Shown one piece after another: positions 1-64,000 of a stretch of 64,000 bases of DNA. Numbering within the stretch: position 1 is the stretch's first letter; each line of letters starts with the position of its first letter. The position numbers were made by a program, and so were the translations under genes. The notes under the pieces were generated by a model. It had not been told where the DNA came from, made no database searches, and saw only the letters and a list, made by a program, of their open reading frames with translations. Source of the stretch: Olleya marilimosa CAM030 (GTDB lineage: Bacteria > Bacteroidota > Bacteroidia > Flavobacteriales > Flavobacteriaceae); assembly GCF_000518485.1 (NCBI RefSeq), contig NZ_JADR01000007.1:124001-188000 (forward strand). Direction: 5' to 3'.

Positions 1-1577
1 GTGTTTAAGCTGTAGTTAGCATAAAAGTTATTTTGTACAATCTCGCGATCTAATAACTCTGCATTAAAGCTTTGTAATTCACGCTTATAACCAATAGTTA
101 AATCTTGTAGTTTAAATGGTTTTATATTAAAAGAGACATCTGTAAGTAATTGTGTGTAGTCATTTGTAGTTGCTTTGGCAGAGGTTAATCCTGCAGTACC
201 TTTAAAGGTTACGTTTGGTAATAATTGGTAAGATAATCCTGCACTAAAATCGTGAGAGGTTGCTTCGTTATTTGTTACAGCATTGCTTGTGCTTCGGTAA
301 TTATAGCTTCCTAAGATTTTAAATTTTGTAGACAATGGAAACTCTAGATTGTTGTTAAGTGCAAATGCTTCATTATCTCCATTATCAAATGTGTACGATG
401 CTTTACCTTCGTAAAAAGGGGTAAACGTTGTGTTAAGGTTTTTTATAAAGTTAGTGGCATCTTTTTGGTTGTCGTAAAACTTCAACGTGTTTTCGGCAGA
501 GGTATAAGCTGCTTCATATTTACCTAACGCTTTTAAAGCATTTGCGTTTCCTAAGTTACCATCAAACGATGTGCTGTCGTTTACCAAAATCTGGTCGTAA
601 TCTTTAACACTCTTTTTAAAATCGCTTTTGTAAATGTTAAGTGTTGCACGTAAAGCTAATACCCAATTGTCGTTAGGTTTAGTCTCTATTAATTTCGCGA
701 TAAGCGTGTTTGCAGTTTTATATTTTTTATTCCAAATTAAAGCTTGTGCATAACGCTCTGTGGTTTGTTGTGTAAGTGTTGCATCTGTTGTATCTTCTAA
801 ACTATCGTATGCTTGTTGACTTAATTGTAGTGCGTCTTTCTCTTTTCCGTTTAAGTGAGAAACTAACGCTAAACCATTTAATGCTGTGATTTTGTTTTCA
901 GGGTTTTTAGCTAAAATATCATAAGTGGCTTTAGCTTCATCTAACTTATTTGCAATTAAATATAAGTTTGCTAAGTTTAATAAGGTGTCTTTGTCGTTGT
1001 CAAAAAGCGTTAGGTTTTGTTTTAATAGGGATTCGGCTTCGTCATACTGTTGCGCTTGTTGCTTTTGGTAAGCATAGCCTAGATACATGTATTTTTTAGA
1101 GGTTAATGCGTTTGGGTTGCCTGGTAAAACCTCTAATGCTTTGTTTACATAAGTTAGTGCAGCTTCATATTCTTTTAAATTAGATAGTGTGTTTGCATAA
1201 CTTAATAAAGCAGGAAAACTTTTAGGATCTTCGTCAATTAAACCTTTAAAATAGGTTTTGGCTTTAGTGAAGTTGCTATTCCATAATAAAGACTCACCAT
1301 AATTTAGTTTCACCTCAAAATCTGTTGGGTAATCTGCTAATAGATTTGTAAACAGTGTGTTGGCTTGCTCTGGTTTTCCGTTTAATCCAATTGCACGACC
1401 ATAACATAGTCTAGCAGTTTTATTGTCTGGATGGTCTTTTAGTATGTTTTGAAAAAACGTTTCCGCTTTAGCGTACTTACCAGTTTCTAAATAGGTAAAG
1501 CCTTCTTGCATGTCTTGAGCATAGCTAAAAACAGCAGTCAATAATAGGGTAAGTAGGGTTATAAATTTGAGTTTCAT
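1..1577 (-). CDS. TPR/beta-barrel outer-membrane exporter of the exopolysaccharide locus (3' end outside the window)
   Basis: The frame is open from an ATG at 1577 to the window edge, giving 525 residues with no stop. The N-terminus MKLKFITLLTLLLTAVFSYA followed by Q is a signal peptide. Residues from about 25 to 370 read as consecutive tetratricopeptide-like repeats (for example a helix pair containing LETGKYAKAETFF, then NYGESLLWNSNFTKAKTYF). After about residue 390 the character changes to alternating, aromatic and Asn-rich strands, as in an outer-membrane barrel. A periplasmic TPR superhelix joined to a barrel is the architecture of BcsC, PelB and AlgK/AlgE-type polysaccharide exporters. 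That family role is known; its assignment here rests on architecture and on the adjacent flippase and glycosyltransferases. It is transcribed away from the STAS gene and shares its upstream region. The substrate is unknown. Confidence 0.8.
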   Translation of the reverse strand, partial: MKLKFITLLTLLLTAVFSYAQDMQEGFTYLETGKYAKAETFFQNILKDHPDNKTARLCYGRAIGLNGKPEQANTLFTNLLADYPTDFEVKLNYGESLLWNSNFTKAKTYFKGLIDEDPKSFPALLSYANTLSNLKEYEAALTYVNKALEVLPGNPNALTSKKYMYLGYAYQKQQAQQYDEAESLLKQNLTLFDNDKDTLLNLANLYLIANKLDEAKATYDILAKNPENKITALNGLALVSHLNGKEKDALQLSQQAYDSLEDTTDATLTQQTTERYAQALIWNKKYKTANTLIAKLIETKPNDNWVLALRATLNIYKSDFKKSVKDYDQILVNDSTSFDGNLGNANALKALGKYEAAYTSAENTLKFYDNQKDATNFIKNLNTTFTPFYEGKASYTFDNGDNEAFALNNNLEFPLSTKFKILGSYNYRSTSNAVTNNEATSHDFSAGLSYQLLPNVTFKGTAGLTSAKATTNDYTQLLTDVSFNIKPFKLQDLTIGYKRELQSFNAELLDREIVQNNFYANYSLN

Positions 1578-1619
1578 GTTTAGGTTTTAATTCACTTGCA
1601 AGTTAGTCAATCATTTTCA

Positions 1620-1654
1620 TTCATTCATCTACACCAATGCTCCACTCGTCGAAA
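1620..1654 (+). promoter_or_regulatory. Tandem LytTR/AlgR-like half-sites upstream of the STAS-flippase transcript
   Basis: Two related 14-mers lie 21 bp apart: TTCATTCATCTACA (1620-1633) and TCCACTCGTCGAAA (1641-1654). They match the motif ACCATTCGTCKACA found upstream of two other genes of the locus. The 21-bp period equals that of LytTR-domain direct repeats, and the core resembles the AlgR box CCGTTCGTC. The first copy begins 63 bp before the -7 element. The identity of the regulator is inferred; no LytTR gene lies in the window. Confidence 0.55.
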
Positions 1655-1682
1655 TTCAACAGTCCTTCAGAGGTTTGCGTTG

Positions 1683-1690
1683 CATCTTTG
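1683..1690 (+). promoter_or_regulatory. -7 promoter element (CATCTTTG) for the STAS-flippase transcript
   Basis: CATCTTTG followed by TA resembles the Bacteroidota -7 consensus TAnnTTTG. It lies 41 bp before the ATG at 1731. No good -33 TTG is seen at normal spacing, as expected of an activator-dependent promoter. Confidence 0.5.
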
Positions 1691-1730
1691 TATCAGAAAA
1701 TCAGATAATAACAATTTAAATATAACAATT

Positions 1731-2009
1731 ATGGCACTAACAATTACACAACAGGACAACACAATTATTTTAAATGGAAGCTTAAATACTGCTACTATTA
1801 ATAATTTTAAAATACATTTTGGTTGTATAGTAAATACATTGAAAAGTGTAACATTAAATATTGATAAGGTTACAGATATTGATGAATGTGCTTTGCAAAC
1901 TTTAAAAACAATGTATGTAAACGGAGTTGTAAATCAACAGATGTTTTTTGTTGAGGGTAAAAGGAGTGAAGAGATTTACGAAGCATTTGTATATCCACAA
2001 GTAGCCTAA
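1731..2009 (+). CDS. Stand-alone STAS-domain protein
   Basis: A 92-residue protein beginning MALTITQQDNTIILNGSLNT. The ATG at 1731 is preferred over an in-frame ATG at 1596 because the extra residues are not protein-like and the -7 element at 1683-1690 lies between them. It has STAS/anti-anti-sigma-like organisation: an N-terminal strand pair, a central conserved-looking stretch (VTLNIDKVTDIDECALQTL) and an alternating helix-strand C-terminus. The usual phosphorylatable Ser of SpoIIAA-like proteins (DxSG) is replaced by DECA, so a phospho-switch of that kind is not evident. It lies 28 bp upstream of the flippase gene and is probably cotranscribed. STAS proteins mediate protein-protein regulation; its partner here is unknown. 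Confidence 0.65.
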   Translation: MALTITQQDNTIILNGSLNTATINNFKIHFGCIVNTLKSVTLNIDKVTDIDECALQTLKTMYVNGVVNQQMFFVEGKRSEEIYEAFVYPQVA

Positions 2010-2037
2010 ACTGTACTAACCAATACACCATAATAAG

Positions 2038-3282
2038 ATGCAAGCTTTATCTATATTAAAATCCAAAAAAATATCTCCAGAGCAATTATTTATGCTTAGC
2101 GTATTAGCAGTAAATGGAGGAAACTATTTGTATAATCTTATTTTAGGTCGTGTGTTAGGTCCAGCACAATTTGCAGATGCAGCTGTATTAATTACCTTTT
2201 TATTAGTGCTGTCTTTTGTAGCGATGACGTTTCAATTAGTCACTGCAAAATTCTCGGTGGTTTTTGAAAACGATACGTTTAAAAATTTTATCTCAAAAAT
2301 TTACAAAAACGCAACCATTGTAGGATTAGGTTTAGGTGCTTTAATTATCGTGTTTGCAAATCAATTACAAGCTCTTTTTAATACATCATCCTCTAGCATG
2401 TTTATCATTTTTGGAATAGGTGTACCTCTTTATTTTTTAATGAGTGTTAACAGAGGTGTGTTTCAAGGTAAAAAAGAATTTAAATCTTTATCAATTACCT
2501 ATCAAGCCGAAATGTTAAGCCGATTGATTATTACGTTAGCTTTAATCTTTTTATTTGATATCCAATCATCGGTTGTGATTGCTGTTGGGATTTTAATTTC
2601 TTTTGGATTTGGATTAGTGCCTTTCAAATTTAAAAACTTAAACTTTAAAAAAACAATTGCTATTGAAGCTAGCCAAGCTAAACAGGTTAAAAGCTTTTTT
2701 GTAATCACAGCGTTTTACGAGCTGACACAGATTATAATTAACAATAGTGACATCTTATTAGTAAAACATTACTTTGACGCTTACGACGCAGGATTGTACG
2801 CATCATTAGCCTTAATAGGTCGTATAGTATATTTTGTAGCTTGGATGTTTGTTATGTTATTATTACCAACAGTAGTACAACTTAAAAAAGAAGGACAAGC
2901 AACAGCACCAATTTTATTTAAATACGTTGGTTACATCGCAGCAATTGCAACTGCAATAGTTATTGGTTGTGCTTTGTTTCCAGAAACTGCAATTACTATA
3001 TTATTTGGAGATAGTTATCTAACAATGGCGCCTTTATTATGGAAGTATGCTTTAGCAACAGGTTTGTTTGCCATATCAAACATCTTTGCATACTACTATT
3101 TATCATTAGATAGATATATTCCTGTAGTAATATCTGGAGTCTTCGGAATGTTGCAAATGGGATTAGTTATCTTTTTTCATGATAGTTTAGAGCAAGTTGT
3201 ACATATGCAAATAATTGCAATGGTATTGTTGTTGGTTATCCAAGTGATCTTCTTTGTATTTGAGTCTAAAATGAGAAAATAA
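2038..3282 (+). CDS. Wzx/MVF-type polysaccharide flippase
   Basis: A 414-residue integral membrane protein with about 12 to 14 hydrophobic segments spread over its whole length. It begins at the loop NGGNYLYNLILGRVLGPAQFADAAVL, where a helix is followed by the GRVLGP-type turn typical of polysaccharide flippases of the MOP superfamily (Wzx/PelG). Length is normal for the family. Such proteins move lipid-linked or nascent glycan across the inner membrane. It follows the STAS gene with a 28-bp gap and is followed by a stem-loop terminator at 3320, so it ends that transcript. Together with the exporter and glycosyltransferases it defines an export system. The exact substrate and subfamily are not resolved. 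Confidence 0.8.
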   Translation: MQALSILKSKKISPEQLFMLSVLAVNGGNYLYNLILGRVLGPAQFADAAVLITFLLVLSFVAMTFQLVTAKFSVVFENDTFKNFISKIYKNATIVGLGLGALIIVFANQLQALFNTSSSSMFIIFGIGVPLYFLMSVNRGVFQGKKEFKSLSITYQAEMLSRLIITLALIFLFDIQSSVVIAVGILISFGFGLVPFKFKNLNFKKTIAIEASQAKQVKSFFVITAFYELTQIIINNSDILLVKHYFDAYDAGLYASLALIGRIVYFVAWMFVMLLLPTVVQLKKEGQATAPILFKYVGYIAAIATAIVIGCALFPETAITILFGDSYLTMAPLLWKYALATGLFAISNIFAYYYLSLDRYIPVVISGVFGMLQMGLVIFFHDSLEQVVHMQIIAMVLLLVIQVIFFVFESKMRK

Positions 3283-3319
3283 AAAGTAAATTATTTTATT
3301 AGTCTATTATAAATGAAGA

Positions 3320-3347
3320 AGCTGTGGTTTTAAACCATGGCTTTTTC
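3320..3347 (+). terminator. Rho-independent terminator after the flippase gene
   Basis: AGCTGTGGTTT (3320-3330) pairs with AAACCATGGCT (3332-3342), with two G-U wobbles, and runs into a T tract. It separates the STAS-flippase transcript from the GT4 gene. Confidence 0.7.
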
Positions 3348-3460
3348 TGTATGAAGCATTTTGCTGTAGGTATGTGCAAGTGTTTATATTAGTACTAAAT
3401 GGTAGCAGTCTATAAACAGTGTGTGTCTTTTGTTTTTTTCTTTTGAAAGTCAACATGTTA

Positions 3461-3496
3461 AATGGTAAAACGACACCTTTTTACCATTCGTCTACA
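3461..3496 (+). promoter_or_regulatory. Inverted repeat overlapping a LytTR/AlgR-like motif
   Basis: AATGGTAAAA (3461-3470) and TTTTACCATT (3479-3488) are perfect inverted repeats with an 8-bp spacer. The right arm overlaps ACCATTCGTCTACA (3483-3496), the motif shared with the promoters at 1620 and 10883. The motif begins exactly 63 bp before the -7 element. This is probably an activator-binding site; the regulator is not identified. Confidence 0.55.
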
Positions 3497-3545
3497 GTAA
3501 CCTGCAACCTATCTAAAGATGTCATAATTAGTGTCTTAAATAACG

Positions 3546-3553
3546 CAAATTTG
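3546..3553 (+). promoter_or_regulatory. -7 promoter element (CAAATTTG) of the GT4 gene
   Basis: CAAATTTG followed by TA matches six of the defined positions of TAnnTTTG closely and lies 38 bp upstream of the ATG at 3592. Its spacing to the upstream motif is identical to that at 10946. Confidence 0.5.
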
Positions 3554-3591
3554 TAGTGTAATTAAGAATCAACATATTAAAATATATAACA

Positions 3592-4839
3592 ATGAAACTA
3601 GCAATCGTAACTGCATATCCACCAAGCAAAGTCACATTAAACGAGTATGCTTACCATTTAGTAAAGCACTTTAGACAAAAAGAAAGTGTAACTGAGATTG
3701 TTTTATTAACAGATAAAACAGAAGGCGCAAAAGACATTGCTTTTACAGAAGCTGGTTGTAAAATAACAGTTAAGGAGTGTTGGGCATTTAATAGCTACAC
3801 AAACATAATAAATGTTACTAAAGCAATTAACAACACACAACCAGATGCAGTATTATTCAACTTACAATTCATGAAGTTTGGAGACAAAAAAATTGCAGCA
3901 GCTTTAGGATTAATGTTACCACTAGTTTGTAAACTTAAAAAGATTCCTAATATCGTGTTATTACATAATATATTAGAAGAAGTAGATTTAGGATCTGCAG
4001 GTTTTACAACTAGCAAAATCATGCAAAAAGTATATGGTTTTATAGGGACAAGCTTAACAAAGCTAATCTTGCAAGCAGATACAGTTGCAGTAACCATGCA
4101 AAAATATGTTGATATTTTAGAGAAAAAGTATAAAGTTAAAAATGTGACATTAATTCCGCACGGAACTTTTGAAATCTCAGAAGAAAAGCCAGAATACGAT
4201 TTACCACAAGGACCTTTACAAGTGATGACCTTCGGAAAATTTGGAACTTACAAAAAAGTAGAGAATATGATTGAAGCGGTTGAGAAAGTAAGAGCAACAA
4301 CAGGTTTGGATCTAGAAGTTGTCATTGCAGGAACAGATAACCCAAACGTACCTGGTTATTTAGCAAAAGTACAAGAAGACTACAAGCATGTACCACAAGT
4401 ACGTTTTACAGGTTATGTAGAAGAATATGAAGTACCAACATTATTTAAAGAAAGTGCAGTAGTTGTATTTCCATATACGTCAACAACAGGAAGCTCTGGA
4501 GTTTTACACCAAGCTGGAAGTTATGGTAAAGCTGTGGTGATGCCAGATTTAGGAGATCTTGCATTATTGGTAAAAGATGAAGGTTATAAAGGTGAATTTT
4601 TTGAGCCTACATCTGTAGATAGTTTAGCAACAGCTATTGAAGCAATTGTAACAAATGAAGCACATAGAATAGCTTTAGGAAAAGCTAATTACGAAGCTGC
4701 AACAGCGTATCCAATGGAAAAAATTGCAGAGATGTATCTTAATAACTTTGATACTATTATTGCAACTAAATCACCAAAAAAAAACTTAAGAAAAAAGAAT
4801 GAAAAAGCAGTGGTTTTAGAGCCTGCTTCAGCAGAATAA
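3592..4839 (+). CDS. GT4-family (GT-B fold) glycosyltransferase
   Basis: A 415-residue cytoplasmic protein. The N-terminal Rossmann half begins MKLAIVTAYPPSKVTLNEYAYHL, with the GG/xP nucleotide-sugar transferase style of opening. The C-terminal half starts after IPHGTFEISEE and contains QVMTFGKFGTYKKVENMIEA, VIAGTDNP, VRFTGYVEEYEVPTLFKES and PYTSTTGSSGVLHQAGSYGKAVV, the standard order of GT4 donor-site motifs (the usual EPFG-like glutamate region is TTGSSGVLHQA). It is a retaining transferase by family. It probably adds a sugar to the locus polysaccharide, analogous in place to PelF, but donor and acceptor are unknown. It has its own promoter and ends at a bidirectional terminator. The lysine-rich tail after residue 390 is probably disordered. 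Confidence 0.85.
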   Translation: MKLAIVTAYPPSKVTLNEYAYHLVKHFRQKESVTEIVLLTDKTEGAKDIAFTEAGCKITVKECWAFNSYTNIINVTKAINNTQPDAVLFNLQFMKFGDKKIAAALGLMLPLVCKLKKIPNIVLLHNILEEVDLGSAGFTTSKIMQKVYGFIGTSLTKLILQADTVAVTMQKYVDILEKKYKVKNVTLIPHGTFEISEEKPEYDLPQGPLQVMTFGKFGTYKKVENMIEAVEKVRATTGLDLEVVIAGTDNPNVPGYLAKVQEDYKHVPQVRFTGYVEEYEVPTLFKESAVVVFPYTSTTGSSGVLHQAGSYGKAVVMPDLGDLALLVKDEGYKGEFFEPTSVDSLATAIEAIVTNEAHRIALGKANYEAATAYPMEKIAEMYLNNFDTIIATKSPKKNLRKKNEKAVVLEPASAE

Positions 4840-4913
4840 GATTATTAAAATACGATACCTTTTTTGTCCCAAACAAATAAAAATCTCATGTTGATATAGC
4901 ACATGCATTTCTA

Positions 4914-4950
4914 AAAAATCTCAAATTAACCTACTTAATTTGAGATTTTT
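4914..4950. terminator. Bidirectional terminator between convergent genes
   Basis: AAAAATCTCAAATTAA (4914-4929) and TTAATTTGAGATTTTT (4935-4950) form a perfect 16-bp stem with a 5-nt loop, with A and T tracts on either side, so it serves the GT4 gene and the leftward glycoside hydrolase gene. Confidence 0.85.
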
Positions 4951-4987
4951 ACTTTTATAAGACTATTTAAATAGCTGTCTAATACTA

Positions 4988-6502
4988 CTAGTTAGTAATA
5001 TATTTAAACGACGCTTTTTTTACACCATTTTTATCAATAAACCCAAAATGCTTTTGGGTATTTCTACGCCAAGGTCTGCTACCAACTACTGCTTTTGGTA
5101 CATCGACAAAATCATATAATGTCCAAGACATAAATTGTAATTTATTAGCAGCAATAATCTCTTGTATTTTTTTATGATAATTAGCTTGATCCTCTACATT
5201 ACTTCCTAAAGGTTTCCAGAAACCATTGTAAGATGACATACCAAATTCTTGTAATACTAATGGTTTATTTGGTATTTCTTTTTTCATGGTTTTTATAGCT
5301 TCATCTAATTCGCTTAAGCCTTCATAATAGTGAAACGACACAATATCTACCTTGTCTTTTAAAATTGGTGCACTTTGGGTGTTTGACCAACCAATAGTTA
5401 CAGGATGTACCTTATCTATAGATTTTACCAAATCAATCATGTTGTCCAACCAAGCGATAACCATATCTTTTCCTCTTGAGTCAAAATCAAGGTTAGGTTC
5501 GTTTTTAATATCCCAAGCAATAAGAGCGTTGTGATCTTTAAAAGTAGAGACTATAGTTTCTGCGTGACGTTGATTTAAGGTCCAATTCATTATAGAATAA
5601 TCTCCATAAAAATCAAATAGTGTGATTACTACTTTTAGTCCATTTTCTTCAGCAGCATCTAAAGTTTGTTTTAGTTTTTCTAATTTTTTAGGGTTAACAT
5701 TTGCTTTTCCAAAGTCATCATATTGTACAAAAATCCTAACCGAATTTAAGCCAGCGTCTTTAATGATTTTAAAGTCGTTAGCAATTGTGTCTTTAGCAAA
5801 AGCGTCACCAAACATATTCCAAGGTGTAGCTTTTGGATAATAATTAATCCCTTTTATAATTAAACTATCGGTTTTAATTTTTGCTGTTTCTGGTAAATAA
5901 GGGTTACTACTTTCTTTTATCAAATGTCTAATGCGCCAAAAACCATCTTCTAGTAAAAACACCATTTTATAGGTTGAGGTTTCTGTTGTTTCAAGCACTA
6001 ATTTTTCAGCTTTAAACACACGTTTGTATTCTACAACATCTCTATCTGTAACAACAGCCAACTGTCCATCTTCACTAAAAAATTCTAAAGTTGGGTTGTG
6101 ACTTAGCGTTGTGGCTTCAATGGTTGTGTTTTCTGTTTTGTTTAATGCAATAAATGCGTATAAATTTTCTCTGGCACTATCTGTATAATAATCTTTTATG
6201 CCAGCAGTTTTGTTGGTTTTGTAAGCTACTTGTTTGACATACCAAGCATCTAAATAATCATTTTGCAAAGCATTTAGATTTTCGTTATCCATTGGTCGAC
6301 CTTCATTTTGTAAAGGTTCCCAAATTAATTTTGGAGCATATTGTTCGACTTTTTGTATTTCGGTATGTAGCATTGAGCTTCTATCTGCTCCAGTATTTAA
6401 GTAGCTAAAAAGTCCACTAATACCAGATATTATCAAGGCTACAATCATAATATATGAGATTATTAATATGGTACGTAGTATGTTTTTGTTAAGACCTACC
6501 AT
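4988..6502 (-). CDS. Membrane-anchored clan GH-A glycoside hydrolase (GH5/GH2-like)
   Basis: A 504-residue protein with one transmembrane segment near residues 10-33 (ILRTILIISYIMIVALIISG), placing the rest in the periplasm. Residues 40-200 form a domain I do not recognise. From about 215 (IIKGINYYPKATPWNMFG) a TIM barrel begins. It carries the acid/base motif DIKNEPN (Glu335) and the nucleophile motif VLQEFG (Glu419), the two catalytic glutamates of clan A retaining hydrolases. Its ATG lies inside the last codons of the upstream gene (7-bp overlap), so it is translationally coupled to it. Hydrolases are common in synthase and Wzx-type polysaccharide loci, where they trim or release polymer. 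The linkage cleaved is not predictable. Confidence 0.8.
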   Translation of the reverse strand: MVGLNKNILRTILIISYIMIVALIISGISGLFSYLNTGADRSSMLHTEIQKVEQYAPKLIWEPLQNEGRPMDNENLNALQNDYLDAWYVKQVAYKTNKTAGIKDYYTDSARENLYAFIALNKTENTTIEATTLSHNPTLEFFSEDGQLAVVTDRDVVEYKRVFKAEKLVLETTETSTYKMVFLLEDGFWRIRHLIKESSNPYLPETAKIKTDSLIIKGINYYPKATPWNMFGDAFAKDTIANDFKIIKDAGLNSVRIFVQYDDFGKANVNPKKLEKLKQTLDAAEENGLKVVITLFDFYGDYSIMNWTLNQRHAETIVSTFKDHNALIAWDIKNEPNLDFDSRGKDMVIAWLDNMIDLVKSIDKVHPVTIGWSNTQSAPILKDKVDIVSFHYYEGLSELDEAIKTMKKEIPNKPLVLQEFGMSSYNGFWKPLGSNVEDQANYHKKIQEIIAANKLQFMSWTLYDFVDVPKAVVGSRPWRRNTQKHFGFIDKNGVKKASFKYITN

Positions 6503-7713
6503 AGTTTTTTGTTATTAAATGTTTTGTGTGTTCCTGCAGTTTCAATACTAAAATTATAACTACCATTTTTATAAATAGCAGGTTTTAAGTTAAAAGTAAC
6601 GTAGCCATTAAAGGCTGTTTTTGTAATGGTGTCAACAAGTAAATTGTCTTTATATATTAATAGTTTAACGTGTAGACCATCAGGAATCATTTGCTTCATA
6701 AAACTTTGTAAAGGACCCACTAAAATTTCACGATTTTTATTAGCAAAAGCAACCTCAAAATCTTCAATAACACTTTGGTAGTTTAATGTAATCGTATCGC
6801 TTTCTGCCATACCATCAACATAGGCTTTAATACTCCAGTTGTCTTTAAAATCAGGATGAATAATTTTTGCATATGCAATTCCTTCAATAGTCGTACCAGT
6901 AGTTTTTAAAATATTTCCAATACCATTGGTTATAAAAAAGGTGACAAACGTCCCATCGCTAACCACATTGTTCTGCTTGTCTTTAATTACAGACGTATTA
7001 AATGTGGTTACCTGATTTCCGTCTGCGTAATTGTGTGGTCGTTTTGCCATAATTTTAAAGTCTGTAGGGATGGCAGCCCAAACATTTATTGTAAACTCTT
7101 TGGAGTTAACTCCTAAACTTTCTGAAGACACTAACATGCGTCCACTTTCTTTTTTAGAATAGATGTTCTTATAAGAAATTAAGTTTTTTGTAAAAATGGC
7201 GTCCTTTTCTTCTGAATTTAAAAACTGAAATTTAGCATCGACTTTAGTGTTTGTTGGCACAGGATTGTCTAAAGAATCCGTAGGAATAACAACCAACATA
7301 GTGTAATCTGTTCCTCCTGCTTCAATACTTGGAGGTCCAATATAGGTTTCCATGGTCGCGACTTCTGCTTTTGGGTTTATGTTGAATTGACCTGCAGCAG
7401 ATTTATTTTTGTCTAATACTATCCAGTTTACAACGCCAATTTTTTTGGTCATATTATACGGTATTACATATTGTAAGGTATCGTTTTTGGCTTTAGCCGA
7501 AACTAAAGTAGAACCGTAACTGTTAGAACAATACAATAATGGTTTTTCGCCTTCTGAAGCTGTAAATTCTAAAACAACAGGATATCCAACATTATAGTCT
7601 GTTTGTGTTGTTAATAATTGGATTGGATTAGTCATGTCACTGGATTGTATCACAGCAAATGATGATAATAAAACCAAACCTATAACAAATGTGTATGTGC
7701 GTTTAAAATGCAT
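6496..7713 (-). CDS. Secreted Ig-like-repeat protein of the exopolysaccharide locus
   Basis: A 405-residue protein with an N-terminal signal sequence or anchor (TYTFVIGLVLLSSFAVIQSS). The rest is beta-rich and reads as three or four immunoglobulin/bacterial Ig-like modules. For example, DGTFVTFFITNGIGNILKT with TIEGIAYAKI resembles Big_1/invasin-type modules (FxxxxGxG and G.A.A.). It has no catalytic motif I recognise. The start overlaps the stop of the upstream gene by one base (TAATG), and the end overlaps the hydrolase gene by 7 bp. The three therefore form a tightly coupled block, presumably a membrane/periplasmic complex. A structural or scaffolding role for the polysaccharide machinery is inferred from context only. 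Confidence 0.6.
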   Translation of the reverse strand: MHFKRTYTFVIGLVLLSSFAVIQSSDMTNPIQLLTTQTDYNVGYPVVLEFTASEGEKPLLYCSNSYGSTLVSAKAKNDTLQYVIPYNMTKKIGVVNWIVLDKNKSAAGQFNINPKAEVATMETYIGPPSIEAGGTDYTMLVVIPTDSLDNPVPTNTKVDAKFQFLNSEEKDAIFTKNLISYKNIYSKKESGRMLVSSESLGVNSKEFTINVWAAIPTDFKIMAKRPHNYADGNQVTTFNTSVIKDKQNNVVSDGTFVTFFITNGIGNILKTTGTTIEGIAYAKIIHPDFKDNWSIKAYVDGMAESDTITLNYQSVIEDFEVAFANKNREILVGPLQSFMKQMIPDGLHVKLLIYKDNLLVDTITKTAFNGYVTFNLKPAIYKNGSYNFSIETAGTHKTFNNKKLW

Positions 7714-10700
7714 TAATTTGGACTTCCTATGTAGGTGTTAATTTCTATTTTAATATAACTAAAATCAGGATGGTCAATTTTTTGTAATTGTGCATCGCTA
7801 TGATTTTCAATTCTGTTAGGCACGACTTTGTCTGCAATAGCATCATTTGGTAAACCGTTAACAAAAATGTTTTTCATATCACTATTTATGATTTTTACTT
7901 TACCATCCTTTAAAATTTGATATTCAAAATCTTGTTTGCGTTGTTGTCTCACACCTTCTTTTACAAATAAATGATCCACCCAAACCATGTTTTTATTAGC
8001 GTCGTAATAGGTGATTAATAATTGCGGAATGGTAATTTCTTGTATACCACTATTAAATAAGTTTCCGTGTATAATGCTGTCCTTAATAGTAATAGCGCTT
8101 AACACCACGTTTTTATATAAATCTGAACCTGAAACATTTCCTGCTGCTTGCAAATTAAATTTGGTTGGTTGTTCCTCAAATTCAACTGGAGTAAATTCGT
8201 CTGGATTAAACGTATCTGGAATAGAATCTTGTGTTTTAGACCAAGCAATACCTTCAAAATTAATCCTAAAACTACTCGATTCTTTTGGCATTAATTTATG
8301 CTTAACGTGGTACTTTGCATTATAAGTTGCTAGTTGTTTATTATCGTCGTTATAAAGTGTTCCTTTTAAAATAACATCTGCTGGGACATTATCTATGTTT
8401 TGGACCTCTCCAATTATAGCATAGCTACCATCGTAATGTACCAATTTAGCCGAAACGATTTCTAGAACAGGCTGTTTAAGGACGTCTTCATGATGTGTAG
8501 CTTCTGTTGTAATACGTCGTCGTCCTTGATTATAATACTTGGTTGCATTAGCAGAATAGAGTTGGTCTGGAGGTAAATCGTTATTTAAGTCGTCTGGTTG
8601 TAAATACCATTTTCCTTTGCGTTTAGATAATGATTTATAATCAATTTTTTCAATTTTCTCCAAAGGTGTAATCCATTGCGTAGTTACTTTTGCCGACACT
8701 GTACTGTCGTTAAATTTGGTGATTTCGGTTTCAATAGCATCCATTTTTGCGTAGCTGCTTAGTAAACCATCCGTTACCGATATCTCTAGCATGTATTGCG
8801 CAATAGGAATATTATTATTTGGATCTATTAAGCTATGCGCTTTTTCAAATTCTTTAAAATCTAAAGCATCATAATAGGCAATAATGGCGTTTTCTGGACT
8901 GCGTTGCGAGTCGTTTTTTAGATAAAATAAATAGATGCCATAAAAAACAACAATAGCCAAAATTATAGACCAAATATGTGTAATTCGCAGTACGTTTCTA
9001 TTAAACTTTTTATACGTAGTTGGGAACTTTAAAAATTCTGGAATAGGTTTAAATCGGGTTTTTAACATGTTTACCCAAAGCATTTGTATGTTTAATATAA
9101 AGGCAATTAAAACGGTTAAAAATGGCATAATTCCCCAATGTATTTTTAACCATTTAGCAACGTCTTCTTTTGGCAAAATAGAGGATACAGGCGGAATGTT
9201 TAATCGTTCCCAAACCATGATTCCGTTTTCCAGTTGTCGTAGTCGTTGCCAACCACAGAAATAGAGAATTGGGTCGTAAAATTTATCGTTAGAAAAAATG
9301 TATTTAAGGTTGTATTTTTCTGGAGTGGTTAAAAATTGCTGTAGCGATCCAATACCTGCAACACCTTTAAATTTGGAGTTTTCTAAACGTTCAATTGGTC
9401 GTGTGGTTAATTCTGGTAATCGTCTTGCAGAATGGTAGTTTCCATCAACAGTCATGGCATTGGTTTGTGCACTTAACCAAGCCATTTGGTCGCCAAAACC
9501 AAGTGTTAAAAATCGCCATTTATCATGATCGTCTTGATTTAAGAAATTCACAATTGGCAACATCTTTATTTTTTGCGGTTGCGATGGTCTAAAATAGTTT
9601 AAACTCATAGTAAACACGACCATAAACACCATTAATCCAGCAAGTATTCCACCAATTATTCTGTGATAAACAGCACCAAATTTAGACTGGATGAGTTCTT
9701 TTAAATCACCTTCAACAAAACGATAGGCAAATTCTCCCATTAACGGAATAGATAATATGGAAGCCCAAAGGGTAAACCTATCTAAGGTTAAAATGTTAAA
9801 AGCAGTTTCGCCTAACATTTTTAAAGGTACAGGAGTAGTGCCTCCAGTTCCTAAAATGGTACAAATTGTAACCGATAAACCAAAAAACAAGTAACGTTTG
9901 CTGTAATATCTGTAAAATATATATGGTAAAAGTACTAGCAGAATTCCCCAAGGAATTAAAAAGAAAACTAAACCAGATGATGTAATTTCAAGAAAATTAT
10001 CACGTGAGCCATGCGGAATTGGTACTTGAGTAATTGGGTTGGCTTTAGAGTTTAACCAATACGGGAAAATACAACCAACAATTAAGACTAAAGATAGCAT
10101 CCCAAAACTTACAATACGCTTAAAAAGTTTAAAAAAACTATTTAAAAATAGCTTGAAGGTAACCTCTTTCATGGTGTTGACTTGCTCACGCGAAACATCC
10201 ATTATTACCATACCTATTAAAGGAAAGATAAAAAATACCATTCCAAAAATTGGAGTTACGTGATGTGAGGTTACTGTTACTGCAATTAAAGACAACGAGG
10301 TTGCTAAATACCATTTTTTTCCGGTTTTTAACCATAAATAAATTTCTGGTAAAGCATGCATTAAAACCGAAACTCCAACTATACTAGGTAATTGTCCAAA
10401 AATATGTAGCGTTTCTACAAAAGATGAGCTAAACACAGCCAAAACACAAGCATAACCAGCAACCGTCTTGTTAGCAGTCATCATTAAAGAAAAACGATAG
10501 GTACCAGTCACAAATAAAACAATTGCAATAAGTGCAACACTAAACATCCCAAATTTTAAACCACCAATCATGGATAGTAGTCCAATGGATTGGTGTACTA
10601 AAGGTGGATAGCTTTGTACGGTAAAACCAGTATACCACTCGTAGTTCCAAGGTTCAAACCAATTATTAGCATAATGGTCTGCAAAAAACAAATGTATTAA

Positions 10701-10802
10701 CGCGTCGTAAGTAGTTTCCAAAGTAAAAAATATGGCACTACCATGAAACGCTAAAGCTAAAAGAATAGCTGAGATTAAGTATTTATTTGAGGTTTCCTTC
10801 AT
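7713..10802 (-). CDS. Large GT-C-like membrane protein (PTPS-related membrane domain family)
   Basis: A 1029-residue protein. Residues 1-380 hold about ten hydrophobic segments and the motif HLFFADHYANNWFEPWNYEWYTGFTVQSYPPLVH, in the position of the first large periplasmic loop of GT-C transferases (the YPPL motif is typical). Two or three further helices lie near 555-640. The C-terminal ~350 residues are soluble and beta-rich, including a domain resembling NTF2/DUF4878 (ENAIIAYYDALDFKEFEKAHSLI). The N-terminal part resembles what Pfam calls the 6-pyruvoyl-tetrahydropterin synthase related membrane domain, a name that does not imply pterin chemistry. It heads the coupled three-gene block. A polyprenyl-linked sugar transferase role is plausible but unproven. 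Confidence 0.65.
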   Translation of the reverse strand: MKETSNKYLISAILLALAFHGSAIFFTLETTYDALIHLFFADHYANNWFEPWNYEWYTGFTVQSYPPLVHQSIGLLSMIGGLKFGMFSVALIAIVLFVTGTYRFSLMMTANKTVAGYACVLAVFSSSFVETLHIFGQLPSIVGVSVLMHALPEIYLWLKTGKKWYLATSLSLIAVTVTSHHVTPIFGMVFFIFPLIGMVIMDVSREQVNTMKEVTFKLFLNSFFKLFKRIVSFGMLSLVLIVGCIFPYWLNSKANPITQVPIPHGSRDNFLEITSSGLVFFLIPWGILLVLLPYIFYRYYSKRYLFFGLSVTICTILGTGGTTPVPLKMLGETAFNILTLDRFTLWASILSIPLMGEFAYRFVEGDLKELIQSKFGAVYHRIIGGILAGLMVFMVVFTMSLNYFRPSQPQKIKMLPIVNFLNQDDHDKWRFLTLGFGDQMAWLSAQTNAMTVDGNYHSARRLPELTTRPIERLENSKFKGVAGIGSLQQFLTTPEKYNLKYIFSNDKFYDPILYFCGWQRLRQLENGIMVWERLNIPPVSSILPKEDVAKWLKIHWGIMPFLTVLIAFILNIQMLWVNMLKTRFKPIPEFLKFPTTYKKFNRNVLRITHIWSIILAIVVFYGIYLFYLKNDSQRSPENAIIAYYDALDFKEFEKAHSLIDPNNNIPIAQYMLEISVTDGLLSSYAKMDAIETEITKFNDSTVSAKVTTQWITPLEKIEKIDYKSLSKRKGKWYLQPDDLNNDLPPDQLYSANATKYYNQGRRRITTEATHHEDVLKQPVLEIVSAKLVHYDGSYAIIGEVQNIDNVPADVILKGTLYNDDNKQLATYNAKYHVKHKLMPKESSSFRINFEGIAWSKTQDSIPDTFNPDEFTPVEFEEQPTKFNLQAAGNVSGSDLYKNVVLSAITIKDSIIHGNLFNSGIQEITIPQLLITYYDANKNMVWVDHLFVKEGVRQQRKQDFEYQILKDGKVKIINSDMKNIFVNGLPNDAIADKVVPNRIENHSDAQLQKIDHPDFSYIKIEINTYIGSPN

Positions 10803-10882
10803 TCTAAAGCCTGAGCTGTAATAATATGGTAAAGATAAATAAATTATGTAGGGCTTCCATTTTTAATTATCTACAGCAAACT

Positions 10883-10896
10883 ACCATTCGTCGACA
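10883..10896 (+). promoter_or_regulatory. LytTR/AlgR-like motif (ACCATTCGTCGACA) between divergent operons
   Basis: The 14-mer differs by one base from the copy at 3483. It matches eight of nine positions of the LytTR half-site consensus [TA][AC][CA]GTTN[AG][TG]. A weaker partner, TTAGTTAAA, begins 22 bp further on at 10905. It begins 63 bp before the -7 element at 10946 and may also serve the leftward operon that begins at 10802. Confidence 0.55.
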
Positions 10897-10945
10897 CATA
10901 GCTATTAGTTAAACTAAATTTCAAATATAGCAGTGTCTTCTCGTG

Positions 10946-10953
10946 TAGATTTG
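10946..10953 (+). promoter_or_regulatory. -7 promoter element (TAGATTTG) of the receiver-GT2 transcript
   Basis: A perfect match to TAnnTTTG, followed by TA. It lies 30 bp before the ATG at 10984 and downstream of the alternative ATG at 10933, so it supports the later start. Confidence 0.65.
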
Positions 10954-10983
10954 TACCATCAACAACAAACAAATACCCTTATT

Positions 10984-12174
10984 ATGAAAGTTTTAGCAAT
11001 AGATGATCAACAATTAGTATTACTGCCTTTACAAAAAAGATTAGTAGAGTTAGGTTACGAAGTACAAATAGAAACTGACGGAAAGAAAGGAATGGAAGCA
11101 TTCAACACTTTTAACCCAGATTTAGTTATTGTAGATATAAATATGCCATTTGTATCTGGATTAGATGTTGTAAAACATATTAGAATTACTAAAAATTCTG
11201 AAACGCCTATCATGGTTTTATCTGGAGATACAAAAGACGAAACAATTACAGAAGGTTTTGATTTAGGAATTAATGATTACATGAAAAAGCCATTAAGCTT
11301 AAATGAGATTAGTGCACGTGTAAAACGATTAATTGGGACTCCTGAAGGGCAAAATACGGTTACCAATAGTAATGTAATGATTCAAGAGCGTTGTGTTGGT
11401 GTTGTAATCCCTTGTTATAACGAAGAAGAACGTTTGTTAAGTGAAGAATTTATTACTTATATAGATAAAAATTCTGGTTACCATTTATGTTTTGTAAATG
11501 ATGGAAGTAAGGATAAAACATTAGAAGTTTTAAAACAATTACAAAAAGGGAGAGAAAATTTTATTACAGTGTATGACTGTGAGAAAAATGGAGGTAAAGC
11601 TGAAGCTGTACGATTAGGAATGTTACATATGGCTAAAAAAGAAGATTTAGATTACATCGGATTTTTAGATGCAGATTTATCTACAGACTTAGCAGATTTT
11701 GATGATTTAGTTAAAACCATTGAAACAACAGACTTTAAAATTGTAAGTGGATCACGTATCTCTAGAATGGGAGCAGATATTACAAAGGAGTCTGCAAGAA
11801 AAATAATTAGCTTAACGATAAACTTTATTATAAGAAAGATTTTAAAAATGGATTTTAAAGACACGCAATGTGGAGCTAAAATCTTCCAAAAAGATGTAAT
11901 TAATATAGCCTTTGGTGAAAAATTTGTTACGCAATGGATTTTTGATGTAGAAATTTTTAAAAGAATGAGTATCCATTTTGGATTAAAAGAAGCAAAAGCA
12001 ATGCTTTGTGAGCAACCCTTAAAAAGATGGATTCATGCAGATGGTAGTAAATTATCAATGAAGGATTCTGTAAAAATAGTAGCGCAGTTAGGGCAAATTG
12101 CATGGGTTTACAGAAATAAAAAAAAATACGCAACAAGTAAAAAACATGTTACTAATAATGTAAACGTAGCCTAA
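10984..12174 (+). CDS. Response-regulator receiver domain fused to a GT2 glycosyltransferase
   Basis: A 396-residue protein. An ATG at 10933 is in frame, but it lies upstream of the -7 element and adds 17 non-homologous residues, so 10984 is chosen. Residues 1-120 are a complete CheY-like receiver: acidic pair Asp7/Asp8 (AIDDQQ), phospho-acceptor Asp51 (VIVDINMPF), the VLSGD switch strand and the KKP lysine. After a short linker, residues from about 135 form a GT-A domain: GVVIPCYNEEERL, FVNDGSKDKT, the metal-binding FLDADLS (Asp229/Asp231) and DTQCGAKIFQKD, the DPM1/polyprenyl-phosphate sugar transferase pattern. No membrane helices are evident. Phosphorylation-controlled sugar transfer is the natural inference. 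No histidine kinase is nearby. The next gene, 19 bp on, is a shortened paralogue of the GT domain. Confidence 0.85.
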   Translation: MKVLAIDDQQLVLLPLQKRLVELGYEVQIETDGKKGMEAFNTFNPDLVIVDINMPFVSGLDVVKHIRITKNSETPIMVLSGDTKDETITEGFDLGINDYMKKPLSLNEISARVKRLIGTPEGQNTVTNSNVMIQERCVGVVIPCYNEEERLLSEEFITYIDKNSGYHLCFVNDGSKDKTLEVLKQLQKGRENFITVYDCEKNGGKAEAVRLGMLHMAKKEDLDYIGFLDADLSTDLADFDDLVKTIETTDFKIVSGSRISRMGADITKESARKIISLTINFIIRKILKMDFKDTQCGAKIFQKDVINIAFGEKFVTQWIFDVEIFKRMSIHFGLKEAKAMLCEQPLKRWIHADGSKLSMKDSVKIVAQLGQIAWVYRNKKKYATSKKHVTNNVNVA

Positions 12175-12193
12175 TCACTTAATTCCCCAAATC

Positions 12194-12688
12194 ATGAAAA
12201 TAGGTATAATAATTAATTTTCATAATAATGAAAAAGACATCGATCCCAATGTATTTATTAAACAATTTGTAAAAACATCACATTTACAATTTTGTTTAGT
12301 AAACAATGCTAGCAAGGATAATACCTTCGAGCTATTAAATGAGATTAAAAATAAGTGTTGTAATGTATCTGTAGTTAATGTAAAAAAATTTAAATCGGAT
12401 ATTTCTGCTATTAGGGCAGGAGCTAGATATATGTCAAGTCAGTTTGACTTAAATCATTTAGGTTATGTGTCTATTAATTTATTAAATATTAGCCATCATG
12501 GATTAAAAGGTTTGATTGAAGCCATTAGCGAAAATCAACAACAATTATTAAAATTTAATATCCAAGAATTAAATAATCGAAAAATAAAATTAAGCTTGTT
12601 TCAAAGCTTGTTTTCTATTGTGGATTATCTAAAAAAAATTAAGGTTGAAAACCAATTTATTAAAATTCAATATTTATGCACCTTTTAA
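12194..12688 (+). CDS. Degenerate GT2-like protein lacking DxD
   Basis: A 164-residue protein collinear with the first half of the GT domain in the preceding gene. CLVNNASKDNTFELLNEIK aligns with CFVNDGSKDKTLEVLKQLQ, and AIRAGARYMSSQFDLNHLGY aligns with AVRLGMLHMAKKEDLDYIGF. The segment that should hold the metal-binding DxD (FLDADLS) is YVSINLL, and the acceptor-side half of a GT2 enzyme is missing. It is therefore unlikely to be a transferase. The frame is intact and it sits between two functional genes of one transcript, so a regulatory pseudoenzyme is possible, as is a decaying duplicate. It is followed by manA after 10 bp. Confidence 0.6.
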   Translation: MKIGIIINFHNNEKDIDPNVFIKQFVKTSHLQFCLVNNASKDNTFELLNEIKNKCCNVSVVNVKKFKSDISAIRAGARYMSSQFDLNHLGYVSINLLNISHHGLKGLIEAISENQQQLLKFNIQELNNRKIKLSLFQSLFSIVDYLKKIKVENQFIKIQYLCTF

Positions 12689-12698
12689 AAGTATAATT

Positions 12699-13700
12699 AT
12701 GAAAATATATCCAATTAAATTCAATCCAATATTAAAAGAAAAAATTTGGGGAGGAAACAAACTAGGGACTTTACTAGGTAAGAATACGACTAAAGATAAT
12801 GTTGGTGAAAGTTGGGAAATTTCTGATGTAAACGGGAATGTTTCTGAAGTTAGTAATGGAGCTTATAAAGGTTCTAGTTTAAAGCAATTAATTGCAACAT
12901 ATCAAGCAGATTTATTAGGTGCAAATAACTTCGCGAATTTTGGATTTGATTTTCCGTTGTTAATTAAATTTTTAGATGCTAAAACAGATTTGTCTGTGCA
13001 GGTACATCCAGATAATAAAATGGCTAAAAAGCATCATAATAGCTTTGGTAAGACAGAGATGTGGTATATAATGGATAGTGATGAAAATGCAGATATTGTA
13101 TTAGGATTAAAAGATAATTCAATAAATCCAGAAGTTTTAAACCATATTAATGCAGATAATGTAGATGCTATTTTTAACAGAGAGCAAGTTAAAAAAGGAG
13201 ATAGCTTTTTTATACCAGCAGGAAAAATACATGCTATTGGAGCAGGTGTTTTAGCTGCCGAGATACAGCAAACCTCAGATATAACCTATCGTGTATATGA
13301 TTGGGATAGAGTAGATGATAATGGTGATAAAAGAGAACTGCACACAAAGTTAGCAGAACAAGCGACCAAACAATTTGATACTAACGGTAAAGCAAACTAT
13401 AGCATACAACCTAATACTAGGACTAATTTGGTTAATTGCGAATACTTTACAACTAACATCTTGGACATTACTAATCTTCAAGCAAAATCATATGATAACT
13501 TGGATTCTTTTGTGATATTTATGTGTGTAGAAGGTAAGGTAGCTATTACCATAGGTGCTGAACATGAAACTTTAAAAATGGGTGAGACAATATTAATTCC
13601 AGCAAAAACAAATGCGGTTGTCTTTAATTCAACTAATGCTAAATTATTAGAGATATATATTGATGATACGGTTGCTAAAAATATACAACAGGCATCTTAA
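12699..13700 (+). CDS. manA: Mannose-6-phosphate isomerase, class I
   Basis: A 333-residue protein that interconverts fructose 6-phosphate and mannose 6-phosphate, feeding GDP-mannose synthesis. The ATG at 12699 (MKIYPIKFNPILKEKIWGG) is chosen; an in-frame ATG at 12645 lies inside the previous gene. Family motifs are clear: KEKIWGG at the start, LSVQVHPDN and KTEMWYIMD in the zinc-binding cupin, and PAGKIHAIGAG with the later metal histidine. Length fits the short class I enzymes of Bacteroidota. As the last gene of the receiver-GT2 transcript, it suggests that the polysaccharide contains mannose or a GDP-mannose-derived sugar. Confidence 0.9.
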   Translation: MKIYPIKFNPILKEKIWGGNKLGTLLGKNTTKDNVGESWEISDVNGNVSEVSNGAYKGSSLKQLIATYQADLLGANNFANFGFDFPLLIKFLDAKTDLSVQVHPDNKMAKKHHNSFGKTEMWYIMDSDENADIVLGLKDNSINPEVLNHINADNVDAIFNREQVKKGDSFFIPAGKIHAIGAGVLAAEIQQTSDITYRVYDWDRVDDNGDKRELHTKLAEQATKQFDTNGKANYSIQPNTRTNLVNCEYFTTNILDITNLQAKSYDNLDSFVIFMCVEGKVAITIGAEHETLKMGETILIPAKTNAVVFNSTNAKLLEIYIDDTVAKNIQQAS

Positions 13701-13734
13701 TTGTACTTTTTATAGCTAAACACAAAGCAATGAT

Positions 13735-13742
13735 TATATTTG
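13735..13742 (+). promoter_or_regulatory. -7 promoter element (TATATTTG) of the PhnA/YjdM gene
   Basis: A perfect TAnnTTTG match, 22 bp before the ATG at 13765, marking a transcript separate from manA. Confidence 0.55.
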
Positions 13743-13764
13743 TGCGCATCAAATAATATTAAAC

Positions 13765-14343
13765 ATGAGCGTTTTACAAATGTTAAAAGAAAGAAGTAAC
13801 TCAAGCTGCGAGTTGTGTGCTTCTAATGTAGATACCAGACAATATAATATTCCACCTTCATTAAACGAAACTGTTGATACTAGTTTAATGGTATGTGCTA
13901 ACTGTTATGATCAAATCGAAAAAAACACAGAAATGGATGTAAACCATTGGAGGTGTTTAAACGATAGTATGTGGTCAGAGCACGTGGCTGTTCAGATTAT
14001 GGCTTGGAGAATGTTACAAAGATTAAGAGGCGAAGGTTGGCCAAAAGATTTGCTAGACATGATGTACTTGGATGATGATAATTTAGCAATTGCTAGATTA
14101 ACAGATGAGCATAAAGACGAAGCAGATAAAATTATCCATAGAGATTGTAATGGTGTTATTTTAGAAACTGGAGATAATGTTGTTTTAGTTAAAGATCTTA
14201 AAATTAAAGGCTCTAGTCAAGTGGCTAAACAAGGGACTGCAGTTAGAAATATTAGATTAGATCGTGAAAACGCTAACTATATTGAAGGTAAAGTAGGACC
14301 AACACTTACTGTTATTATTACAGAGTACGTTAAGAAATTATAA
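13765..14343 (+). CDS. phnA: PhnA/YjdM family zinc-ribbon protein
   Basis: A 192-residue cytoplasmic protein. The N-terminal zinc ribbon has two Cys pairs (CELCAS and CANC). The middle is helical (HWRCLNDSMWSEHVAVQIMAWRML). The C-terminal domain is the hallmark of the family: DCNGVILETGDNVVLVKDLKIKGSS, then a KQGT turn and IEGKVG. The family name comes from the E. coli phn region, but this protein is not phosphonoacetate hydrolase and its biochemical role is uncertain. No phosphonate genes are nearby. It is a single-gene transcript with its own -7 element and a terminator. Confidence 0.85.
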   Translation: MSVLQMLKERSNSSCELCASNVDTRQYNIPPSLNETVDTSLMVCANCYDQIEKNTEMDVNHWRCLNDSMWSEHVAVQIMAWRMLQRLRGEGWPKDLLDMMYLDDDNLAIARLTDEHKDEADKIIHRDCNGVILETGDNVVLVKDLKIKGSSQVAKQGTAVRNIRLDRENANYIEGKVGPTLTVIITEYVKKL

Positions 14344-14360
14344 TTTTAATGACAATATAT

Positions 14361-14393
14361 AAAAAGGCTTCAATTAATAATTGAAGCCTTTTT
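14361..14393. terminator. Bidirectional terminator between phnA and the DUF4407 gene
   Basis: AAAAAGGCTTCAATT pairs perfectly with AATTGAAGCCTTTTT around a 3-nt loop; A and T tracts flank it on both sides. Confidence 0.9.
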
Positions 14394-14395
14394 AG

Positions 14396-15496
14396 TTACA
14401 ATGCTTTTTGTTGCTGTTTGTAAAAGGCATCTGCTTGAAGTTGCATTAGATTACGTGCTTTTTTACGTTTGTATTGATACAGTTCATCTTCCTCTGATAA
14501 ATCCGAGTAAATTTTATCATTTATTTTAAAGTCAGCTTTTGCAGATAGTTTTCTTTCTTGTACACGTTGCTCAACAACCGTTTTTATAGCTGTTTCTTGG
14601 TCTTCTAGTTTAAAATCATATTCTCCCTTGGGTGACAATAGTTTGGCTATTATAGGAGAGGTCTCAATAGCTAAAAATAATAGAAATATAAAAAATGATG
14701 GTAACCAAGGTAATGTGTTTAAGGCGTTAAGTCTAGCCATTAATCCATCAAAACCATCAATTATTGGTTGTGTGTTGCTGACTTGTAATTGGTAATCCAA
14801 GTTTAGTTGACTTAACTCTCCTTCAATGGTTGAAATTTTTGCTTTATTATCTGTTTTTAATTGCTGTAATTCTGCGAAAGCAGTATCATGTTTGTCGCGT
14901 TTTTCTTTATAGACTGGTCCTTTGCCAAGTTTGTTAGTGCCAGAGGTGCCTTCTGCTTCTGAGATATAGGTATTGTAAAGCGTGTTGACTTCAGCTTCTT
15001 TTGTGGTTATTTCATTTTGAAGAGTGGCTATGTTTTGTTTTAATTCAATTTCTTTAGGTGAAAATTGTAATGCAATGTCTTCTTGGTTTTGAAGTGTCAT
15101 GGCATTTTTTTCTGTTAATAAAACTTGATTGATTTCTTTTTCAAAAATCTTAAGCTCTAAAGGTTTTGAGATGACTATAGCTATAATTAAAGCTAAAATT
15201 AATCTAGGCGTTGCTTGCAGTAATTGGTTTAAAAAATCGCCTCTTTTTTTAATGGTTGATACAATAAAGCGGTCTAAATTAAAAATTAAAAGGCCCCAAA
15301 CTAATCCAAATCCAATAGAGATATAGGTGTTGTCAAAAACAGTGTAAAGTGCATAACTAGAAGCTATAAAAGCCATTACTGCTGTAAAAAATACGGTTGC
15401 GCCTATTCCTGCATATTTGTTTTGTTCGCCAATGGAAGCAGTTTTTAGAATATCTGTATCTGCTCCAGAACAGATAATAAAAAATTGTTTTAACAT
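14396..15496 (-). CDS. DUF4407 family membrane protein
   Basis: A 366-residue protein of unknown function. Residues 25-125 hold a group of three hydrophobic segments with the family signature FGLVWGLLIFNLDRFIVS. A long soluble region (about 140-255), rich in Glu, Lys and Gln, is predicted to be coiled coil (IATLQNEITTKEAEVNTLYNTY). A last transmembrane segment follows near 265-285 (WLPSFFIFLLFLAIETSPIIAKLL), then a charged cytoplasmic tail. This order is that of DUF4407. Nothing in the neighbourhood indicates a function; it is monocistronic, ending in the shared terminator. Confidence 0.75.
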   Translation of the reverse strand: MLKQFFIICSGADTDILKTASIGEQNKYAGIGATVFFTAVMAFIASSYALYTVFDNTYISIGFGLVWGLLIFNLDRFIVSTIKKRGDFLNQLLQATPRLILALIIAIVISKPLELKIFEKEINQVLLTEKNAMTLQNQEDIALQFSPKEIELKQNIATLQNEITTKEAEVNTLYNTYISEAEGTSGTNKLGKGPVYKEKRDKHDTAFAELQQLKTDNKAKISTIEGELSQLNLDYQLQVSNTQPIIDGFDGLMARLNALNTLPWLPSFFIFLLFLAIETSPIIAKLLSPKGEYDFKLEDQETAIKTVVEQRVQERKLSAKADFKINDKIYSDLSEEDELYQYKRKKARNLMQLQADAFYKQQQKAL

Positions 15497-15589
15497 GATG
15501 TGATTGATTTTGATTGATGATACTTAGATAAGCTCAGGACTGATTATCTATTAGAACGCTAAATGTTTGATTTTGTTACAGTTTAAGCC

Positions 15590-15623
15590 AAAAAAAAGCT
15601 TCAAATTAATGAAGCTATTTTTA
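15590..15623 (-). terminator. Terminator of the BlaI/M56 operon
   Basis: AGCTTCA (15597-15603) and TGAAGCT (15610-15616) form a stem just past the stop of the M56 gene; an A tract on the plus strand gives the U tail in the leftward direction. Confidence 0.65.
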
Positions 15624-15637
15624 TCTAAAAACATATG

Positions 15638-17599
15638 TTACTCGTTTACAACTTTACCATTAACCGTTTTAATTGGTTTTTCTGACAGATGTACAGTGGA
15701 TACACCGTTATTTGTATGTGATGATATGTTTAATTCTGAATTATTTTTAACTAAATCTAAAGCCTTATCAGAGGTAATGGCTTCTCCATTATAATAAAAT
15801 GAAGCGTCTTTTTTTGCCATACTAATAATGTGATCTGTAGTTTTCATTGGAGGTGGTGGAGGTGGAAGTGTTAAGTCATCATCCTTCCAAGTTTTTTTAA
15901 ATTTAATAAAAACTTTACCGTCTTTATAAACTTTAGTTATTTTTTGACCAGGAATTACTTTGCTACCATCTGTTGGAATATTAGATAATTTATTCCCTTT
16001 TTTGTCGACTTCAATTCCTGATTTGTTATAATACTTAGTTTTGTTTTTTGTTGTTACAAAAAAATGAGCCTCATCATTAATGTTTATAAATCCTGTTTCA
16101 GTATCTGAATGTAAAGGAGTTGGTGGTGGAGGAGGGTTTTTATAAACTTTACCTTTTATGATTTTATTTTCTTTATCGTATTTTTTTATAACTCGTTCTT
16201 GTTTTTCTCTCTCCTCTGGTGTTGCATTTGGATTTACAGGTGGAGGTGGAGGAGGTGGTGGAATACTAGACGCGTCTCCTTTTTTAACTTTAGGTGATTC
16301 TGAGTAGTTCTCATCATTTTTGTCTACAACCTTAATAACAACAGGCTTAAATTTGTTGGATTTAGTTTTGATATCAAATAGTTGAATAATATCACCTTTT
16401 TTTGTTTTTAAAACATATTGTCTAGTTTCATTATTAGGCATGTTACCTTCGTTAAATAATGTTTTAATTCCAGGGATTTTTAACTTAAAGTTAGTTATAT
16501 CTTCTTGGTTAGTTGTGCTTAAAATTAACTCTGCTATTCCTTTTTTTGATAAGTTAAGTGTACAACCATCACATGCTATTCCGTTAATTTTTAGCGTTGG
16601 GTTTTGATTAAGGTAATTGATTTTTAATTGTCCGATTTTGTCTAAATCATCTTCAATTTGTTTTGTTAAGGTGTTTTGCCTAGTATTTACTTCTTTTTCA
16701 TCTTGAAAAAGCATAGCTGGAGTTAATTCTTTTTCAACTTCTTTCGTGCTACTAAAACTATAAAGTAATAGCGCTAATAATGGTAATAGCAATACGCTAC
16801 GTATCCATTTTGTTCTTTTTGGTGTTTGTGTTTTCATAAGTGTAAAACGTTTTTTGATTGATGAATAATTGATAGCATTTGCTAATGCTAATTCTTGTTG
16901 ATTAGACGAGAATTGTAATAAAATTGTTTGATAAGTTTTAGTGTCGACCCCTTGATTTATAACGTCTTGATCTGCTAAAAATTCATGATTAAGTTTTACT
17001 TCTTTTTTTAGCCAATATACTAATGGATTAAACCAAAACACAACTTGAAGTAGCTCTATAAATATGATGTCTAAACTATGTTTTTGTTTAGCGTGTGTTT
17101 GTTCGTGAAGTAAGACTTCGGGTGGAATTTGATTATTTTCAAACTTGTTTTTATTTAAAAAGATGAAATTAAAAAACGTATGCGGAACTTCTATTTGTTC
17201 CATTAAAACATTGATAAAAGACTTACTTTTAACTTTAGTATGTTTTCTGATTTTTGAAATTATTTGAAACAGATTAATGCAGAATCTAATAAAAAATAAA
17301 CCTACTCCTAAAGCATAAATACTCCATAATATGATAAATAAGTAGTTTGTTTCTTCTACTATTTTAAAATTTGTGTCTAATGGTATTGTTGGTGATGTAT
17401 CAAAAATTAATGATGAGTTATCAAAATTAGGTTGTACATATTTTACAAATGTTATAAAAGGTATGATAGCTGCTATTGCTACAGCAACCAATAGATAAAC
17501 TCTTTTAAATTTATGCACACTTAATGGTTCTAAAGCTATTTTGTAAAACAATAGTAAAACCAAAAGGCAAACACTGGATTTTAATAGTAATAGTTCCAT
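15638..17599 (-). CDS. BlaR1-like M56 family membrane metallopeptidase with a proline-rich periplasmic tail
   Basis: A 653-residue protein. Four hydrophobic segments lie in the first 310 residues. The cytoplasmic peptidase motif HEQTH (165-169) with the downstream glutamate in LNHEFLAD (Glu206) forms the zinc site of M56 peptidases. After the last membrane helix (about 272-285) comes a long periplasmic region with three polyproline runs, each near a KxGK or lysine-rich segment, and no penicillin-binding domain. The sensor therefore differs from BlaR1. By family, the peptidase inactivates the BlaI-type repressor encoded 2 bp upstream. The signal is unknown. No beta-lactamase is nearby. Confidence 0.8.
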   Translation of the reverse strand: MELLLLKSSVCLLVLLLFYKIALEPLSVHKFKRVYLLVAVAIAAIIPFITFVKYVQPNFDNSSLIFDTSPTIPLDTNFKIVEETNYLFIILWSIYALGVGLFFIRFCINLFQIISKIRKHTKVKSKSFINVLMEQIEVPHTFFNFIFLNKNKFENNQIPPEVLLHEQTHAKQKHSLDIIFIELLQVVFWFNPLVYWLKKEVKLNHEFLADQDVINQGVDTKTYQTILLQFSSNQQELALANAINYSSIKKRFTLMKTQTPKRTKWIRSVLLLPLLALLLYSFSSTKEVEKELTPAMLFQDEKEVNTRQNTLTKQIEDDLDKIGQLKINYLNQNPTLKINGIACDGCTLNLSKKGIAELILSTTNQEDITNFKLKIPGIKTLFNEGNMPNNETRQYVLKTKKGDIIQLFDIKTKSNKFKPVVIKVVDKNDENYSESPKVKKGDASSIPPPPPPPPVNPNATPEEREKQERVIKKYDKENKIIKGKVYKNPPPPPTPLHSDTETGFININDEAHFFVTTKNKTKYYNKSGIEVDKKGNKLSNIPTDGSKVIPGQKITKVYKDGKVFIKFKKTWKDDDLTLPPPPPPMKTTDHIISMAKKDASFYYNGEAITSDKALDLVKNNSELNISSHTNNGVSTVHLSEKPIKTVNGKVVNE

Positions 17600-17601
17600 G
17601 A

Positions 17602-17967
17602 TTACTTGTTTTTAATTTCGTTGTCAATTATTGCTCTTAACTCCTCTAATTCATTTTTACTTAAATCGGTTTCTTTTGTAAAAAACGACGCAAATTGTGA
17701 GCTGCTATTGTTAAAAAAGTTTTTAATCAAGCCATTTACATGCTTAGAAAAGTAATCTTTTTTCTTTACTAAAGGGAAGTATTGTCTAGAGTTTCCAAAC
17801 GTTGTGTAATCTACAAAACCCTTGTCAGTCATACGTTTTAATAACGTTGCAACGGTTGTGTTTGCTGGTTTTGGTTCTGGATAGGCTTCTAGTAAATCTT
17901 TCATGAAAGCTTTTTCTAGTTTCCATAAATGACTCATTAATTCTTCTTCCGTTTTTGATAATTGCAT
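17602..17967 (-). CDS. BlaI/MecI/CopY family transcriptional repressor
   Basis: A 121-residue winged-helix protein. MQLSKTEEELMSHLWKLEKAFMKDLLEA and the recognition-helix region ANTTVATLLKRMTDKGFVDY are the typical family pattern, followed by the wing (GNSRQYFPLV) and a C-terminal dimerisation helix region. It is the first gene of a two-gene operon with the M56 peptidase (2-bp gap). Two perfect TACA-N2-TGTA palindromes lie just upstream, so autorepression relieved by the peptidase is likely. Target genes beyond this operon are not visible here. Confidence 0.9.
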   Translation of the reverse strand: MQLSKTEEELMSHLWKLEKAFMKDLLEAYPEPKPANTTVATLLKRMTDKGFVDYTTFGNSRQYFPLVKKKDYFSKHVNGLIKNFFNNSSSQFASFFTKETDLSKNELEELRAIIDNEIKNK

Positions 17968-18030
17968 GTCTACAAGTTTAGATTAACTTCTACAAATGTA
18001 GAATAAAAATTCGATTCTACAAATGTAGAG
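17968..18030 (-). promoter_or_regulatory. BlaI-type operator array
   Basis: TTCTACAAATGTAGAA (17988-18003) is a perfect 7+2+7 palindrome. TTCTACAAATGTAGAG (18015-18030) repeats it with one end mismatch, with centres 27 bp apart. A weaker third site, TCTACAAGTTTAGA (17969-17982), abuts the repressor start codon. The TACA/TGTA core is that of MecI/BlaI operators. Confidence 0.8.
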
Positions 18031-18132
18031 TTGTTTTTTTGTGTTTTTATTTATAAAAGAAAGTACAGTTTGTGTTTCATTTTGAGTAAGTTAGGGTTGA
18101 ATGATCTTGCATATGTTGTCACTTACACTAGG

Positions 18133-18157
18133 TCATCCTGAACTAGTTTCAGGATCT
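18133..18157. repeat. Short palindromic intergenic repeat (type ATCCTGAA)
   Basis: ATCCTGAA (18135-18142) and TTCAGGAT (18148-18155) form a hairpin preceded by GTC. This TCATCCTGAA...TTCAGGATCT type of element is recurrent in flavobacterial intergenic DNA. A related one lies at 50071-50097. The rest of 18031-18253 shows nothing recognisable. Confidence 0.5.
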
Positions 18158-18253
18158 CACCCCAAACGGAAATAACTATGTTATCACAAAAAAGGCACGC
18201 CTAAATAAAGACTTTTTATTAAGCTGTTTTTTATGACAAGTATAGATTAGTCA

Positions 18254-19144
18254 CTACTTTCTAGAGCGTAAACTCTCTATAATAACCGTTGATAAGATTA
18301 AAATTCCACCAAAAAAAGTGTTCCAAGTAGGAATTTCGTTTAAAAAGAAAAAGGCAATTATAATACCGAATATTGGTTGCGTACTACCAATAATACTTGC
18401 TGTACTGACTTTAAAATGGTTTAAACTTTGAATAAATAAGGTGTGGCCAATTGCTGTAGTTACTAATGCTAGAATGATTACAAACGGAAACTGTGTGCTT
18501 ATATTAGAAGTGTCGTATAAAAATAAGGCAGGTAATAAAATGATGCTAATTATTAATAATTGAAAAAACATTAGACTGCTACCATGGTAGGAGGTTACGT
18601 ATTGTTTAAGTATTAAAATACGCATAGCATAACAGAAGGCAGACAATAGTCCAAACAGAATCCCTTTTACTGAGTCATTTTGAAAGTCTAATTCTGGAGA
18701 GAGAATGTAAATCCCTAAAAGTACCATAGCGCCTAATAAAAGGTGCATATAGTCAAATTTTGTTTTAGAAAATAAGGGTTCTAAAAAAGCTGTCATTATA
18801 GGAAATGTAAATAAAGCTAGCATACCAATTGCAACACTTGATAGTTGCAGCGCTATAAAGTAAGTAATCCAATGCGAAGCCATAAATAAGGCGCTTAACA
18901 CAAATGCACCTAAGTCTCTTTTAGAGTTTATTTTTAGGGTAATGTTTTTGTATTTACAATAGCCTAATAGTAGAAACAAAGCTAAAAAACTACGCCACCA
19001 AATGGTTACAGGAGCAGGCATGCTTATATAGCGACCTAAACTACCTGATGTACTAATTAGTAGTGTGGCAAAGGTTAGTGCTAATACGTGCTTTAAATGT
19101 TGGTCTTTCACTTTGATTGGTTGTGTAAGCGGTAGTAATGGCAT
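18254..19144 (-). CDS. EamA/DMT superfamily transporter
   Basis: A 296-residue protein with ten hydrophobic segments in two internally similar halves, the EamA duplication. The first half contains ISTSGSLGRYISMPAPVTIWWRSFLALFLLL, and the second half begins near GILFGLLSAFCYAMRILILKQYV and ends ...GSTQPIFGIIIAFFFLNEIPTWNTFFGGILI, both standard DMT patterns. Such proteins export or import small metabolites; the substrate cannot be predicted. The gene stands alone, with the palindromic repeat element at 19141-19228 over its start. Confidence 0.85.
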   Translation of the reverse strand: MPLLPLTQPIKVKDQHLKHVLALTFATLLISTSGSLGRYISMPAPVTIWWRSFLALFLLLGYCKYKNITLKINSKRDLGAFVLSALFMASHWITYFIALQLSSVAIGMLALFTFPIMTAFLEPLFSKTKFDYMHLLLGAMVLLGIYILSPELDFQNDSVKGILFGLLSAFCYAMRILILKQYVTSYHGSSLMFFQLLIISIILLPALFLYDTSNISTQFPFVIILALVTTAIGHTLFIQSLNHFKVSTASIIGSTQPIFGIIIAFFFLNEIPTWNTFFGGILILSTVIIESLRSRK

Positions 19145-19228
19145 CCTTTATTTTGCTGCCATATATGGCAAAATAAAGATATAATGGATGACGCGACCAC
19201 CTTTTGCCACTTTTAAAGCAAAAGGTGG
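19141..19228. repeat. Palindromic dispersed repeat, copy 1
   Basis: CTTTATTTT (19146-19154) and AAAATAAAG (19170-19178) enclose the smaller palindrome GCCATATATGGC. ATATAATGGATGACGCGACC follows, then an 11-bp stem CCACCTTTTGC/GCAAAAGGTGG (19197-19207/19218-19228). The segment GGCATCCTTT...AAGATATAATG...ACGCGACC recurs at 22238-22360. Confidence 0.6.
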
Positions 19229-19241
19229 TGACACCCTAATT

Positions 19242-20630
19242 TTACTTATGCATTTCAGTAAAATACTTATAGAAATACGGAATGGTTTCTATTCCTTTTA
19301 AGTAATTCCATACTCCAAAATGTTCGTTTGGACTGTGTATGGCGTCGCTATCTAAACCAAAGCCCATTAAAATGGTTTTACTTTTAAGTTCTTGCTCGAA
19401 TAATGAGACGATTGGAATACTTCCTCCACTACGTTGTGGTATTGGTGTTTTTCCAAAGGTTTCTTGATAGGCTTTACTTGCTGCTTGATAACCGACACTA
19501 TCTATTGGTGTTACGTAACCTTGTCCACCATGATGAGGTGTTACTTTTACTTTAACGCCTTTTGGTGCAATGCTTTCAAAATGTTTTTTGAATAAGTCTG
19601 TGATGTTTTCCCAATCTTGGTTTGGTACTAAACGCATCGATATTTTTGCAAATGCTTGACTTGCTATTACTGTTTTTGCGCCTTCGCCAGTATAACCACC
19701 CCAAATACCGTTAACGTCTAAGGTTGGTCTTATGCTGTTACGCTCGTTGGTGGTATAGCCTTCTTCTCCGTAAACAGCATCAATGTCTAAAGCTTCTTTG
19801 TATTTGTCTAATGAAAACGGAGCTTTTGCCATTTGTGCACGCTCGTCTAAAGATAATTCTTCTACGTTGTCATAAAATCCAGGAATGGTAATATGATTGT
19901 TGTCATCGTGTAATGATGCAATCATTTTAGTTAAAACGTTTATTGGATTTGCTACTGCACCACCATATAATCCTGAGTGTAAATCGCGATTTGGTCCTGT
20001 AACTTCTACCTCAACATAACTTAAACCACGTAATCCTGTTGTAATGGATGGTGTGTCTTGTGCGATCATACCAGTATCACTAATTAGGATCACATCGTTA
20101 GATAATTTGTCTTGGTTTTGTTTTACAAATTTAGCAAGGTTAACACTTCCAACTTCCTCTTCTCCTTCTATCATAAACTTGACGTTACAAGGTAAAGCGT
20201 TGTTTTTTGTCATAAACTCCAGTGCTTTGACGTGCATATACATTTGTCCTTTGTCGTCACAAGCACCACGTGCAAAAATAGCGCCTTCTGGATGTAAATC
20301 TGTTGTTTTAATCACAGGATCGAATGGTGGCGAAGTCCATAAATTTAATGGATCAGGTGGTTGTACATCGTAATGACCATAAACTAAAACGGTTGGTAAA
20401 TCTTTATCAATTATTTTATGAGCATAAATAATTGGGTAGCCTTCTGTTTCGCAAATTTCTACAACATCACAACCAGCCTCTTTTAAGCTTTTTGCAACAG
20501 CATCGGCTGTGTTTATAGTGTCCTGTTTATAGGCAGAGTCTGCACTAATAGAGGGAATTTTAAGTAGTTCTATTAATTCGTCAAGAAAACGTTGTTTATT
20601 TTCTTGGACGTAAGATTTTATGTTTTTCAT
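19242..20630 (-). CDS. M20 family dipeptidase
   Basis: A 462-residue cytoplasmic metallopeptidase. The dinuclear zinc-site motifs appear in order: VYGHYDVQPPD, ARGACDDKGQMYMHVKA, the catalytic/metal glutamates MIEGEEEVGS, LISDTGM, and the C-terminal histidine segment DAIHSPNEHFG. The lid/dimerisation domain lies between (GLRGLSYVEVEVTGPNRDLHSGLYGG). Length and motifs match the dipeptidase group of M20 (peptidase V/CNDP-like), which hydrolyses dipeptides. It is monogenic, and nothing in its neighbours refines the substrate. Confidence 0.9.
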   Translation of the reverse strand: MKNIKSYVQENKQRFLDELIELLKIPSISADSAYKQDTINTADAVAKSLKEAGCDVVEICETEGYPIIYAHKIIDKDLPTVLVYGHYDVQPPDPLNLWTSPPFDPVIKTTDLHPEGAIFARGACDDKGQMYMHVKALEFMTKNNALPCNVKFMIEGEEEVGSVNLAKFVKQNQDKLSNDVILISDTGMIAQDTPSITTGLRGLSYVEVEVTGPNRDLHSGLYGGAVANPINVLTKMIASLHDDNNHITIPGFYDNVEELSLDERAQMAKAPFSLDKYKEALDIDAVYGEEGYTTNERNSIRPTLDVNGIWGGYTGEGAKTVIASQAFAKISMRLVPNQDWENITDLFKKHFESIAPKGVKVKVTPHHGGQGYVTPIDSVGYQAASKAYQETFGKTPIPQRSGGSIPIVSLFEQELKSKTILMGFGLDSDAIHSPNEHFGVWNYLKGIETIPYFYKYFTEMHK

Positions 20631-20713
20631 TGAAAAATATTATTGGATTTAGGTAAAAATACAAAAAGGATAATAATTTGTTTGAAGTTATTATGAATAT
20701 TCAAACTATTGTT

Positions 20714-20721
20714 TATATTTG
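20714..20721 (+). promoter_or_regulatory. -7 promoter element (TATATTTG) of tRNA-Leu
   Basis: A perfect TAnnTTTG, 26 bp upstream of the mature tRNA 5' end. Confidence 0.6.
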
Positions 20722-20746
20722 CAATCCGAAATTATCGGTATAAGTT

Positions 20747-20828
20747 GCAGGCGTGGTGGAATTGGTAGACACGCTAGACTTAGGATCTAGTGCCGCGAGG
20801 TGTGAGAGTTCGAGTCTCTCCGCCTGTA
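20747..20828 (+). tRNA. tRNA-Leu (anticodon UAG)
   Basis: The acceptor stem GCAGGCG pairs with CGCCTGT (20821-20827), with discriminator A. The D arm is TGGAATTGGTAGACAC. The anticodon stem CTAGA/TCTAG encloses loop CTTAGGA with anticodon TAG at 20781-20783. It has a long type II variable arm and the T-arm sequence GTTCGAGTC. CCA is not encoded. Confidence 0.95.
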
Positions 20829-20834
20829 CAGAGT

Positions 20835-20868
20835 AAAAAAGCTTCTCAATATTTGAGAAGCTTTTTTT
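20835..20868. terminator. Bidirectional terminator after tRNA-Leu
   Basis: AAAAAAGCTTCTCAA pairs with TTGAGAAGCTTTTTT around a short loop. The stop codon of the leftward GT-C gene (20846-20848) lies inside the stem. Confidence 0.85.
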
Positions 20869-22210
20869 GTTTTAATACGTCCCAAAATAGCGCTGTAAAA
20901 ACCACAAGATATTCAAAGCCTATAATCCATAAATTTTCGGTGTTATCTGCATTGGCATATGCTAAATAGCTTATTATAATTATAAAACTCCAAATTAATG
21001 GATACTTGTAGTTTGTAAATATAGAAAGCAATAAAATGGAAGCAATGTACCAAGGGTGTACTGTTGTGCTTAGTAATAAGTATACTGTAAAAGCGATAAG
21101 CATACTTTTTATCAAGGTTATAAAATTTTGATTTTGTCTAGTTAATGCTATATACCAAATGGAGGTAAAAATTATTACAGGTAATATTTTACCAATTATT
21201 GCTATTTGATTGTAGCCTGTTATTAAATAACCAACCTCTCGAGCGATGTAATATATACTTGCATTAAACTCAAAGTCTCCAAACCATAACCCTACGGTTT
21301 TAGAGTAGTTGTTTACAAATTCCATTGAGAAAAATGGTGTAAATAATACTAATGTAGAGACACCAATAATTATATAGAAGTAAATTAGTTTTTTGAAATC
21401 AATTTTGGAATGGTTGTCTTTAACTCTAAACCATTTTACAAATAATGGTAAAAATAAAAGAGGAACTAATTTTGTTGAAATAGATAGCGCAAAAATTACC
21501 GCAGACCATTGCCATTTGTTTTTATGTAATAAGTATAAACTTAAGATTAAGAAGAATAACATAACACCTTCAAAGTGTAAATTTCCTGTTAGCTCTATAA
21601 CTATAAAAGGATTTAGGATAAACCAGAATATTTTATATTGAGATAGTTCGAGTCTTTTTAAAAGTTTAGCCCCAAAATATAGGGTTCCTATATCTGCTGC
21701 TATTATTATAAGTCTTAAACCTATTACAGACCCTAGTATGTTTGATGAAGATATTAGATTTGCTATAGTAAATAGTAATTGATTTATGGGAGGATAGTTG
21801 GAGTAGTGGCTGGCGTTAAGCGCTTGCATGCCTACTACTAGTTGTTGTGCTTGACTTATTGGATACTCTCCTAATGCTATAAAACTTGCAGGTGTATGTA
21901 GGTAAGGATTAAAACCTTGTAATATCATGCGTCCATCCCAAATAAAACGGTAAAAATCTTGTGATAAATTAGGGATTGCTATTAAAAAGATTAATCTGCT
22001 AATGATTGCAATTGCAATTAAAAGCTTAAAATTGTTTTTATTGTTGTTTACTATTTTGATGAATAATCCAAATAATACAATATATATGGATATTAAATTG
22101 GTGTGATCTGTTCTGGCTAAATTATAAGCAAATACACCATACAAACAAAAGCTAGCTAGTATTAGCAGTAATGTTAGTTTGTTAGTTTTTAAAAATAATG
22201 TATTAAGCAT
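20846..22210 (-). CDS. GT-C fold polyprenyl-linked mannosyltransferase-like membrane protein
   Basis: A 454-residue protein with about twelve hydrophobic segments. The first large extracytoplasmic loop has the acidic signature SQDFYRFIWDGRMILQGFNPYLHTP, as in GT87/MptB-like transferases (a D-x-Y-R-Y/F-xWD-G pattern). Further motifs are SNYPPINQLLF and TVHPWYIASILLL. Such enzymes use a polyprenyl-phosphate-linked sugar on the outer face of the inner membrane. The DPM1-like GT2 encoded at 23869, in the next run upstream, could supply that donor. Its stop codon lies inside the tRNA-Leu terminator stem. Product unknown. Confidence 0.75.
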   Translation of the reverse strand: MLNTLFLKTNKLTLLLILASFCLYGVFAYNLARTDHTNLISIYIVLFGLFIKIVNNNKNNFKLLIAIAIISRLIFLIAIPNLSQDFYRFIWDGRMILQGFNPYLHTPASFIALGEYPISQAQQLVVGMQALNASHYSNYPPINQLLFTIANLISSSNILGSVIGLRLIIIAADIGTLYFGAKLLKRLELSQYKIFWFILNPFIVIELTGNLHFEGVMLFFLILSLYLLHKNKWQWSAVIFALSISTKLVPLLFLPLFVKWFRVKDNHSKIDFKKLIYFYIIIGVSTLVLFTPFFSMEFVNNYSKTVGLWFGDFEFNASIYYIAREVGYLITGYNQIAIIGKILPVIIFTSIWYIALTRQNQNFITLIKSMLIAFTVYLLLSTTVHPWYIASILLLSIFTNYKYPLIWSFIIIISYLAYANADNTENLWIIGFEYLVVFTALFWDVLKQKKLLKY

Positions 22211-22237
22211 GATGCGTCCTGCGTTAGCGGTTGAAAT

Positions 22238-22360
22238 GGCATCCTTTTTTGCGATATTATAAAACTAGATTTTAAAGTTTAGCAAGGGTTTTGCTTTGTA
22301 AAACAGTTTTAAATGAATGTAAATTTGTATCGCAGAAAAGATATAATGAAAAACGCGACC
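22238..22360. repeat. Palindromic dispersed repeat, copy 2
   Basis: GGCATCCTTTTTTGCGATA (22238-22256) is matched about 70 bp on by TATCGCA and then AAGATATAATGAAAAACGCGACC-type sequence (22328-22360). The ends correspond to copy 1 at 19141. Nothing coding is visible in the gap 22211-22381. Confidence 0.55.
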
Positions 22361-22381
22361 CTTGTGGTAACGCCCAAAATA

Positions 22382-23872
22382 TTATGCTTTAGAGGTTAGG
22401 GATTTAAAAAATACAAATCCAAATCCTATGGTTAACATTAAGTGAAATGGGAATAAACCAAAGTCACCACCTTTATCTCCAACCACAAAAGCACTGTACA
22501 TACCAAACGCAAAGTATAACATCAATGCACCTTCAAAAATAACATTAATGGATATGTTTTTACGTAAATATTTATTGCCTTTCCAACTATCTTTAAGTGT
22601 GCTAATATTAAATTTTGGTGTGCGTACAAACTCACTACGTTTACCAACATGGCCTTCTAATACTGCAATAGAATTGTGTAATGAAAAGCCCATTGCTATT
22701 GAGAAAAACGTAAAAAATAGTGCAATGTATTTTAAAAAATCTTTAAATGTATTACCATGACTTTGCTTGTACATCACCCAGTAGCATACAAAAAAGATAA
22801 TTGTGCTAACTACAAAAAAGCTCATGACGTAAAAGTATGGTCTTAAGTGTGCATATTCGTTTTTAATGTACAACATCGGGATGCTTAAAATACCAACTAT
22901 TAGTACGTTTAAAAACATAGTACTATTTAATAAGTGTAATAACCCGTGAAGTTTAGTTTTAGCAGAAATATTTTTGCTTGTAATGACACGTCCAAACATT
23001 TTTTGGAAGTTTTCTGCACCACCTTTATTCCATCTAAATTGTTGTGATCTTGCTGCACTAATTACCACAGGAAGTTCTGCCGGAGTTTCAACGTCTTCTA
23101 AATACTTAAATTTCCAGTTTTTAAGTTGCGCTCTGTAACTTAAATCTAAATCTTCTGTTAAGGTGTCACCTTCCCAGTTTCCTGCGTCTAAAATACAGTC
23201 TTTACGCCAAACACCAGCTGTACCATTAAAGTTAATAAAATGTCCTTTGCTACTACGTCCAACTTGCTCTAAAGTAAAATGTGCGTCTAAAGCAAAAGCT
23301 TGTATTTTTGTTAATGTAGAATAGTCTCTGTTAATGTGTCCCCAACGAGTTTGTACCACACCAATTTCTGGGTCCTTAAAAAACGGAATAGTTTTTTTAA
23401 GCCAATTTGGTTTTGGTAAAAAATCGGCATCAAAAATAGCAATGTATTCTCCTTTTGCTATTTCTAAACCTTCTTTTAAAGCACCTGCTTTAAAACCTTG
23501 TCTGTTGGTTCTAGTAATATGTGTAATATCTAACCCTTTTGTTTTAAGTTGGTCAACGTGTGCTTTGGTTGTAGCAACGGTCTCATCTGTAGAGTCGTCT
23601 AAAACTTGGATTTCTAATTTATCTTTTGGATAGTCCATTAAGGCTATGTTGTCCAATAGACGATCCATAACGTACAACTCGTTAAAAACAGGAAGTTGAA
23701 TAGTTACAAACGGAATTTCTTCTGAATTATTAAAGTTAAATTTTGGTCCGTTTTCTTCTTTCTTTTTTGATGCTAAGTAATTAAACAAAAGGTTTAATTG
23801 TGCCAAAGCATACATGAAAATAAGTACTAGCGCAATGCTATAAATAATAATGGTAATGGTTTCGAGAATCAC
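22382..23872 (-). CDS. Processive GT2 glycosyltransferase (cellulose-synthase-like)
   Basis: A 496-residue membrane protein. An N-terminal helix (TITIIIYSIALVLIFMYALAQ) is followed by the GT-A domain: PFVTIQLPVFNELYVMDRLLD, VLDDSTDET, AIFDADFLPKPNW (DxD), GTAGVWRK, GDTLTEDLDLSYRA (TED base) and the processivity motif QQFRW. At least four C-terminal membrane helices follow, and the arrangement equals that of BcsA/CsgA-type beta-glycan synthases and ceramide glucosyltransferase-like enzymes, without a PilZ domain. The start is GTG at 23872, overlapping the stop of the DPM1-like gene (GTGA). The acceptor could be a lipid or a growing glycan; undecided. Confidence 0.85.
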   Translation of the reverse strand: MILETITIIIYSIALVLIFMYALAQLNLLFNYLASKKKEENGPKFNFNNSEEIPFVTIQLPVFNELYVMDRLLDNIALMDYPKDKLEIQVLDDSTDETVATTKAHVDQLKTKGLDITHITRTNRQGFKAGALKEGLEIAKGEYIAIFDADFLPKPNWLKKTIPFFKDPEIGVVQTRWGHINRDYSTLTKIQAFALDAHFTLEQVGRSSKGHFINFNGTAGVWRKDCILDAGNWEGDTLTEDLDLSYRAQLKNWKFKYLEDVETPAELPVVISAARSQQFRWNKGGAENFQKMFGRVITSKNISAKTKLHGLLHLLNSTMFLNVLIVGILSIPMLYIKNEYAHLRPYFYVMSFFVVSTIIFFVCYWVMYKQSHGNTFKDFLKYIALFFTFFSIAMGFSLHNSIAVLEGHVGKRSEFVRTPKFNISTLKDSWKGNKYLRKNISINVIFEGALMLYFAFGMYSAFVVGDKGGDFGLFPFHLMLTIGFGFVFFKSLTSKA

Positions 23873-24561
23873 TTTTTAAAACTGTATTTGAAAATCCACG
23901 TTAGTATTTTAACGCCTGCAAATATACTACCTTTTATTGTTCCTGAAACTTTTGAGACACCAATTCTATTTCTGTAGTTTACAGGGACTTCTATATAGCT
24001 TAGTTTTTGCTTTAATACTTTTAGTTGCATTTCTACCGTCCAACCATAGGTTTTGTCTACCATGTTTAAAGCTAGAAGCTTATCATATTTAATAGCTCTA
24101 AATGGTCCTAAGTCTGAAAATTTAGCACCAAAAAAAAGTGACATTAAGGTTGTTGCTAACCAATTACCAAACACTTGTTGTGGCATCATACTGCCTTCTT
24201 CTCTTAATTTTTTGACACGTGCACCAATAACAAAGTCCATATTTTGATCTATAATTGGCGCAACAATTTTGGTTAATTCTTCCGGATAGTCACTATAATC
24301 TCCATCTAAAAACACCACAATATCAGGTTTACTATCTTGTTTAGCGATATAATCCATACCTTTTAAGCAAGCATAACCGTAGCCTTTATTGTTTTCTTGT
24401 AAAACAGTTGCTCCTGCGTTTTTGGCATTAGCTTCTGTTAAGTCTGTCGAGTTGTTGCTAACCACAATCACCTCGTCCACTATAGAAGGTATGTCTTTAA
24501 TAACTTGAGCAATCGAGTCTTGCTCATTGTAGGCAGGAATGATGACTTTTATTTTGGTCAT
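23869..24561 (-). CDS. DPM1-like GT2 polyprenyl-phosphate glycosyltransferase
   Basis: A 230-residue protein without membrane helices. It begins KVIIPAYNEQDSIAQVI, with DEVIVVSNNSTDLTEANAKNAGATVLQENNKGYGYACLKGM, VVFLDGDYSDYPEEL (DxD-type), ATTLMSLFFGAKFSDLGPFRAIKYDKL and EVPVNYRNRIGVSKVSGT, all diagnostic of the DPM/DPG synthase family. It transfers a sugar from a nucleotide donor to polyprenyl phosphate. Overlaps of 4 bp on both sides (ATGA and GTGA) couple it to the MORN gene upstream and the processive GT2 downstream. Confidence 0.85.
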   Translation of the reverse strand: MTKIKVIIPAYNEQDSIAQVIKDIPSIVDEVIVVSNNSTDLTEANAKNAGATVLQENNKGYGYACLKGMDYIAKQDSKPDIVVFLDGDYSDYPEELTKIVAPIIDQNMDFVIGARVKKLREEGSMMPQQVFGNWLATTLMSLFFGAKFSDLGPFRAIKYDKLLALNMVDKTYGWTVEMQLKVLKQKLSYIEVPVNYRNRIGVSKVSGTIKGSIFAGVKILTWIFKYSFKK

Positions 24562-25394
24562 TTAAGGTCGCTTAATTTGTTTTCTCTTTTAAAGGACTTT
24601 AAATCGGTCCATTCTTTTATTTTTTGTCCTGCTTTAAATTTTACTGCAGATATCAAAGCTTCGTTTTTATACATAAGACAATACCCATTTTTTTGATTGT
24701 CTTTAAGTTGACATTTATGATTTATTTTTTCGTTGTCATCATAAAACAACCACCATTTTACCTTTTTATCGGTTATAAAATGACCTTCCTTTTCTTTTTT
24801 ACCGCTTTCGCGGAAATACTGCCAATAGCCAGTTTTGAGGTTTTGGTTAAAGCTTCCAAATTTAGAAATTACTGAGTTGCTATGATAGAATTTCCAGAAT
24901 TTATTTTTTAAATCGTTTAAATAATGCCCTTCACTTTTAGTTTTTGAATTATCAAAATAGGTTTTCCAGTAGCCCGTTTTTAGCCCATTTATATAACGAC
25001 CTTGACTTTTTAAGTAGCTGTTTTTGTGGTATGTTTTCCAGTAACCATTGGCTTTACCTTTAAGATAATTACCTGCTTTTTGTAAAGTGTTATTATTATG
25101 ATAGTAGCTCCAATACTTTTCTTTTAAGCCTTTAACATAATTACCTTTAGCTTTGATTGTTTTATTGTCATGGTACTCTATCCAATAGCCTGTTTTAAGG
25201 TTGTTGCTATAGTTTCCTTTTTCTTTAATGCTTCCGTTTGGGTAGTAATACACCCAAAAATCTATTTTTTGATTATTACTAGTCCAACCTTTATACAATA
25301 GGCTTCCGTTGTCGTAAAAGGCTTTCACGTAAGTTTTTTCCGCGTAAGCGTTATAACCTAAAACAATAAAAAAATATAAAACAAAGGTTTTCAT
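24558..25394 (-). CDS. Secreted MORN-repeat protein
   Basis: A 278-residue protein with a signal peptide (MKTFVLYFFIVLGYNAYA). The rest is about ten tandem repeats of roughly 23 residues with the pattern GxYxxGLKxGYWxxYxxNxxxKxxG, for example GRYINGLKTGYWKTYFDNS. This is the MORN/YwqK-type repeat. Automatic annotation often calls such proteins antitoxin components; no toxin gene is present, so that name is not supported. It is translationally coupled to the DPM1-like gene and starts 3 bp after the ferredoxin protein gene. A scaffolding role in the envelope is possible. Confidence 0.75.
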   Translation of the reverse strand: MKTFVLYFFIVLGYNAYAEKTYVKAFYDNGSLLYKGWTSNNQKIDFWVYYYPNGSIKEKGNYSNNLKTGYWIEYHDNKTIKAKGNYVKGLKEKYWSYYHNNNTLQKAGNYLKGKANGYWKTYHKNSYLKSQGRYINGLKTGYWKTYFDNSKTKSEGHYLNDLKNKFWKFYHSNSVISKFGSFNQNLKTGYWQYFRESGKKEKEGHFITDKKVKWWLFYDDNEKINHKCQLKDNQKNGYCLMYKNEALISAVKFKAGQKIKEWTDLKSFKRENKLSDLK

Positions 25395-25397
25395 TTT

Positions 25398-26987
25398 TTA
25401 TTTTTTGTTTACAAAGTCCATCAAGTCAACATCATTACCTAATAATACTTCTGTTGGGTTTATACGTCCATCCATAGTATCGTTTTCTAATTTTAAAACA
25501 CCTCTTGGACAAACAGCGCTACAAACACCACATCCAACACAGCTAGAACGTACTATGTTTTCTCCTTTTTGGGCATAGGCACGAACATCAATTCCCATTT
25601 CGCAACTGTTTGAGCAATTACCACATGAGATGCATTGTCCTCCATTGGTCGTGATTCTAAATTTTGAAAATAAACGTTGTTGAAATCCTAATATAGCTGC
25701 CATAGGACATCCAAATCTACACCAAGATCTGCTACCTAAAATTGGGTAAAAACCTGTTCCGATAACTCCTGAAAATATGGAGCCTATGTAGATTCCATAG
25801 GTAGATCTTAAAGCACTACCTTTTACAAAAAATAAATGATCGGTTGTAGCTGTAAAGTGCATAATTAGTAATAAAGCAATTACAACAGCATAACCAATTG
25901 CACCAGCTTTTGCATCTTTACCAAGCTCTTTGCCTCTAAAATACATGACACCTGCAAATATGATGGTTAAAAATACGATTACAGATATGATAAAAACATC
26001 ACGTGTTAACCAAAAATTGTTACTGTCTTTGCCTAAATAGCTATAGACCATTGCTGTTGTCATTACTACAGAAAATACTAAAACGGTATGTATTAACCAT
26101 CGCTCTAGCTTCCAAGCAGAAAGTTTTTTTGAAGATAAATGTCTAAAACTATCTCCTGCAGTTTCAGCTAGACCACCACAACCACAAACCCATGAGCAAT
26201 ACCAACGTTTTCCGTATTTGTATGTTAAAATAGGTGTGATAATAAAGGTAGAAGCTATCCCAAAAATGATTAAAGCTAATCCTAAATTACCATTAGATAA
26301 AAAGCCTTTTACAGACCACTCATCAAAAATGTAATAGTTTAATGGCCAAATGCTTTTAAGGTCATAATATGGTAAATCATTATTCATGACGTACATGAAT
26401 TCTGGGATTAAAAAAGCAAAACCTAACTGAAAAAACATAACCGAAACGGTTCTGATTTGTTGATAGCGATTGTGTCTATATTTTAAGATGTATTTGTAAC
26501 CAAATGCTAAAATGGCGATGGTATATAATGTGCCATAAACAAACCATTGACTAGCATTTCTACCACTTAATAAATTGCTTAAAGGGTCGAATAATCCAAT
26601 TAAACCAGTGTTTGGAGCACCATCTTTAACTAAACCCAAATATTTAGGAAAAAAGTATAACACAATATAAAAACTGGTTAGTATAATACCTAAAGCCCAA
26701 CCCCAAAATCCTCTGGATGAAATGGATTTATACCAAACTCCGTCATTTTTTATACCCTCTAATTTGGTTAAATACGCTTCTCTAGAATATATAATAATAC
26801 CAATTGTAATCAATCCTAATGCTAGCGTTAAAAATAATGCTGTATTTGGTAGATTAACGTTAAATAAGGCTAATGTTAAAATTAATAGTCCAACAAGACC
26901 AATACCTAAAGCAAATTTTTGTTTTGTTGATATATGAAACGCATCTGGTGATGCTAATGACATACTGTGATTTAGTTTATTACTCAT
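25398..26987 (-). CDS. NapH/NosR-like membrane protein with two [4Fe-4S] ferredoxin domains
   Basis: A 529-residue protein with about nine hydrophobic segments. Two membrane-embedded Cys motifs typical of the NapH/NosR/CcoG family occur: SWVCGCGG (a CxxCG-like variant) and RFGCPMAA. The C-terminus holds two ferredoxin motifs, CISCGNCSNSCEMG and CVGCGVCSAVCPRG. It should pass electrons between membrane carriers and a soluble or periplasmic partner. The likely partner is the FAD oxidoreductase encoded 12 bp upstream. Which pathway they serve is unknown. No nitrate or nitrous oxide reductase genes are present. The start at 26987 gives a cytoplasmic N-terminal tail before the first helix. Confidence 0.8.
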   Translation of the reverse strand: MSNKLNHSMSLASPDAFHISTKQKFALGIGLVGLLILTLALFNVNLPNTALFLTLALGLITIGIIIYSREAYLTKLEGIKNDGVWYKSISSRGFWGWALGIILTSFYIVLYFFPKYLGLVKDGAPNTGLIGLFDPLSNLLSGRNASQWFVYGTLYTIAILAFGYKYILKYRHNRYQQIRTVSVMFFQLGFAFLIPEFMYVMNNDLPYYDLKSIWPLNYYIFDEWSVKGFLSNGNLGLALIIFGIASTFIITPILTYKYGKRWYCSWVCGCGGLAETAGDSFRHLSSKKLSAWKLERWLIHTVLVFSVVMTTAMVYSYLGKDSNNFWLTRDVFIISVIVFLTIIFAGVMYFRGKELGKDAKAGAIGYAVVIALLLIMHFTATTDHLFFVKGSALRSTYGIYIGSIFSGVIGTGFYPILGSRSWCRFGCPMAAILGFQQRLFSKFRITTNGGQCISCGNCSNSCEMGIDVRAYAQKGENIVRSSCVGCGVCSAVCPRGVLKLENDTMDGRINPTEVLLGNDVDLMDFVNKK

Positions 26988-26999
26988 ATTTGGATGCTG

Positions 27000-28304
27000 T
27001 TATACTGTTTGTAGTTGCTTGTTGTATGCCTTTAGGATATCCTGTTCAAAATGTTTGTAAAATTCTGGGTCAAAATTGGCCTCTTTTAAATTATTTATTA
27101 CGTAATCTACATCACGTTGTTCGGTTAACCATTTGTCAAAAGTTTCGTGTCGCATTCGGATACCAAAAGTATTAATGCCTAAAAAAGTCTTGGTGTCGTT
27201 GTTGTAAGCTACGGTTATACATTTGGTGTCGTCCTCATGTTTCCAATGGAAATGTTTTTCGTGCTCAGGACGTCCACGTTCTCCAAACACCCAACCGTAA
27301 GTTTGGTATTCGATATCTAAAAATTTTGCGCTATTAAACCAATGACCAGGTTTGTATTGTAGTCTATTACCACAAATGGTTTGTGCTAAAGTTTCTCCCA
27401 TCATACGTCCTGTGTACCAAACCGCTTCTATTGGACGTCTGTTGCCAATAGCTTCGTGTTGCTCAGCGCAATCTCCAATTGCATACACATCGTTTATGTT
27501 AGTTTCTAAATAACGGTTAACAAGTACACCTTTGTTTGTTTTAATTTTAGAGTCTTTTAAAAATGAAATATTTGGAGATACTCCTGCAGTCAGTCCAACT
27601 AGGTTGCAAGCTATTTCTTCTCCGGTTTCTTCAATAATTATTGATTTAACATGTCCATTGTCATCAGATTTAATTTCTTTTAAATTGGTATTTAACCTTA
27701 AATCAATGTGATGGTTTTTTATGTGTCTGTTAATCATTTGACTTTCGCCTTCAGGTAAAACACCATTCCAAAAACTAGTCTCTCTAACTAAAAAAGTGAC
27801 TGGTATATCTCTTGAATTTAGCATTTCTGCCATTTCAATACCAATTAATCCTCCACCAACAATTACAGCATGTTTACACACTTTATTGTCTGGTGCAGTT
27901 TGCTGCATGTTATCTAAATCTTGTTTGCTGTATAAGCCTTGAACACCTTTTAGGTCTTGTCCTGGCCAACCAAATTTATTAGGTTTACTTCCGGTAGCAA
28001 TTACTAATTTGTCGTAAGTCATTGTATCACCTTCAGCAAAGTGGAGTGTTTTATTATCAGTATCTATAGTATTAACGAAGCCTTTTTTTAAGTTGATGCG
28101 GTTTTTCTCCCAAAACCAATTCTCATAAGGTTGTGTGTGCTCAAACTTCATGTGTCCCATGTACACATACATTAAGGCTGTACGAGAAAAAAAATAATCC
28201 GTTTCGGCTGAAACGATAGTGATTTTTTTGTCCGATAATTTTCTAACGTGTCTTGCTAGAGTAACTCCAGAAATCCCATTTCCTATAATGACGATGTGTT
28301 CCAT
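27000..28304 (-). CDS. NAD(P)/FAD-dependent oxidoreductase (pyridine nucleotide-disulfide family)
   Basis: A 434-residue protein. The FAD-binding GxGxxG appears as VIIGNGISGVTLARHVRK at residues 4-21, and a second dinucleotide fold as AVIVGGGLIGIEMAEML near 150-165. The second FAD motif is NDVYAIGDCAE. A C-terminal domain follows containing WFNSAKFLDIEYQTYGWV, as in nitrite-reductase or rubredoxin-reductase-like FAD proteins. It is the first gene of a leftward run with the ferredoxin membrane protein, and is divergent from the DUF547 gene. Together they look like a small electron-transfer module; substrate not predictable. Confidence 0.85.
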   Translation of the reverse strand: MEHIVIIGNGISGVTLARHVRKLSDKKITIVSAETDYFFSRTALMYVYMGHMKFEHTQPYENWFWEKNRINLKKGFVNTIDTDNKTLHFAEGDTMTYDKLVIATGSKPNKFGWPGQDLKGVQGLYSKQDLDNMQQTAPDNKVCKHAVIVGGGLIGIEMAEMLNSRDIPVTFLVRETSFWNGVLPEGESQMINRHIKNHHIDLRLNTNLKEIKSDDNGHVKSIIIEETGEEIACNLVGLTAGVSPNISFLKDSKIKTNKGVLVNRYLETNINDVYAIGDCAEQHEAIGNRRPIEAVWYTGRMMGETLAQTICGNRLQYKPGHWFNSAKFLDIEYQTYGWVFGERGRPEHEKHFHWKHEDDTKCITVAYNNDTKTFLGINTFGIRMRHETFDKWLTEQRDVDYVINNLKEANFDPEFYKHFEQDILKAYNKQLQTV

Positions 28305-28503
28305 AAAAATTTAATTAGTTAGATAGTCTGTCGTTTTTAAAGTTAAAAACTTAATTGGATTTTTAGTTTAGAATCTTTTTAAATAACCTCTTTTGTGTAA
28401 GGTTATAATTAATAGTAAGACGAGATTTTTTTTTATTTTTTTTGAAAGTTTTTGTTAAATGTTAAGACTTAATCAATGTTACAAATATTTAAAACCCAAC
28501 CTA

Positions 28504-29223
28504 ATGATGAAAAATAGCCTAATAATAGTGCTTGTTTTCAGCGGATTATTTTCCGCGAAAGCGCAAACCCTTAACGATTTTTTTACACAAACCGATGCCT
28601 TTTTGAAAGCTTACGTGTCTAAAGGTAAAGTAGATTATAAAGCAGTAAAGGAAAACGCGGAAACTTTAACCTCAATATTAACAATTGCTAATCAAGTGTC
28701 TGTATCAAAAACAGAAGCTAAAAACTACCAAGCTTTTTGGATTAATGCTTACAACTTATCTGTTATTAAAGGGATTGTTGATAATTATCCAATAGCTTCA
28801 CCATTAGATAAAGCTGGATTTTTTGATAAAATAACGTACAGTTTAGCAGGTCAGAAAGTGACATTAAACACCATTGAAAACGAATTATTGAGAGGGAATT
28901 TTAAAGATGCAAGATTTCATTTTGTGCTTGTTTGTGGTGCTATAGGTTGTCCGCCTTTAATTGCTAATGCTTATTTGCCAAAAACATTGGAAGCGCAATT
29001 AGAACAACAAACAAAATTAGCGTTAAATGGTGATTATTTTGTGAAGGTAAACGACAAAAAGAAAACAGTTGAAGCTTCTGAAATCATGAAATGGTACAAC
29101 GAAGATTTTGTACAAAACGGTATGACCGAAATTGAATTTATAAACAAATACAGAACTAATATAATACCTGAAAATTATAAGTTAAAGTACTTTTCTTATA
29201 ACTGGAACCTTAACAAACAATAA
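28504..29223 (+). CDS. Periplasmic DUF547 protein
   Basis: A 239-residue protein beginning ATGATG at 28504/28507. The signal peptide MMKNSLIIVLVFSGLFSAKAQ favours this start over the in-frame ATG at 28459. DUF547 signatures follow: VDYKAVKEN, AFWINAYNLSVIKGIVDNYP, ITYSLAGQKVTLNTIENELLR, RFHFVLVCGAIGCPPL and MKWYNEDF. A second DUF547 gene lies at 33175 in the arsenosugar run. Family function is unknown; the conserved Cys pair around CGAIGCP suggests metal or redox chemistry. A copy of the CGCTTTCGCGGAAA repeat encodes the signal cleavage region (28550-28563). Confidence 0.8.
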   Translation: MMKNSLIIVLVFSGLFSAKAQTLNDFFTQTDAFLKAYVSKGKVDYKAVKENAETLTSILTIANQVSVSKTEAKNYQAFWINAYNLSVIKGIVDNYPIASPLDKAGFFDKITYSLAGQKVTLNTIENELLRGNFKDARFHFVLVCGAIGCPPLIANAYLPKTLEAQLEQQTKLALNGDYFVKVNDKKKTVEASEIMKWYNEDFVQNGMTEIEFINKYRTNIIPENYKLKYFSYNWNLNKQ

Positions 29224-29265
29224 AAAAAATATAACGCTTTCGCGGAAAGCAAAACAAAAAAAAGC

Positions 29266-30129
29266 ATGAAAAAACTAACTTTACTACTATTAGCTATTGC
29301 AACTTCAATCACTGGATTTTCTCAAGAAGATGAAGCCTCAGGAAGTAACATTCAAACCTACACACCTTCAAAATTATTAAGCCAAGGACAATGGGATATT
29401 AAGTTTTTTAATAACCTTTATACACAAACAGAAAGTACGTTTACATCTGGTACGGAAGCTAGAGAAACTTATTTTACTTCAACCGTAGATGTGTTTACAG
29501 GTATTAGTGCTAATAACCGCTTTAATGTTGGTTTATTATTAGAATTTAGGTCTAATGTTATTGGAGATCGTGATGCTTTAGATGTGTTTAAATTTGATGG
29601 CGAATCTAATACTGCACGTTCTGGTTTTACATCTTTTGCGCCTGCAGTTAAATTTAATCCTATAAAAAGTGTTAGTAATTTTACTATCCAGACAGCGTTT
29701 CATATTCCTTTAGTTGATAACGAAAGTGAAAACGGAGTGTTTTTAGATCAAAAAGGGTTTACGTTTCAAAATCGTTTTTTTTATGATTATAATTTTAACT
29801 CTAAATGGCAATTATTTACAGAGCTTAATACAGAATATCACTTTGGTAAAAAAGAAGAAAGCTTTGCTAATAACAGTTTAAGCTTAACACCAGGTTTGTT
29901 TTTAAGTTATTTTCCGAGTTCTAAATTTACCGTTTTAGGATTAGTACAACACTCACAACGTATTGATACAGGTAATGATTTTGAACAAGATTTTACTGCA
30001 GTTGGAGGTGGTGCAAAATATCAAATTAGTGATGTGTTAAATATTGAAACCTTGTACTCTAAATTTGTTAGAGGAAACAATACTGGTTTAGGACAGTCTT
30101 TTAATATTGGTTTAAGAGCCTTATTTTAA
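29266..30129 (+). CDS. Outer-membrane beta-barrel protein
   Basis: A 287-residue protein with a signal peptide (KKLTLLLLAIATSITGFSQ). The remainder consists of alternating amphipathic strands with short turns (QWDIKFFNNLYTQTES, RFNVGLLLEFRSNVIG, QLFTELNTEYHFG, GGGAKYQISDVLNIETLYSKF) and ends in LRALF, the C-terminal Phe of barrel proteins. It is likely a transporter-type barrel of the FadL/DUF-like sort, without a plug domain. It is 42 bp after the DUF547 gene, and a repeat of the CGCTTTCGCGGAAA family occupies that gap. Cargo unknown. Confidence 0.65.
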   Translation: MKKLTLLLLAIATSITGFSQEDEASGSNIQTYTPSKLLSQGQWDIKFFNNLYTQTESTFTSGTEARETYFTSTVDVFTGISANNRFNVGLLLEFRSNVIGDRDALDVFKFDGESNTARSGFTSFAPAVKFNPIKSVSNFTIQTAFHIPLVDNESENGVFLDQKGFTFQNRFFYDYNFNSKWQLFTELNTEYHFGKKEESFANNSLSLTPGLFLSYFPSSKFTVLGLVQHSQRIDTGNDFEQDFTAVGGGAKYQISDVLNIETLYSKFVRGNNTGLGQSFNIGLRALF

Positions 30130-30154
30130 TAAGTAGCATTAATTTAATAGTTAA

Positions 30155-30185
30155 TAAATCCTGCTGAAAAGCGGGATTTATTTAT
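30155..30185 (+). terminator. Stem-loop after the beta-barrel gene
   Basis: TAAATCCTGC (30155-30164) pairs with GCGGGATTTA (30171-30180) with one wobble, loop TGAAAA, and a short T-rich tail; probably a weak terminator ahead of the GH113-like gene. Confidence 0.55.
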
Positions 30186-30200
30186 ATTTAGTAAAAAAAC

Positions 30201-31202
30201 ATGATGCGTCTCATTCAAATTTTACTTATTGCAATATTACTTCAATCTTGTACAGCTCAAGACAAAAAAATAAATGGCGTAAGTTATGTGGCTCATAGGG
30301 ATAGTATTACTCAAAAAAATATAGATCCACTTCTAAATATCAATGCTAATTATGCAGCTATCATGCCTTTTGCTATGGTTAAAGACTTAGCACATCCTGA
30401 GGTTAATTATGATGCAGAAAGACAATGGTTTGGTGAAACTATTACAGGAGGTAAGCAATATATTAATACGTTAAAAAAGAACAATATTAATGCGATGCTT
30501 AAACCACAACTTTGGGTTTGGAAAGGTGAGTTTACTGGATTATTAGAAATGAAAACCGAAGCGGATTGGCTAACTTTTGAAAAAACGTATTCAAAATTTA
30601 TTTTAGCTTTTGCCCAAGTAGCCGAAGACACCAATACTGAGATTTTTTGCATTGGGACAGAATTAGAAAAATTTGTTGCTGCTAGACCAGAGTATTGGTT
30701 TAAACTAATTAATGATATTCGTAAAATTTATAAAGGTAAATTAACCTATGCTGCTAATTGGAACGAATTTGAAAAAACACCTTTTTGGGAACAATTAGAT
30801 TATATTGGTATTGATGCCTATTTTCCGGTTAGTGATAGTAAAACACCTACTGTAGAAGAGTGTTTAAAAGGTTGGATAAAACACAAGGCAACCATTAAAC
30901 AATTTGCAGATAAATATAACAAACCTGTTTTGTTTACCGAGTTTGGTTACCGTAGCATAGATTATGCAGCTAAAGCACCATGGACAGTAGATAGAATTGA
31001 AGAAAATGTAAACCTAGAAGCACAGGTTAATACCACAAAAGCCCTATTTGAAGCTTTCTGGAAAGAAGATTGGTTTGCTGGAGGTTTTGTCTGGAAATGG
31101 TTTATTAATCATGATAAAGTTGGAGGTATTGATAATAACCGATTTACACCACAAAACAAACCTGCAGAAACGCTTATTAAAGAGCATTATAAAGTAAACT
31201 AG
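30201..31202 (+). CDS. GH113-like TIM-barrel lipoprotein
   Basis: A 333-residue lipoprotein: lipobox LLQSC with Cys17. The GH113 (beta-mannanase-like) fold is indicated by INGVSYVAHRD at the first strand, NYAAIMPFAM, IIxxx-type KNNINAMLKPQLWVWKGEF, acid/base Glu154 in EIFCIGTELEKF, NIDAYFP-type DYIGIDAYFPV, the nucleophile Glu247 in VLFTEFGY, and FVWKWF near the end. The family cleaves beta-mannosidic and related linkages. It is probably anchored in the outer membrane, and its stop codon abuts the ATG of the BamA-like gene. Its role beside an arsenosugar cluster is unclear. Confidence 0.8.
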   Translation: MMRLIQILLIAILLQSCTAQDKKINGVSYVAHRDSITQKNIDPLLNINANYAAIMPFAMVKDLAHPEVNYDAERQWFGETITGGKQYINTLKKNNINAMLKPQLWVWKGEFTGLLEMKTEADWLTFEKTYSKFILAFAQVAEDTNTEIFCIGTELEKFVAARPEYWFKLINDIRKIYKGKLTYAANWNEFEKTPFWEQLDYIGIDAYFPVSDSKTPTVEECLKGWIKHKATIKQFADKYNKPVLFTEFGYRSIDYAAKAPWTVDRIEENVNLEAQVNTTKALFEAFWKEDWFAGGFVWKWFINHDKVGGIDNNRFTPQNKPAETLIKEHYKVN

Positions 31203-32456
31203 ATGAAGTATTTATTATTTGTTTTAACCTTTTTAGGAGTTAGCATTTCACACTCACAAAACATTACTGATTTAAAAGTTCAAGGCAATAAAAAGCTAAA
31301 ATCTAGTTTTGTAAAAAAAGTAGCTAATGCTAAAGCAGGTGCAGTATTAGATAGTATCCAATTAGATGAAGATATTAAGTTATTAAAACGATTACCTTCT
31401 GTTTCTCATGCGTATTATCAAGTGTTTCCTTCAGAAAATGGAGATTACAATGTGTTTTATAACATCGAAGAAAATTTTACCATTATACCTTCCTTTAATG
31501 TATATACCTCAAATGATGGCGAGTTTGCTTATAGACTTGGTGTTTATGAGTTTAACCTTTTAGGACAAAATATGATTTTTGGTGGATTTTATCAAAAAGA
31601 TATATTTAGCTCATATGGTATAAATTTTAGAGCACCTTATTTGTTTAGTCGTCAGTTTGGTTTGGCAATTAATCATCAAGATTTACAAACTTTAGAGCCT
31701 GTTTTTTTTGATAATACAACTTCAGATTATAGATACAGAAACAAATCTTTTGAAGTTTTAGGATTGTATCAGCCTAACTTTAATAACCGTTTTGAGTTTG
31801 GTTTTAATTCTTTTTCAGAAGAATATGAATATCAGTCAGGAGCAACAAATCCTGATGTTCCTCAAGCATTAAGTGTTAATAAATTATTGTATAAAGCCAT
31901 ATACGAGTACAATAATCTAGATTACAATTACCAATACGTTTCGGGCTTTAAAAGTCAATTAAATGTGCAATATGTAACGTCTACTAGTGATGATTTACCC
32001 GAATTTTTAATTGGATGGAATGATTTTAATTATTACAAAAGAGTAGGGCAAAGAGGGAATTGGGCAACACGTGTTAGGTTAGGATTGTCTAGTAATGACG
32101 AAACCCCTTTTGCACCATTTTCAGTAGATAATAATTTAAATATAAGAGGTGTTGGTAATACCATTGATAGAGGTACAGGAGCAGTTGTTTTAAATACGGA
32201 ATATAGACATACATTATATGAAAAAGGTTGGTTTGCACTGCAAGGTAATGCGTTTGTAGATGCAGGAAGCTGGCGAAATCCTGGTGGAGATTTAGGAGAT
32301 TTTGGTGATGCTGATAACTTACGAGTATTTCCAGGTGTAGGCTTGCGTTTTATCCACAAATCTATATTTAATGCTATTTTTAGAATAGATTATGGTTACG
32401 GAATTTCAGAAAAGGATGGTCAAGGATTAGTCTTTGGTATAGGACAGTATTTTTAA
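31203..32456 (+). CDS. BamA/Omp85-like outer-membrane protein with POTRA domain
   Basis: A 417-residue protein with a signal peptide (KYLLFVLTFLGVSISHS). A single POTRA-like domain follows (ITDLKVQGNKKLKSSFVKKVANAKAGAVLDSIQLDEDIKLLKRLPSVSHAYYQVF), then an approximately 300-residue barrel. The Omp85 signature LNIRGVGNTIDRG appears in variant form, with a C-terminal RIDYGYGISEKDGQGLVFGIGQYF ending in Phe. It is shorter than BamA and resembles the small bacterial-surface-antigen D15-like or TamA-like proteins. The gene is fused head-to-tail with the GH113-like lipoprotein (TAG then ATG) and is convergent with the TIGR04283 gene (4-bp overlap). Confidence 0.75.
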   Translation: MKYLLFVLTFLGVSISHSQNITDLKVQGNKKLKSSFVKKVANAKAGAVLDSIQLDEDIKLLKRLPSVSHAYYQVFPSENGDYNVFYNIEENFTIIPSFNVYTSNDGEFAYRLGVYEFNLLGQNMIFGGFYQKDIFSSYGINFRAPYLFSRQFGLAINHQDLQTLEPVFFDNTTSDYRYRNKSFEVLGLYQPNFNNRFEFGFNSFSEEYEYQSGATNPDVPQALSVNKLLYKAIYEYNNLDYNYQYVSGFKSQLNVQYVTSTSDDLPEFLIGWNDFNYYKRVGQRGNWATRVRLGLSSNDETPFAPFSVDNNLNIRGVGNTIDRGTGAVVLNTEYRHTLYEKGWFALQGNAFVDAGSWRNPGGDLGDFGDADNLRVFPGVGLRFIHKSIFNAIFRIDYGYGISEKDGQGLVFGIGQYF

Positions 32457-33142
32457 GAAATATGTTTTTTGTAGTACTGGTGTAGTACTTCAGCAGATGC
32501 ACCAAACCATTTTTTTATATAAATGACTAAATAATGGTATTGTAGTGTCCAAACGCCATGTTTTTGATATAACCTAGCTGAGGTTTTAAGCTTATGATTA
32601 ATCACAACAAATTCTTTACGTTTATATAGTTCGTTAATTAAAATATTGTCTTCGTAGATAATATAGTTTTCATCATAACCACCAATATCATTAAATAACG
32701 CTTTGGTTATAAACTGACTTTGATCACCACCACGACTTGCTCGCCAAGAAAACTGAGTTAACCAACTAGTAAAACGTAGCCACCAATGGTTGCTATCAAA
32801 TTGTAATCTAAAACAACCTGCATTATTACCTTTTTTAATTTCATCTAAAATTAACTGGTCATATCTGTTAGGTGGAAAAGAATCTGCATGTAAAAAATAA
32901 AGGATATCTCCTTTTGAAGCTTTGGCACCAAGATTCATTTGTTTAGCACGACCTTTTTCAGAATGTAAAACTTTAATATTTAAACCTAATCCTTGGATAA
33001 TTGAAACGGTATTGTCTGCACTTCCACCATCCACAACAATAATCTCTTGAATAGTATTTAAGGATGCATTATCAATTAAATGATACAATACCTCTGTTAT
33101 ATGCTTCGCTTCGTTTAAAACCGGAATAATAATACTTATCAT
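32453..33142 (-). CDS. TIGR04283-type arsenosugar biosynthesis GT2 glycosyltransferase
   Basis: A 229-residue GT-A protein: ISIIIPVLNEAKHITEVL, IIVVDGGSADNTVSI, SEKGRAKQMNLGAKASKGDILYFLHADSFPP (HADS in the DxD position), FSWRASRGGDQSQFITKALFNDIGGYDE. The HAD and GGDQ motifs are characteristic of TIGR04283, named for occurrence with arsenosugar genes. It is the last gene of the leftward arsenosugar run, 32 bp after the DUF547 lipoprotein, and converges with the BamA-like gene. The acceptor is presumed to be the ribosyl-arsenical; donor unknown. Confidence 0.85.
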   Translation of the reverse strand: MISIIIPVLNEAKHITEVLYHLIDNASLNTIQEIIVVDGGSADNTVSIIQGLGLNIKVLHSEKGRAKQMNLGAKASKGDILYFLHADSFPPNRYDQLILDEIKKGNNAGCFRLQFDSNHWWLRFTSWLTQFSWRASRGGDQSQFITKALFNDIGGYDENYIIYEDNILINELYKRKEFVVINHKLKTSARLYQKHGVWTLQYHYLVIYIKKWFGASAEVLHQYYKKHIS

Positions 33143-33174
33143 GCTGTATTTACGTAAGTTTTATTAGGTTGGTT

Positions 33175-34068
33175 TTAGTCATTTAAGTCCCAGTTGTAAT
33201 CTTTGTAGCTAATTTTAGCTTTCGCTGAAATAGTTACTTCTGTATACTTGTTTAAAAAATCAATTAAACTTCCGTTTTGCTCAAAATCTTTACTAAACCA
33301 TCTAAATATTTTAGATAATTTTAATGTGTTTTTAGAGATTTCATTTCTGTTTGTATCACTTAAAAACTCTTGAGTAGCCAAGGTTAATTGTTGTTCTAAA
33401 TTATCTGCTGTAAATGCAGAGTTTTGTAATTTAGGACAAGAGTAAGAGGCGCAAACAATAGCAAAATGTATGCGTGGTTCGTCCATTTTACGTAGTATTT
33501 TATGCTCTATATCTTCAAGATTATACCATTTGTCACCAAATTGCCATAAGCGATGTTCCCAAGGGTTTTTAATGTCTTTTATGCTTTTTACAGGATAATT
33601 TTTTATAATTAAATCTATTGTTAATGCGTTGTATGCATTAATCCAAAAGGCTAGTTTTTCTTCTTTTGACCAATCTTCTATTGTTTCAGCGTGTGTTAAA
33701 GCATCGATGTAAATAGCAAGAGTAGTTTTATCTTCTCTAAACTTTTTGTAGTCTACGTTTCCTGAGATAGAAACATGCTTTTGTAAAAGCTTATTCCATC
33801 TTTGGTGACTAAAATTTTCTGTTTTTGTTCCCTTAGGAGGCAAAGGTGGCAGAGGTGTTTTTTCTGTAAGTTTTATAGTTTCGGTATGAGAAGAAAGTGT
33901 GTCCTTTTTTACAGTATTGACTATATCTTTTTTACTTTCAGCTTCAGCTTCAGCTATAGCTTCTTTTTTAAAGTTGTTAGTTGCTGTTTGGGTATTTTGT
34001 ACAGTTTGTTTTGTGCTTTTACAAGCGCAAAACAAGACTAATAATGCTAAAGCTAAAAGTTGTTTCAT
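33175..34068 (-). CDS. DUF547 lipoprotein of the arsenosugar run
   Basis: A 297-residue lipoprotein with lipobox FCAC (MKQLLALALLVLFCACKS). A low-complexity Glu/Lys/Thr linker follows (about 20-80), then the DUF547 domain: VDYKKFREDKTTLAIYIDAL, AFWINAYNALTIDLIIKNYPV, HRLWQFGDKWYNLEDIEHKILRKMDEPRIHFAIVCASYSCPKL and IFRWFSKDFEQNG. It is a clear paralogue of the protein at 28504 and shares the NAYN and C-x4/5-C-P features (CASYSCP here, CGAIGCP there). It starts inside the stop region of the sterol-desaturase-family gene (overlap of 4 bp). Function unknown; linkage to arsenosugar genes is by context. Confidence 0.8.
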   Translation of the reverse strand: MKQLLALALLVLFCACKSTKQTVQNTQTATNNFKKEAIAEAEAESKKDIVNTVKKDTLSSHTETIKLTEKTPLPPLPPKGTKTENFSHQRWNKLLQKHVSISGNVDYKKFREDKTTLAIYIDALTHAETIEDWSKEEKLAFWINAYNALTIDLIIKNYPVKSIKDIKNPWEHRLWQFGDKWYNLEDIEHKILRKMDEPRIHFAIVCASYSCPKLQNSAFTADNLEQQLTLATQEFLSDTNRNEISKNTLKLSKIFRWFSKDFEQNGSLIDFLNKYTEVTISAKAKISYKDYNWDLND

Positions 34069-34946
34069 TTTTTTAAAGGATATAATTCTTGACTTATAAA
34101 ATCTTTTGGAAAGTGCTCATCTCCTTCAAAACCTAACTCGATATCACGACCATCATGTGGTATATAATTGGTTTTAAAAATATAATCCCAAATACTTAGG
34201 GTTATCCCAAAGTTAACGCCAAATTTTGTGTGCTCTGGCAAGTGTTTTACATGATGCCAAATGTGCATTTTTGGATTGTTAAATACATATTTTAAAACAC
34301 CATAATCCCAGCCTAAATTGGCATGATTTAAGTGTCCAACAGTGATTGCAAAAAAGTGGACAATAGCAACGTGTTTTGCATCAAAACCACCAATTATGGC
34401 AATAGGTATGTATAGCATGGATTTGTATAAAACCGGTTCCATCCAATGGTAGCGTAAATGGGCTGCAAATCCCATTTCTTTAACACTGTGATGTACTTTG
34501 TGGAAGTTCCATAAAAACTCAAAACGATGTAATAAATTATGAGTTATCCATTGTGTGAAATCTGAAATTATAAAGAAAATAAACAAACCTAACCATAATG
34601 GTAAATTGTCTACATCAAACAGTTGAAAACTTGAAATAGATAAACCAACAACGCCTAAAATATCATCAAAAAAACTTGCAGCAGTATTAGATAAAGCTAT
34701 TAATACAATAAGATTTAGTAAAAAGAAATTAAAAAACATGTAAAACGTATCCAACCAAAAATCTTTACGAAAAATAGATTGCTTTTTACGCCAAGGAAAC
34801 ACAATTTCTAAACCCCAAACAACTAATGATATTATGATTAATCCATAAAAATAGTTGTCCCAATTATTTGGGAAAATAATTTGGTGTTTTAGGTAATTCC
34901 AATAGCCAAAATAGGCGTTTTTTATAATGTCTAGATACTTTTCCAT
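34065..34946 (-). CDS. Fatty acid hydroxylase/sterol desaturase superfamily membrane protein
   Basis: A 293-residue protein with five or six hydrophobic segments and the di-iron histidine clusters in order: WITHNLLHR, FHKVHHSVKEMGFAAHLRYHW and WHHVKHLPEH, plus HFFAITVGHLNH. This matches the HX3-4H/HX2-3HH pattern of the superfamily, which hydroxylates or desaturates lipid chains. In this run it could act on a lipid part of an arsenolipid, but that is speculation. It has a 4-bp overlap with the DUF547 gene and follows arsM by 50 bp. Confidence 0.85.
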   Translation of the reverse strand: MEKYLDIIKNAYFGYWNYLKHQIIFPNNWDNYFYGLIIISLVVWGLEIVFPWRKKQSIFRKDFWLDTFYMFFNFFLLNLIVLIALSNTAASFFDDILGVVGLSISSFQLFDVDNLPLWLGLFIFFIISDFTQWITHNLLHRFEFLWNFHKVHHSVKEMGFAAHLRYHWMEPVLYKSMLYIPIAIIGGFDAKHVAIVHFFAITVGHLNHANLGWDYGVLKYVFNNPKMHIWHHVKHLPEHTKFGVNFGITLSIWDYIFKTNYIPHDGRDIELGFEGDEHFPKDFISQELYPLKK

Positions 34947-34996
34947 AGCTGACTAAATTAGTCATTTACTTGTTTTTTAGTTGTAACAAAGGTTAC

Positions 34997-35965
34997 TTAA
35001 CAGCATCCACCACCATCATAGTGATACGTAGATTTACTAATAAATATGTCATCCCGACCTAAAGCAGCTAAATCTCCTGCTGTTTTATCGCAAATAGCTA
35101 TAGGTTGATTTTTAAGTAAAATATGCCCTTTTTTATCATCAAAAAAATCTTGATCACCATAGTATATTGCAGCTTTACCTGTAAAAACACATGGTCCATC
35201 TGCTGGCATTGGATCTTTAATGGCTGCTATTTCTATAGATTCTATATAGATTAATTCATCTGTAGGATAATTTTTAGGGTCTAAAATACGATAAGGTTTT
35301 CTGGCTCTAATTTCTATTGTACCAAAACCTGCGTCAGTTAATGCTTTTACATAGTCGGCAATTGGTAAACTTCCGCTTAAGCATAAAGCTCTTAATCTAT
35401 CATCGTTACGTAATGTGTCATTCATTTCCTGCTCGCAAGTAGGATCGCTCATAACAAGTTTGCCATGTGGTTTTAAAACGCGATACATTTCGGCAATAGC
35501 CTTTTTTAAATCCTCTGCCTTAAAGATATTAAATAAACAATTTTGTGCTGCTACATCAATTGAGTTATCTGCTACGTTAAGATTTAAAGCATCTCCTTTT
35601 ACAAGATCTACAAACTCACTTTTAAACCAATCGTTTTGTGCTTCAGCTTCAATAAAATTTTTACGTGATGCTTCTAGCATTTCATCTACCACATCAACAC
35701 CAATAACACCACCTTTTTGACGATTAAAATAAGCGAATTGTAATAATTCCATACCACCACCAACACCAACATATAACATTTTTGGATTGTTAGTTAAATC
35801 TCTAGCATTTACAGTGCTACCACAACCGTAGTTCATTTCCTGCATGATTTTAGGAATCTTAAGACCTGGTAATTCCCATATAGGATTAGTGGTGCAGCAT
35901 AAGCCAACATCTGGTGTTAAAGCAGCTTCTTTATATAAGTTGTTTGTAGCGTCTAAATAGCTCAT
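34997..35965 (-). CDS. arsM: Arsenite S-adenosylmethionine methyltransferase (arsenosugar type)
   Basis: A 322-residue cytoplasmic enzyme. SAM-binding motif I is VGVGGGMELLQF (66-77), followed by GVDVVDEMLEASRKN, KGDALNL and AAQNCLFNIFKAEDLKKAIAEMYRVLKPHGKLVMSDP. Candidate arsenic-binding cysteines are Cys23/Cys24 in DVGLCCTT, Cys48 in NYGCGST and the C-terminal GGGCC. The DVGLCCT opening is characteristic of the ArsM subgroup found with ArsS. It methylates As(III) stepwise, giving the dimethylated arsenical used to build arsenosugars. Its neighbours in the run (ArsS, PNP and the TIGR0428x glycosyltransferases) support this over a detoxification-only role. Confidence 0.9.
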   Translation of the reverse strand: MSYLDATNNLYKEAALTPDVGLCCTTNPIWELPGLKIPKIMQEMNYGCGSTVNARDLTNNPKMLYVGVGGGMELLQFAYFNRQKGGVIGVDVVDEMLEASRKNFIEAEAQNDWFKSEFVDLVKGDALNLNVADNSIDVAAQNCLFNIFKAEDLKKAIAEMYRVLKPHGKLVMSDPTCEQEMNDTLRNDDRLRALCLSGSLPIADYVKALTDAGFGTIEIRARKPYRILDPKNYPTDELIYIESIEIAAIKDPMPADGPCVFTGKAAIYYGDQDFFDDKKGHILLKNQPIAICDKTAGDLAALGRDDIFISKSTYHYDGGGCC

Positions 35966-36015
35966 TTTTTTAGTTTTAAGTTTGTGTTTATAATTTAAAC
36001 CTGATTTATTTAATA

Positions 36016-36828
36016 TTAAAGTGTTTCTATCAACGCTTTAAATAATGTAATCATATTAGGTTCTGCTTGATTAGCCATAGCTATAATCTCACCAATATCT
36101 ACAGGTTTTAGATTATTTGGGTCGCATTCATCTGTTAAAACTGACACTGCAGCCACTTTTAAATTTAAATGATTAGCAACAATAACTTCAGGTACAGTAC
36201 TCATCCCAACTGCATCTGCTCCAATAATTTTAAGCATGCGGTATTCTGCTCTAGTTTCTAGTTGCGGTCCGACAACACTAGCATAGACACCTTCGTGTAA
36301 TTTTATATTATTAGCTTTTGCTATAGCTTTAATTTTTGCATTAATGTCTAAATCATAAGGTGCACTCATATCTGCAAAACGCTCGCCAAGCTCAGCAACT
36401 CCTTTAAAAGCTAGAGGTGAACTTCCTTGTAGATTAATATGATCGTCAATAAGCATTAATTCACCTTTCTTAAAGTCTAAATTAATAGCTCCAGAAGCAT
36501 TAGATACCAATAATGTTTTGATACCCAATTTTTCCATAATTCTAACTGGGTACGTAACATCTTGCAAGCTATAACCTTCATAAACATGAAAACGACCTTG
36601 CATTACAATTACTTTTTTTCCAGCTAAGATTCCGTAAATTAATTTTCCTTTATGAAACTCGACAGTAGCAGTTGGGAAATTAGGAATGTGATTATAACTC
36701 ACCTCTTGAATAACTTCAAGTTCATCCGTTAATTTTCCTAATCCAGTTCCTAGAATAATACCAACTTCTGGTTGATCAAATCCTTTTTCTTTTAGGTATT
36801 CTACGGTTTTATTTATTTGCTTTATCAT
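36016..36828 (-). CDS. Purine nucleoside phosphorylase
   Basis: A 270-residue PNP-I family enzyme. The ATG at 36828 is preferred to the TTG at 36834. Motifs: GIILGTGLGKLTDEL (phosphate site), VEFHKGKLIYG, MQGRFHVYEGYS, LLVSNASGAIN, YASVVGPQLETRAEYRML, DAVGMSTVPEVIVANH and VLTDECDP. It cleaves purine nucleosides with phosphate. Within this run its likely substrate is the 5'-deoxyadenosyl-arsenical made by ArsS, releasing adenine; that is inference. The start overlaps the upstream DUF2064 gene by 20 bp. Confidence 0.9.
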   Translation of the reverse strand: MIKQINKTVEYLKEKGFDQPEVGIILGTGLGKLTDELEVIQEVSYNHIPNFPTATVEFHKGKLIYGILAGKKVIVMQGRFHVYEGYSLQDVTYPVRIMEKLGIKTLLVSNASGAINLDFKKGELMLIDDHINLQGSSPLAFKGVAELGERFADMSAPYDLDINAKIKAIAKANNIKLHEGVYASVVGPQLETRAEYRMLKIIGADAVGMSTVPEVIVANHLNLKVAAVSVLTDECDPNNLKPVDIGEIIAMANQAEPNMITLFKALIETL

Positions 36829-37429
36829 GTTCAATTAAGGCTTTTAAGGTTTGGTTGTTGGACATATCTTCGTATGTGTCAACATCATTTAATGGTTCTA
36901 ACAAAAATACGTTTTCCTTAACTAAATCTTTCATGGTGTCTTCAAAAACTGTTTCGGTTCCCCAAGATTTATTTTCAAAAACAGCAGGATGCAATTGTTT
37001 CATTCCTAAAAGATAATAGCCACCATCTATAGCAGGTCCAATTACAGCATCATTATTATCTAAAGCATCAAAAGCTTGATTAATATGTTCGGGTTTTAGA
37101 TCATATAAATCGCTACCAACAATAATTATTTTAGTGTAGCCAGTATCAAAACCAGTTTTAAAGGCATTAGACATTCTTATGCCTAAGTGGTCTCCAACTT
37201 GTTGATGTTTTTGATATATGTCAGGATTCCAAAGGTCGTTTTCTCTAATTTTAACCGAGTAATATACTGCCTTGTCACAGTCTATTTGTTGTAAAACGCT
37301 TTCAGTATGTTCTAATAATTTTTTATAAATCGCTAAAGCGGAAATATTGCCAATAGTATTAGCTAATCGTGTTTTTACTTTTCCTAATTCAGGGTTTCTG
37401 GTAAAGGTTATTACTAGATTTTTATACAT
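36809..37429 (-). CDS. TIGR04282-type arsenosugar biosynthesis glycosyltransferase (DUF2064)
   Basis: A 206-residue GT-A-like protein: VITFTRNPELGKVKTRLANTIG (pyrophosphorylase-like start), DHLGIRMSNAFKTGF, IIVGSDLYDLKPEHI, AVIGPAIDGGYYLLGM and LNDVDTYED. The GSD (metal site) and DGGYYLLG motifs define TIGR04282/DUF2064. A more divergent DUF2064 paralogue lies at 44795. It lies 6 bp after the rhodanese gene. It is likely a nucleotidyl- or glycosyltransferase acting on the arsenoribose, together with the TIGR04283 protein. Confidence 0.85.
   Translation of the reverse strand: MYKNLVITFTRNPELGKVKTRLANTIGNISALAIYKKLLEHTESVLQQIDCDKAVYYSVKIRENDLWNPDIYQKHQQVGDHLGIRMSNAFKTGFDTGYTKIIIVGSDLYDLKPEHINQAFDALDNNDAVIGPAIDGGYYLLGMKQLHPAVFENKSWGTETVFEDTMKDLVKENVFLLEPLNDVDTYEDMSNNQTLKALIEHDKANK
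37331..37344. repeat. CGCTTTCGCGGAAA-family repeat (variant CGCTAAAGCGGAAA)
   Basis: A 14-mer identical, on the other strand, to the copy at 1460-1473. Other members: 24803, 25338, 28550, 29235, 33218, 44888, 45489 and 46427. They occur inside genes as well as between them. Confidence 0.55.
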
Positions 37430-37435
37430 GAATTT

Positions 37436-37948
37436 TTATTTTTTTGAAGAAGTTGTTTCAAATACTTTTATACCTTTAGTTAACCATTTGCTCCAAGCTT
37501 CATTAAAAGTATGTATTTGTTCTGTTTCATTGTCTTCGGAATCTACTACAGTAAAATCATTGTTTTTCCACTCGAAAATACCACCATAAAGATTAAAGAC
37601 ATTAGTGTAGCCTTCGTCTTTTAGTTTTTTAGCAATGTTTTCCGATCGTATTCCAATTGAGCAATAGACTACTATTTTTTGGTCTTTATTAGTGTATTTT
37701 TCTGTAACTTTTTTAATGTCAAAAAAATCGTAACCTACTAAAGTTGCATTTTTAATGTGACTGACTTCAAACTCTTTAGGTTCTCTTGCATCTAGGATAA
37801 TAGCGTCGGTTTTTGGCATTGCTAATTCCTGCACAGTTATATAAGGAACACTATTTTTATTGTGTTTTTTAAGTAATTCATCTAGTGTGTCTTGTGCTAT
37901 GCTTTGTGCAGCAAAAAGACTTATAAATAAAAATAATACTGTTTTCAT
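37436..37948 (-). CDS. Secreted rhodanese-like protein
   Basis: A 170-residue protein with a signal peptide, MKTVLFLFISLFAAQSIAQ, starting at ATG 37948. The longer frame from 37990 would overlap the upstream gene and add a non-signal prefix. The rhodanese domain has AIILDAREPKEFEVSHIKNATLVGYDFFD and the active-site loop VVYCSIGIRSENIAKKL (Cys-Ser-Ile-Gly-Ile-Arg), then LYGGIFEWKNND. Sulfurtransferases of this kind act on thiosulfate or persulfide. In this periplasmic setting it might supply sulfur for thio-arsenicals or act as a redox protein; both are inference. Confidence 0.85.
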   Translation of the reverse strand: MKTVLFLFISLFAAQSIAQDTLDELLKKHNKNSVPYITVQELAMPKTDAIILDAREPKEFEVSHIKNATLVGYDFFDIKKVTEKYTNKDQKIVVYCSIGIRSENIAKKLKDEGYTNVFNLYGGIFEWKNNDFTVVDSEDNETEQIHTFNEAWSKWLTKGIKVFETTSSKK

Positions 37949-37952
37949 AATG

Positions 37953-38780
37953 TTATAAATTAATTCCGAAACCTTGTAATCCACTTTCAATAGCTGGTAA
38001 AATCTCGGTATTATCCCAAATGCCAGTCACTATTGTTCTTGCGTATTCTTCTGGTAATAAACCGTTTTTCATTAAACTATTAGTTAGCTTGTAATTATAG
38101 TCGAGCGTATGATGCGTAAATTTCATTTCACCATTAATGTCTTCCAAAATGGCATACCAAACTTGTGGTGATCCATCATTAGCAGGCATACCGATTACAC
38201 CTGGATTTAGCCATAATTTGTTGTCTTGCTCATGACTAAAAGGTAATCCACAATGTCCAGCAACAATAACATCACTTTTGGTTGCGTCTATTGTTTTGGC
38301 CTTAATATTCCAGTCTGTAGATTTAAATACAAATTCTGATACATTAAAGTAATCACCATGGACAACGGTTACTTTTTTATTAGCATAATTAAAAGTGATA
38401 TGATCCGGAAACGTTGCTAAATACGCTATCGAGTTTTTGCTTAGTTTGCTTTGTGCATAAGGATACCAAAGTTTAGAAAACCCATCACATCGTGAGCCTT
38501 CTGTAAAATCGCATCCACAATCTGCTTCACCTTCTATAAGTTGTATTTCTACATTTCCTAAAATACTTTTAGCATTCCAAATTTTTAAAAGCTGAACCGT
38601 TTCTTCTGGTTGTGCGCAATAGCCAACAACGTCTCCTGTGCAAATACAATTTTCTGGAGCTATATGTTGTTGTTCAGCTACAGCTTTAAGTGCTTCTAAG
38701 GCTTGAAGATTACTGTAAACGCCTCCAAAAAGTAAGACTTTACCAGTTAATGTGCCTATGTTATTTATTGTTTTATCCAT
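37953..38780 (-). CDS. Metallophosphoesterase-like protein with altered first metal motif
   Basis: A 275-residue protein of calcineurin-like fold. Motif II GDVVGY (49-54), motif III GNVE (75-78), VVHGDYF and GHCGLP (in the place of GHTH) are recognisable, but motif I, normally DxHGN, reads FGGVYSN (18-24), lacking the Asp and His metal ligands. It also has an unusual CGCDF/RCDGF cysteine cluster near 88-100 that might bind metal or arsenic. It has no signal peptide. It overlaps the symporter gene by 16 bp and the rhodanese gene follows after 4 bp. It is probably either a divergent phosphatase or a non-catalytic binder in the arsenosugar pathway. Confidence 0.7.
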   Translation of the reverse strand: MDKTINNIGTLTGKVLLFGGVYSNLQALEALKAVAEQQHIAPENCICTGDVVGYCAQPEETVQLLKIWNAKSILGNVEIQLIEGEADCGCDFTEGSRCDGFSKLWYPYAQSKLSKNSIAYLATFPDHITFNYANKKVTVVHGDYFNVSEFVFKSTDWNIKAKTIDATKSDVIVAGHCGLPFSHEQDNKLWLNPGVIGMPANDGSPQVWYAILEDINGEMKFTHHTLDYNYKLTNSLMKNGLLPEEYARTIVTGIWDNTEILPAIESGLQGFGINL

Positions 38781-40099
38781 CTAGGAACGAAATATAAAAG
38801 GTTACAACTAAAAATACCCCAAACATTTACCCAAAGTAAATCGGCATAACGACCCTTTGTAAAAATTAAAGCTTCTGGGAAAACTTTGAAGACTAATAAA
38901 AACCCAAAAAGGATACCACAACCAATACTTAAATAAAAGCTTATTTTTGGCACTTTATAATTCCAGAACACAAATATTGGTGTTAAACCAATGACCATAG
39001 TTCCGGATATTGTGGTGGCAGAGAGGATTTCGGCATTAAAAAATATAGGAATTGTACCAAGTACAGCAATGGCTACCATTGCTAATCTACCAAATGTTAG
39101 GCTTTTGCCTAATCCCAAATCGACTGCCAACAATTTTGAAAACGATGAAAACGTCGAATCCAAGGTTGAAGCTGCTGAGGTAATCATAATAAAATTAATG
39201 ACTAATAATACCACAACTCCAAATGCTTTTCCAACCTCTACAGCTGCTTGTCCTTTTAAACCTTGAGTTTGTGCATACACACCAATTAAACTAAAAAGCA
39301 CAATGCAAATGGCACCTAATAAGCTAGCCCATAAAAAGCTTTTTCTAGTCACTTTTGGCGAACTAATAAAAGCTCTGTCAGTTAGCACAGGATCATGAAA
39401 AGGGTAGCTAAAGGATTGTATAATGGCTGCAAAAAAGAGGTTTAAACCTAGTTCAAAACTCCAAGTGCCTGAAGTTACAATGTCTTTTGTGCTAAAGTTT
39501 TCAACTGAAAAAATTGTATATAAAATAATGATTAATAGTACAGAAAATAAAACCATTTGTATCACGTCTGTAAATATCGAACTGCTTAATCCACCTTTAA
39601 TAGCGTAGCTAAGGGTTAATACTGTAAATACTATTATGGCTGTGTAATAGCTAGCACTTCCTGTTTCACCAAAGTAAGAGCCAATAACCATGGTATTACT
39701 CCAAACCTCATTAAATAATCTAATGATGATTAAAAACGTGAAGACTGCAACCGCTTTTTTGCCAAATTTACTAGTTAAAAAGTCATGGATACTTGTAAAG
39801 CCACCTTTGGTACGTAATTGATAAATTAGTAATCCAGCAACCGCAAAACTTAGATAATATCCAGCATAAGCGACACCTCCAACTAGACCAAAATCTAGGC
39901 CTAAATTGGCAGCATTAGTAATACTTTTGGCAAAAATCCAAGAGATTATTAAACTACCAGTTAGTACTAAAACATTTGGTGATTTTTTGTTGTGATTAGC
40001 TTTAAAAAAAGATGCAGTGGTTTTTGCATAAGGAGATAAAGCAAACAAGATTAAACTTGAAGCGATCACTAAAATCCATTGCCAAATTTCTGTACTCAT
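38765..40099 (-). CDS. Sodium:solute symporter family protein
   Basis: A 444-residue protein with about thirteen hydrophobic segments. Family signatures: GVAYAGYYLSFAVAGLLIYQLRTKGGFTSIHDFLTSKFGKKA, SYAIKGGLSSSIFTDVIQMVLF and ITSAASTLDSTFSSFSKLLAVD (the Na2-site region). It transports an organic solute with sodium across the inner membrane. It lies 3 bp after the SusD gene and overlaps the metallophosphoesterase gene, so it is part of the arsenosugar run. It may import what the SusC/SusD pair brings into the periplasm. Confidence 0.85.
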   Translation of the reverse strand: MSTEIWQWILVIASSLILFALSPYAKTTASFFKANHNKKSPNVLVLTGSLIISWIFAKSITNAANLGLDFGLVGGVAYAGYYLSFAVAGLLIYQLRTKGGFTSIHDFLTSKFGKKAVAVFTFLIIIRLFNEVWSNTMVIGSYFGETGSASYYTAIIVFTVLTLSYAIKGGLSSSIFTDVIQMVLFSVLLIIILYTIFSVENFSTKDIVTSGTWSFELGLNLFFAAIIQSFSYPFHDPVLTDRAFISSPKVTRKSFLWASLLGAICIVLFSLIGVYAQTQGLKGQAAVEVGKAFGVVVLLVINFIMITSAASTLDSTFSSFSKLLAVDLGLGKSLTFGRLAMVAIAVLGTIPIFFNAEILSATTISGTMVIGLTPIFVFWNYKVPKISFYLSIGCGILFGFLLVFKVFPEALIFTKGRYADLLWVNVWGIFSCNLLYFVPRWIKQ

Positions 40100-40102
40100 T
40101 TT

Positions 40103-41548
40103 TTAGTTTTGGTCCCACCAAACTGGGAAGTTAATATCATTACCATTAGTAGCACTTGCTGCTTGATTATAGTTTTCGGCATTTAAAGCTTCTTCTTCTG
40201 CAGGATAAGGCATTCTTACAGGTATTAATCCGTTATTTAAACTGGCTGATATTGTATTAAACTCAGGGAAACCTGTGCGTCTGTATTCTACCCAACCTTC
40301 ATAACCATTTATAAGATTAGCAATCCATTTTTGGGTGATAATTTGTTGTAAAGGTGTAGTTCCAGGTGCATTATAAGCAGCATTGGTTGTTAGGTAAGTT
40401 GTAGGTAAATCGGTTTGCCAATACTCAAAAGCTTGTGCGACTCCTGTTTCATATAAATCTTGTGCATTGGCACTAATTAACCCTTTTAAAGCAGCTTCAG
40501 CTAATATAAAATGAACTTCCCAAGAGGTAATAAAATTAGCATCCAAAACCGAAGTGTCTTCTCTAAAAGCACTTCCTGCTAAAGAGTAGTCTGCTAAAGC
40601 TATTGATGTTGATGAAGCATCAATACCATTGATTAAACCATTAAACTGATTGGAAGACGAATTTTCAAAAGGTTTGAAAAACGTGCTTAGTCTATCATCA
40701 TTTAGGTCAATTAAAATATTTTCCATCGTTTCTGATAAGATAAAATTATTGAAATCTCCTACTCTTAATTGAGCTAATCTAAAGCTGTTTGGATCTGTGT
40801 TAGTAAAGTTGAATACAGCATTTTCAGCTGTAGCTGAAATGTAATTACCTTCATCATATAAGGTTTGTAATTCAGTTGAAACATTCACTTGATCGGAAAT
40901 ACGAAGCAAATATTTCAATTTTAAACTATTTGCAAATTTTACCCAAGCGTCTAAATCACCATTAAATAAAATATCTCCTTCCAACGGAATCGCTAAATCG
41001 TAATTTGTAATAGCTTCAATCCCTTTATCAAGATTATCTAATATCCCGTTTTCATTTAAATAAATAGATTCTTGACTGTCATAACTTGGTGTAACGGTTC
41101 CATTAATTCCATTAAAGGCTTCAAAATAGGGAACATCACCAAACAAATCTGTTAATCCTGCTGCCATATATGCTTTTAAAATTAAAGCAGGACCTTCATA
41201 AACCTTAAAGGTTGAGGTGGTTTTGGATTGTGTTAATATAATTTCGTTATCACGTAAATTGGTGTAAAATATTGGCCAAGGATTTCCACCTAATTGCGGC
41301 GATTTTAAGGCGTGTCTGTCAAATAAATTGAAATCTAAAGCAGTTCTGTGTTGCGATAATAAATCTCCAGCAACAAAACCTTCATAACTCATTTGTTCTC
41401 CAAAATCATAAATAACCTGACGCAGCAACAAACTTGGTTGTACAGTGTTTGGTGCGTTGGGATTAGTATTAATGTCTTCAAAGTCTTTTGTGCAACTTGT
41501 TGTTAAAACAAGCGTGAAAAAACTTAATATATATAATGTGTTTTTCAT
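40103..41548 (-). CDS. SusD/RagB-like outer-membrane lipoprotein
   Basis: A 481-residue lipoprotein, lipobox LTTSC near residue 19, then SusD-family features: DINTNPNAPNTVQPSLLLRQVIYDF, DLLSQHRT, NLRDNEIIL, the TPR-like helices (YEGPALILKAYMAAGLTDLFGDVPYFEAF) and the C-terminal GYEGWVEYRRTGFPEF with the proline-rich VRMPYPAEEEALN. This matches the SusD-like/RagB group, the surface ligand-binding lid of a TonB-dependent importer. It is 10 bp after the SusC gene. Since the run contains no glycan-degrading enzyme, its ligand is probably a small molecule or nucleoside-type compound, not starch. Confidence 0.9.
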   Translation of the reverse strand: MKNTLYILSFFTLVLTTSCTKDFEDINTNPNAPNTVQPSLLLRQVIYDFGEQMSYEGFVAGDLLSQHRTALDFNLFDRHALKSPQLGGNPWPIFYTNLRDNEIILTQSKTTSTFKVYEGPALILKAYMAAGLTDLFGDVPYFEAFNGINGTVTPSYDSQESIYLNENGILDNLDKGIEAITNYDLAIPLEGDILFNGDLDAWVKFANSLKLKYLLRISDQVNVSTELQTLYDEGNYISATAENAVFNFTNTDPNSFRLAQLRVGDFNNFILSETMENILIDLNDDRLSTFFKPFENSSSNQFNGLINGIDASSTSIALADYSLAGSAFREDTSVLDANFITSWEVHFILAEAALKGLISANAQDLYETGVAQAFEYWQTDLPTTYLTTNAAYNAPGTTPLQQIITQKWIANLINGYEGWVEYRRTGFPEFNTISASLNNGLIPVRMPYPAEEEALNAENYNQAASATNGNDINFPVWWDQN

Positions 41549-41558
41549 GATGTGTCTA

Positions 41559-44500
41559 TTAAAAATTTAAACTTGCTTTTAATCCAAAACTGCGTGATGT
41601 GGCATAACTCATGTCTTCCACACCACTAACAAAACCGTTACCTTGTACTGCTAATTGTTCTGGATCAAAGTGTGGGTTTTCAGTAATAACAAATAGGTTT
41701 TTACCAATTAAAGACACTGCAATGTCTCCACCTTCTTTTAAGCCTAAAAAGCCTTCTTTTAATTTAAAATTATAGCCAACAGAAAATTGTCTTAGTTTTA
41801 AGTAAGACGCGTCGTAGACGTTATTTTCTTCGTGGTTTCTGTCGTAAAACTGTCTGTAATAACTTTCAGCTGTAATAGCTACAGTGTTTGGTGTTCCAGA
41901 TTGTGTGACACCTTCTGCAATAATACCATCTTCTGGTCTGTATTCTGTTTCTGCTAATTGTCCTCCAACATTACCCAAAGCGCTTGTTCTAGATACAATT
42001 TCACCACCTTGTCTCCAATCAAACAAAAAGCTAGCAGACCAGTTTTTATAGTTAAAATCGTTGCTCCAACCTAAAGTGAAATCTGGATTATAGTTTCCTA
42101 ATTTTTGTAGGTTGTTATCTGCAATGTAGTTTCCGTTGTCATCAATTATAAATTGACCATTTTCATTTTTTAAATATCCAGTACCATAAATGTCTCCAAT
42201 CTGTCCACCTTCTTCAACTTGAAACCAAACCGTTTGATTGGCACTATCGTAAATTCGGCTATAAGCCAAAGTTAAACGACCGTCTGCTTGCGGTAACTCT
42301 TCAATAGTTGCTTTGTTTTTAGCAAAATTGAAGGTTGTATTCCATTTAAAATTAGACGTTTTAATAGGAGTGAAGCCAGCGATAATTTCGACACCAGTCG
42401 ATTTTACTTTTCCACCATTAACGACTTGTTGATCATAACCTGACGATATTGGTATTGGTAAAGAAATTATTTGATCTTTAGTTATGGCATTATAATAGGT
42501 AAAGTCAAAACGAATACGATCTTTTAAGAAACGTAAATCTGCACCAAATTCGTAATTAGTTGTGCTTTCTGGTTTTAATTCAGAATTAGGAATAAAATCC
42601 TGATTACTAAAAGTAGGTTGACTATTAAAAGGTGTTTGCGATACAAAAGCTCCGGAAGTTTGATACGGATTAGTATCGTTACCAACCTGTGCCACACTGG
42701 CTCTTAGTTTTGCAAAAGATACAGCTTCAGGAAGCTCTGTAACATTAGATAAAATAAAACTGGCTGAAGCCGAAGGATAGAAAAAAGAAGTACCATCCAC
42801 CGAAAAAGGTGTTGCTAAAGCACTAGACCAATCATTCCGACCAGTAATGTCTAAAAATAGAAAATCTTTATAGCCTAATTTTGCAACTCCATAAAAGGAA
42901 TTGATACGTTTTTTAGATTCAAATTGAAACACTTCAATAGGTGATGCAGCATTATTTAAATTAAAAATTCCAGGTTGTGCCAAACTAACCGTTTGTGATT
43001 GCTTGGTTGATGCTGTTTGGTTTAATCGGTTTCCACCAATAGATACATCTAGTTTAAAATCGCCAAACGAATTATTGTAGTTTAATAGAAAATCGGTGTT
43101 AACTTCTCTGTAAAACACATCGTGTTCTGCGTAAGCACCATTTTGAAAACGATTACTAGAATACGCACGTTTTAGTATTCTTTTTTCAGACGAATAATCC
43201 ATTCCTGTTCTAACCTGAAGATTTAAATGGTCTGTAAATTTATGTGTTATAGCTATGTTTCCGAAGACACGATCACGATTAAAACTATTTGTGTTTTCGT
43301 ATAAAATAAAATAAGGATTATCAAAAAACGTGTAGTTAAAACTATATTGTTGTACACCTTCTAAACCTGGTTGCCAATAGTTTTTTAAGCTATTAATATC
43401 AAGGCTTCGTGGTCCCCAAGCTACCAAGCTGTAATTTACATTTTCGCTACCATAACCGTTAGATGGTCTGTTATCACTTGTAGAATTTGTGTAAGATAAT
43501 GAAGTTGAAATAGTCGTTTTTTCTGTGGGCTCAAAATTTAGTTTTGTAGCAACCGTTTGTCGGTCTAAATTCACACCAGGAATAATAGATTCGCTTCTTA
43601 AATCGGTAAACGATAATCTATAATCACCAGTATCAAAACCATTAGAAATAGCTATATTGTTTATTGTAGTAATTCCTGTTTGATAAAAATCTTTTAAGTT
43701 ATCTGGATTAGACTGAAATAAGGTTGGTGTAATAGCGTCACCAGAATATAAGGCAGTATCTCCACCACGTACAATAGTTCCGTTTGCTAATGTCACAGGA
43801 CTATTAAATTGCGGAAGGTAAATGCCAGCATCCAATTGTGGTCCCCAAGAATAGGTAATGTTATCATTAATTCCGCCACCAAGACCATCAACGTATTCAA
43901 ATTGTCCAGAATTACCTTGACCGTAACTATTCTGAAATTCTGGTAGTCTAAAGGCATTGTCAACAAATAACGACGTGTTAATACTAATCCCTAAGCCTTT
44001 TGTTTTTTTACCATCTTTGGTTTTAATAACAATCACTCCGTTGGATGCACGCGTACCATACAAAGCAGCAGCACTTGGACCTTTTAAAACAGAAACTTCT
44101 TCTATATCGTCTGCATTAACTTCCATAGCTCCATTTCCAAAATCTATTTCCTGAAAACCAGCAGCAGCTTCGTTTGTAAAGTTAAAAACAGTATTGTTGT
44201 TAATTGGGACACCATCCACAATAAACAAAGGATTGTTGTTAGAAAAAGAGGCTTCACCACGAATCGTAATTTTTGAAGACGATCCAACACCTGTCGCACC
44301 TTGAGATACTGTTACACCTGCAAGTTTACCGGCCAAATTATCAATAAAGTTAACTGTTTTAACTTCGGTTAAACTTTCACTTTTTAAGGATTGTACTACA
44401 TATCCTAGCTCTTTAGTGTCGCGTTCAAGACCCAAAGCTGTAATAACCACTTCGTCTAAATTTGAGGTGTCCTCTTCCAAAACAACATTAATAACCGATT

Positions 44501-44750
44501 GATTATTAATTGCGATTTGTTGTGTTTTGTACCCAATAAATGAGAATGTTAAGTGTTCCGTTTCGTTAGAAATTATAATAGAATAGTCACCAAACCCATT
44601 GGTTATTGTTCCATTATTTTGGTCTGCCAAAATATTAACATACGCTAAAGTTTGACCATCTTGGGCACTTGTTACAGTACCAGTAATTGTAGTTTGTGCA
44701 ACGCTAAATGTACAAACAAGAAGCAAAGCACATAGGTAAATGTGTTTCAT
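41559..44750 (-). CDS. SusC/RagA-like TonB-dependent transporter
   Basis: A 1063-residue protein with a signal peptide (KHIYLCALLLVCTFSVAQ). A carboxypeptidase-like CarbopepD_reg domain follows (ITGTVTSAQDGQTLAYVNILADQNNGTITNGFGDYSI), then the plug with the SusC signature (LDEVVITALGLERDTKELGYVVQSL; NLAGKLAGVTVSQG; IRGEASFSNNNPLFIVDGVPI; EVSVLKGPSAAALYGTRASNGVI) and a barrel ending in YATSRSFGLKASLNF. It uses TonB energy to import a ligand with the adjacent SusD protein. It lies between arsenosugar genes in the same orientation, 44 bp after the second DUF2064 gene. Confidence 0.92.
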   Translation of the reverse strand: MKHIYLCALLLVCTFSVAQTTITGTVTSAQDGQTLAYVNILADQNNGTITNGFGDYSIIISNETEHLTFSFIGYKTQQIAINNQSVINVVLEEDTSNLDEVVITALGLERDTKELGYVVQSLKSESLTEVKTVNFIDNLAGKLAGVTVSQGATGVGSSSKITIRGEASFSNNNPLFIVDGVPINNNTVFNFTNEAAAGFQEIDFGNGAMEVNADDIEEVSVLKGPSAAALYGTRASNGVIVIKTKDGKKTKGLGISINTSLFVDNAFRLPEFQNSYGQGNSGQFEYVDGLGGGINDNITYSWGPQLDAGIYLPQFNSPVTLANGTIVRGGDTALYSGDAITPTLFQSNPDNLKDFYQTGITTINNIAISNGFDTGDYRLSFTDLRSESIIPGVNLDRQTVATKLNFEPTEKTTISTSLSYTNSTSDNRPSNGYGSENVNYSLVAWGPRSLDINSLKNYWQPGLEGVQQYSFNYTFFDNPYFILYENTNSFNRDRVFGNIAITHKFTDHLNLQVRTGMDYSSEKRILKRAYSSNRFQNGAYAEHDVFYREVNTDFLLNYNNSFGDFKLDVSIGGNRLNQTASTKQSQTVSLAQPGIFNLNNAASPIEVFQFESKKRINSFYGVAKLGYKDFLFLDITGRNDWSSALATPFSVDGTSFFYPSASASFILSNVTELPEAVSFAKLRASVAQVGNDTNPYQTSGAFVSQTPFNSQPTFSNQDFIPNSELKPESTTNYEFGADLRFLKDRIRFDFTYYNAITKDQIISLPIPISSGYDQQVVNGGKVKSTGVEIIAGFTPIKTSNFKWNTTFNFAKNKATIEELPQADGRLTLAYSRIYDSANQTVWFQVEEGGQIGDIYGTGYLKNENGQFIIDDNGNYIADNNLQKLGNYNPDFTLGWSNDFNYKNWSASFLFDWRQGGEIVSRTSALGNVGGQLAETEYRPEDGIIAEGVTQSGTPNTVAITAESYYRQFYDRNHEENNVYDASYLKLRQFSVGYNFKLKEGFLGLKEGGDIAVSLIGKNLFVITENPHFDPEQLAVQGNGFVSGVEDMSYATSRSFGLKASLNF

Positions 44751-44794
44751 TAAATAATAAAGATTAGTTTCAGTGATTTTTTGGCTAAAAGCCT

Positions 44795-45481
44795 TTAGTT
44801 TTTAACGGAAACTAATGTAGGAGATCCTTTATTAAAAGGTAATTGTTGAGGTAATAATAGGTTTTGTAATGCTATGTGTTTAAGTATCGCTTTCGCTGAA
44901 AAACATAGCTGTAGTATTATTGATTTTAGTGCTTTTGAAACCGTTTTATAACTATTTAATATAGCTTTTAAGTCTTTAACCGAATCGATGTCGTCTAAGG
45001 TTTCTAGAGTACTAAAAGTGATTTTAGTAGTAGATAAGTATTGTAAGGTTGAGTTTTTTAAAGCTGAAGTTTGCCAAGGTAAATTTTTAAATTGCTTAGC
45101 ATTAAACAGGTTTTTGGTTAAACCCATTAAATAAAAACCACCATCTTTTGATGGTCCAAAAACCAACTGATTGTTGTTAAGTTTTTGGTAAGCATCATTT
45201 ATATGTTTTGTTTTTAAGTGTGGTGTGTCGTTTCCAATGGAAATAACGTTAGTAAAACCTTTATCAAAAACCAATTGAATAGCATTTGTAAAACGATCAC
45301 CAAAGTTTAAGCCTTGTTGCTGTGCTTCGGTAAAATGAAAAAATGGTAATCCTGTTTTTTTAACTTTTCTAATCGTATCGTTTGTTAGAGTTTCAAACAA
45401 CTGACTATCCGAAAAAGATTTGCGTTTAGCGTCCTCTTTAGCAGAATTAGAAAAAATTAAAATGGCAGTTTTAGTTTTCAT
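44795..45481 (-). CDS. DUF2064 family protein, second copy
   Basis: A 228-residue protein. It shares SIGNDTPHLKTKHINDAY (in place of GSD), LVFGPSKDGGFYLMGL and LDDIDSVKDL with the DUF2064/TIGR04282 family, and the start KTAILIFSNSAKEDAKRK resembles the family N-terminus in a more divergent form. The last 40 residues, from about 185, are not family-like. It lies 39 bp after arsS. It might be a second arsenoribose transferase of different specificity. A repeat of the CGCTTTCGCGGAAA family encodes its FSAKAI segment. Confidence 0.7.
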   Translation of the reverse strand: MKTKTAILIFSNSAKEDAKRKSFSDSQLFETLTNDTIRKVKKTGLPFFHFTEAQQQGLNFGDRFTNAIQLVFDKGFTNVISIGNDTPHLKTKHINDAYQKLNNNQLVFGPSKDGGFYLMGLTKNLFNAKQFKNLPWQTSALKNSTLQYLSTTKITFSTLETLDDIDSVKDLKAILNSYKTVSKALKSIILQLCFSAKAILKHIALQNLLLPQQLPFNKGSPTLVSVKN

Positions 45482-45520
45482 TTACAGATTTCCGCGACAG
45501 CGAAAAAAGTTAGTTTTATA

Positions 45521-46576
45521 TTATGCAACAACACCTTGACAGCTGCTTCCTGCGCCTGCAGTGCAACCATAACAATGTTGAGAAATTACTATGTTTCTAC
45601 CTTCAAGTAATTCGGTTTTATAGTCTGATATATGTTTAGATTTACTGTTTACAGGTAATTCTAGCATTTGGTTAAAATCGCAATCAAATAAATAACCATC
45701 CCAACTTACAGACAATGTATTGGTGCACATGACGTTGGCAACTGCAGCAGGATTATAAGCCTCTACTAATGAGTACATGTAGTCTTCGTAGTTTTCTGAA
45801 GCTATTAAAAAGTCCAAAAATCTAGCAATTGGTAGATTAGTAATCGCAAATAAGTTATGAAACTGAATGCTGAAATCTTCCATCAATGCTTTTTTGAAAT
45901 CTTTTTCCATAGCAGATTGGTCTCCTGGTAAAAAGGCACCTGAAGGATTGTAAACTAAGTTCAGTTTTAAATCGCTTCCTGGCATACCATAACCAACAGC
46001 ATTTAATTCCTGCAAGGCTTTAATAGACATGTCAAATACACCTTCACCACGTTGTTTATCTGTTTTACCACGAGTCCAGTGTGGCATTGAGCTTACAACA
46101 TGAATGTTGTGTTTTTTGAAAAACTGCGGTAAATCGTAATATTTTTTGTTAGCACGAATAATGGTTAAGTTAGAACGCACGATAAAGTCTTTAATTCCAA
46201 TTTTTGAAGCTTCTTCTACAAACCATCTAAAATTTGGGTTCATTTCTGGAGCACCTCCTGTTAAATCTAAAGTATGTGCGCCTGTAGTTTTAATAACATC
46301 CAAGATTTGTTGCATCGTCTCTTGGGTCATAATTTCCTTTCGGTCAGGACCTGCATCTACGTGACAATGCTCACACACTTGATTACACATGTATCCAACG
46401 TTAATTTGTAGTATTTCTAATGTTTTCGCTTTAAGCGGAAATTGACTAGTTTCAGAAATTTTGTTTTTAAAAGTCGGTAATTCGCCATCAGCAAAGATTC
46501 CGCCAGATAAGATTTCTAGTTGTTTATTGCTTTTTGCTAAATCGCTACCTAACTTTTTAAGGGATTTTGTTGCCAT
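45521..46576 (-). CDS. arsS: Radical SAM protein of arsenosugar biosynthesis
   Basis: A 351-residue protein. The radical SAM cluster motif CNQVCEHC (Cys64, Cys68, Cys71) lies in ILQINVGYMCNQVCEHCHVDAGPDRKE, followed by LDLTGGAPEMNPNFRWFV and NLVYNPSGAFLPG. The C-terminal CTNTLSVSWDGYLFDCDFNQML and CYGCTAGAGSSCQG carry auxiliary cluster/substrate cysteines. In many relatives one C-terminal Cys is selenocysteine; here the frame has Cys and no in-frame TGA. By family it adds 5'-deoxyadenosyl to a dimethylated arsenical. It is preceded by the AhpD-like gene (56-bp gap) and followed by the divergent DUF2064 gene. Confidence 0.92.
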   Translation of the reverse strand: MATKSLKKLGSDLAKSNKQLEILSGGIFADGELPTFKNKISETSQFPLKAKTLEILQINVGYMCNQVCEHCHVDAGPDRKEIMTQETMQQILDVIKTTGAHTLDLTGGAPEMNPNFRWFVEEASKIGIKDFIVRSNLTIIRANKKYYDLPQFFKKHNIHVVSSMPHWTRGKTDKQRGEGVFDMSIKALQELNAVGYGMPGSDLKLNLVYNPSGAFLPGDQSAMEKDFKKALMEDFSIQFHNLFAITNLPIARFLDFLIASENYEDYMYSLVEAYNPAAVANVMCTNTLSVSWDGYLFDCDFNQMLELPVNSKSKHISDYKTELLEGRNIVISQHCYGCTAGAGSSCQGVVA

Positions 46577-46632
46577 TAATCAATTTGTCTTGTTTGTAAT
46601 TCTTACGTAAGTAAACTTATTTTGGTTTTATA

Positions 46633-46968
46633 TTAACCGTCTAATTTGTTTACTTTATTCATCATTTGCACACCATGTACCAATGTTGCACCACTTTTTA
46701 TGGCAGCACCAACGTGTATGGCTTCCATCATTTCTTCTTTTGTAACGCCACGTTGTAAACCGTCTTTAGTATAGGCGTCTATGCAATATGGACATTGCTC
46801 TGTGTGTGCAACTGCTAATGCTATTAGTGATTTTTCGCGAGCTGTTAACGCACCTTCTTCAAATACTTTTCCGTAATAGTCAAAAAACTTGTTACCAAGT
46901 TCTTCATTCCATTCTGTAATTTTTCCGAATTTTCTTAGGTCTGCTGGATCGTAATATGTTTTTGCCAT
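46633..46968 (-). CDS. Arsenosugar-associated AhpD/carboxymuconolactone decarboxylase-like protein
   Basis: A 111-residue protein of the AhpD-like superfamily: EKSLIALAVAHTEQCPYCIDAY has the CxxC redox pair (Cys59, Cys62) with the neighbouring His55 and Glu57 as in AhpD; AIHVGAAIKSGATLVHGV completes the fold. NCBI-type annotation names this group the arsenosugar biosynthesis-associated peroxidase-like protein. It is the promoter-proximal gene of the leftward run, with a -7 element at 47031-47038. It may cycle arsenic or thiols by its redox cysteines. Confidence 0.88.
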   Translation of the reverse strand: MAKTYYDPADLRKFGKITEWNEELGNKFFDYYGKVFEEGALTAREKSLIALAVAHTEQCPYCIDAYTKDGLQRGVTKEEMMEAIHVGAAIKSGATLVHGVQMMNKVNKLDG

Positions 46969-47030
46969 TATGATTTTTTTTAAAGATATAAATCTAAAAC
47001 CGTTTTGTCGTAAAGTTTTAGTAGTACTAA

Positions 47031-47038
47031 CAAAAGTA
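47031..47038 (-). promoter_or_regulatory. -7 promoter element (TACTTTTG) of the arsenosugar run
   Basis: On the minus strand TACTTTTG matches TAnnTTTG, 63 nt before the ATG at 46968. No clear -33 element and no ArsR-type operator was recognised. Confidence 0.5.
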
Positions 47039-47055
47039 CCTAAATTTATAACAAA

Positions 47056-47952
47056 TTAATAGGTGGTAGGTTTTGGTAAAGTGTATTTTTTGGTTTGAAT
47101 AACCTCATCTTCTAGGACTGTTTTATTTAAAAAATAGAATATAGCATCTAAATCTTCAGGATGCACATTTGCAGCATCGTGAGTCCCGTTTTTAACAATG
47201 TTTAAAAAGTAAGACGCTTCTAAAGTGTCTAGTTTTTCTGTGATGGTTTTAGAACCATGTAACATCATATAACCTGGTTTTTCAGGTTGGCAATATTGGT
47301 GTGGAGCACTACCATAAGGTATAGCACGATCCTCTGTGCCATGTGTAAGTGCTATGGGTATTGCATTGTCAATAGTTAATGAGTCTATGTCTAAAAAGGC
47401 GCCAGAAAACCCAATAACACCTGCAAAAGTAATGTCTTTATACGCGGTTAAATCAGGTATAAAAAAACGTCTCATAAAGGCAACGTGTAATGCAGTTTCT
47501 GCACCAGCACTACTTCCTGCTGCTATTATTTTTGAAGTGTCAACTTGTAACATCGTACTGTTTTGATAGACAAAATTAGTTGCGTCCAAAAAATCTATTG
47601 CAGCTTGGTTAAGGGTGAACAATTTGTTCTCTTTACTACAATCACATCCAAATCCAGTTTTAGTTCCTTTTCTTAATAATCTATAGGATATTGAAACACC
47701 AATGTAACCATTTTTGTTTGCAGCATTAACAATGTTGATCTCGTCAATACCATTACGTCCACCTCCCGAAAAACCGCCACCATGCATCCAAATAACAACA
47801 GGTAAACTATCTGTTGGTTTAATGTTTTCTGGTGTGTAAACATCTAATTTAAGGGTGTCTAATCCTTTTGTTGCGTATGTAAAAGTTTTCATGTTTTGAG
47901 CTGGACTTATAAAATAGGTTAATACAAGAACTAGTATATAAAGGTGTTTCAT
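47056..47952 (-). CDS. Secreted alpha/beta hydrolase (carboxylesterase-like)
   Basis: A 298-residue protein with a signal peptide (KHLYILVLVLTYFISPAQ). The hydrolase core has the oxyanion motif VVIWMHGGGFSGGGR, a nucleophile elbow IIAAGSSAGAETALHVAF (GxSxG, Ser within SAG), an Asp region ALTHGTEDRAIPY and the catalytic His near KNGTHDAAN. The HGGG and GSSAG combination is that of hormone-sensitive lipase/carboxylesterase-like enzymes. It also has a GFGCDCSKE cysteine segment. Its stop lies 88 bp before the arsenosugar run, so coordinate expression is possible but not shown. Confidence 0.82.
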   Translation of the reverse strand: MKHLYILVLVLTYFISPAQNMKTFTYATKGLDTLKLDVYTPENIKPTDSLPVVIWMHGGGFSGGGRNGIDEINIVNAANKNGYIGVSISYRLLRKGTKTGFGCDCSKENKLFTLNQAAIDFLDATNFVYQNSTMLQVDTSKIIAAGSSAGAETALHVAFMRRFFIPDLTAYKDITFAGVIGFSGAFLDIDSLTIDNAIPIALTHGTEDRAIPYGSAPHQYCQPEKPGYMMLHGSKTITEKLDTLEASYFLNIVKNGTHDAANVHPEDLDAIFYFLNKTVLEDEVIQTKKYTLPKPTTY

Positions 47953-48033
47953 AAAATGTATTAAATTCTAAATTTAGTCAAATAACAGATTTTTATGTTA
48001 ATTATTTTAATTTAGCAATAAATATATTTTTCT

Positions 48034-49275
48034 ATGGATTATTTTGTGATTGCATCAATTTTAGTGCTTATTTCTGCCATTTTTGGGTATATAAACGTTC
48101 GATTTTTAAAAATGCCTAATACCATAGGGTTAATGTTAATTACCATTGTATTTACTTTAGGTGTTTTTGCGCTAAGTTATTTTGACGATACCCTATTAAA
48201 TGCAGAAAAATTTATAATTAAACAAATAGATTTTAAAAGCATTTTATTAGACGTAATGCTAAGTTTTTTACTGTTTGCAGGTGCTTTGCATACTAATTTT
48301 GAGCAACTTAAAGTACAACGTTGGCCAGTGTTTGCGTTTGCGACTTTTGGTGTCTTAATCTCGACATTTTTAGTTGGAGGTGCTATGTTTGTTGCACTAC
48401 CAATTATAGGTTTACATATAGATTTTATATACTGTTTATTGTTTGGTGCATTAATTTCGCCAACAGATCCTATAGCTGTTTTAGGGATACTTAAAAAAGC
48501 AGGTGTGCCTAAAAAATTAGAAACCAAAATTGTTGGAGAATCCCTGTTTAACGATGGAGTTGGTGTTGTTATATTTTTAACCATTTTTAAAATTGCCGAT
48601 TTGGGTATTGACAACGTTAGTGCTTTAGAGGTTGTGGAGCTGTTTGGTGTTGAGGTACTTGGAGGGATTGCATTGGGTTTGATTTTGGGTTGGATTACGT
48701 ATAGATTAATGAAGTCTATTGACGATTATGATATTGAAGTTATTATAACCTTAGCTGCTGTAATGGGAGGAACTGTTTTGGCACAAAAGCTACATATATC
48801 AGCACCTTTGGCAATGGTAACTGCTGGTTTGGTAGTTGGAAATGATACCGTTAGAGATAGTGCTATGTCAAAAACAACTGAAACTTATGTCGATAAGTTT
48901 TGGGAGTTGTTGGATATTCTTTTAAATACCATTCTGTTTGTTTTAATAGGAATGGAGATGCTAGTGCTAACCTTTAAATTTGAGTATTTAACTGCTGGTT
49001 TATTAGCCATTCCTTTAGTTTTGGTGTGTAGATACATTTCGTTATTGGTACCAATAAAATTCTTTGAAAACAAGTTAGATTTTGTTCCAAAAACTAACCT
49101 AATTATGACTTGGGGTGGACTACGTGGCGGAATATCTATAGCGTTGGCATTAGGCCTTACAGAAGTTATGGAGCGTGATTTAATTTTGGTAATTACTTAT
49201 GTTGTGGTTGTCTTTTCTATATTAATACAAGGAATGACCGTTGGTAAATTGGTTAAAAAACTAGAAATTAAATAG
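48034..49275 (+). CDS. CPA1 family Na+/H+ (cation:proton) antiporter
   Basis: A 413-residue protein with about twelve hydrophobic segments. CPA1/NhaP features include LLDVMLSFLLFAGALHTNFEQL, ALISPTDPIAVLGILKKAGVPKKLETKIVGESLFNDGVGVV (the SPTDP and GES-NDG ion-site motifs) and LIMTWGGLRGGISIALAL. It exchanges sodium or potassium for protons across the inner membrane. It lies 5 bp upstream of the XdhC gene, and the purine-catabolism genes follow. Confidence 0.88.
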   Translation: MDYFVIASILVLISAIFGYINVRFLKMPNTIGLMLITIVFTLGVFALSYFDDTLLNAEKFIIKQIDFKSILLDVMLSFLLFAGALHTNFEQLKVQRWPVFAFATFGVLISTFLVGGAMFVALPIIGLHIDFIYCLLFGALISPTDPIAVLGILKKAGVPKKLETKIVGESLFNDGVGVVIFLTIFKIADLGIDNVSALEVVELFGVEVLGGIALGLILGWITYRLMKSIDDYDIEVIITLAAVMGGTVLAQKLHISAPLAMVTAGLVVGNDTVRDSAMSKTTETYVDKFWELLDILLNTILFVLIGMEMLVLTFKFEYLTAGLLAIPLVLVCRYISLLVPIKFFENKLDFVPKTNLIMTWGGLRGGISIALALGLTEVMERDLILVITYVVVVFSILIQGMTVGKLVKKLEIK

Positions 49276-49280
49276 GCTTT

Positions 49281-50060
49281 ATGCAAAACTGGATTAGTCT
49301 ATTATCTGATTTTAAGGCAAAACAACAACCCATTGCTTTTATTACTGTTTCTAAATGTCTGGGTTCAACACCTTGCGTTGTTGGTTCTAGAATGATAGTG
49401 ACTAAAGACAAACAGATTTACGGAACTATAGGAGGAGGGAAGCTAGAGTTTAAAGCTATTGACGAAGCAATAATTGCTATTAATGACAACAGGATTATAG
49501 AATCCAGTTACACCTTAGGACCTGAATTTGAGCAATGTTGTGGAGGTAAAGTCGAATTTATTATAGAGCCTATGAATCAATCGCCAGAGTTATTTTTATT
49601 CGGAGCAGGACATATCGGAGTAGAAATTTGCAAACTTTTAGTAGACACGCCTTTTAAAGTTAATCTTATAGATTCTCGAGACGACTGGTTTTCTAATCTA
49701 GAGTTAGATGCTAGTATTGCAACACATCAAACTACCGAAACCGACTTTAAAACCTTTAAAGAGGCTGTGAAATGGGGGAACAATTGCTACGTTTTAGTGT
49801 TAACACATAATCATGCAATTGACTTTGATATTATAGTAATGGCCTTACAAAATCAAACTAAGTTTTTAGGGTTGATTGGCAGTAAAACCAAAAAGGTAAG
49901 ATTTAATAACATGCTTATTAAAGATATGAATATTCCTGAAGGTATGACTAATGTAGTTTGTCCTATTGGTTTAGATATTGGAGGTGATACACCAAAAGAA
50001 ATAGCTATAAGCGTTGTTGCACAATTATTACAAGTACATTATAAATCTATACTTAAATAG
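49281..50060 (+). CDS. xdhC: XdhC family molybdenum-enzyme maturation protein
   Basis: A 259-residue protein. N-terminal XdhC/CoxI domain: PIAFITVSKCLGSTPCVVGSRMIVT, YGTIGGGKLEFKAIDEAI and GPEFEQCCGGKVEFIIE. The C-terminal Rossmann domain: LFLFGAGHIGVEICKLL, DSRDDWF, CYVLVLTHNHAIDFDI, FLGLIGSKTKKVRF and CPIGLDIGGDTPKEIAISVVAQLL. XdhC binds molybdenum cofactor and directs its sulfuration and insertion into xanthine dehydrogenase. The enzyme subunits lie 2 kb further on, convergent. Confidence 0.9.
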   Translation: MQNWISLLSDFKAKQQPIAFITVSKCLGSTPCVVGSRMIVTKDKQIYGTIGGGKLEFKAIDEAIIAINDNRIIESSYTLGPEFEQCCGGKVEFIIEPMNQSPELFLFGAGHIGVEICKLLVDTPFKVNLIDSRDDWFSNLELDASIATHQTTETDFKTFKEAVKWGNNCYVLVLTHNHAIDFDIIVMALQNQTKFLGLIGSKTKKVRFNNMLIKDMNIPEGMTNVVCPIGLDIGGDTPKEIAISVVAQLLQVHYKSILK

Positions 50061-50070
50061 TAATAAGAAC

Positions 50071-50097
50071 TGTCATTCTTAGCAAGGCGAAGAATCT
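50071..50097. repeat. Short intergenic repeat (GTCATTCTT...AAGAATC type)
   Basis: ATTCTT (50075-50080) is mirrored by AAGAAT (50090-50095) within TGTCATTCTTAGCAAGGCGA-type sequence, directly before the ATG at 50102. It is a member of the same class as 18133-18157. Confidence 0.45.
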
Positions 50098-50101
50098 TTA
50101 A

Positions 50102-51109
50102 ATGAAAAAAAACAAATCAATCATAGATAAATTAACTGCGCTTTGGGCTTTAAATGAGTCTGGTTTGGGTGGTTTTTTGCATGTGTTTAATTCGCCATTC
50201 ACAGGTTTGATTGTTGGTGGTGTTTCAATATTGTTAATTAGCTTAATTGCTTTTTATGCTAAAAATAAATGGCAAGCTATTTTAAAAGCATTGGTTATTG
50301 TCTTGATTATTAAAATGGCAGTAAGTCCATATTCTCCATTCGGAGCTTATGTTGCAGTCAGTTTTCAAGCGCTTTTTGGTGCGTTTTTATTTTCTAACTT
50401 TTCTTGGAAAGGTGTCGTGATTTTGGTTTTAGGAATGGTGACTTTTTTAGAGTCCGCATTGCAAAAACTAATAGTGCTAACAGTGGTTTATGGTACTGGT
50501 CTTTGGGAAGCTATTAATATTTATGGCTCATGGGTTCAGAAAAAGTTAAACTTTGTGTCGGAAACCTCTACCACATCTTTTTTAGTCACGTTATATCTTG
50601 TAGTATATGGCATTTGTGGACTATTAGCTGGATTATTTATTAAAAGTATTATTAAGATAATAGCAAGTAAACCCGAAGTTGATTTTTATTTGGAAACAAT
50701 GCCAAAAGCATCGGAAAGCACTAAAAGAAAAGTGCCCTTTAAAACCAAAGTTATTTGGGTTTGGCTAATTACGGTTGCCATAATTGTTTTAGGGTTTTCA
50801 ATATTTGGAGGTGCTCTTTTTGGGTGGCAAAAAGCTATTTATATCGTATTCCGTAGTTTTCTTATTTTAATGCTTTGGTATCTAATAATTGGTCCTTTTT
50901 TGTTAAAATTGGTTCAGAAATACTTAAGTAAAAAGGAATCTAAGTACCAGCAAGACATTACCAATGCTATGGATTTGTTCCCTTATTTTAGGCAGATTAT
51001 TTCCTATACTTGGAAACAAACGCAGCATTTAAAAGGATTTACTCGATTTAAGTTTTTTATGGCGAATAGCATTTCTAATTGTATTCATTTTAAAACGCCT
51101 ACGGAATGA
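50102..51109 (+). CDS. Polytopic membrane protein of unknown function, linked to a THEP1-like NTPase
   Basis: A 335-residue protein with six or seven hydrophobic segments: N-terminal (GLIVGGVSILLISLIAFYA, AILKALVIVLIIKMAVSPYSPFGAYVAVSFQALFGAFLF), middle (WKGVVILVLGMVTFLESALQKLI, FLVTLYLVVYGICGLLAGLFI) and C-terminal (VIWVWLITVAIIVLGFSIFGGALF). The tail is basic and cytoplasmic. I do not recognise the family. The ATGA overlap with the P-loop protein makes them a pair. Its position between XdhC and xanthine dehydrogenase suggests a role in that pathway. An ECF-like transporter component is conceivable but the motifs are not diagnostic. Confidence 0.7.
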   Translation: MKKNKSIIDKLTALWALNESGLGGFLHVFNSPFTGLIVGGVSILLISLIAFYAKNKWQAILKALVIVLIIKMAVSPYSPFGAYVAVSFQALFGAFLFSNFSWKGVVILVLGMVTFLESALQKLIVLTVVYGTGLWEAINIYGSWVQKKLNFVSETSTTSFLVTLYLVVYGICGLLAGLFIKSIIKIIASKPEVDFYLETMPKASESTKRKVPFKTKVIWVWLITVAIIVLGFSIFGGALFGWQKAIYIVFRSFLILMLWYLIIGPFLLKLVQKYLSKKESKYQQDITNAMDLFPYFRQIISYTWKQTQHLKGFTRFKFFMANSISNCIHFKTPTE

Positions 51110-51591
51110 TTTATATCCTCATGGGAGCAATACGATCAGGGAAGACTACAGCGCTGTTACATTGGTCTAAAAGCCGAAATGATGTTGATGGGCTATTGTG
51201 TCCCGACGATGCTAATGGAAAACGTTATTTTCTGAAATTAAAAAACAAAACAATTTTTAAGATTGAAGCTGAAGCTGAAACCGAAGCTATTGTTACAATA
51301 GGGAATTTTAAATTTTTGCGATCGGCTTTTAATGAAGCTAATGACTATTTGATTTTAGAAGCTTCTAAAACAGAGCCTAAATATTTAATTATTGATGAAA
51401 TAGGAAAGTTAGAATTAAAAAATGAAGGCTTGCACGTTTCAACCAAAGCTTTGATTTCTCAGTTTAAATCTAATGATAACACACATCTTATTTTGGTAGT
51501 CAGAGATTATTTGTTGGATGCTGTTTTGGAGCATTATGGGATAACTGAATGTTCTATTCTGACTACAAAAGATTTAGAAAATTTAATTTAA
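51106..51591 (+). CDS. THEP1-like P-loop NTPase
   Basis: A 161-residue cytoplasmic protein. Walker A is GAIRSGKTTALLH (8-20) with an N-terminal strand MIYILM, and Walker B is KYLIIDEIGKLEL near 104-116, the hallmark DEIG of nucleoside-triphosphatase THEP1/DUF2478-like proteins. A central stretch, DGLLCPDDANGKRYFLKLK, corresponds to their small beta-domain. Such NTPases hydrolyse NTPs slowly; some lie near molybdopterin-guanine-dinucleotide genes. It overlaps the membrane protein gene by 4 bp and converges with the Mpv17-like frame (4-bp overlap). Confidence 0.8.
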   Translation: MIYILMGAIRSGKTTALLHWSKSRNDVDGLLCPDDANGKRYFLKLKNKTIFKIEAEAETEAIVTIGNFKFLRSAFNEANDYLILEASKTEPKYLIIDEIGKLELKNEGLHVSTKALISQFKSNDNTHLILVVRDYLLDAVLEHYGITECSILTTKDLENLI

Positions 51592-51962
51592 CTAAAAATA
51601 GTTTCACCTAAAGCGTAATAAATCGCCATTATTGCCGAGTATATTGCGCTTCCAAGAAAACGCCACTTTAATTTAAATCTATTTTGAATCAAGTAATTTG
51701 CTAAAAACGAAATAGGAATATTCACCAAAAAGGACCAAAAGGCAATTTGGATAAGGTTAAATCCAATGTCATTAAATTTAGCAGAAAACAATTTGATAAA
51801 CAATAAATGTCTTGCAACCCAAAGTGGATTAAAGTATGCTATGGCTAAACCCGTTTTAGATAATACAGCGCGTACACCTTTTAAGTCTTTAGTTTTTTTA
51901 ACAATCCAATCAAAATAGTTAGGGATTTCAAACGCGTAAAAAGTCGCGCCAACAAATGCCAT
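51588..51962 (-). CDS. Mpv17/PMP22-like membrane protein, start uncertain
   Basis: From the ATG at 51962 the protein has 124 residues with about four hydrophobic segments. The reading frame stays open upstream to 52085, where it would add a plausible stretch (NILKGALIYSAGDTIAALI, then HRLLGMAF). That looks like the GD motif of Mpv17-type proteins, but no ATG, GTG or TTG occurs there. The C-terminus (FLANYLIQNRFKLKWRFLGS) resembles the Mpv17 family W-x-NF-P-x-R region. Either a non-standard start (ATC at 52076 or ATT at 52031) is used, or the annotated protein is a short form. It converges with the NTPase gene (4-bp overlap). Confidence 0.5.
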   Translation of the reverse strand: MAFVGATFYAFEIPNYFDWIVKKTKDLKGVRAVLSKTGLAIAYFNPLWVARHLLFIKLFSAKFNDIGFNLIQIAFWSFLVNIPISFLANYLIQNRFKLKWRFLGSAIYSAIMAIYYALGETIFS

Positions 51963-52085
51963 TCCTAGTAGTCTGTGCCAAGAATACTCGTCAACAATTA
52001 AAGCTGCTATTGTGTCTCCAGCACTATAAATTAGTGCACCTTTTAAGATGTTTTGTGTTTTGTAATGTAGTGCGATAAGGCTTAA

Positions 52086-54410
52086 TTATTTTTGGTATAA
52101 ACCAGTTAATACCTTTTCAGGAGTCATTGGTGCGTTAAATTGTAAATCGTAGTTTGGATTAAACGCTTTTATAGCATTCTGAAGTGCAAAATAAGCACCA
52201 ATCCCATACATTAAAGGAGGCTCTCCAACAGCTTTAGATTTTAAAATAGCCATGTCGTTTCCTTCAGTTTCTACAGGAATCACTTCTACTGTTTTTGGGA
52301 CAGAAAAAATGTCTGGAACTTTATAGGTAGAAAGCGCATTTGATAATAATCTTCCCTCTTTATTATAAGCAATCTCTTCCATGGTCATCCAGCCAATACC
52401 TTGTATTAAAGCACCTTCTACTTGACCTAAATCAATACCTTCACTCATGCTTTTTCCGTAATCGTGTACAATCTTTACGCTATCAAATTCGTAAGTACCA
52501 CGCATGCAATCTATAGTGGTTGTTGTAATTGCGGTTCCGTAAACATGATAAGCAAAAGGATGTCCTTTTTCCTTGGTTTTATCAAAGTGAATTTCTGGAG
52601 TCGCATAATGTGCGTTTTCAGTTAAAGCAACACGTTTTAACATAGCTTTACTGACTAGCTCTGTCCAAGTTAAAGCTGATTTTTTGTTGTTGATATAAAC
52701 AGATTCTTCTTTTAGAGTAATGTCTTTTACTGAAGCTTTTAAGTCTTCCGAAGCTACAATTTTTAATCTTTCGACCAATGCGTTGCACGACATTAAGGTT
52801 GCTTTTCCGTTTAAATCTGCGGTAGAACTGGCAGCAGAAGGCGACGTATTGGCAACACGCGTTGTATTGGTTGTTTCTATTTTAATTTTTTCAATAGGAA
52901 TAGAAAACACATCCGCAGCAATTTGCATCATTTTGGTGTTTACACCTTGGCCCATTTCTACAGCAGCAGTACTAATACCAACGCTTCCGTCTAAATAAAT
53001 ATGAACCAAAGCACGTGCATGATTCATAGGTGTGTTTGTAAACGAAATACCAAAGGTAATGGGCATAAACGCTATTCCTTTTTTGAAACTGGTATTGTTT
53101 TTATTGAAATCTTCAACCTCTTGTTCTAAAGCTTCAATATTAAATATGTTTTTAGCAGAATGCCATGTGTTTTTGGCTTCTACTTTTTTAGCAATTTGTC
53201 CATAAGAAAACGTGTCGTTTTCATCTAACAAATTTGCTTCTTGAATTGTTCTTGTTGGTACACCAATTTCATGAGCAGCTTTTGCAATAGCAGACTCAAT
53301 AACAAACATACCTTGTGGACCTCCAAATCCTCTAAATGCTGTGTTTGGCGGTAAGTTGGTTTTACAACTCAACACTTTTGTTGTTACATTAGGTATGTAA
53401 TAACTGTTGGTGGCATGAAATAAAGTACGCTCTGCAATTGCAGGAGATAAATCTGCTGCTGCACCAGAGTTTTGCAAAAACTCGGTTTGATACGCTATAA
53501 TTTTTAAGTCTTTTGAAAGTCCAATTTTATATGTGCTTTCATAAGGATGACGTTTTCCTGTCATACGTAAATCGTCATGACGATTTAAAATCAGTTTTAC
53601 AGACTGGTTTAAATGGTGCGCAGCCAAAGCTGCCATTACAGCCCAAGGTGTTGCTTGGTCTTCTTTACCTCCAAATCCACCTCCAAGTCGTGTAACATCA
53701 ACTTCAATTTTATGCATTGCAATGCCTAAAACTTTAGCGATAGTTTTTTGCACAGCTGTTGGACCTTGTGTAGATGACGTTACTTTTATGTTTCCGTTTT
53801 CTAAAGGTTCTGCATAAGCACCTTGTGTTTCGATATATAAATGCTCTTGTCCGTTAGAGAATGTTTCGCCTTCAAAAATATAGTCACAGTCGGCAAATGC
53901 TTTTTCTGTGTCTCCTAAACTAAAAGAGCGTGGTGCATTAATAAAGCTGCCTTTTGCTTTGGCTTCTTTTGCTGTAGTAATGACTGGTAAGTCTTCTATT
54001 TCAATGTCAATTAAACTTCGTGCTTTTCGAGCAATAAAGTCTGATTCTGCAACAATTAAGGCTATTGGCATGCCCCAAAAGTGGACTTCATCCTCCGCAA
54101 ATAAAGGTTCGTCAGGAATAATACCACCAATTTCATTTTCACCAGGAACATCTTTATAGGTAAAAATACGTTGTACGCCTTCTAGAGCTTCTGCTTTAGA
54201 ATAATCAATACTTTTTATTTTTCCGTGTGCTTTTGGCGAATCAAACACGACCGCATGTAATGTCCCTTGTCTAATATTAACATCGTCAACATACAATGAC
54301 TCTCCACGAACATGCGTGTAAGAGTCTAAGTTTTTGATGCTTTGTTTTAATGATTTTGAAACAGCATCTAATTTAGTGTCTAATACTTTATTTGGCTTGT
54401 TTTTATGCAT
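52086..54410 (-). CDS. xdhB: Xanthine dehydrogenase, molybdopterin-binding subunit
   Basis: A 774-residue protein; the ATG at 54410 is used, as the TTG three codons earlier is not convincing. The large-subunit motifs occur: ARSLIDIEIEDLPVI, GGGFGGKEDQATPWAVMAALAAH (MPT binding), RHDDLRMTGKRHPYESTYKIGL, TAFRGFGGPQGMFVIE (the arginine loop, FRGFGGPQG), VEMGQGVNTKMMQI and KAVGEPPLMYGIGAYFAL (Glu of the GEPP motif). This is the catalytic MoCo subunit that oxidises xanthine. It overlaps xdhA by 8 bp. Confidence 0.93.
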   Translation of the reverse strand: MHKNKPNKVLDTKLDAVSKSLKQSIKNLDSYTHVRGESLYVDDVNIRQGTLHAVVFDSPKAHGKIKSIDYSKAEALEGVQRIFTYKDVPGENEIGGIIPDEPLFAEDEVHFWGMPIALIVAESDFIARKARSLIDIEIEDLPVITTAKEAKAKGSFINAPRSFSLGDTEKAFADCDYIFEGETFSNGQEHLYIETQGAYAEPLENGNIKVTSSTQGPTAVQKTIAKVLGIAMHKIEVDVTRLGGGFGGKEDQATPWAVMAALAAHHLNQSVKLILNRHDDLRMTGKRHPYESTYKIGLSKDLKIIAYQTEFLQNSGAAADLSPAIAERTLFHATNSYYIPNVTTKVLSCKTNLPPNTAFRGFGGPQGMFVIESAIAKAAHEIGVPTRTIQEANLLDENDTFSYGQIAKKVEAKNTWHSAKNIFNIEALEQEVEDFNKNNTSFKKGIAFMPITFGISFTNTPMNHARALVHIYLDGSVGISTAAVEMGQGVNTKMMQIAADVFSIPIEKIKIETTNTTRVANTSPSAASSTADLNGKATLMSCNALVERLKIVASEDLKASVKDITLKEESVYINNKKSALTWTELVSKAMLKRVALTENAHYATPEIHFDKTKEKGHPFAYHVYGTAITTTTIDCMRGTYEFDSVKIVHDYGKSMSEGIDLGQVEGALIQGIGWMTMEEIAYNKEGRLLSNALSTYKVPDIFSVPKTVEVIPVETEGNDMAILKSKAVGEPPLMYGIGAYFALQNAIKAFNPNYDLQFNAPMTPEKVLTGLYQK

Positions 54411-55812
54411 GTTGTACAAAATCGTTTAAGGTGAATTGCTTCGGGAATAACGTTGTAAAATGAGCAAAAAATAATTGTCGTCCTAGCAAACGTTTGTAGT
54501 CAGTTGTCCCACGAACATCACTAATTGGACTGATTTCATTTTGAAGTATTTGATTAGCTTCAATTATAGTGTCTAAAGTCAATGGTTTATCAACTAAAAA
54601 GGCTGAGGTCTCATGCAAATATTTTGGAATTGCAGCAACACCTCCAATGGAAACATGTGCTTCCAATATAATATTGTTTTCAACCGTAATATGGAATGCA
54701 GAGTTGACACTGGCAATATCTAAATGTGTCCGTTTACACACTTTTTCAAAATTGAAAAATGACTGTTCTGTTGGTAATTTAAATTGAATACTCTTTAAAA
54801 GTTCACCGTCTTTTAAATCGTAAGTTTTGTACCCTTTGTAAAAGTTTTTAAGAGCAATTGTTCTTTCTTTTTCTGCGGAATTTAATATTGTAATATTACT
54901 ATTAAGCGACAGAAAAAAGATAGTCATGTCTCCAATTGGCGAGGCGTTTACTAAATTTCCTCCAAGCGAAGCCATGTTTCTAATTTGTTCTGAAGAGACT
55001 AACTTTAAGTGTTTTTTTAAGTTTGGTAAAATACTATTTAACTCCGTATGATTCCATAAATCTGAAACCGTTGCGTTGGTTCCGATCGTGCAAATACCAT
55101 TTTTAATGTTAATGCCTTTTAAATACTCCTTTTCGGCTATTAGATGTACAGCGTTATCTGCTAAATGATCCGCTTGTTGGACATATAAATCCGTACCTCC
55201 AGAAACATATTTCCCTTTGGGTTGATTTAAATCTTTAGCTTCAATGTCTTTTAAGCGTTGTGGAATGGTTTTAAAATATTCAGGAATAAATTGATTTTCA
55301 ATTAACCAATTAAATGTGGTGTTTGTATTGTTGTCTAGTTTTTTTACAACTTGATGCGCTGCTTTTTCAATTGCTTTGTATCCTGTGCATCTGCAAATAT
55401 TTCCGCTTATAGCGTCAATTGCATTAGTATAATTTTTATCTGAATTTGATAATGCAAATCCTGTTAAGGCAACTACAAAACCAGGTGTGCAAAATCCGCA
55501 TTGCGTGGCGTAATTTGCTTTCATAGCTTCTTGAGCTGTGGTTAATTTGTCTTTAAGATTTGTGCCTTCAACTGTAACAATGTGTTTACCATGCGCATTT
55601 CCTAGTGGCGAAATACATGAGGTAATACTTTGGTATTCTGTAGTGTCACCATGACGTGTTCCTACTAAAAGGGTACACGCGCCACAGTCACCTTCACGAC
55701 AACCAATCTTTGTTCCTGTTAAGCGTTGTTGGTAACGCACAAAATCCAATAAAGTGGTTCCGGAATGTTCCGAGGTTTTTATGGTTTTGTTATTTAGGAT
55801 GAAGGTTATCAT
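54403..55812 (-). CDS. xdhA: Xanthine dehydrogenase, FeS/FAD small subunit
   Basis: A 469-residue protein with two parts. The N-terminal 2Fe-2S domains have CREGDCGAC (Cys38, 43, 46) and Cys66, and the second cluster has QCGFC (Cys105, 108) and NICRC (Cys140, 142). From about residue 195 the FAD-binding domain shows YVSGGTDLYVQQ, MASLGGNLVNASPIGD and FNFEKVCKRTHLDIASVNSAF. It passes electrons from the molybdenum site to NAD+. It is the first gene of the two-gene operon; a cloverleaf-like repeat element lies just upstream at 55868-55969. Confidence 0.93.
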   Translation of the reverse strand: MITFILNNKTIKTSEHSGTTLLDFVRYQQRLTGTKIGCREGDCGACTLLVGTRHGDTTEYQSITSCISPLGNAHGKHIVTVEGTNLKDKLTTAQEAMKANYATQCGFCTPGFVVALTGFALSNSDKNYTNAIDAISGNICRCTGYKAIEKAAHQVVKKLDNNTNTTFNWLIENQFIPEYFKTIPQRLKDIEAKDLNQPKGKYVSGGTDLYVQQADHLADNAVHLIAEKEYLKGINIKNGICTIGTNATVSDLWNHTELNSILPNLKKHLKLVSSEQIRNMASLGGNLVNASPIGDMTIFFLSLNSNITILNSAEKERTIALKNFYKGYKTYDLKDGELLKSIQFKLPTEQSFFNFEKVCKRTHLDIASVNSAFHITVENNIILEAHVSIGGVAAIPKYLHETSAFLVDKPLTLDTIIEANQILQNEISPISDVRGTTDYKRLLGRQLFFAHFTTLFPKQFTLNDFVQHA

Positions 55813-55867
55813 GAGGATTGTTTTAATTGATTTTTATTATAAATGAATTAAAAATGTAATGAGGTCG

Positions 55868-55969
55868 TCACTTCGAGTGAAATTCCCTTTTTGGAATTTT
55901 GTATCGAGAAGCCCTTTTTTGAAAATATTCTCGATACATTTCGACAAAAAGTCGAAACACTCGAACTGA
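55868..55969. repeat. Cloverleaf-like palindromic intergenic element
   Basis: The outer arms TCACTTCGAGTG (55868-55879) and CACTCGAACTGA (55958-55969) pair with one C-C mismatch. Three inner stems follow: AAATTCC/GGAATTT (55880-55886/55893-55899), GTATCGAGAA/TTCTCGATAC (55901-55910/55928-55937) and TTTCGAC/GTCGAAA (55939-55945/55951-55957). Nothing coding lies in 55813-55982. It belongs to the kind of repeat seen between flavobacterial genes. Confidence 0.7.
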
Positions 55970-55982
55970 CGTCATTGTTTAT

Positions 55983-56456
55983 TTAGTATTCAGTTTTATC
56001 AATTTTTTTAGTCCATTCTTGAAAAGGCTCTAATGCTATTTCGCGTGCTAATTGCTCAAACGGGATGCTTCTTTCTGCATAAGGTAAAGGGATTTCTTTG
56101 TAGATAAATTCGTCATCAAAACCAATATTGGCAGCATCTACTTGATTACTTCCGTAATATACTTTGTCTGGTCTAGCCCAGTAAATAGCACCTAAGCACA
56201 TTGGACAAGGTTCGCAAGAGGTGTATATTTCGCAACCATCTAATTGAAACGAGTCTAAATTTTTACAAGCATCTCTAATCGCAGTTACTTCTGCATGTGC
56301 AGTTGGATCGTTAGTAGAGGTTACTTTATTGTTTCCGCGTCCTACAATTTTTCCATCTTTAACAATGACACAGCCAAATGGTCCGCCTTCATTGTTGTTC
56401 ATTCCTTTTAAAGCTGCGTTTACAGCTTCTTGCATAAATTGATCTTTAGTACTCAT
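55983..56456 (-). CDS. guaD: Guanine deaminase (CDA-superfamily nucleobase deaminase)
   Basis: A 157-residue zinc enzyme: PTAHAEVTAIRDACKNLDSFQLDGCEIYTSCEPCPMCLGAIYWARPDKVYYG. The motif HAE (His54, catalytic Glu56) and TSCEPCPMC (Cys81, Cys84 zinc ligands) are complete. The C-terminal FDDEFIYKE and PFQEWTKKI match guanine deaminases of B. subtilis type rather than tRNA adenosine deaminase. It converts guanine to xanthine, the substrate of the xanthine dehydrogenase encoded upstream. Confidence 0.87.
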   Translation of the reverse strand: MSTKDQFMQEAVNAALKGMNNNEGGPFGCVIVKDGKIVGRGNNKVTSTNDPTAHAEVTAIRDACKNLDSFQLDGCEIYTSCEPCPMCLGAIYWARPDKVYYGSNQVDAANIGFDDEFIYKEIPLPYAERSIPFEQLAREIALEPFQEWTKKIDKTEY

Positions 56457-56550
56457 ACTATAATTTAAATTTTAAGTTGAAAAATGTAGTATTAGCTAAT
56501 ATACTACTTTTTATAGTGAATTATTAATCTTTGGTTAGTTCTTAAAACCA

Positions 56551-56580
56551 AAAAACCCGATTCATCTGAATCGGGTTTTT
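56551..56580 (-). terminator. Terminator of tRNA-Phe
   Basis: AAAAACCCGATTCA (56551-56564) and TGAATCGGGTTTTT (56567-56580) form a perfect 14-bp stem with a 2-nt apparent loop and A/T tracts both sides. The stretch 56457-56550 shows nothing recognisable. Confidence 0.85.
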
Positions 56581-56582
56581 AG

Positions 56583-56658
56583 TGGTGGTGCCTCCAGGAA
56601 TCGAACCAGGGACACAAGGATTTTCAGTCCTTTGCTCTACCAACTGAGCTAAGGCACC
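56583..56658 (-). tRNA. tRNA-Phe (anticodon GAA)
   Basis: On the minus strand GGTGCCTTAGCTCAGTTGG begins the acceptor and D arm. The anticodon stem AAGGA/TCCTT encloses CTGAAAA with anticodon GAA. The T arm is CTGG TTCGATTCCAG-like. The 3' acceptor GGCACC is followed by A and an encoded CCA (56583-56585). Confidence 0.95.
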
Positions 56659-56679
56659 AGTAGCAATAAATTGCGAGTG

Positions 56680-56687
56680 CAAATATA
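56680..56687 (-). promoter_or_regulatory. Promoter of tRNA-Phe
   Basis: The minus-strand TATATTTG is a perfect -7 element 22 bp upstream of the tRNA, with TTTG 19 bp further upstream in the -33 position. The remaining part of the gap to 56846 is AT-rich and holds the coaX promoter, not clearly defined. Confidence 0.65.
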
Positions 56688-56846
56688 GTTTCAATTTTAG
56701 AACTACCAAACAAAAAATCAAAAAAATTACAATGTTTTTTTACTTTTGTGTTTTAAGGAGACTTATTTGTCTCAATTTCAATATTATAATATTATTAATA
56801 CTTTTTAATCTAATGGTTTTGTAGATTTACCACTTTTAAATGTAGA

Positions 56847-57578
56847 ATGAATTTAGTAATAGATGTAGGAAATACCAGAACTAAGTTAGCTGTTTTTGAC
56901 AAAAACAACATTATAACTGTTGTTGTAGTATCACAATCTGAAGTTTTGGATGGCATTAAAGAATTAAGGAAATCTTATAGTCAGTTGCATTTAGCAATTG
57001 TATCATCGGTTGGTGTTTTAGATCAAGCTGTTGTTAATTATTTGAACATTCATTTTAATTTATTGGTATTAAGTCATGAAACACCTTTACCATTTAATAA
57101 TTTGTATGCGACTCCAAAAACATTAGGCATTGATAGAATAGCATTAGTTTGTGCTTCTGTACAACAATTTTCTAATAAAAATGTTTTAATAATTGATGCA
57201 GGAACTTGTATTACGTATGATTTTATAACTAATACAAACGATTATTTAGGAGGTTCAATTTCTCCTGGGATAAGAATGCGTTATCACGCATTACACAATC
57301 AAACCGCTAAATTACCATTATTAGAAACTCAGTTTCCAGAACATTTTATAGGAAATTCCACAATAAACGCAATAAATAGCGGAATTGTTTATGGTGTTTT
57401 AAGTGAAATAGATGGAATAATTGAACGTTATAGTGCTGATTATTCAGATTTAACAATAATTTTAACAGGTGGAGATACTAATTTTTTGTCTAAACAATTA
57501 AAAAGTAGCATATTTGCCAACTCAAATTTTCTTTTAGAAGGTTTGAATTTCATATTACAACACAACACAAACGGATGA
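56847..57578 (+). CDS. coaX: Type III pantothenate kinase
   Basis: A 243-residue cytoplasmic kinase of the ASKHA fold. MNLVIDVGNTRTKLAVF holds the phosphate 1 motif (DVGNTRTK). TLGIDRIAL, NVLIIDAGTCITYDFI (the second phosphate motif DAGT) and LGGSISPGIRMRYHALHNQTAKLP match CoaX. It phosphorylates pantothenate, the first step in CoA synthesis, and is not inhibited by CoA in characterised members. The stop overlaps the next ATG (ATGA, 4 bp), so it heads a rightward operon through to at least lptC. Confidence 0.93.
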   Translation: MNLVIDVGNTRTKLAVFDKNNIITVVVVSQSEVLDGIKELRKSYSQLHLAIVSSVGVLDQAVVNYLNIHFNLLVLSHETPLPFNNLYATPKTLGIDRIALVCASVQQFSNKNVLIIDAGTCITYDFITNTNDYLGGSISPGIRMRYHALHNQTAKLPLLETQFPEHFIGNSTINAINSGIVYGVLSEIDGIIERYSADYSDLTIILTGGDTNFLSKQLKSSIFANSNFLLEGLNFILQHNTNG

Positions 57579-58867
57579 TAAAAAAACTTGTATTAGTTTT
57601 TATTGCAGTTTTTGCAATTCAAAGTTACGGACAGGAGGGAACAGCTTCACCATATTCTTTTTATGGTATAGGAAGCTTAAAATTTAAAGGATCGGTTGAA
57701 AATCGTAGCATGGGAGGATTAGGTGTTTACAAAGATAGTATTCATATTAATTTTTCAAATCCAGCAACTTATGGTGGTAACAATCTAGCAACTTTTAATA
57801 ACGAAACTAGACCAGTAAAATTTACTGTTGGAGGAAGCCATACAACCACTGATCTAAAATCTGATAACGGAAGTGATAGTGCTACAAGTACTACTTTTGA
57901 TTATTTAGCTCTAGCTTTTCCAGTTGGGAAATTTGGTTTTGGCTTTGGACTACTACCTTACTCTTCTGTAGGTTATGAGTTAGAAACTCGTAATGCTAAT
58001 GATATGGTGGACTACAGATATGCAGGAGAAGGAGGGTTAAATAAAGCTTTTTTAGCTTTAGGATATCAAGTTAATAAAAGTCTTAGTGTAGGTGTACAAA
58101 TGGACTATGATTTTGGAAACATCCAGAATAACACAATTAATGTTTTGTATAACGATGCTGATGAGCCATTACAATATTACTCGGAAGAGAGTAATAGATC
58201 TGACTTGAGTGGATTAAATTTTAATTTAGGAATACATTATCAAAAAATGATATCTCCTAAACTAGAATATCAAGGATCTGTAACTTATACACCAGAGATT
58301 AATTTGACCTCTCAAAACCAACGATCAATATCTACAATTGATGTGTCTTCTGGTTTAACAAATCAAATTGAGGTAGACTTATCTACTAATAACTTAAAAG
58401 AAACAAAACTAACCTTACCATCAAAATTCTCAGTAGGTTCTGGTATAGGTCAGCCTAGAAAGTGGTTTGCTGGTCTAGAATATACCACACAAAACACAAG
58501 CGAATTTTTTAATCCCTTATATGAAAACGTAGGTGCAACCTTTGAAGATGCTTCAAAATTTTCATTAGGTGGATTTTTTATTCCAGAATATAATTCTTTT
58601 TCAAGCGTTTGGAAAAGAGCGACTTATAGAGCGGGAATGCGTTTTGAAAAGACTGGTTTAATTATAAATAACGAATCAATACAAGAGTTTGGCATGTCTT
58701 TTGGAGTAGGGATACCAGTTGGAGTTTGGTTTTCTAATGCTAATTTAGGAGTAGAGATTGGACAAAGAGGTACAACAAATGCAAATTTAGTAAAAGAAAA
58801 CTTTGTTAACTTCCAATTAAGTTTATCATTAAATGATAGATGGTTTAATAAAAAGAAATATAACTAA
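57575..58867 (+). CDS. Outer-membrane beta-barrel protein downstream of coaX
   Basis: A 430-residue protein with a signal peptide (IKKLVLVFIAVFAIQSYG). The mature protein begins EGTASPYSFYGIGSLKFKGSVENRSMGGLGVYKDSIHINFSNPATYGG, a FadL/PorV-like plug-and-barrel start seen in Bacteroidota outer-membrane proteins. Amphipathic strands follow and it ends in QLSLSLNDRWFNKKKYN. A specific function is not known. It sits in a coaX-barrel-TPR-lptC order that recurs in this phylum, and the gene is coupled to coaX by the ATGA overlap. Confidence 0.75.
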   Translation: MIKKLVLVFIAVFAIQSYGQEGTASPYSFYGIGSLKFKGSVENRSMGGLGVYKDSIHINFSNPATYGGNNLATFNNETRPVKFTVGGSHTTTDLKSDNGSDSATSTTFDYLALAFPVGKFGFGFGLLPYSSVGYELETRNANDMVDYRYAGEGGLNKAFLALGYQVNKSLSVGVQMDYDFGNIQNNTINVLYNDADEPLQYYSEESNRSDLSGLNFNLGIHYQKMISPKLEYQGSVTYTPEINLTSQNQRSISTIDVSSGLTNQIEVDLSTNNLKETKLTLPSKFSVGSGIGQPRKWFAGLEYTTQNTSEFFNPLYENVGATFEDASKFSLGGFFIPEYNSFSSVWKRATYRAGMRFEKTGLIINNESIQEFGMSFGVGIPVGVWFSNANLGVEIGQRGTTNANLVKENFVNFQLSLSLNDRWFNKKKYN

Positions 58868-58886
58868 CAGCGTAAAATTGAAGATT

Positions 58887-60224
58887 ATGAAAACTAAAAT
58901 CACTTTATTAATAGCCCTGTTTTTGGGTCTGTCAGTAGGATTTGCTCAAAATGAGCAAGAATGTATGACTAAATTGTCGTTAATGACTGAGGCTTCAAAA
59001 GCTAAAAATTATGAAGCAGCTTACCCATATTTCATGGAGTTAAGAAAAGACTGTCCAAAATATAACAAAGCGATTTACGTATATGGAGAAAAAATACTAA
59101 ATCATTACATAAAAAAATCTACTGGAGCAGAAAAATTAGGTTATGTAAATGATTTAATTTTAATGTTTGATGAAAGAATGGCAAACTTTGCAAGTATTTC
59201 TCCTGTTGGAGAGTACCAATCAGAGCAATGTCAACTTAAGTATGATAACAAAGAAGCTTTAGGTTTAACAGATCAAGATGTTTTTGATTGTTTTGATGCT
59301 GCTTATAAAGCAGATAAGGATAGCTTTAAAAGTGCTAAGAGTTTATATGTATACTTTAAGTTAATGGTTAGCTTATATGATTCTGGAAACAAAACTGCAC
59401 AAGACTTATTTGATAAGTATGATGATGTTGCCGAAAAAATTGAAGAAGAAACTGCATTTAACGCTAAAAAACTTAATGAGTTAATCAATAAGGAAGACTC
59501 TGGTGTGGCCTTAACTAAAAAGGATGGTCAATGGAAAACATATTATGGTGCTATGGTAGATGCTTTTGATAATGTTCAACTTGGTGTTGATAAAGAATTA
59601 GGAGATAGAGCTAACTGTGAAAACTTAATTCCATTATACCAAAAAAATTACGAAGCAAACAAAACTAATGCAGTTTGGTTACAACGTGCAATGAACAAGT
59701 TATATGAAAAAGGATGTAAAGAAGATCCAATGTTTGTTACCATTGTAAAGCAAAAAAATACAATACAACCAGATGCTAGTACTTCTTATTACTTATATGT
59801 TATTACAGGAGAGCAAAAGTATTTAGACCAAACTATGGACTTAGAAACAGATCCATTTAAAAAGGCTAAATTATATTACAAAGCTGCTTCAGACTTTAAA
59901 AAGAGTGGTAGTTATGGTAAGGCAAGACAATATTACCAAGAGTCTTTAAACCTTAACCCATCTAACAAAAACCCTCACTTACAGATAGCATCAATGTATG
60001 CAAGTAGTGCAAACAGTTGTGGTGATACAAACTTTAACAAAAGAGCTGTGTTCTGGTTAGCTGCTAACGAAGCTGCTAAAGCTGGAGGAGCAGGATCTAA
60101 ATATGTAGAAAGCTATAACGCTAAAGCGCCTACCAAATCAGAAATATTTGCTGAAGGTAATGCAGGTCAAAGTATTAAAATTGGATGTTGGATAGGTAGA
60201 AGTGTAACAGTACCAAACCTATAA
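58887..60224 (+). CDS. Secreted TPR protein
   Basis: A 445-residue protein; the ATG at 58887 starts a signal peptide (MKTKITLLIALFLGLSVGFAQ), so the earlier in-frame ATG at 58833, inside the previous gene, is rejected. It is helical throughout with TPR-like pairs: SKAKNYEAAYPYFMELRKDCPKYNKAIYVYG near the start and KLYYKAASDFKKSGSYGKARQYYQESLNLNPSNKNPHLQIASMYA near the end. TPR scaffolds in this position may act in outer-membrane assembly. The TAA overlaps the lptC ATG (TAATG). Confidence 0.8.
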   Translation: MKTKITLLIALFLGLSVGFAQNEQECMTKLSLMTEASKAKNYEAAYPYFMELRKDCPKYNKAIYVYGEKILNHYIKKSTGAEKLGYVNDLILMFDERMANFASISPVGEYQSEQCQLKYDNKEALGLTDQDVFDCFDAAYKADKDSFKSAKSLYVYFKLMVSLYDSGNKTAQDLFDKYDDVAEKIEEETAFNAKKLNELINKEDSGVALTKKDGQWKTYYGAMVDAFDNVQLGVDKELGDRANCENLIPLYQKNYEANKTNAVWLQRAMNKLYEKGCKEDPMFVTIVKQKNTIQPDASTSYYLYVITGEQKYLDQTMDLETDPFKKAKLYYKAASDFKKSGSYGKARQYYQESLNLNPSNKNPHLQIASMYASSANSCGDTNFNKRAVFWLAANEAAKAGGAGSKYVESYNAKAPTKSEIFAEGNAGQSIKIGCWIGRSVTVPNL

Positions 60225-60778
60225 TGCAAAACATTAAATTACATATATTAAAAAACTCAGTCATAGCATTAGCTATGACTTTGTTTTTTGCATGTAAAAA
60301 CAATTTAGACGATGTAAAAAAAATGGGTATGTCTGCTAATGATCCAGTAGGTGTCTCAGACAGTATTAATGTTAAATATACAGACTCAGGTCGTCTAGCA
60401 GCAAATTTGATTAGTCCTAAAATGTTTGATTTTAGTAATAGGGCTTTTGCTTACTCTGAGTTTCCGGAAGGTGTTATTTTGCATTTGTATGATAAAAACA
60501 GAGCTAAAACTACTATTATATCAGACTACGCTATACTTTACGATAATACCAATCTTATTGATTTAAGAGGTCATGTTATTGCAGCGACATCAACAAATGA
60601 CACCTTGTTTGCAGAGCAATTATACTACGATCAAAGTAAGCAATGGTTATTTACTAATCTGCCAGCAACATACAGGGCTAAAGGTTACGTAACTAGCGGA
60701 ATGGGTTTTGATTCGGACAGAGACTTTAAAAAAGCTGAAGTTTTGGGTGTTACAGGTCAATTTGCTGTTCAAGAATAA
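60224..60778 (+). CDS. lptC: LPS export periplasmic protein LptC
   Basis: A 184-residue lipoprotein-like protein. The N-terminus has the hydrophobic stretch NSVIALAMTLFFACKN with a possible lipobox FFAC. LptC domain features follow: DSINVKYTDSGRLAANLISPKMFDFSNR, AYSEFPEGVILHLYDKNRAKTTIISDYAILYDNTNLIDLRGHVIA and TNDTLFAEQLYYDQSKQWLFTN. It hands lipopolysaccharide from the LptBFG complex to LptA in the periplasm. The gene is translationally coupled to the TPR gene (TAATG). Confidence 0.88.
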   Translation: MQNIKLHILKNSVIALAMTLFFACKNNLDDVKKMGMSANDPVGVSDSINVKYTDSGRLAANLISPKMFDFSNRAFAYSEFPEGVILHLYDKNRAKTTIISDYAILYDNTNLIDLRGHVIAATSTNDTLFAEQLYYDQSKQWLFTNLPATYRAKGYVTSGMGFDSDRDFKKAEVLGVTGQFAVQE

Positions 60779-60839
60779 TATTTCCTTTCTAATTAAAAGA
60801 ATACTTTTTTAGTATCTTTACTTATCAATTTATATTTAA

Positions 60840-61025
60840 ATGAAAACTTTTAAATTTTTTCAATACGCCTATTTAGTATTTGCAGTACTGTTTCTTTATG
60901 ATGCAATTGCAAGTTGGGGAGAAACCAGAGCATATATGTCTCTTCTATTAGGTGTAACAGCTGTATTTATGTTCTTTTTCAAAAAAAGATTTAATAAAAA
61001 GTTCGAAAACCAAGATCGTAAGTAG
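60840..61025 (+). CDS. Small two-helix membrane protein
   Basis: A 61-residue protein with two hydrophobic segments (QYAYLVFAVLFLYDAIASW and YMSLLLGVTAVFMFFF) and a basic tail (KKRFNKKFENQDRK). No domain is recognised. It ends with TAG directly before the ATG at 61026, so it is probably cotranscribed with the CorC-type gene. Similarly placed small proteins are seen before corC-type genes in Flavobacteriia, to my general knowledge; that is not proof of function. Confidence 0.65.
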   Translation: MKTFKFFQYAYLVFAVLFLYDAIASWGETRAYMSLLLGVTAVFMFFFKKRFNKKFENQDRK

Positions 61026-62315
61026 ATGCTTAGCTCAATACTTATTATTGTTTGTTGCTTATTATTATCAGCTTTTTTTTCAGGGATGGAGATTGCATAC
61101 GTATCATCCAACAAGATTCATATTGAGATAGAAAAAAAGCAAGATGGCTTTCTAGCTAAAATCCTATCAAAAATAACAGCAAAACCATCAAAGTTTATTG
61201 CTACTATGCTTATTGGTAACAATATTGCATTGGTTATTTATGGTTTTTTTATGGGAGATTTGCTTATGGGTTGGTTTCAGAGCATGTTACCAACAGATAA
61301 TGCTTTTGCGTCCTATATGTTAGTAGATTTAAGTTTATTGTCTCAAACCATATTATCTACTTTATTAATTTTATTTACTGCCGAGTTTTTACCTAAAGTA
61401 TTCTTTCAGATATATTCTAATACCTTGTTAAAAGTATTAGCTTTTCCTGCCTACCTTTTTTATGTGTTGTTTAGTTGGGTGTCAGATTTTGTTATTTGGA
61501 TTAGTGATGTAGTTTTAAAAAAAATCTTTAAAACAGAAGGTGATCAAGTACAACTAGCCTTTACAAAAGTAGAATTAGGTCACTACATTAGTGAGCAAAT
61601 GGAAAGTATTGAAGAGCATGAGGATATAGATACCGAAATTCAAATTTTTCAAAATGCTTTGGAGTTTTCCGAAGTAAAAGCAAGAGAGGTTATGGTACCT
61701 CGTACAGAGATTATAGCTTTAGAGCTTCAGGATTCAATTCAAGACTTAAGCGCTTTGTTTACAGAAACTGGTTGTTCTAAAATACTAATATATAAAGAAA
61801 CCATAGACGATGTTTTAGGATATGTCCACTCTTTTGATTTATTTAAAAAACCCAAAAATATTGGCTCTATGATTATGCCAATAGAGTTGGTTCCAGAAAC
61901 CATGTTAGTCAAAGATATTCTTAATGTTTTAATCAAAAAGCGTAAAAGTATTGCTGTAGTTGTGGATGAGTATGGTGGAACTTCTGGTATTATGACAGTT
62001 GAAGATATTGTAGAAGAGTTGTTTGGAGAAATCGAAGACGAACATGATACAATCGATTTAATTGAAGAACAAAAAGATGCTACAACCTATGTGTTTTCAG
62101 CAAGAGCAGAAGTAGACTATCTAAACGAAACGTACAAGCTTAATCTTCCAGTCGGAGAAAACTACGAAACCTTAGGAGGTCTAATTGTAGATCATACAGA
62201 GGAGATTCCGCAACAAAACGAAATTGTTTCTACAGAAAAATTCAACTTTAAAATCTTAGAAGTTTCCAATACCAAAATAGACTTGGTAGAGCTTCAAATT
62301 AAAGAAGAAGACTAA
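61026..62315 (+). CDS. CorC/HlyC-type CBS-domain membrane protein (GldE-like)
   Basis: A 429-residue protein. The N-terminal DUF21/CNNM membrane domain (about 1-190) has ILIIVCCLLLSAFFSGMEIAYVSSNK and MLIGNNIALVIYGFFMG. A CBS pair follows (about 210-330): AREVMVPRTEIIAL and ILNVLIKKRKSIAVVVDEYGGTSGIMTVEDIVEELFGEIEDEHD. The C-terminal CorC_HlyC domain (about 345-420) has YVFSARAEVDYLNETYKLNLP and ENYETLGGLIVDH. The family is linked to Mg/Co homeostasis; GldE of gliding flavobacteria belongs here, but no gldD neighbour is seen. Confidence 0.88.
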   Translation: MLSSILIIVCCLLLSAFFSGMEIAYVSSNKIHIEIEKKQDGFLAKILSKITAKPSKFIATMLIGNNIALVIYGFFMGDLLMGWFQSMLPTDNAFASYMLVDLSLLSQTILSTLLILFTAEFLPKVFFQIYSNTLLKVLAFPAYLFYVLFSWVSDFVIWISDVVLKKIFKTEGDQVQLAFTKVELGHYISEQMESIEEHEDIDTEIQIFQNALEFSEVKAREVMVPRTEIIALELQDSIQDLSALFTETGCSKILIYKETIDDVLGYVHSFDLFKKPKNIGSMIMPIELVPETMLVKDILNVLIKKRKSIAVVVDEYGGTSGIMTVEDIVEELFGEIEDEHDTIDLIEEQKDATTYVFSARAEVDYLNETYKLNLPVGENYETLGGLIVDHTEEIPQQNEIVSTEKFNFKILEVSNTKIDLVELQIKEED

Positions 62316-62448
62316 TTTTTTAAGATAAATACTAACTATTTTACTAACAGTATTTTTAATTAATATATTTATTATAATAAAGTACTTTTATTATTGAATA
62401 GAAAATGGTATTTTCGCCCACTATATTTCACAAAATTTATCACAAAAA

Positions 62449-64000
62449 ATGGCAATTTTAAATAAAATTAGACAAAAAACGGTTGTATTAATCTTAGTTA
62501 TTGCATTAGCGTTATTCGCTTTTATTTTATCAAGTTTATTTGATAATAAAGATGCATTATTTTCTAAATCTCCAGATGTTGTAGCAACAATCAATGGACA
62601 AGACATTTCAAGAGAAGAGTTTTCTAACCTTGTAGAGTTTCAGCAAAGACAAATGGGACCAAATGCAACAACTAGTCAAGTCATGAATAGTGTGTTTGAG
62701 ACTAAAGTGAGAGAAGCTGTAATGAACGGTCAAATTGAAAAATTAGGAATGACTGTTGAGTCTGAGCAAATGCGTGACTTAATCAAAACGTCTTATGGAA
62801 CTGACCCTACATTTTTAAATGAAGATGGTGTTTTTGATGAGGCTAAATTAAAATTATTCATAGATAATTTAAAAAGCTCTTCAGCTGAAGCTTACCAAAA
62901 TTGGATTTCTACAGAGCAGTCTTTAGCTAGCAATGCCTTACAATCTAACTACTTTAACATGGTTAAAGCTGGTACTACTGCAACTTTAGCAGAAGGACAG
63001 TTAGAACATAAATTAGAAGGAGAAAAAGTTGACATCAATTATGTGCAAGTCCCTTACACAGCTATTCCAGATGCAGAGGTTAACGTGTCTCAGTCAGATA
63101 TTAAAAACTACATAAACAAAAATCAAAAAGCATATCAAACAGAAGCTAACAGAAACTTTCAATATGTATTTTTTAAAGAAGTTGCCTCTTTAGAAGATGA
63201 AAATGAAATCCAAAATGAGCTTAAAGCATTGCTTAAAGATAAAGAAGTTTATAACGAAGTTACTAAAGCAACAGACAACAAACTAGGTTTTGCAAATACT
63301 AAAGATACAGAAGGATTTGTAAACAGTAACTCTGATGATTTTAAATTTGTAGATAAATACCAATACAAGTCTAGCTTACCTGCAACAATTGCAGATACAA
63401 TCTTTAATTTAGAAGCTGGAAAAACTTACGGTCCATACAAAGACGGTAACTATTATAAAGTAACTAAAGTTTTAGATTACAAAAAATTAGCAGATTCAAT
63501 CGAGTCTAGCCATATTGTAATTCCTTTTGTAGGAACAACAAGAGCAGGAGCAGATGTTACTAGAACTAAAGAAGAAGCTAAAGCAATGATTGATAGCATC
63601 TTTCCTTTAGTAAAAAATGATAAAACTAAATTTGCAGAAGTAGCAAATGAAATAAACTCTGACGGAACTAAAGGTAAAGACGGAAGCATTGGATGGACAA
63701 GATTAACAACTTACAATCCTGCAAGTTTTGATCCTGACTTTGCTAACTTTTTGTTTTTTAATGAAAAAGGAAGCATTGACGTTGTATTAACTAAATTTGG
63801 TTACCACATTATTAGAGTTGACGATAAGAAAAATGTTGAGACAGCTGCAAAATTAGCTACAATTGCTAGAAAAATTGAGCCTTCATCTAAAACTGAAGAT
63901 AAGATTTTTGCTGATGCTTCTAACTTTGAATTAGCTATCGCTAACGGTAACTTTGCAGAAGTAGCTAAAAATGCAAACTATGAAGTACGTCCAATGACAG
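62449..64000 (+). CDS. PpiD/SurA-like peptidyl-prolyl isomerase (3' end outside the window)
   Basis: The frame is open from ATG 62449 to the window edge (517 codons). The N-terminal membrane anchor is TVVLILVIALALFAFILSSLF (about 11-31). The SurA_N-type chaperone region follows (DVVATINGQDISREEFSNLVEFQQRQMG and the helices to about 200). The parvulin PPIC domain (SSHIVIPFVGTTRAG near residue 345, then GSIGWTRLTTYNPASFDPDFANFLFFNEKGSIDVVLTKFGYHIIRVDD) lies near 345-465. It folds outer-membrane and secreted proteins, anchored in the inner membrane, as PpiD does. Confidence 0.9.
   Translation, partial: MAILNKIRQKTVVLILVIALALFAFILSSLFDNKDALFSKSPDVVATINGQDISREEFSNLVEFQQRQMGPNATTSQVMNSVFETKVREAVMNGQIEKLGMTVESEQMRDLIKTSYGTDPTFLNEDGVFDEAKLKLFIDNLKSSSAEAYQNWISTEQSLASNALQSNYFNMVKAGTTATLAEGQLEHKLEGEKVDINYVQVPYTAIPDAEVNVSQSDIKNYINKNQKAYQTEANRNFQYVFFKEVASLEDENEIQNELKALLKDKEVYNEVTKATDNKLGFANTKDTEGFVNSNSDDFKFVDKYQYKSSLPATIADTIFNLEAGKTYGPYKDGNYYKVTKVLDYKKLADSIESSHIVIPFVGTTRAGADVTRTKEEAKAMIDSIFPLVKNDKTKFAEVANEINSDGTKGKDGSIGWTRLTTYNPASFDPDFANFLFFNEKGSIDVVLTKFGYHIIRVDDKKNVETAAKLATIARKIEPSSKTEDKIFADASNFELAIANGNFAEVAKNANYEVRPMT

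Follow-up and report, generated by a model that had tools for sequence, protein, structure and literature searches.

An arsenosugar gene cluster of Olleya marilimosa with an inserted SusC/SusD-symporter cassette, a candidate importer of organoarsenicals

Biosynthesis of arsenosugars by ArsM and ArsS has been described for Synechocystis PCC 6803, and in the arsinothricin cluster arsQML the protein ArsQ has been proposed to be an exporter (both in the excerpted text of PMC8552651). Of the SusC/SusD importers, BT_2264 belongs to the Bt2263/64-peptide complex (excerpts of PMC7782687). Titles and abstract openings of open-licence PMC articles gave no sign of arsenosugar genes being connected with SusC/SusD or TonB-dependent transporters, which is a weak negative. 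Organoarsenicals are not known as a ligand class of SusC/SusD systems.

Olleya marilimosa CAM030 carries a run of 14 open reading frames, all on the minus strand, at 32453-46968 of the window (the whole stretch of DNA that was analysed, 64,000 nucleotides in length); the coordinates were checked in the sequence (Table 1). From the AhpD-like gene to the TIGR04283 gene, the intergenic distances are 56, 39, 44, 10, 3, -16, -38, 6, -26, 50, 50, -4 and 32 bp, bearing out the original observation of a one-strand run with several overlaps and no gap larger than 56 bp; the overlaps of the PNP and rhodanese genes depend on TTG starts. ArsM, ArsS, TIGR04282, TIGR04283 and TIGR04169 all score above curated cut-offs, as is expected of an ArsM/ArsS-type arsenosugar biosynthesis cluster, and the translation of ArsS places its radical SAM motif at Cys64, Cys68 and Cys71. 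Curated models also agree with the earlier placing of SusC, SusD and a symporter inside a run with ArsM, ArsS, PNP and TIGR04282/TIGR04283; of the proteins assigned to the TIGR0428x families, those at 36809-37429 and 32453-33142 are above their cut-offs, but the one at 44795-45481 is under that of TIGR04282. The 14 genes are best explained as a cluster for arsenosugar biosynthesis into which an import cassette has been inserted, and arsenosugar production is predicted from their sequences. Family profiles detected no glycan-degrading family among the 14 genes, which sets the run apart from a polysaccharide utilization locus; a GH113-family gene (30201-31202) lies outside the run on the other strand.

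Table 1. Genes of the 14-gene run, in the order from the AhpD-like gene to the TIGR04283 gene
Feature	Coordinates	Strand	Profile score and remarks
AhpD-like protein TIGR04169 (arsenosugar-associated)	46633..46968	-	194 bits, cut-off 120; CxxC Cys59/Cys62
ArsS radical SAM enzyme TIGR04167	45521..46576	-	439 bits, cut-off 300; CxxxCxxC
GT4282b (cassette gene 1), DUF2064/GT-A-like	44795..45481	-	TIGR04282 111.5 bits, cut-off 134
SusC/RagA TonB-dependent transporter (cassette gene 2)	41559..44750	-	TIGR04056 611 bits, cut-off 368; TIGR04057 56.7 bits, cut-off 46.2
SusD-like lipoprotein (cassette gene 3)	40103..41548	-	SusD_2 PF12771 303.5 bits, cut-off 27
Na+/solute symporter, SSS (cassette gene 4)	38765..40099	-	PF00474 31.8 bits, cut-off 22.8
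MPE, metallophosphoesterase-like, calcineurin-like fold (cassette gene 5)	37953..38780	-	degenerate metal site
Rhodanese NF045521	37436..37990	-	215 bits, cut-off 145
TIGR04282 arsenosugar glycosyltransferase-family protein	36809..37429	-	212 bits, cut-off 134
Purine nucleoside phosphorylase (PNP) NF006054	36016..36834	-	349 bits, cut-off 218
ArsM, arsenosugar type NF038099	34997..35965	-	566 bits, cut-off 400
Fatty-acid hydroxylase family protein PF04116	34065..34946	-	resembles OlsE, under OlsE cut-off
DUF547 protein	33175..34068	-	family match
TIGR04283 arsenosugar glycosyltransferase	32453..33142	-	236 bits, cut-off 182

A single transcript of the 14 genes appears plausible, since promoter-like sites (66 in a sigma-70-type scan vs 67.9 in shuffles) and terminator-like sites (10 vs 8.2) occur at chance frequency. 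Being at chance level, such sites are uninformative, and internal promoters and terminators were set aside as a signal splitting the run. A consensus pattern of Bacteroidetes-type promoters had no match in the 14-gene run and occurs at chance frequency across the window. An esterase gene (47056-47952) on the same strand, 87 bp upstream of the run, would be a 15th gene; an esterase-like gene is present in only 6/70 related full-length loci among the best 80 of 335 public loci. These 80 were the most similar among the 335, and as they come mostly from a few related genera, mostly Flavobacteriaceae, they are not independent.

Genome comparison defines the cassette as five genes in the order GT4282b (a DUF2064 protein)-SusC-SusD-SSS-MPE. 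GT4282b matches the TIGR04282 profile only from profile position 70 on, missing the N-terminal GKVKTRL stretch of its paralogue at 36809-37429; a GT-A-like fold is kept in its predicted model (pLDDT 82.6), and it precedes SusC in 8/8 cassette loci of a sample of 296 genomes of the order. SusC and SusD, which are 10 bp apart, together qualify as a SusC/SusD importer, and on inspection by eye the sequence around Cys19 of SusD is lipobox-like. The symporter is divergent, scoring 44.8 bits with TIGR00813, under the cut-off of 184. By sequence the nearest solved SusC is BT_2264 (5fq6, E 5e-121), whilst the nearest solved SusD is 5j5u (E 1e-35), with BT_2263, the partner of BT_2264, last of 26.

Calcineurin-like phosphoesterases are characterized by the motifs DxH, GD, GNHD/E, HG and GHxH, and by these motifs MPE does not qualify as a catalytic member of the family. 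When it is aligned to 3rqz, G20, Y22, V77 and G178 are found in place of D, H, H and H, and D50, N76, H141 and H176 are kept; this motif state is identical in 36/36 aligned sequences, and the canonical motifs are retained in three canonical relatives. Cysteines 55, 88, 90 and 98 of MPE are invariant. The overall fold resembles that of the SapH-type metallophosphoesterases 3qfm/3qfn and 3rqz (Foldseek E about 1e-15), SapH being an Ap4A hydrolase. In three relatives (G271, G201 and G454, the last of which belongs to another order) MPE and AhpD are fused in frame, which joins the cassette to the AhpD neighbour of ArsS and hence to the pathway.

The fold of MPE bears on a reading that we regard as possible, if doubtful, in which the compound taken up is an arsenic-free building block that receives the arsenoribose, such as a nucleoside, a phosphorylated head group, or the aglycone or acceptor. 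Such a substrate would suit both a phosphoesterase fold near SapH and a cassette that starts with a DUF2064/TIGR04282-like protein. It would also suit the surroundings of the closest cassette-free SusC (44-46%) in the 14 genomes searched, where, in G291, SusC and SusD are followed by genes that by eye are phosphodiesterase-, permease-, glutamine-synthetase-like and aldehyde/alcohol dehydrogenase-like, a set that reads like aminoalcohol use. Import of a building block would, however, leave unexplained why MPE has invariant cysteines and has lost canonical motifs, and why cassette genomes so often give no ArsM match. As to arsenical import, these aminoalcohol-type neighbours count against it, as does the peptide-associated pair to which the nearest solved SusC belongs.

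The cassette is strongly tied to the arsenosugar pathway. In the order sample its five genes are found in identical order in 8/28 ArsS loci. The SSS profile, which was built from ArsS-linked cassettes, was used as the cassette marker and searched genome-wide, blind to ArsS; it was positive in 8/296 genomes of the order and 9/395 genomes of a phylum sample, every one of which has ArsS, against an ArsS background of 28/296 and 156/395 (hypergeometric 2e-9 and 2e-4, relatedness ignored). Over both samples this amounts to 13 distinct symporter-positive genomes, all 13 with ArsS, and three of them (G360, G575 and G619) carry SusC-SusD-SSS-MPE at another site in the genome than ArsS, showing that co-occurrence does not come from linkage alone. 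The position of the cassette relative to ArsS also varies between genomes. Of the 335 public loci, the best 80 include 70 longer than 20 kb, and ArsS is present in 70/70 of these; PNP and TIGR04282 are each present in all 70 full-length loci. The expected co-conservation of SusC/SusD with arsenosugar genes thus stands in one direction, given that the symporter occurs only in ArsS genomes (8/8 and 9/9) and that MPE-AhpD fusions exist, but not in the other, as 20/28 ArsS genomes of the order sample are without the cassette. The SusC/SusD block was for this reason rejected as a general part of the pathway; the cassette is an accessory to it. Nor is the whole run one conserved unit: in the full-length cassette loci among the best 80 of 335, ArsM (24/70), TIGR04283 (54/70) and the fatty-acid hydroxylase (57/70) are kept less often than PNP (70/70) and rhodanese (68/70), and linkage with arsM in particular is weaker than had been implied.

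Inheritance from an old operon offers another account, which we think unlikely, namely that SusC/SusD and SSS import an ordinary nutrient and have no functional link to arsenic. Shared ancestry does contribute, the best 80 of 335 public loci being mostly from Flavobacteriaceae with similar gene order, and two loci (L134 and L126) keep ArsS, SSS and MPE with GT4282b-SusC-SusD missing. This account sits poorly with a cassette that varies in position and is unlinked in 3/13 genomes, yet accompanied by ArsS in 13/13, and with the MPE-AhpD fusion, which ties the cassette to the pathway. In addition, SusC and SusD of G188/G218 are far more divergent than the adjoining SSS and MPE, which we read as selection for retaining a SusC/SusD pair there; in the SusC tree, which included few outside SusC proteins, long branches join G188/G218 with G291, a grouping to be read with caution.

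ArsM, the arsenite methyltransferase with which the pathway normally begins, is often not found beside the cassette. Cassette strains without an ArsM match include Olleya namhaensis DSM 28881 and Winogradskyella strains. In the order sample, 4/8 cassette genomes had no ArsM of either type vs 1/20 cassette-free ArsS genomes (Fisher 0.015), and no ArsM match was obtained for 42/69 tested full-length public cassette loci or their genomes (among the best 80 of 335). In the phylum sample, scoring at most five candidates per genome, 59/147 cassette-free ArsS genomes had no ArsM match (57/127 outside the class and 2/20 inside it). Outside the class, ArsS genomes that give no ArsM match are thus common without the cassette too, and lack of ArsM has other explanations; this control weakens ArsM absence as proof of import. 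In 16 of the best 80 of 335 public loci a gene of ~240 aa lies between TIGR04282 and PNP; it was rejected as an ArsM replacement, having a signal-peptide-like start and, by eye, a sequence unlike a methyltransferase. The host itself carries ArsM, and such cassette genomes need no imported dimethyl arsenical. Clusters without ArsM keep ArsS, PNP and TIGR04282 (each in 70/70 full-length loci among the best 80 of 335), and many hosts of the best public cassette loci are marine genera. Both observations would agree with scavenging of organoarsenicals for breakdown, as a carbon source or for detoxification, the biosynthesis enzymes then serving remodelling or salvage and not de novo synthesis. We hold this to be improbable: the direction of the pathway is not readable from sequence, and ArsS is described as biosynthetic in a cyanobacterium (excerpted text of PMC8552651).

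The explanation that we prefer, to which we give an even chance, is a dedicated SusC/SusD-SSS importer that feeds ArsS with a scavenged organoarsenical, the ligand being suggested by gene context. SusD and SusC would capture the ligand, TonB would energize its passage through the outer membrane, and SSS would bring it or its product over the inner membrane with Na+. MPE, as a degenerate phosphoesterase in which four cysteines are invariant, may handle the ligand and pass it to its AhpD neighbour or fusion partner and from there to ArsS. The direction and energy source of transport are drawn from knowledge of the families, and the ligand, the role of the cysteines and delivery to ArsS from context only. 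An arsenical is the best candidate for the ligand; most likely it would be an arsenosugar or another methylated arsenical, such as one from algae, which could supply the dimethylarsenic group and make ArsM dispensable. More tentatively, the cassette may be a complete uptake system, reaching from the outer membrane to the cytoplasm, with an organoarsenical as its natural ligand, through which ArsM-less Flavobacteria scavenge methylated arsenic (e.g. algal) for arsenosugars, MPE being a former phosphoesterase turned cysteine-based arsenic handler that serves AhpD and ArsS. If this is true, a dedicated receptor mediates the exchange of arsenosugars or their precursors between algae and bacteria, scavenged arsenic can sustain arsenosugar pathways, and the ligands of SusC/SusD transporters include a further class besides glycans and peptides; strains without an ArsM match should then depend on a supply of methylated arsenic to form arsenosugars.

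Compared with known systems, the run has ArsM and ArsS, recognized by curated models, in common with Synechocystis PCC 6803, along with PNP and TIGR04282/TIGR04283; it differs in the five-gene import cassette inside it and in that 42/69 tested public cassette genomes (among the best 80 of 335) are without an ArsM match. With other SusC/SusD importers it has in common both subunits, their order, and the plug and signature domains, whereas the cassette holds no glycanase or peptidase family, and its SusC and SusD stand together with arsenosugar genes, an MPE-fold protein and an SSS symporter. SapH-type enzymes share the overall fold of MPE, but in MPE both D and H of DxH are gone, as are the GNHD histidine and the second histidine of GHxH, and four cysteines are invariant. 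As in arsQML, an organoarsenical pathway is combined with a radical SAM enzyme, ArsM and a transporter, but where the excerpted text of PMC8552651 proposes ArsQ as an exporter, the genes described here point to a route of import from the outer membrane to the cytoplasm.

The predicted layout of 14 co-oriented genes with gaps of at most 56 bp and several overlaps was confirmed: the ORFs of the arsenosugar gene run are separated by -38 to 56 bp. Curated models assign an AhpD-like protein (TIGR04169), the radical SAM enzyme ArsS, the arsenosugar-specific arsenite methyltransferase ArsM (NF038099), PNP, one TIGR04282 protein, one TIGR04283 protein and a rhodanese (NF045521). The arsenosugar gene set of the original prediction stands, except that the DUF2064 protein (GT4282b) scores under the TIGR04282 cut-off. 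The models also identify the transport genes inside the run: SusC, a lipoprotein of the SusD_2 family and an SSS symporter of divergent sequence; with GT4282b and a metallophosphoesterase-like protein (MPE) they form the cassette considered here.

Features discussed, in window coordinates unless a locus (L-number) is named
Feature	Position	Strand	Basis or remark
Arsenosugar gene run, 14 ORFs	32453-46968	-	ORF layout
GT4282b, DUF2064 protein	44795-45481	-	curated models; under TIGR04282 cut-off
MPE, calcineurin-fold protein	37953-38780	-	fold
Second gene run: pyridine-nucleotide oxidoreductase, Fer4, MORN_2, two family-2 glycosyltransferases, 454 aa protein	20846-28304	-	
XdhC and molybdenum hydroxylase (MoCo-binding, FAD/2Fe-2S subunits)	49281-50060 and 52086-55812		adjoining cluster
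MetA-pathway-like, GH113, weak POTRA matches	29266-32456	+	point toward cluster end
L134, SSS-MPE without outer-membrane part	8457-12132		natural variant
L126, SSS-MPE without outer-membrane part	3749-7526		natural variant
L234, closest cassette-free SusC found, with SusD	2668-19643		genome G291

ArsS exceeded its cut-off in 28 of 296 genomes sampled from the order, and the gene order in about 40 kb around ArsS was compared for each of the 27 others. The arrangement GT4282b-SusC-SusD-SSS-MPE was kept in 8 of the 28 loci, after ArsS in five genomes (G000, G191, G064, G188, G218) and before (AhpD-)ArsS in three (G271, G286, G201); because the set was not found near ArsS in the other 20, the cassette is an accessory module. 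Whole genomes were also searched by an alignment profile of the symporter alone, which matched 8/296 order genomes (1e-60), all eight with ArsS, and 9/395 genomes of the phylum sample (1e-40), all nine with ArsS as against 156/395 overall. Probabilities for this co-occurrence are descriptive only, given the relatedness of the genomes and a profile that itself derives from ArsS-linked cassettes. The proposed co-conservation of SusC/SusD with arsenosugar genes thus holds from the cassette side, in all 13 distinct symporter-positive genomes, but not from that of ArsS. In 9/13 the block adjoins ArsS (and AhpD) without interruption and shares their strand; in G465 it is on the opposite strand, with its nearer end 1.4 kb away from ArsS, and in G360, G575 and G619 SusC-SusD-SSS-MPE stay together elsewhere in the genome. 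GT4282b precedes SusC in all eight order genomes and G575, and was not seen beside SusC in G454, G465, G360 and G619, so that the wider unit is the four-gene core SusC-SusD-SSS-MPE.

A public genome collection yielded 335 stretches encoding a symporter relative. Among the best 80 of these, all 70 loci longer than 20 kb carry ArsS, AhpD, SSS and MPE, and 69/70 carry SusC and SusD; L134 and the shorter L126 have no GT4282b-SusC-SusD, with SSS-MPE directly 3' of ArsS. The most similar, from Olleya namhaensis, has a 95% identical symporter (very near records possibly excluded), which makes Olleya or a near relative in the Flavobacteriaceae the probable source of the window. The cassette is conserved, real, and goes with the arsenosugar pathway.

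In G271, G201 and G454 (another order, same class), the MPE frame stays open to the end of the AhpD-like protein, a fusion that links a cassette protein to the neighbour of ArsS. It may have originated through a lost stop, since the block directly precedes AhpD/ArsS in these genomes and, unfused, in G286. The MPE structure model (pLDDT 95.4) matches 3rqz, SapH and related phosphoesterases. Compared with 3rqz, MPE has G20 and Y22 in place of the D and H of DxH, V77 for the H of GNHD and G178 for the second H of GHxH, whilst D50, N76, H141 and H176 are retained; these states, together with Cys55, 88, 90 and 98, are invariant in 36/36 selected cassette sequences. An MPE profile matched 6 genomes of a 66-genome sample of the order, both cassette genomes at 507 and 493 bits and the remaining four at 73-89 bits, with canonical motifs intact in all three of the latter whose sequences were read (cassette-free G002, G040, G031). 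MPE is therefore a derived protein with a cysteine set; it presumably keeps one metal site, and could bind arsenic.

ArsM follows the cassette less closely than had been proposed, occurring within 24/70 full-length public loci (best 80 of 335) and not in the other 46. Genome-wide searches for 45 of these 46 (L139 left out) gave no NF038099 match above cut-off (0/45), another ArsM-like match in three (L146, L147, L154) and no ArsM match at all in 42/45, a count that may include incomplete genomes; both profiles (the second NF008823) were run for the first 12, selected for lacking ArsM locally, and low-threshold NF038099 replaced NF008823 for the other 33. In the order sample, ArsM of either curated type was not found in four of the eight cassette genomes (G201, G286, G188, G218), as against only one (G150) of the 20 cassette-free ArsS genomes, 17 having NF038099 over cut-off and two (G276, G291) the PRK11873 type. 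Of the other five cassette genomes in the class, G619 has both types and G465 the PRK11873 type over cut-off, G360 reaches 188 bits, below cut-off, G575 yields a weak 61-bit match only and G454 no match. Within the class, missing ArsM is enriched alongside the cassette. It does not by itself require the cassette, because 59/147 cassette-free ArsS genomes of the phylum sample also gave no match (57/127 outside the class, 2/20 inside). In G674 (L118), the intact ArsM gene has next to it an additional copy that is disrupted by internal stops.

Genes of the second run recur within about 20 kb of ArsS in the 27 other order loci: the oxidoreductase in 8/27, the Fer4 protein and each glycosyltransferase in 5/27, and the 454 aa protein in 4/27. 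Among the 70 full-length loci (best 80 of 335), GH113 recurs in 38, the POTRA-like gene in 28 and XdhC in 17. By eye, cassette-free L043 (G072) and L044 (G206) have GT4282b followed by a 1036 aa protein resembling a TonB-dependent receptor of a kind other than SusC, and L041 (G191) has a 221 aa aquaglyceroporin-like protein between PNP and ArsM.

A SusCD pair with an inner-membrane Na+ symporter would make a complete inward route, and the cassette looks like an importer that would carry its ligand along it. A cell that has ArsS, PNP and the transferases yet lacks ArsM would need dimethylarsenic from elsewhere. An arsinothricin paper describes ArsS and ArsM as working together at the start of arsenosugar synthesis in Synechocystis (PMC8552651). 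This need, the import route and the abundance of arsenosugars and arsenolipids described for seaweeds (PMC6656958) argue for an organoarsenical ligand, which we consider about evenly balanced against other ligands, chiefly a non-arsenical acceptor. Other ligands may apply, as BT_2264, the solved SusC nearest in sequence, belongs to a SusCD pair observed with peptide (PMC7782687), and the neighbours of the closest cassette-free SusC among 14 genomes searched (L234, 44-46%) read by eye like aminoalcohol use. In L234, phosphodiesterase-, permease- and glutamine-synthetase-like genes and two dehydrogenase-like ones lie 3' of SusCD; genes reading like an ars operon precede it. In G188 and G218, SSS and MPE are 56-60% identical to those of the window, but SusC only 42-43% and SusD 38-39%, whilst in five genomes outside the order, same class, SusC and SusD are 56-63% identical. 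Either replacement or fast evolution of SusCD in G188/G218 is compatible with the SusC tree, and both would fit a switch to another variant of the ligand. The putative importer cassette of the arsenosugar pathway, with its predicted ligand, is a new combination of known parts.
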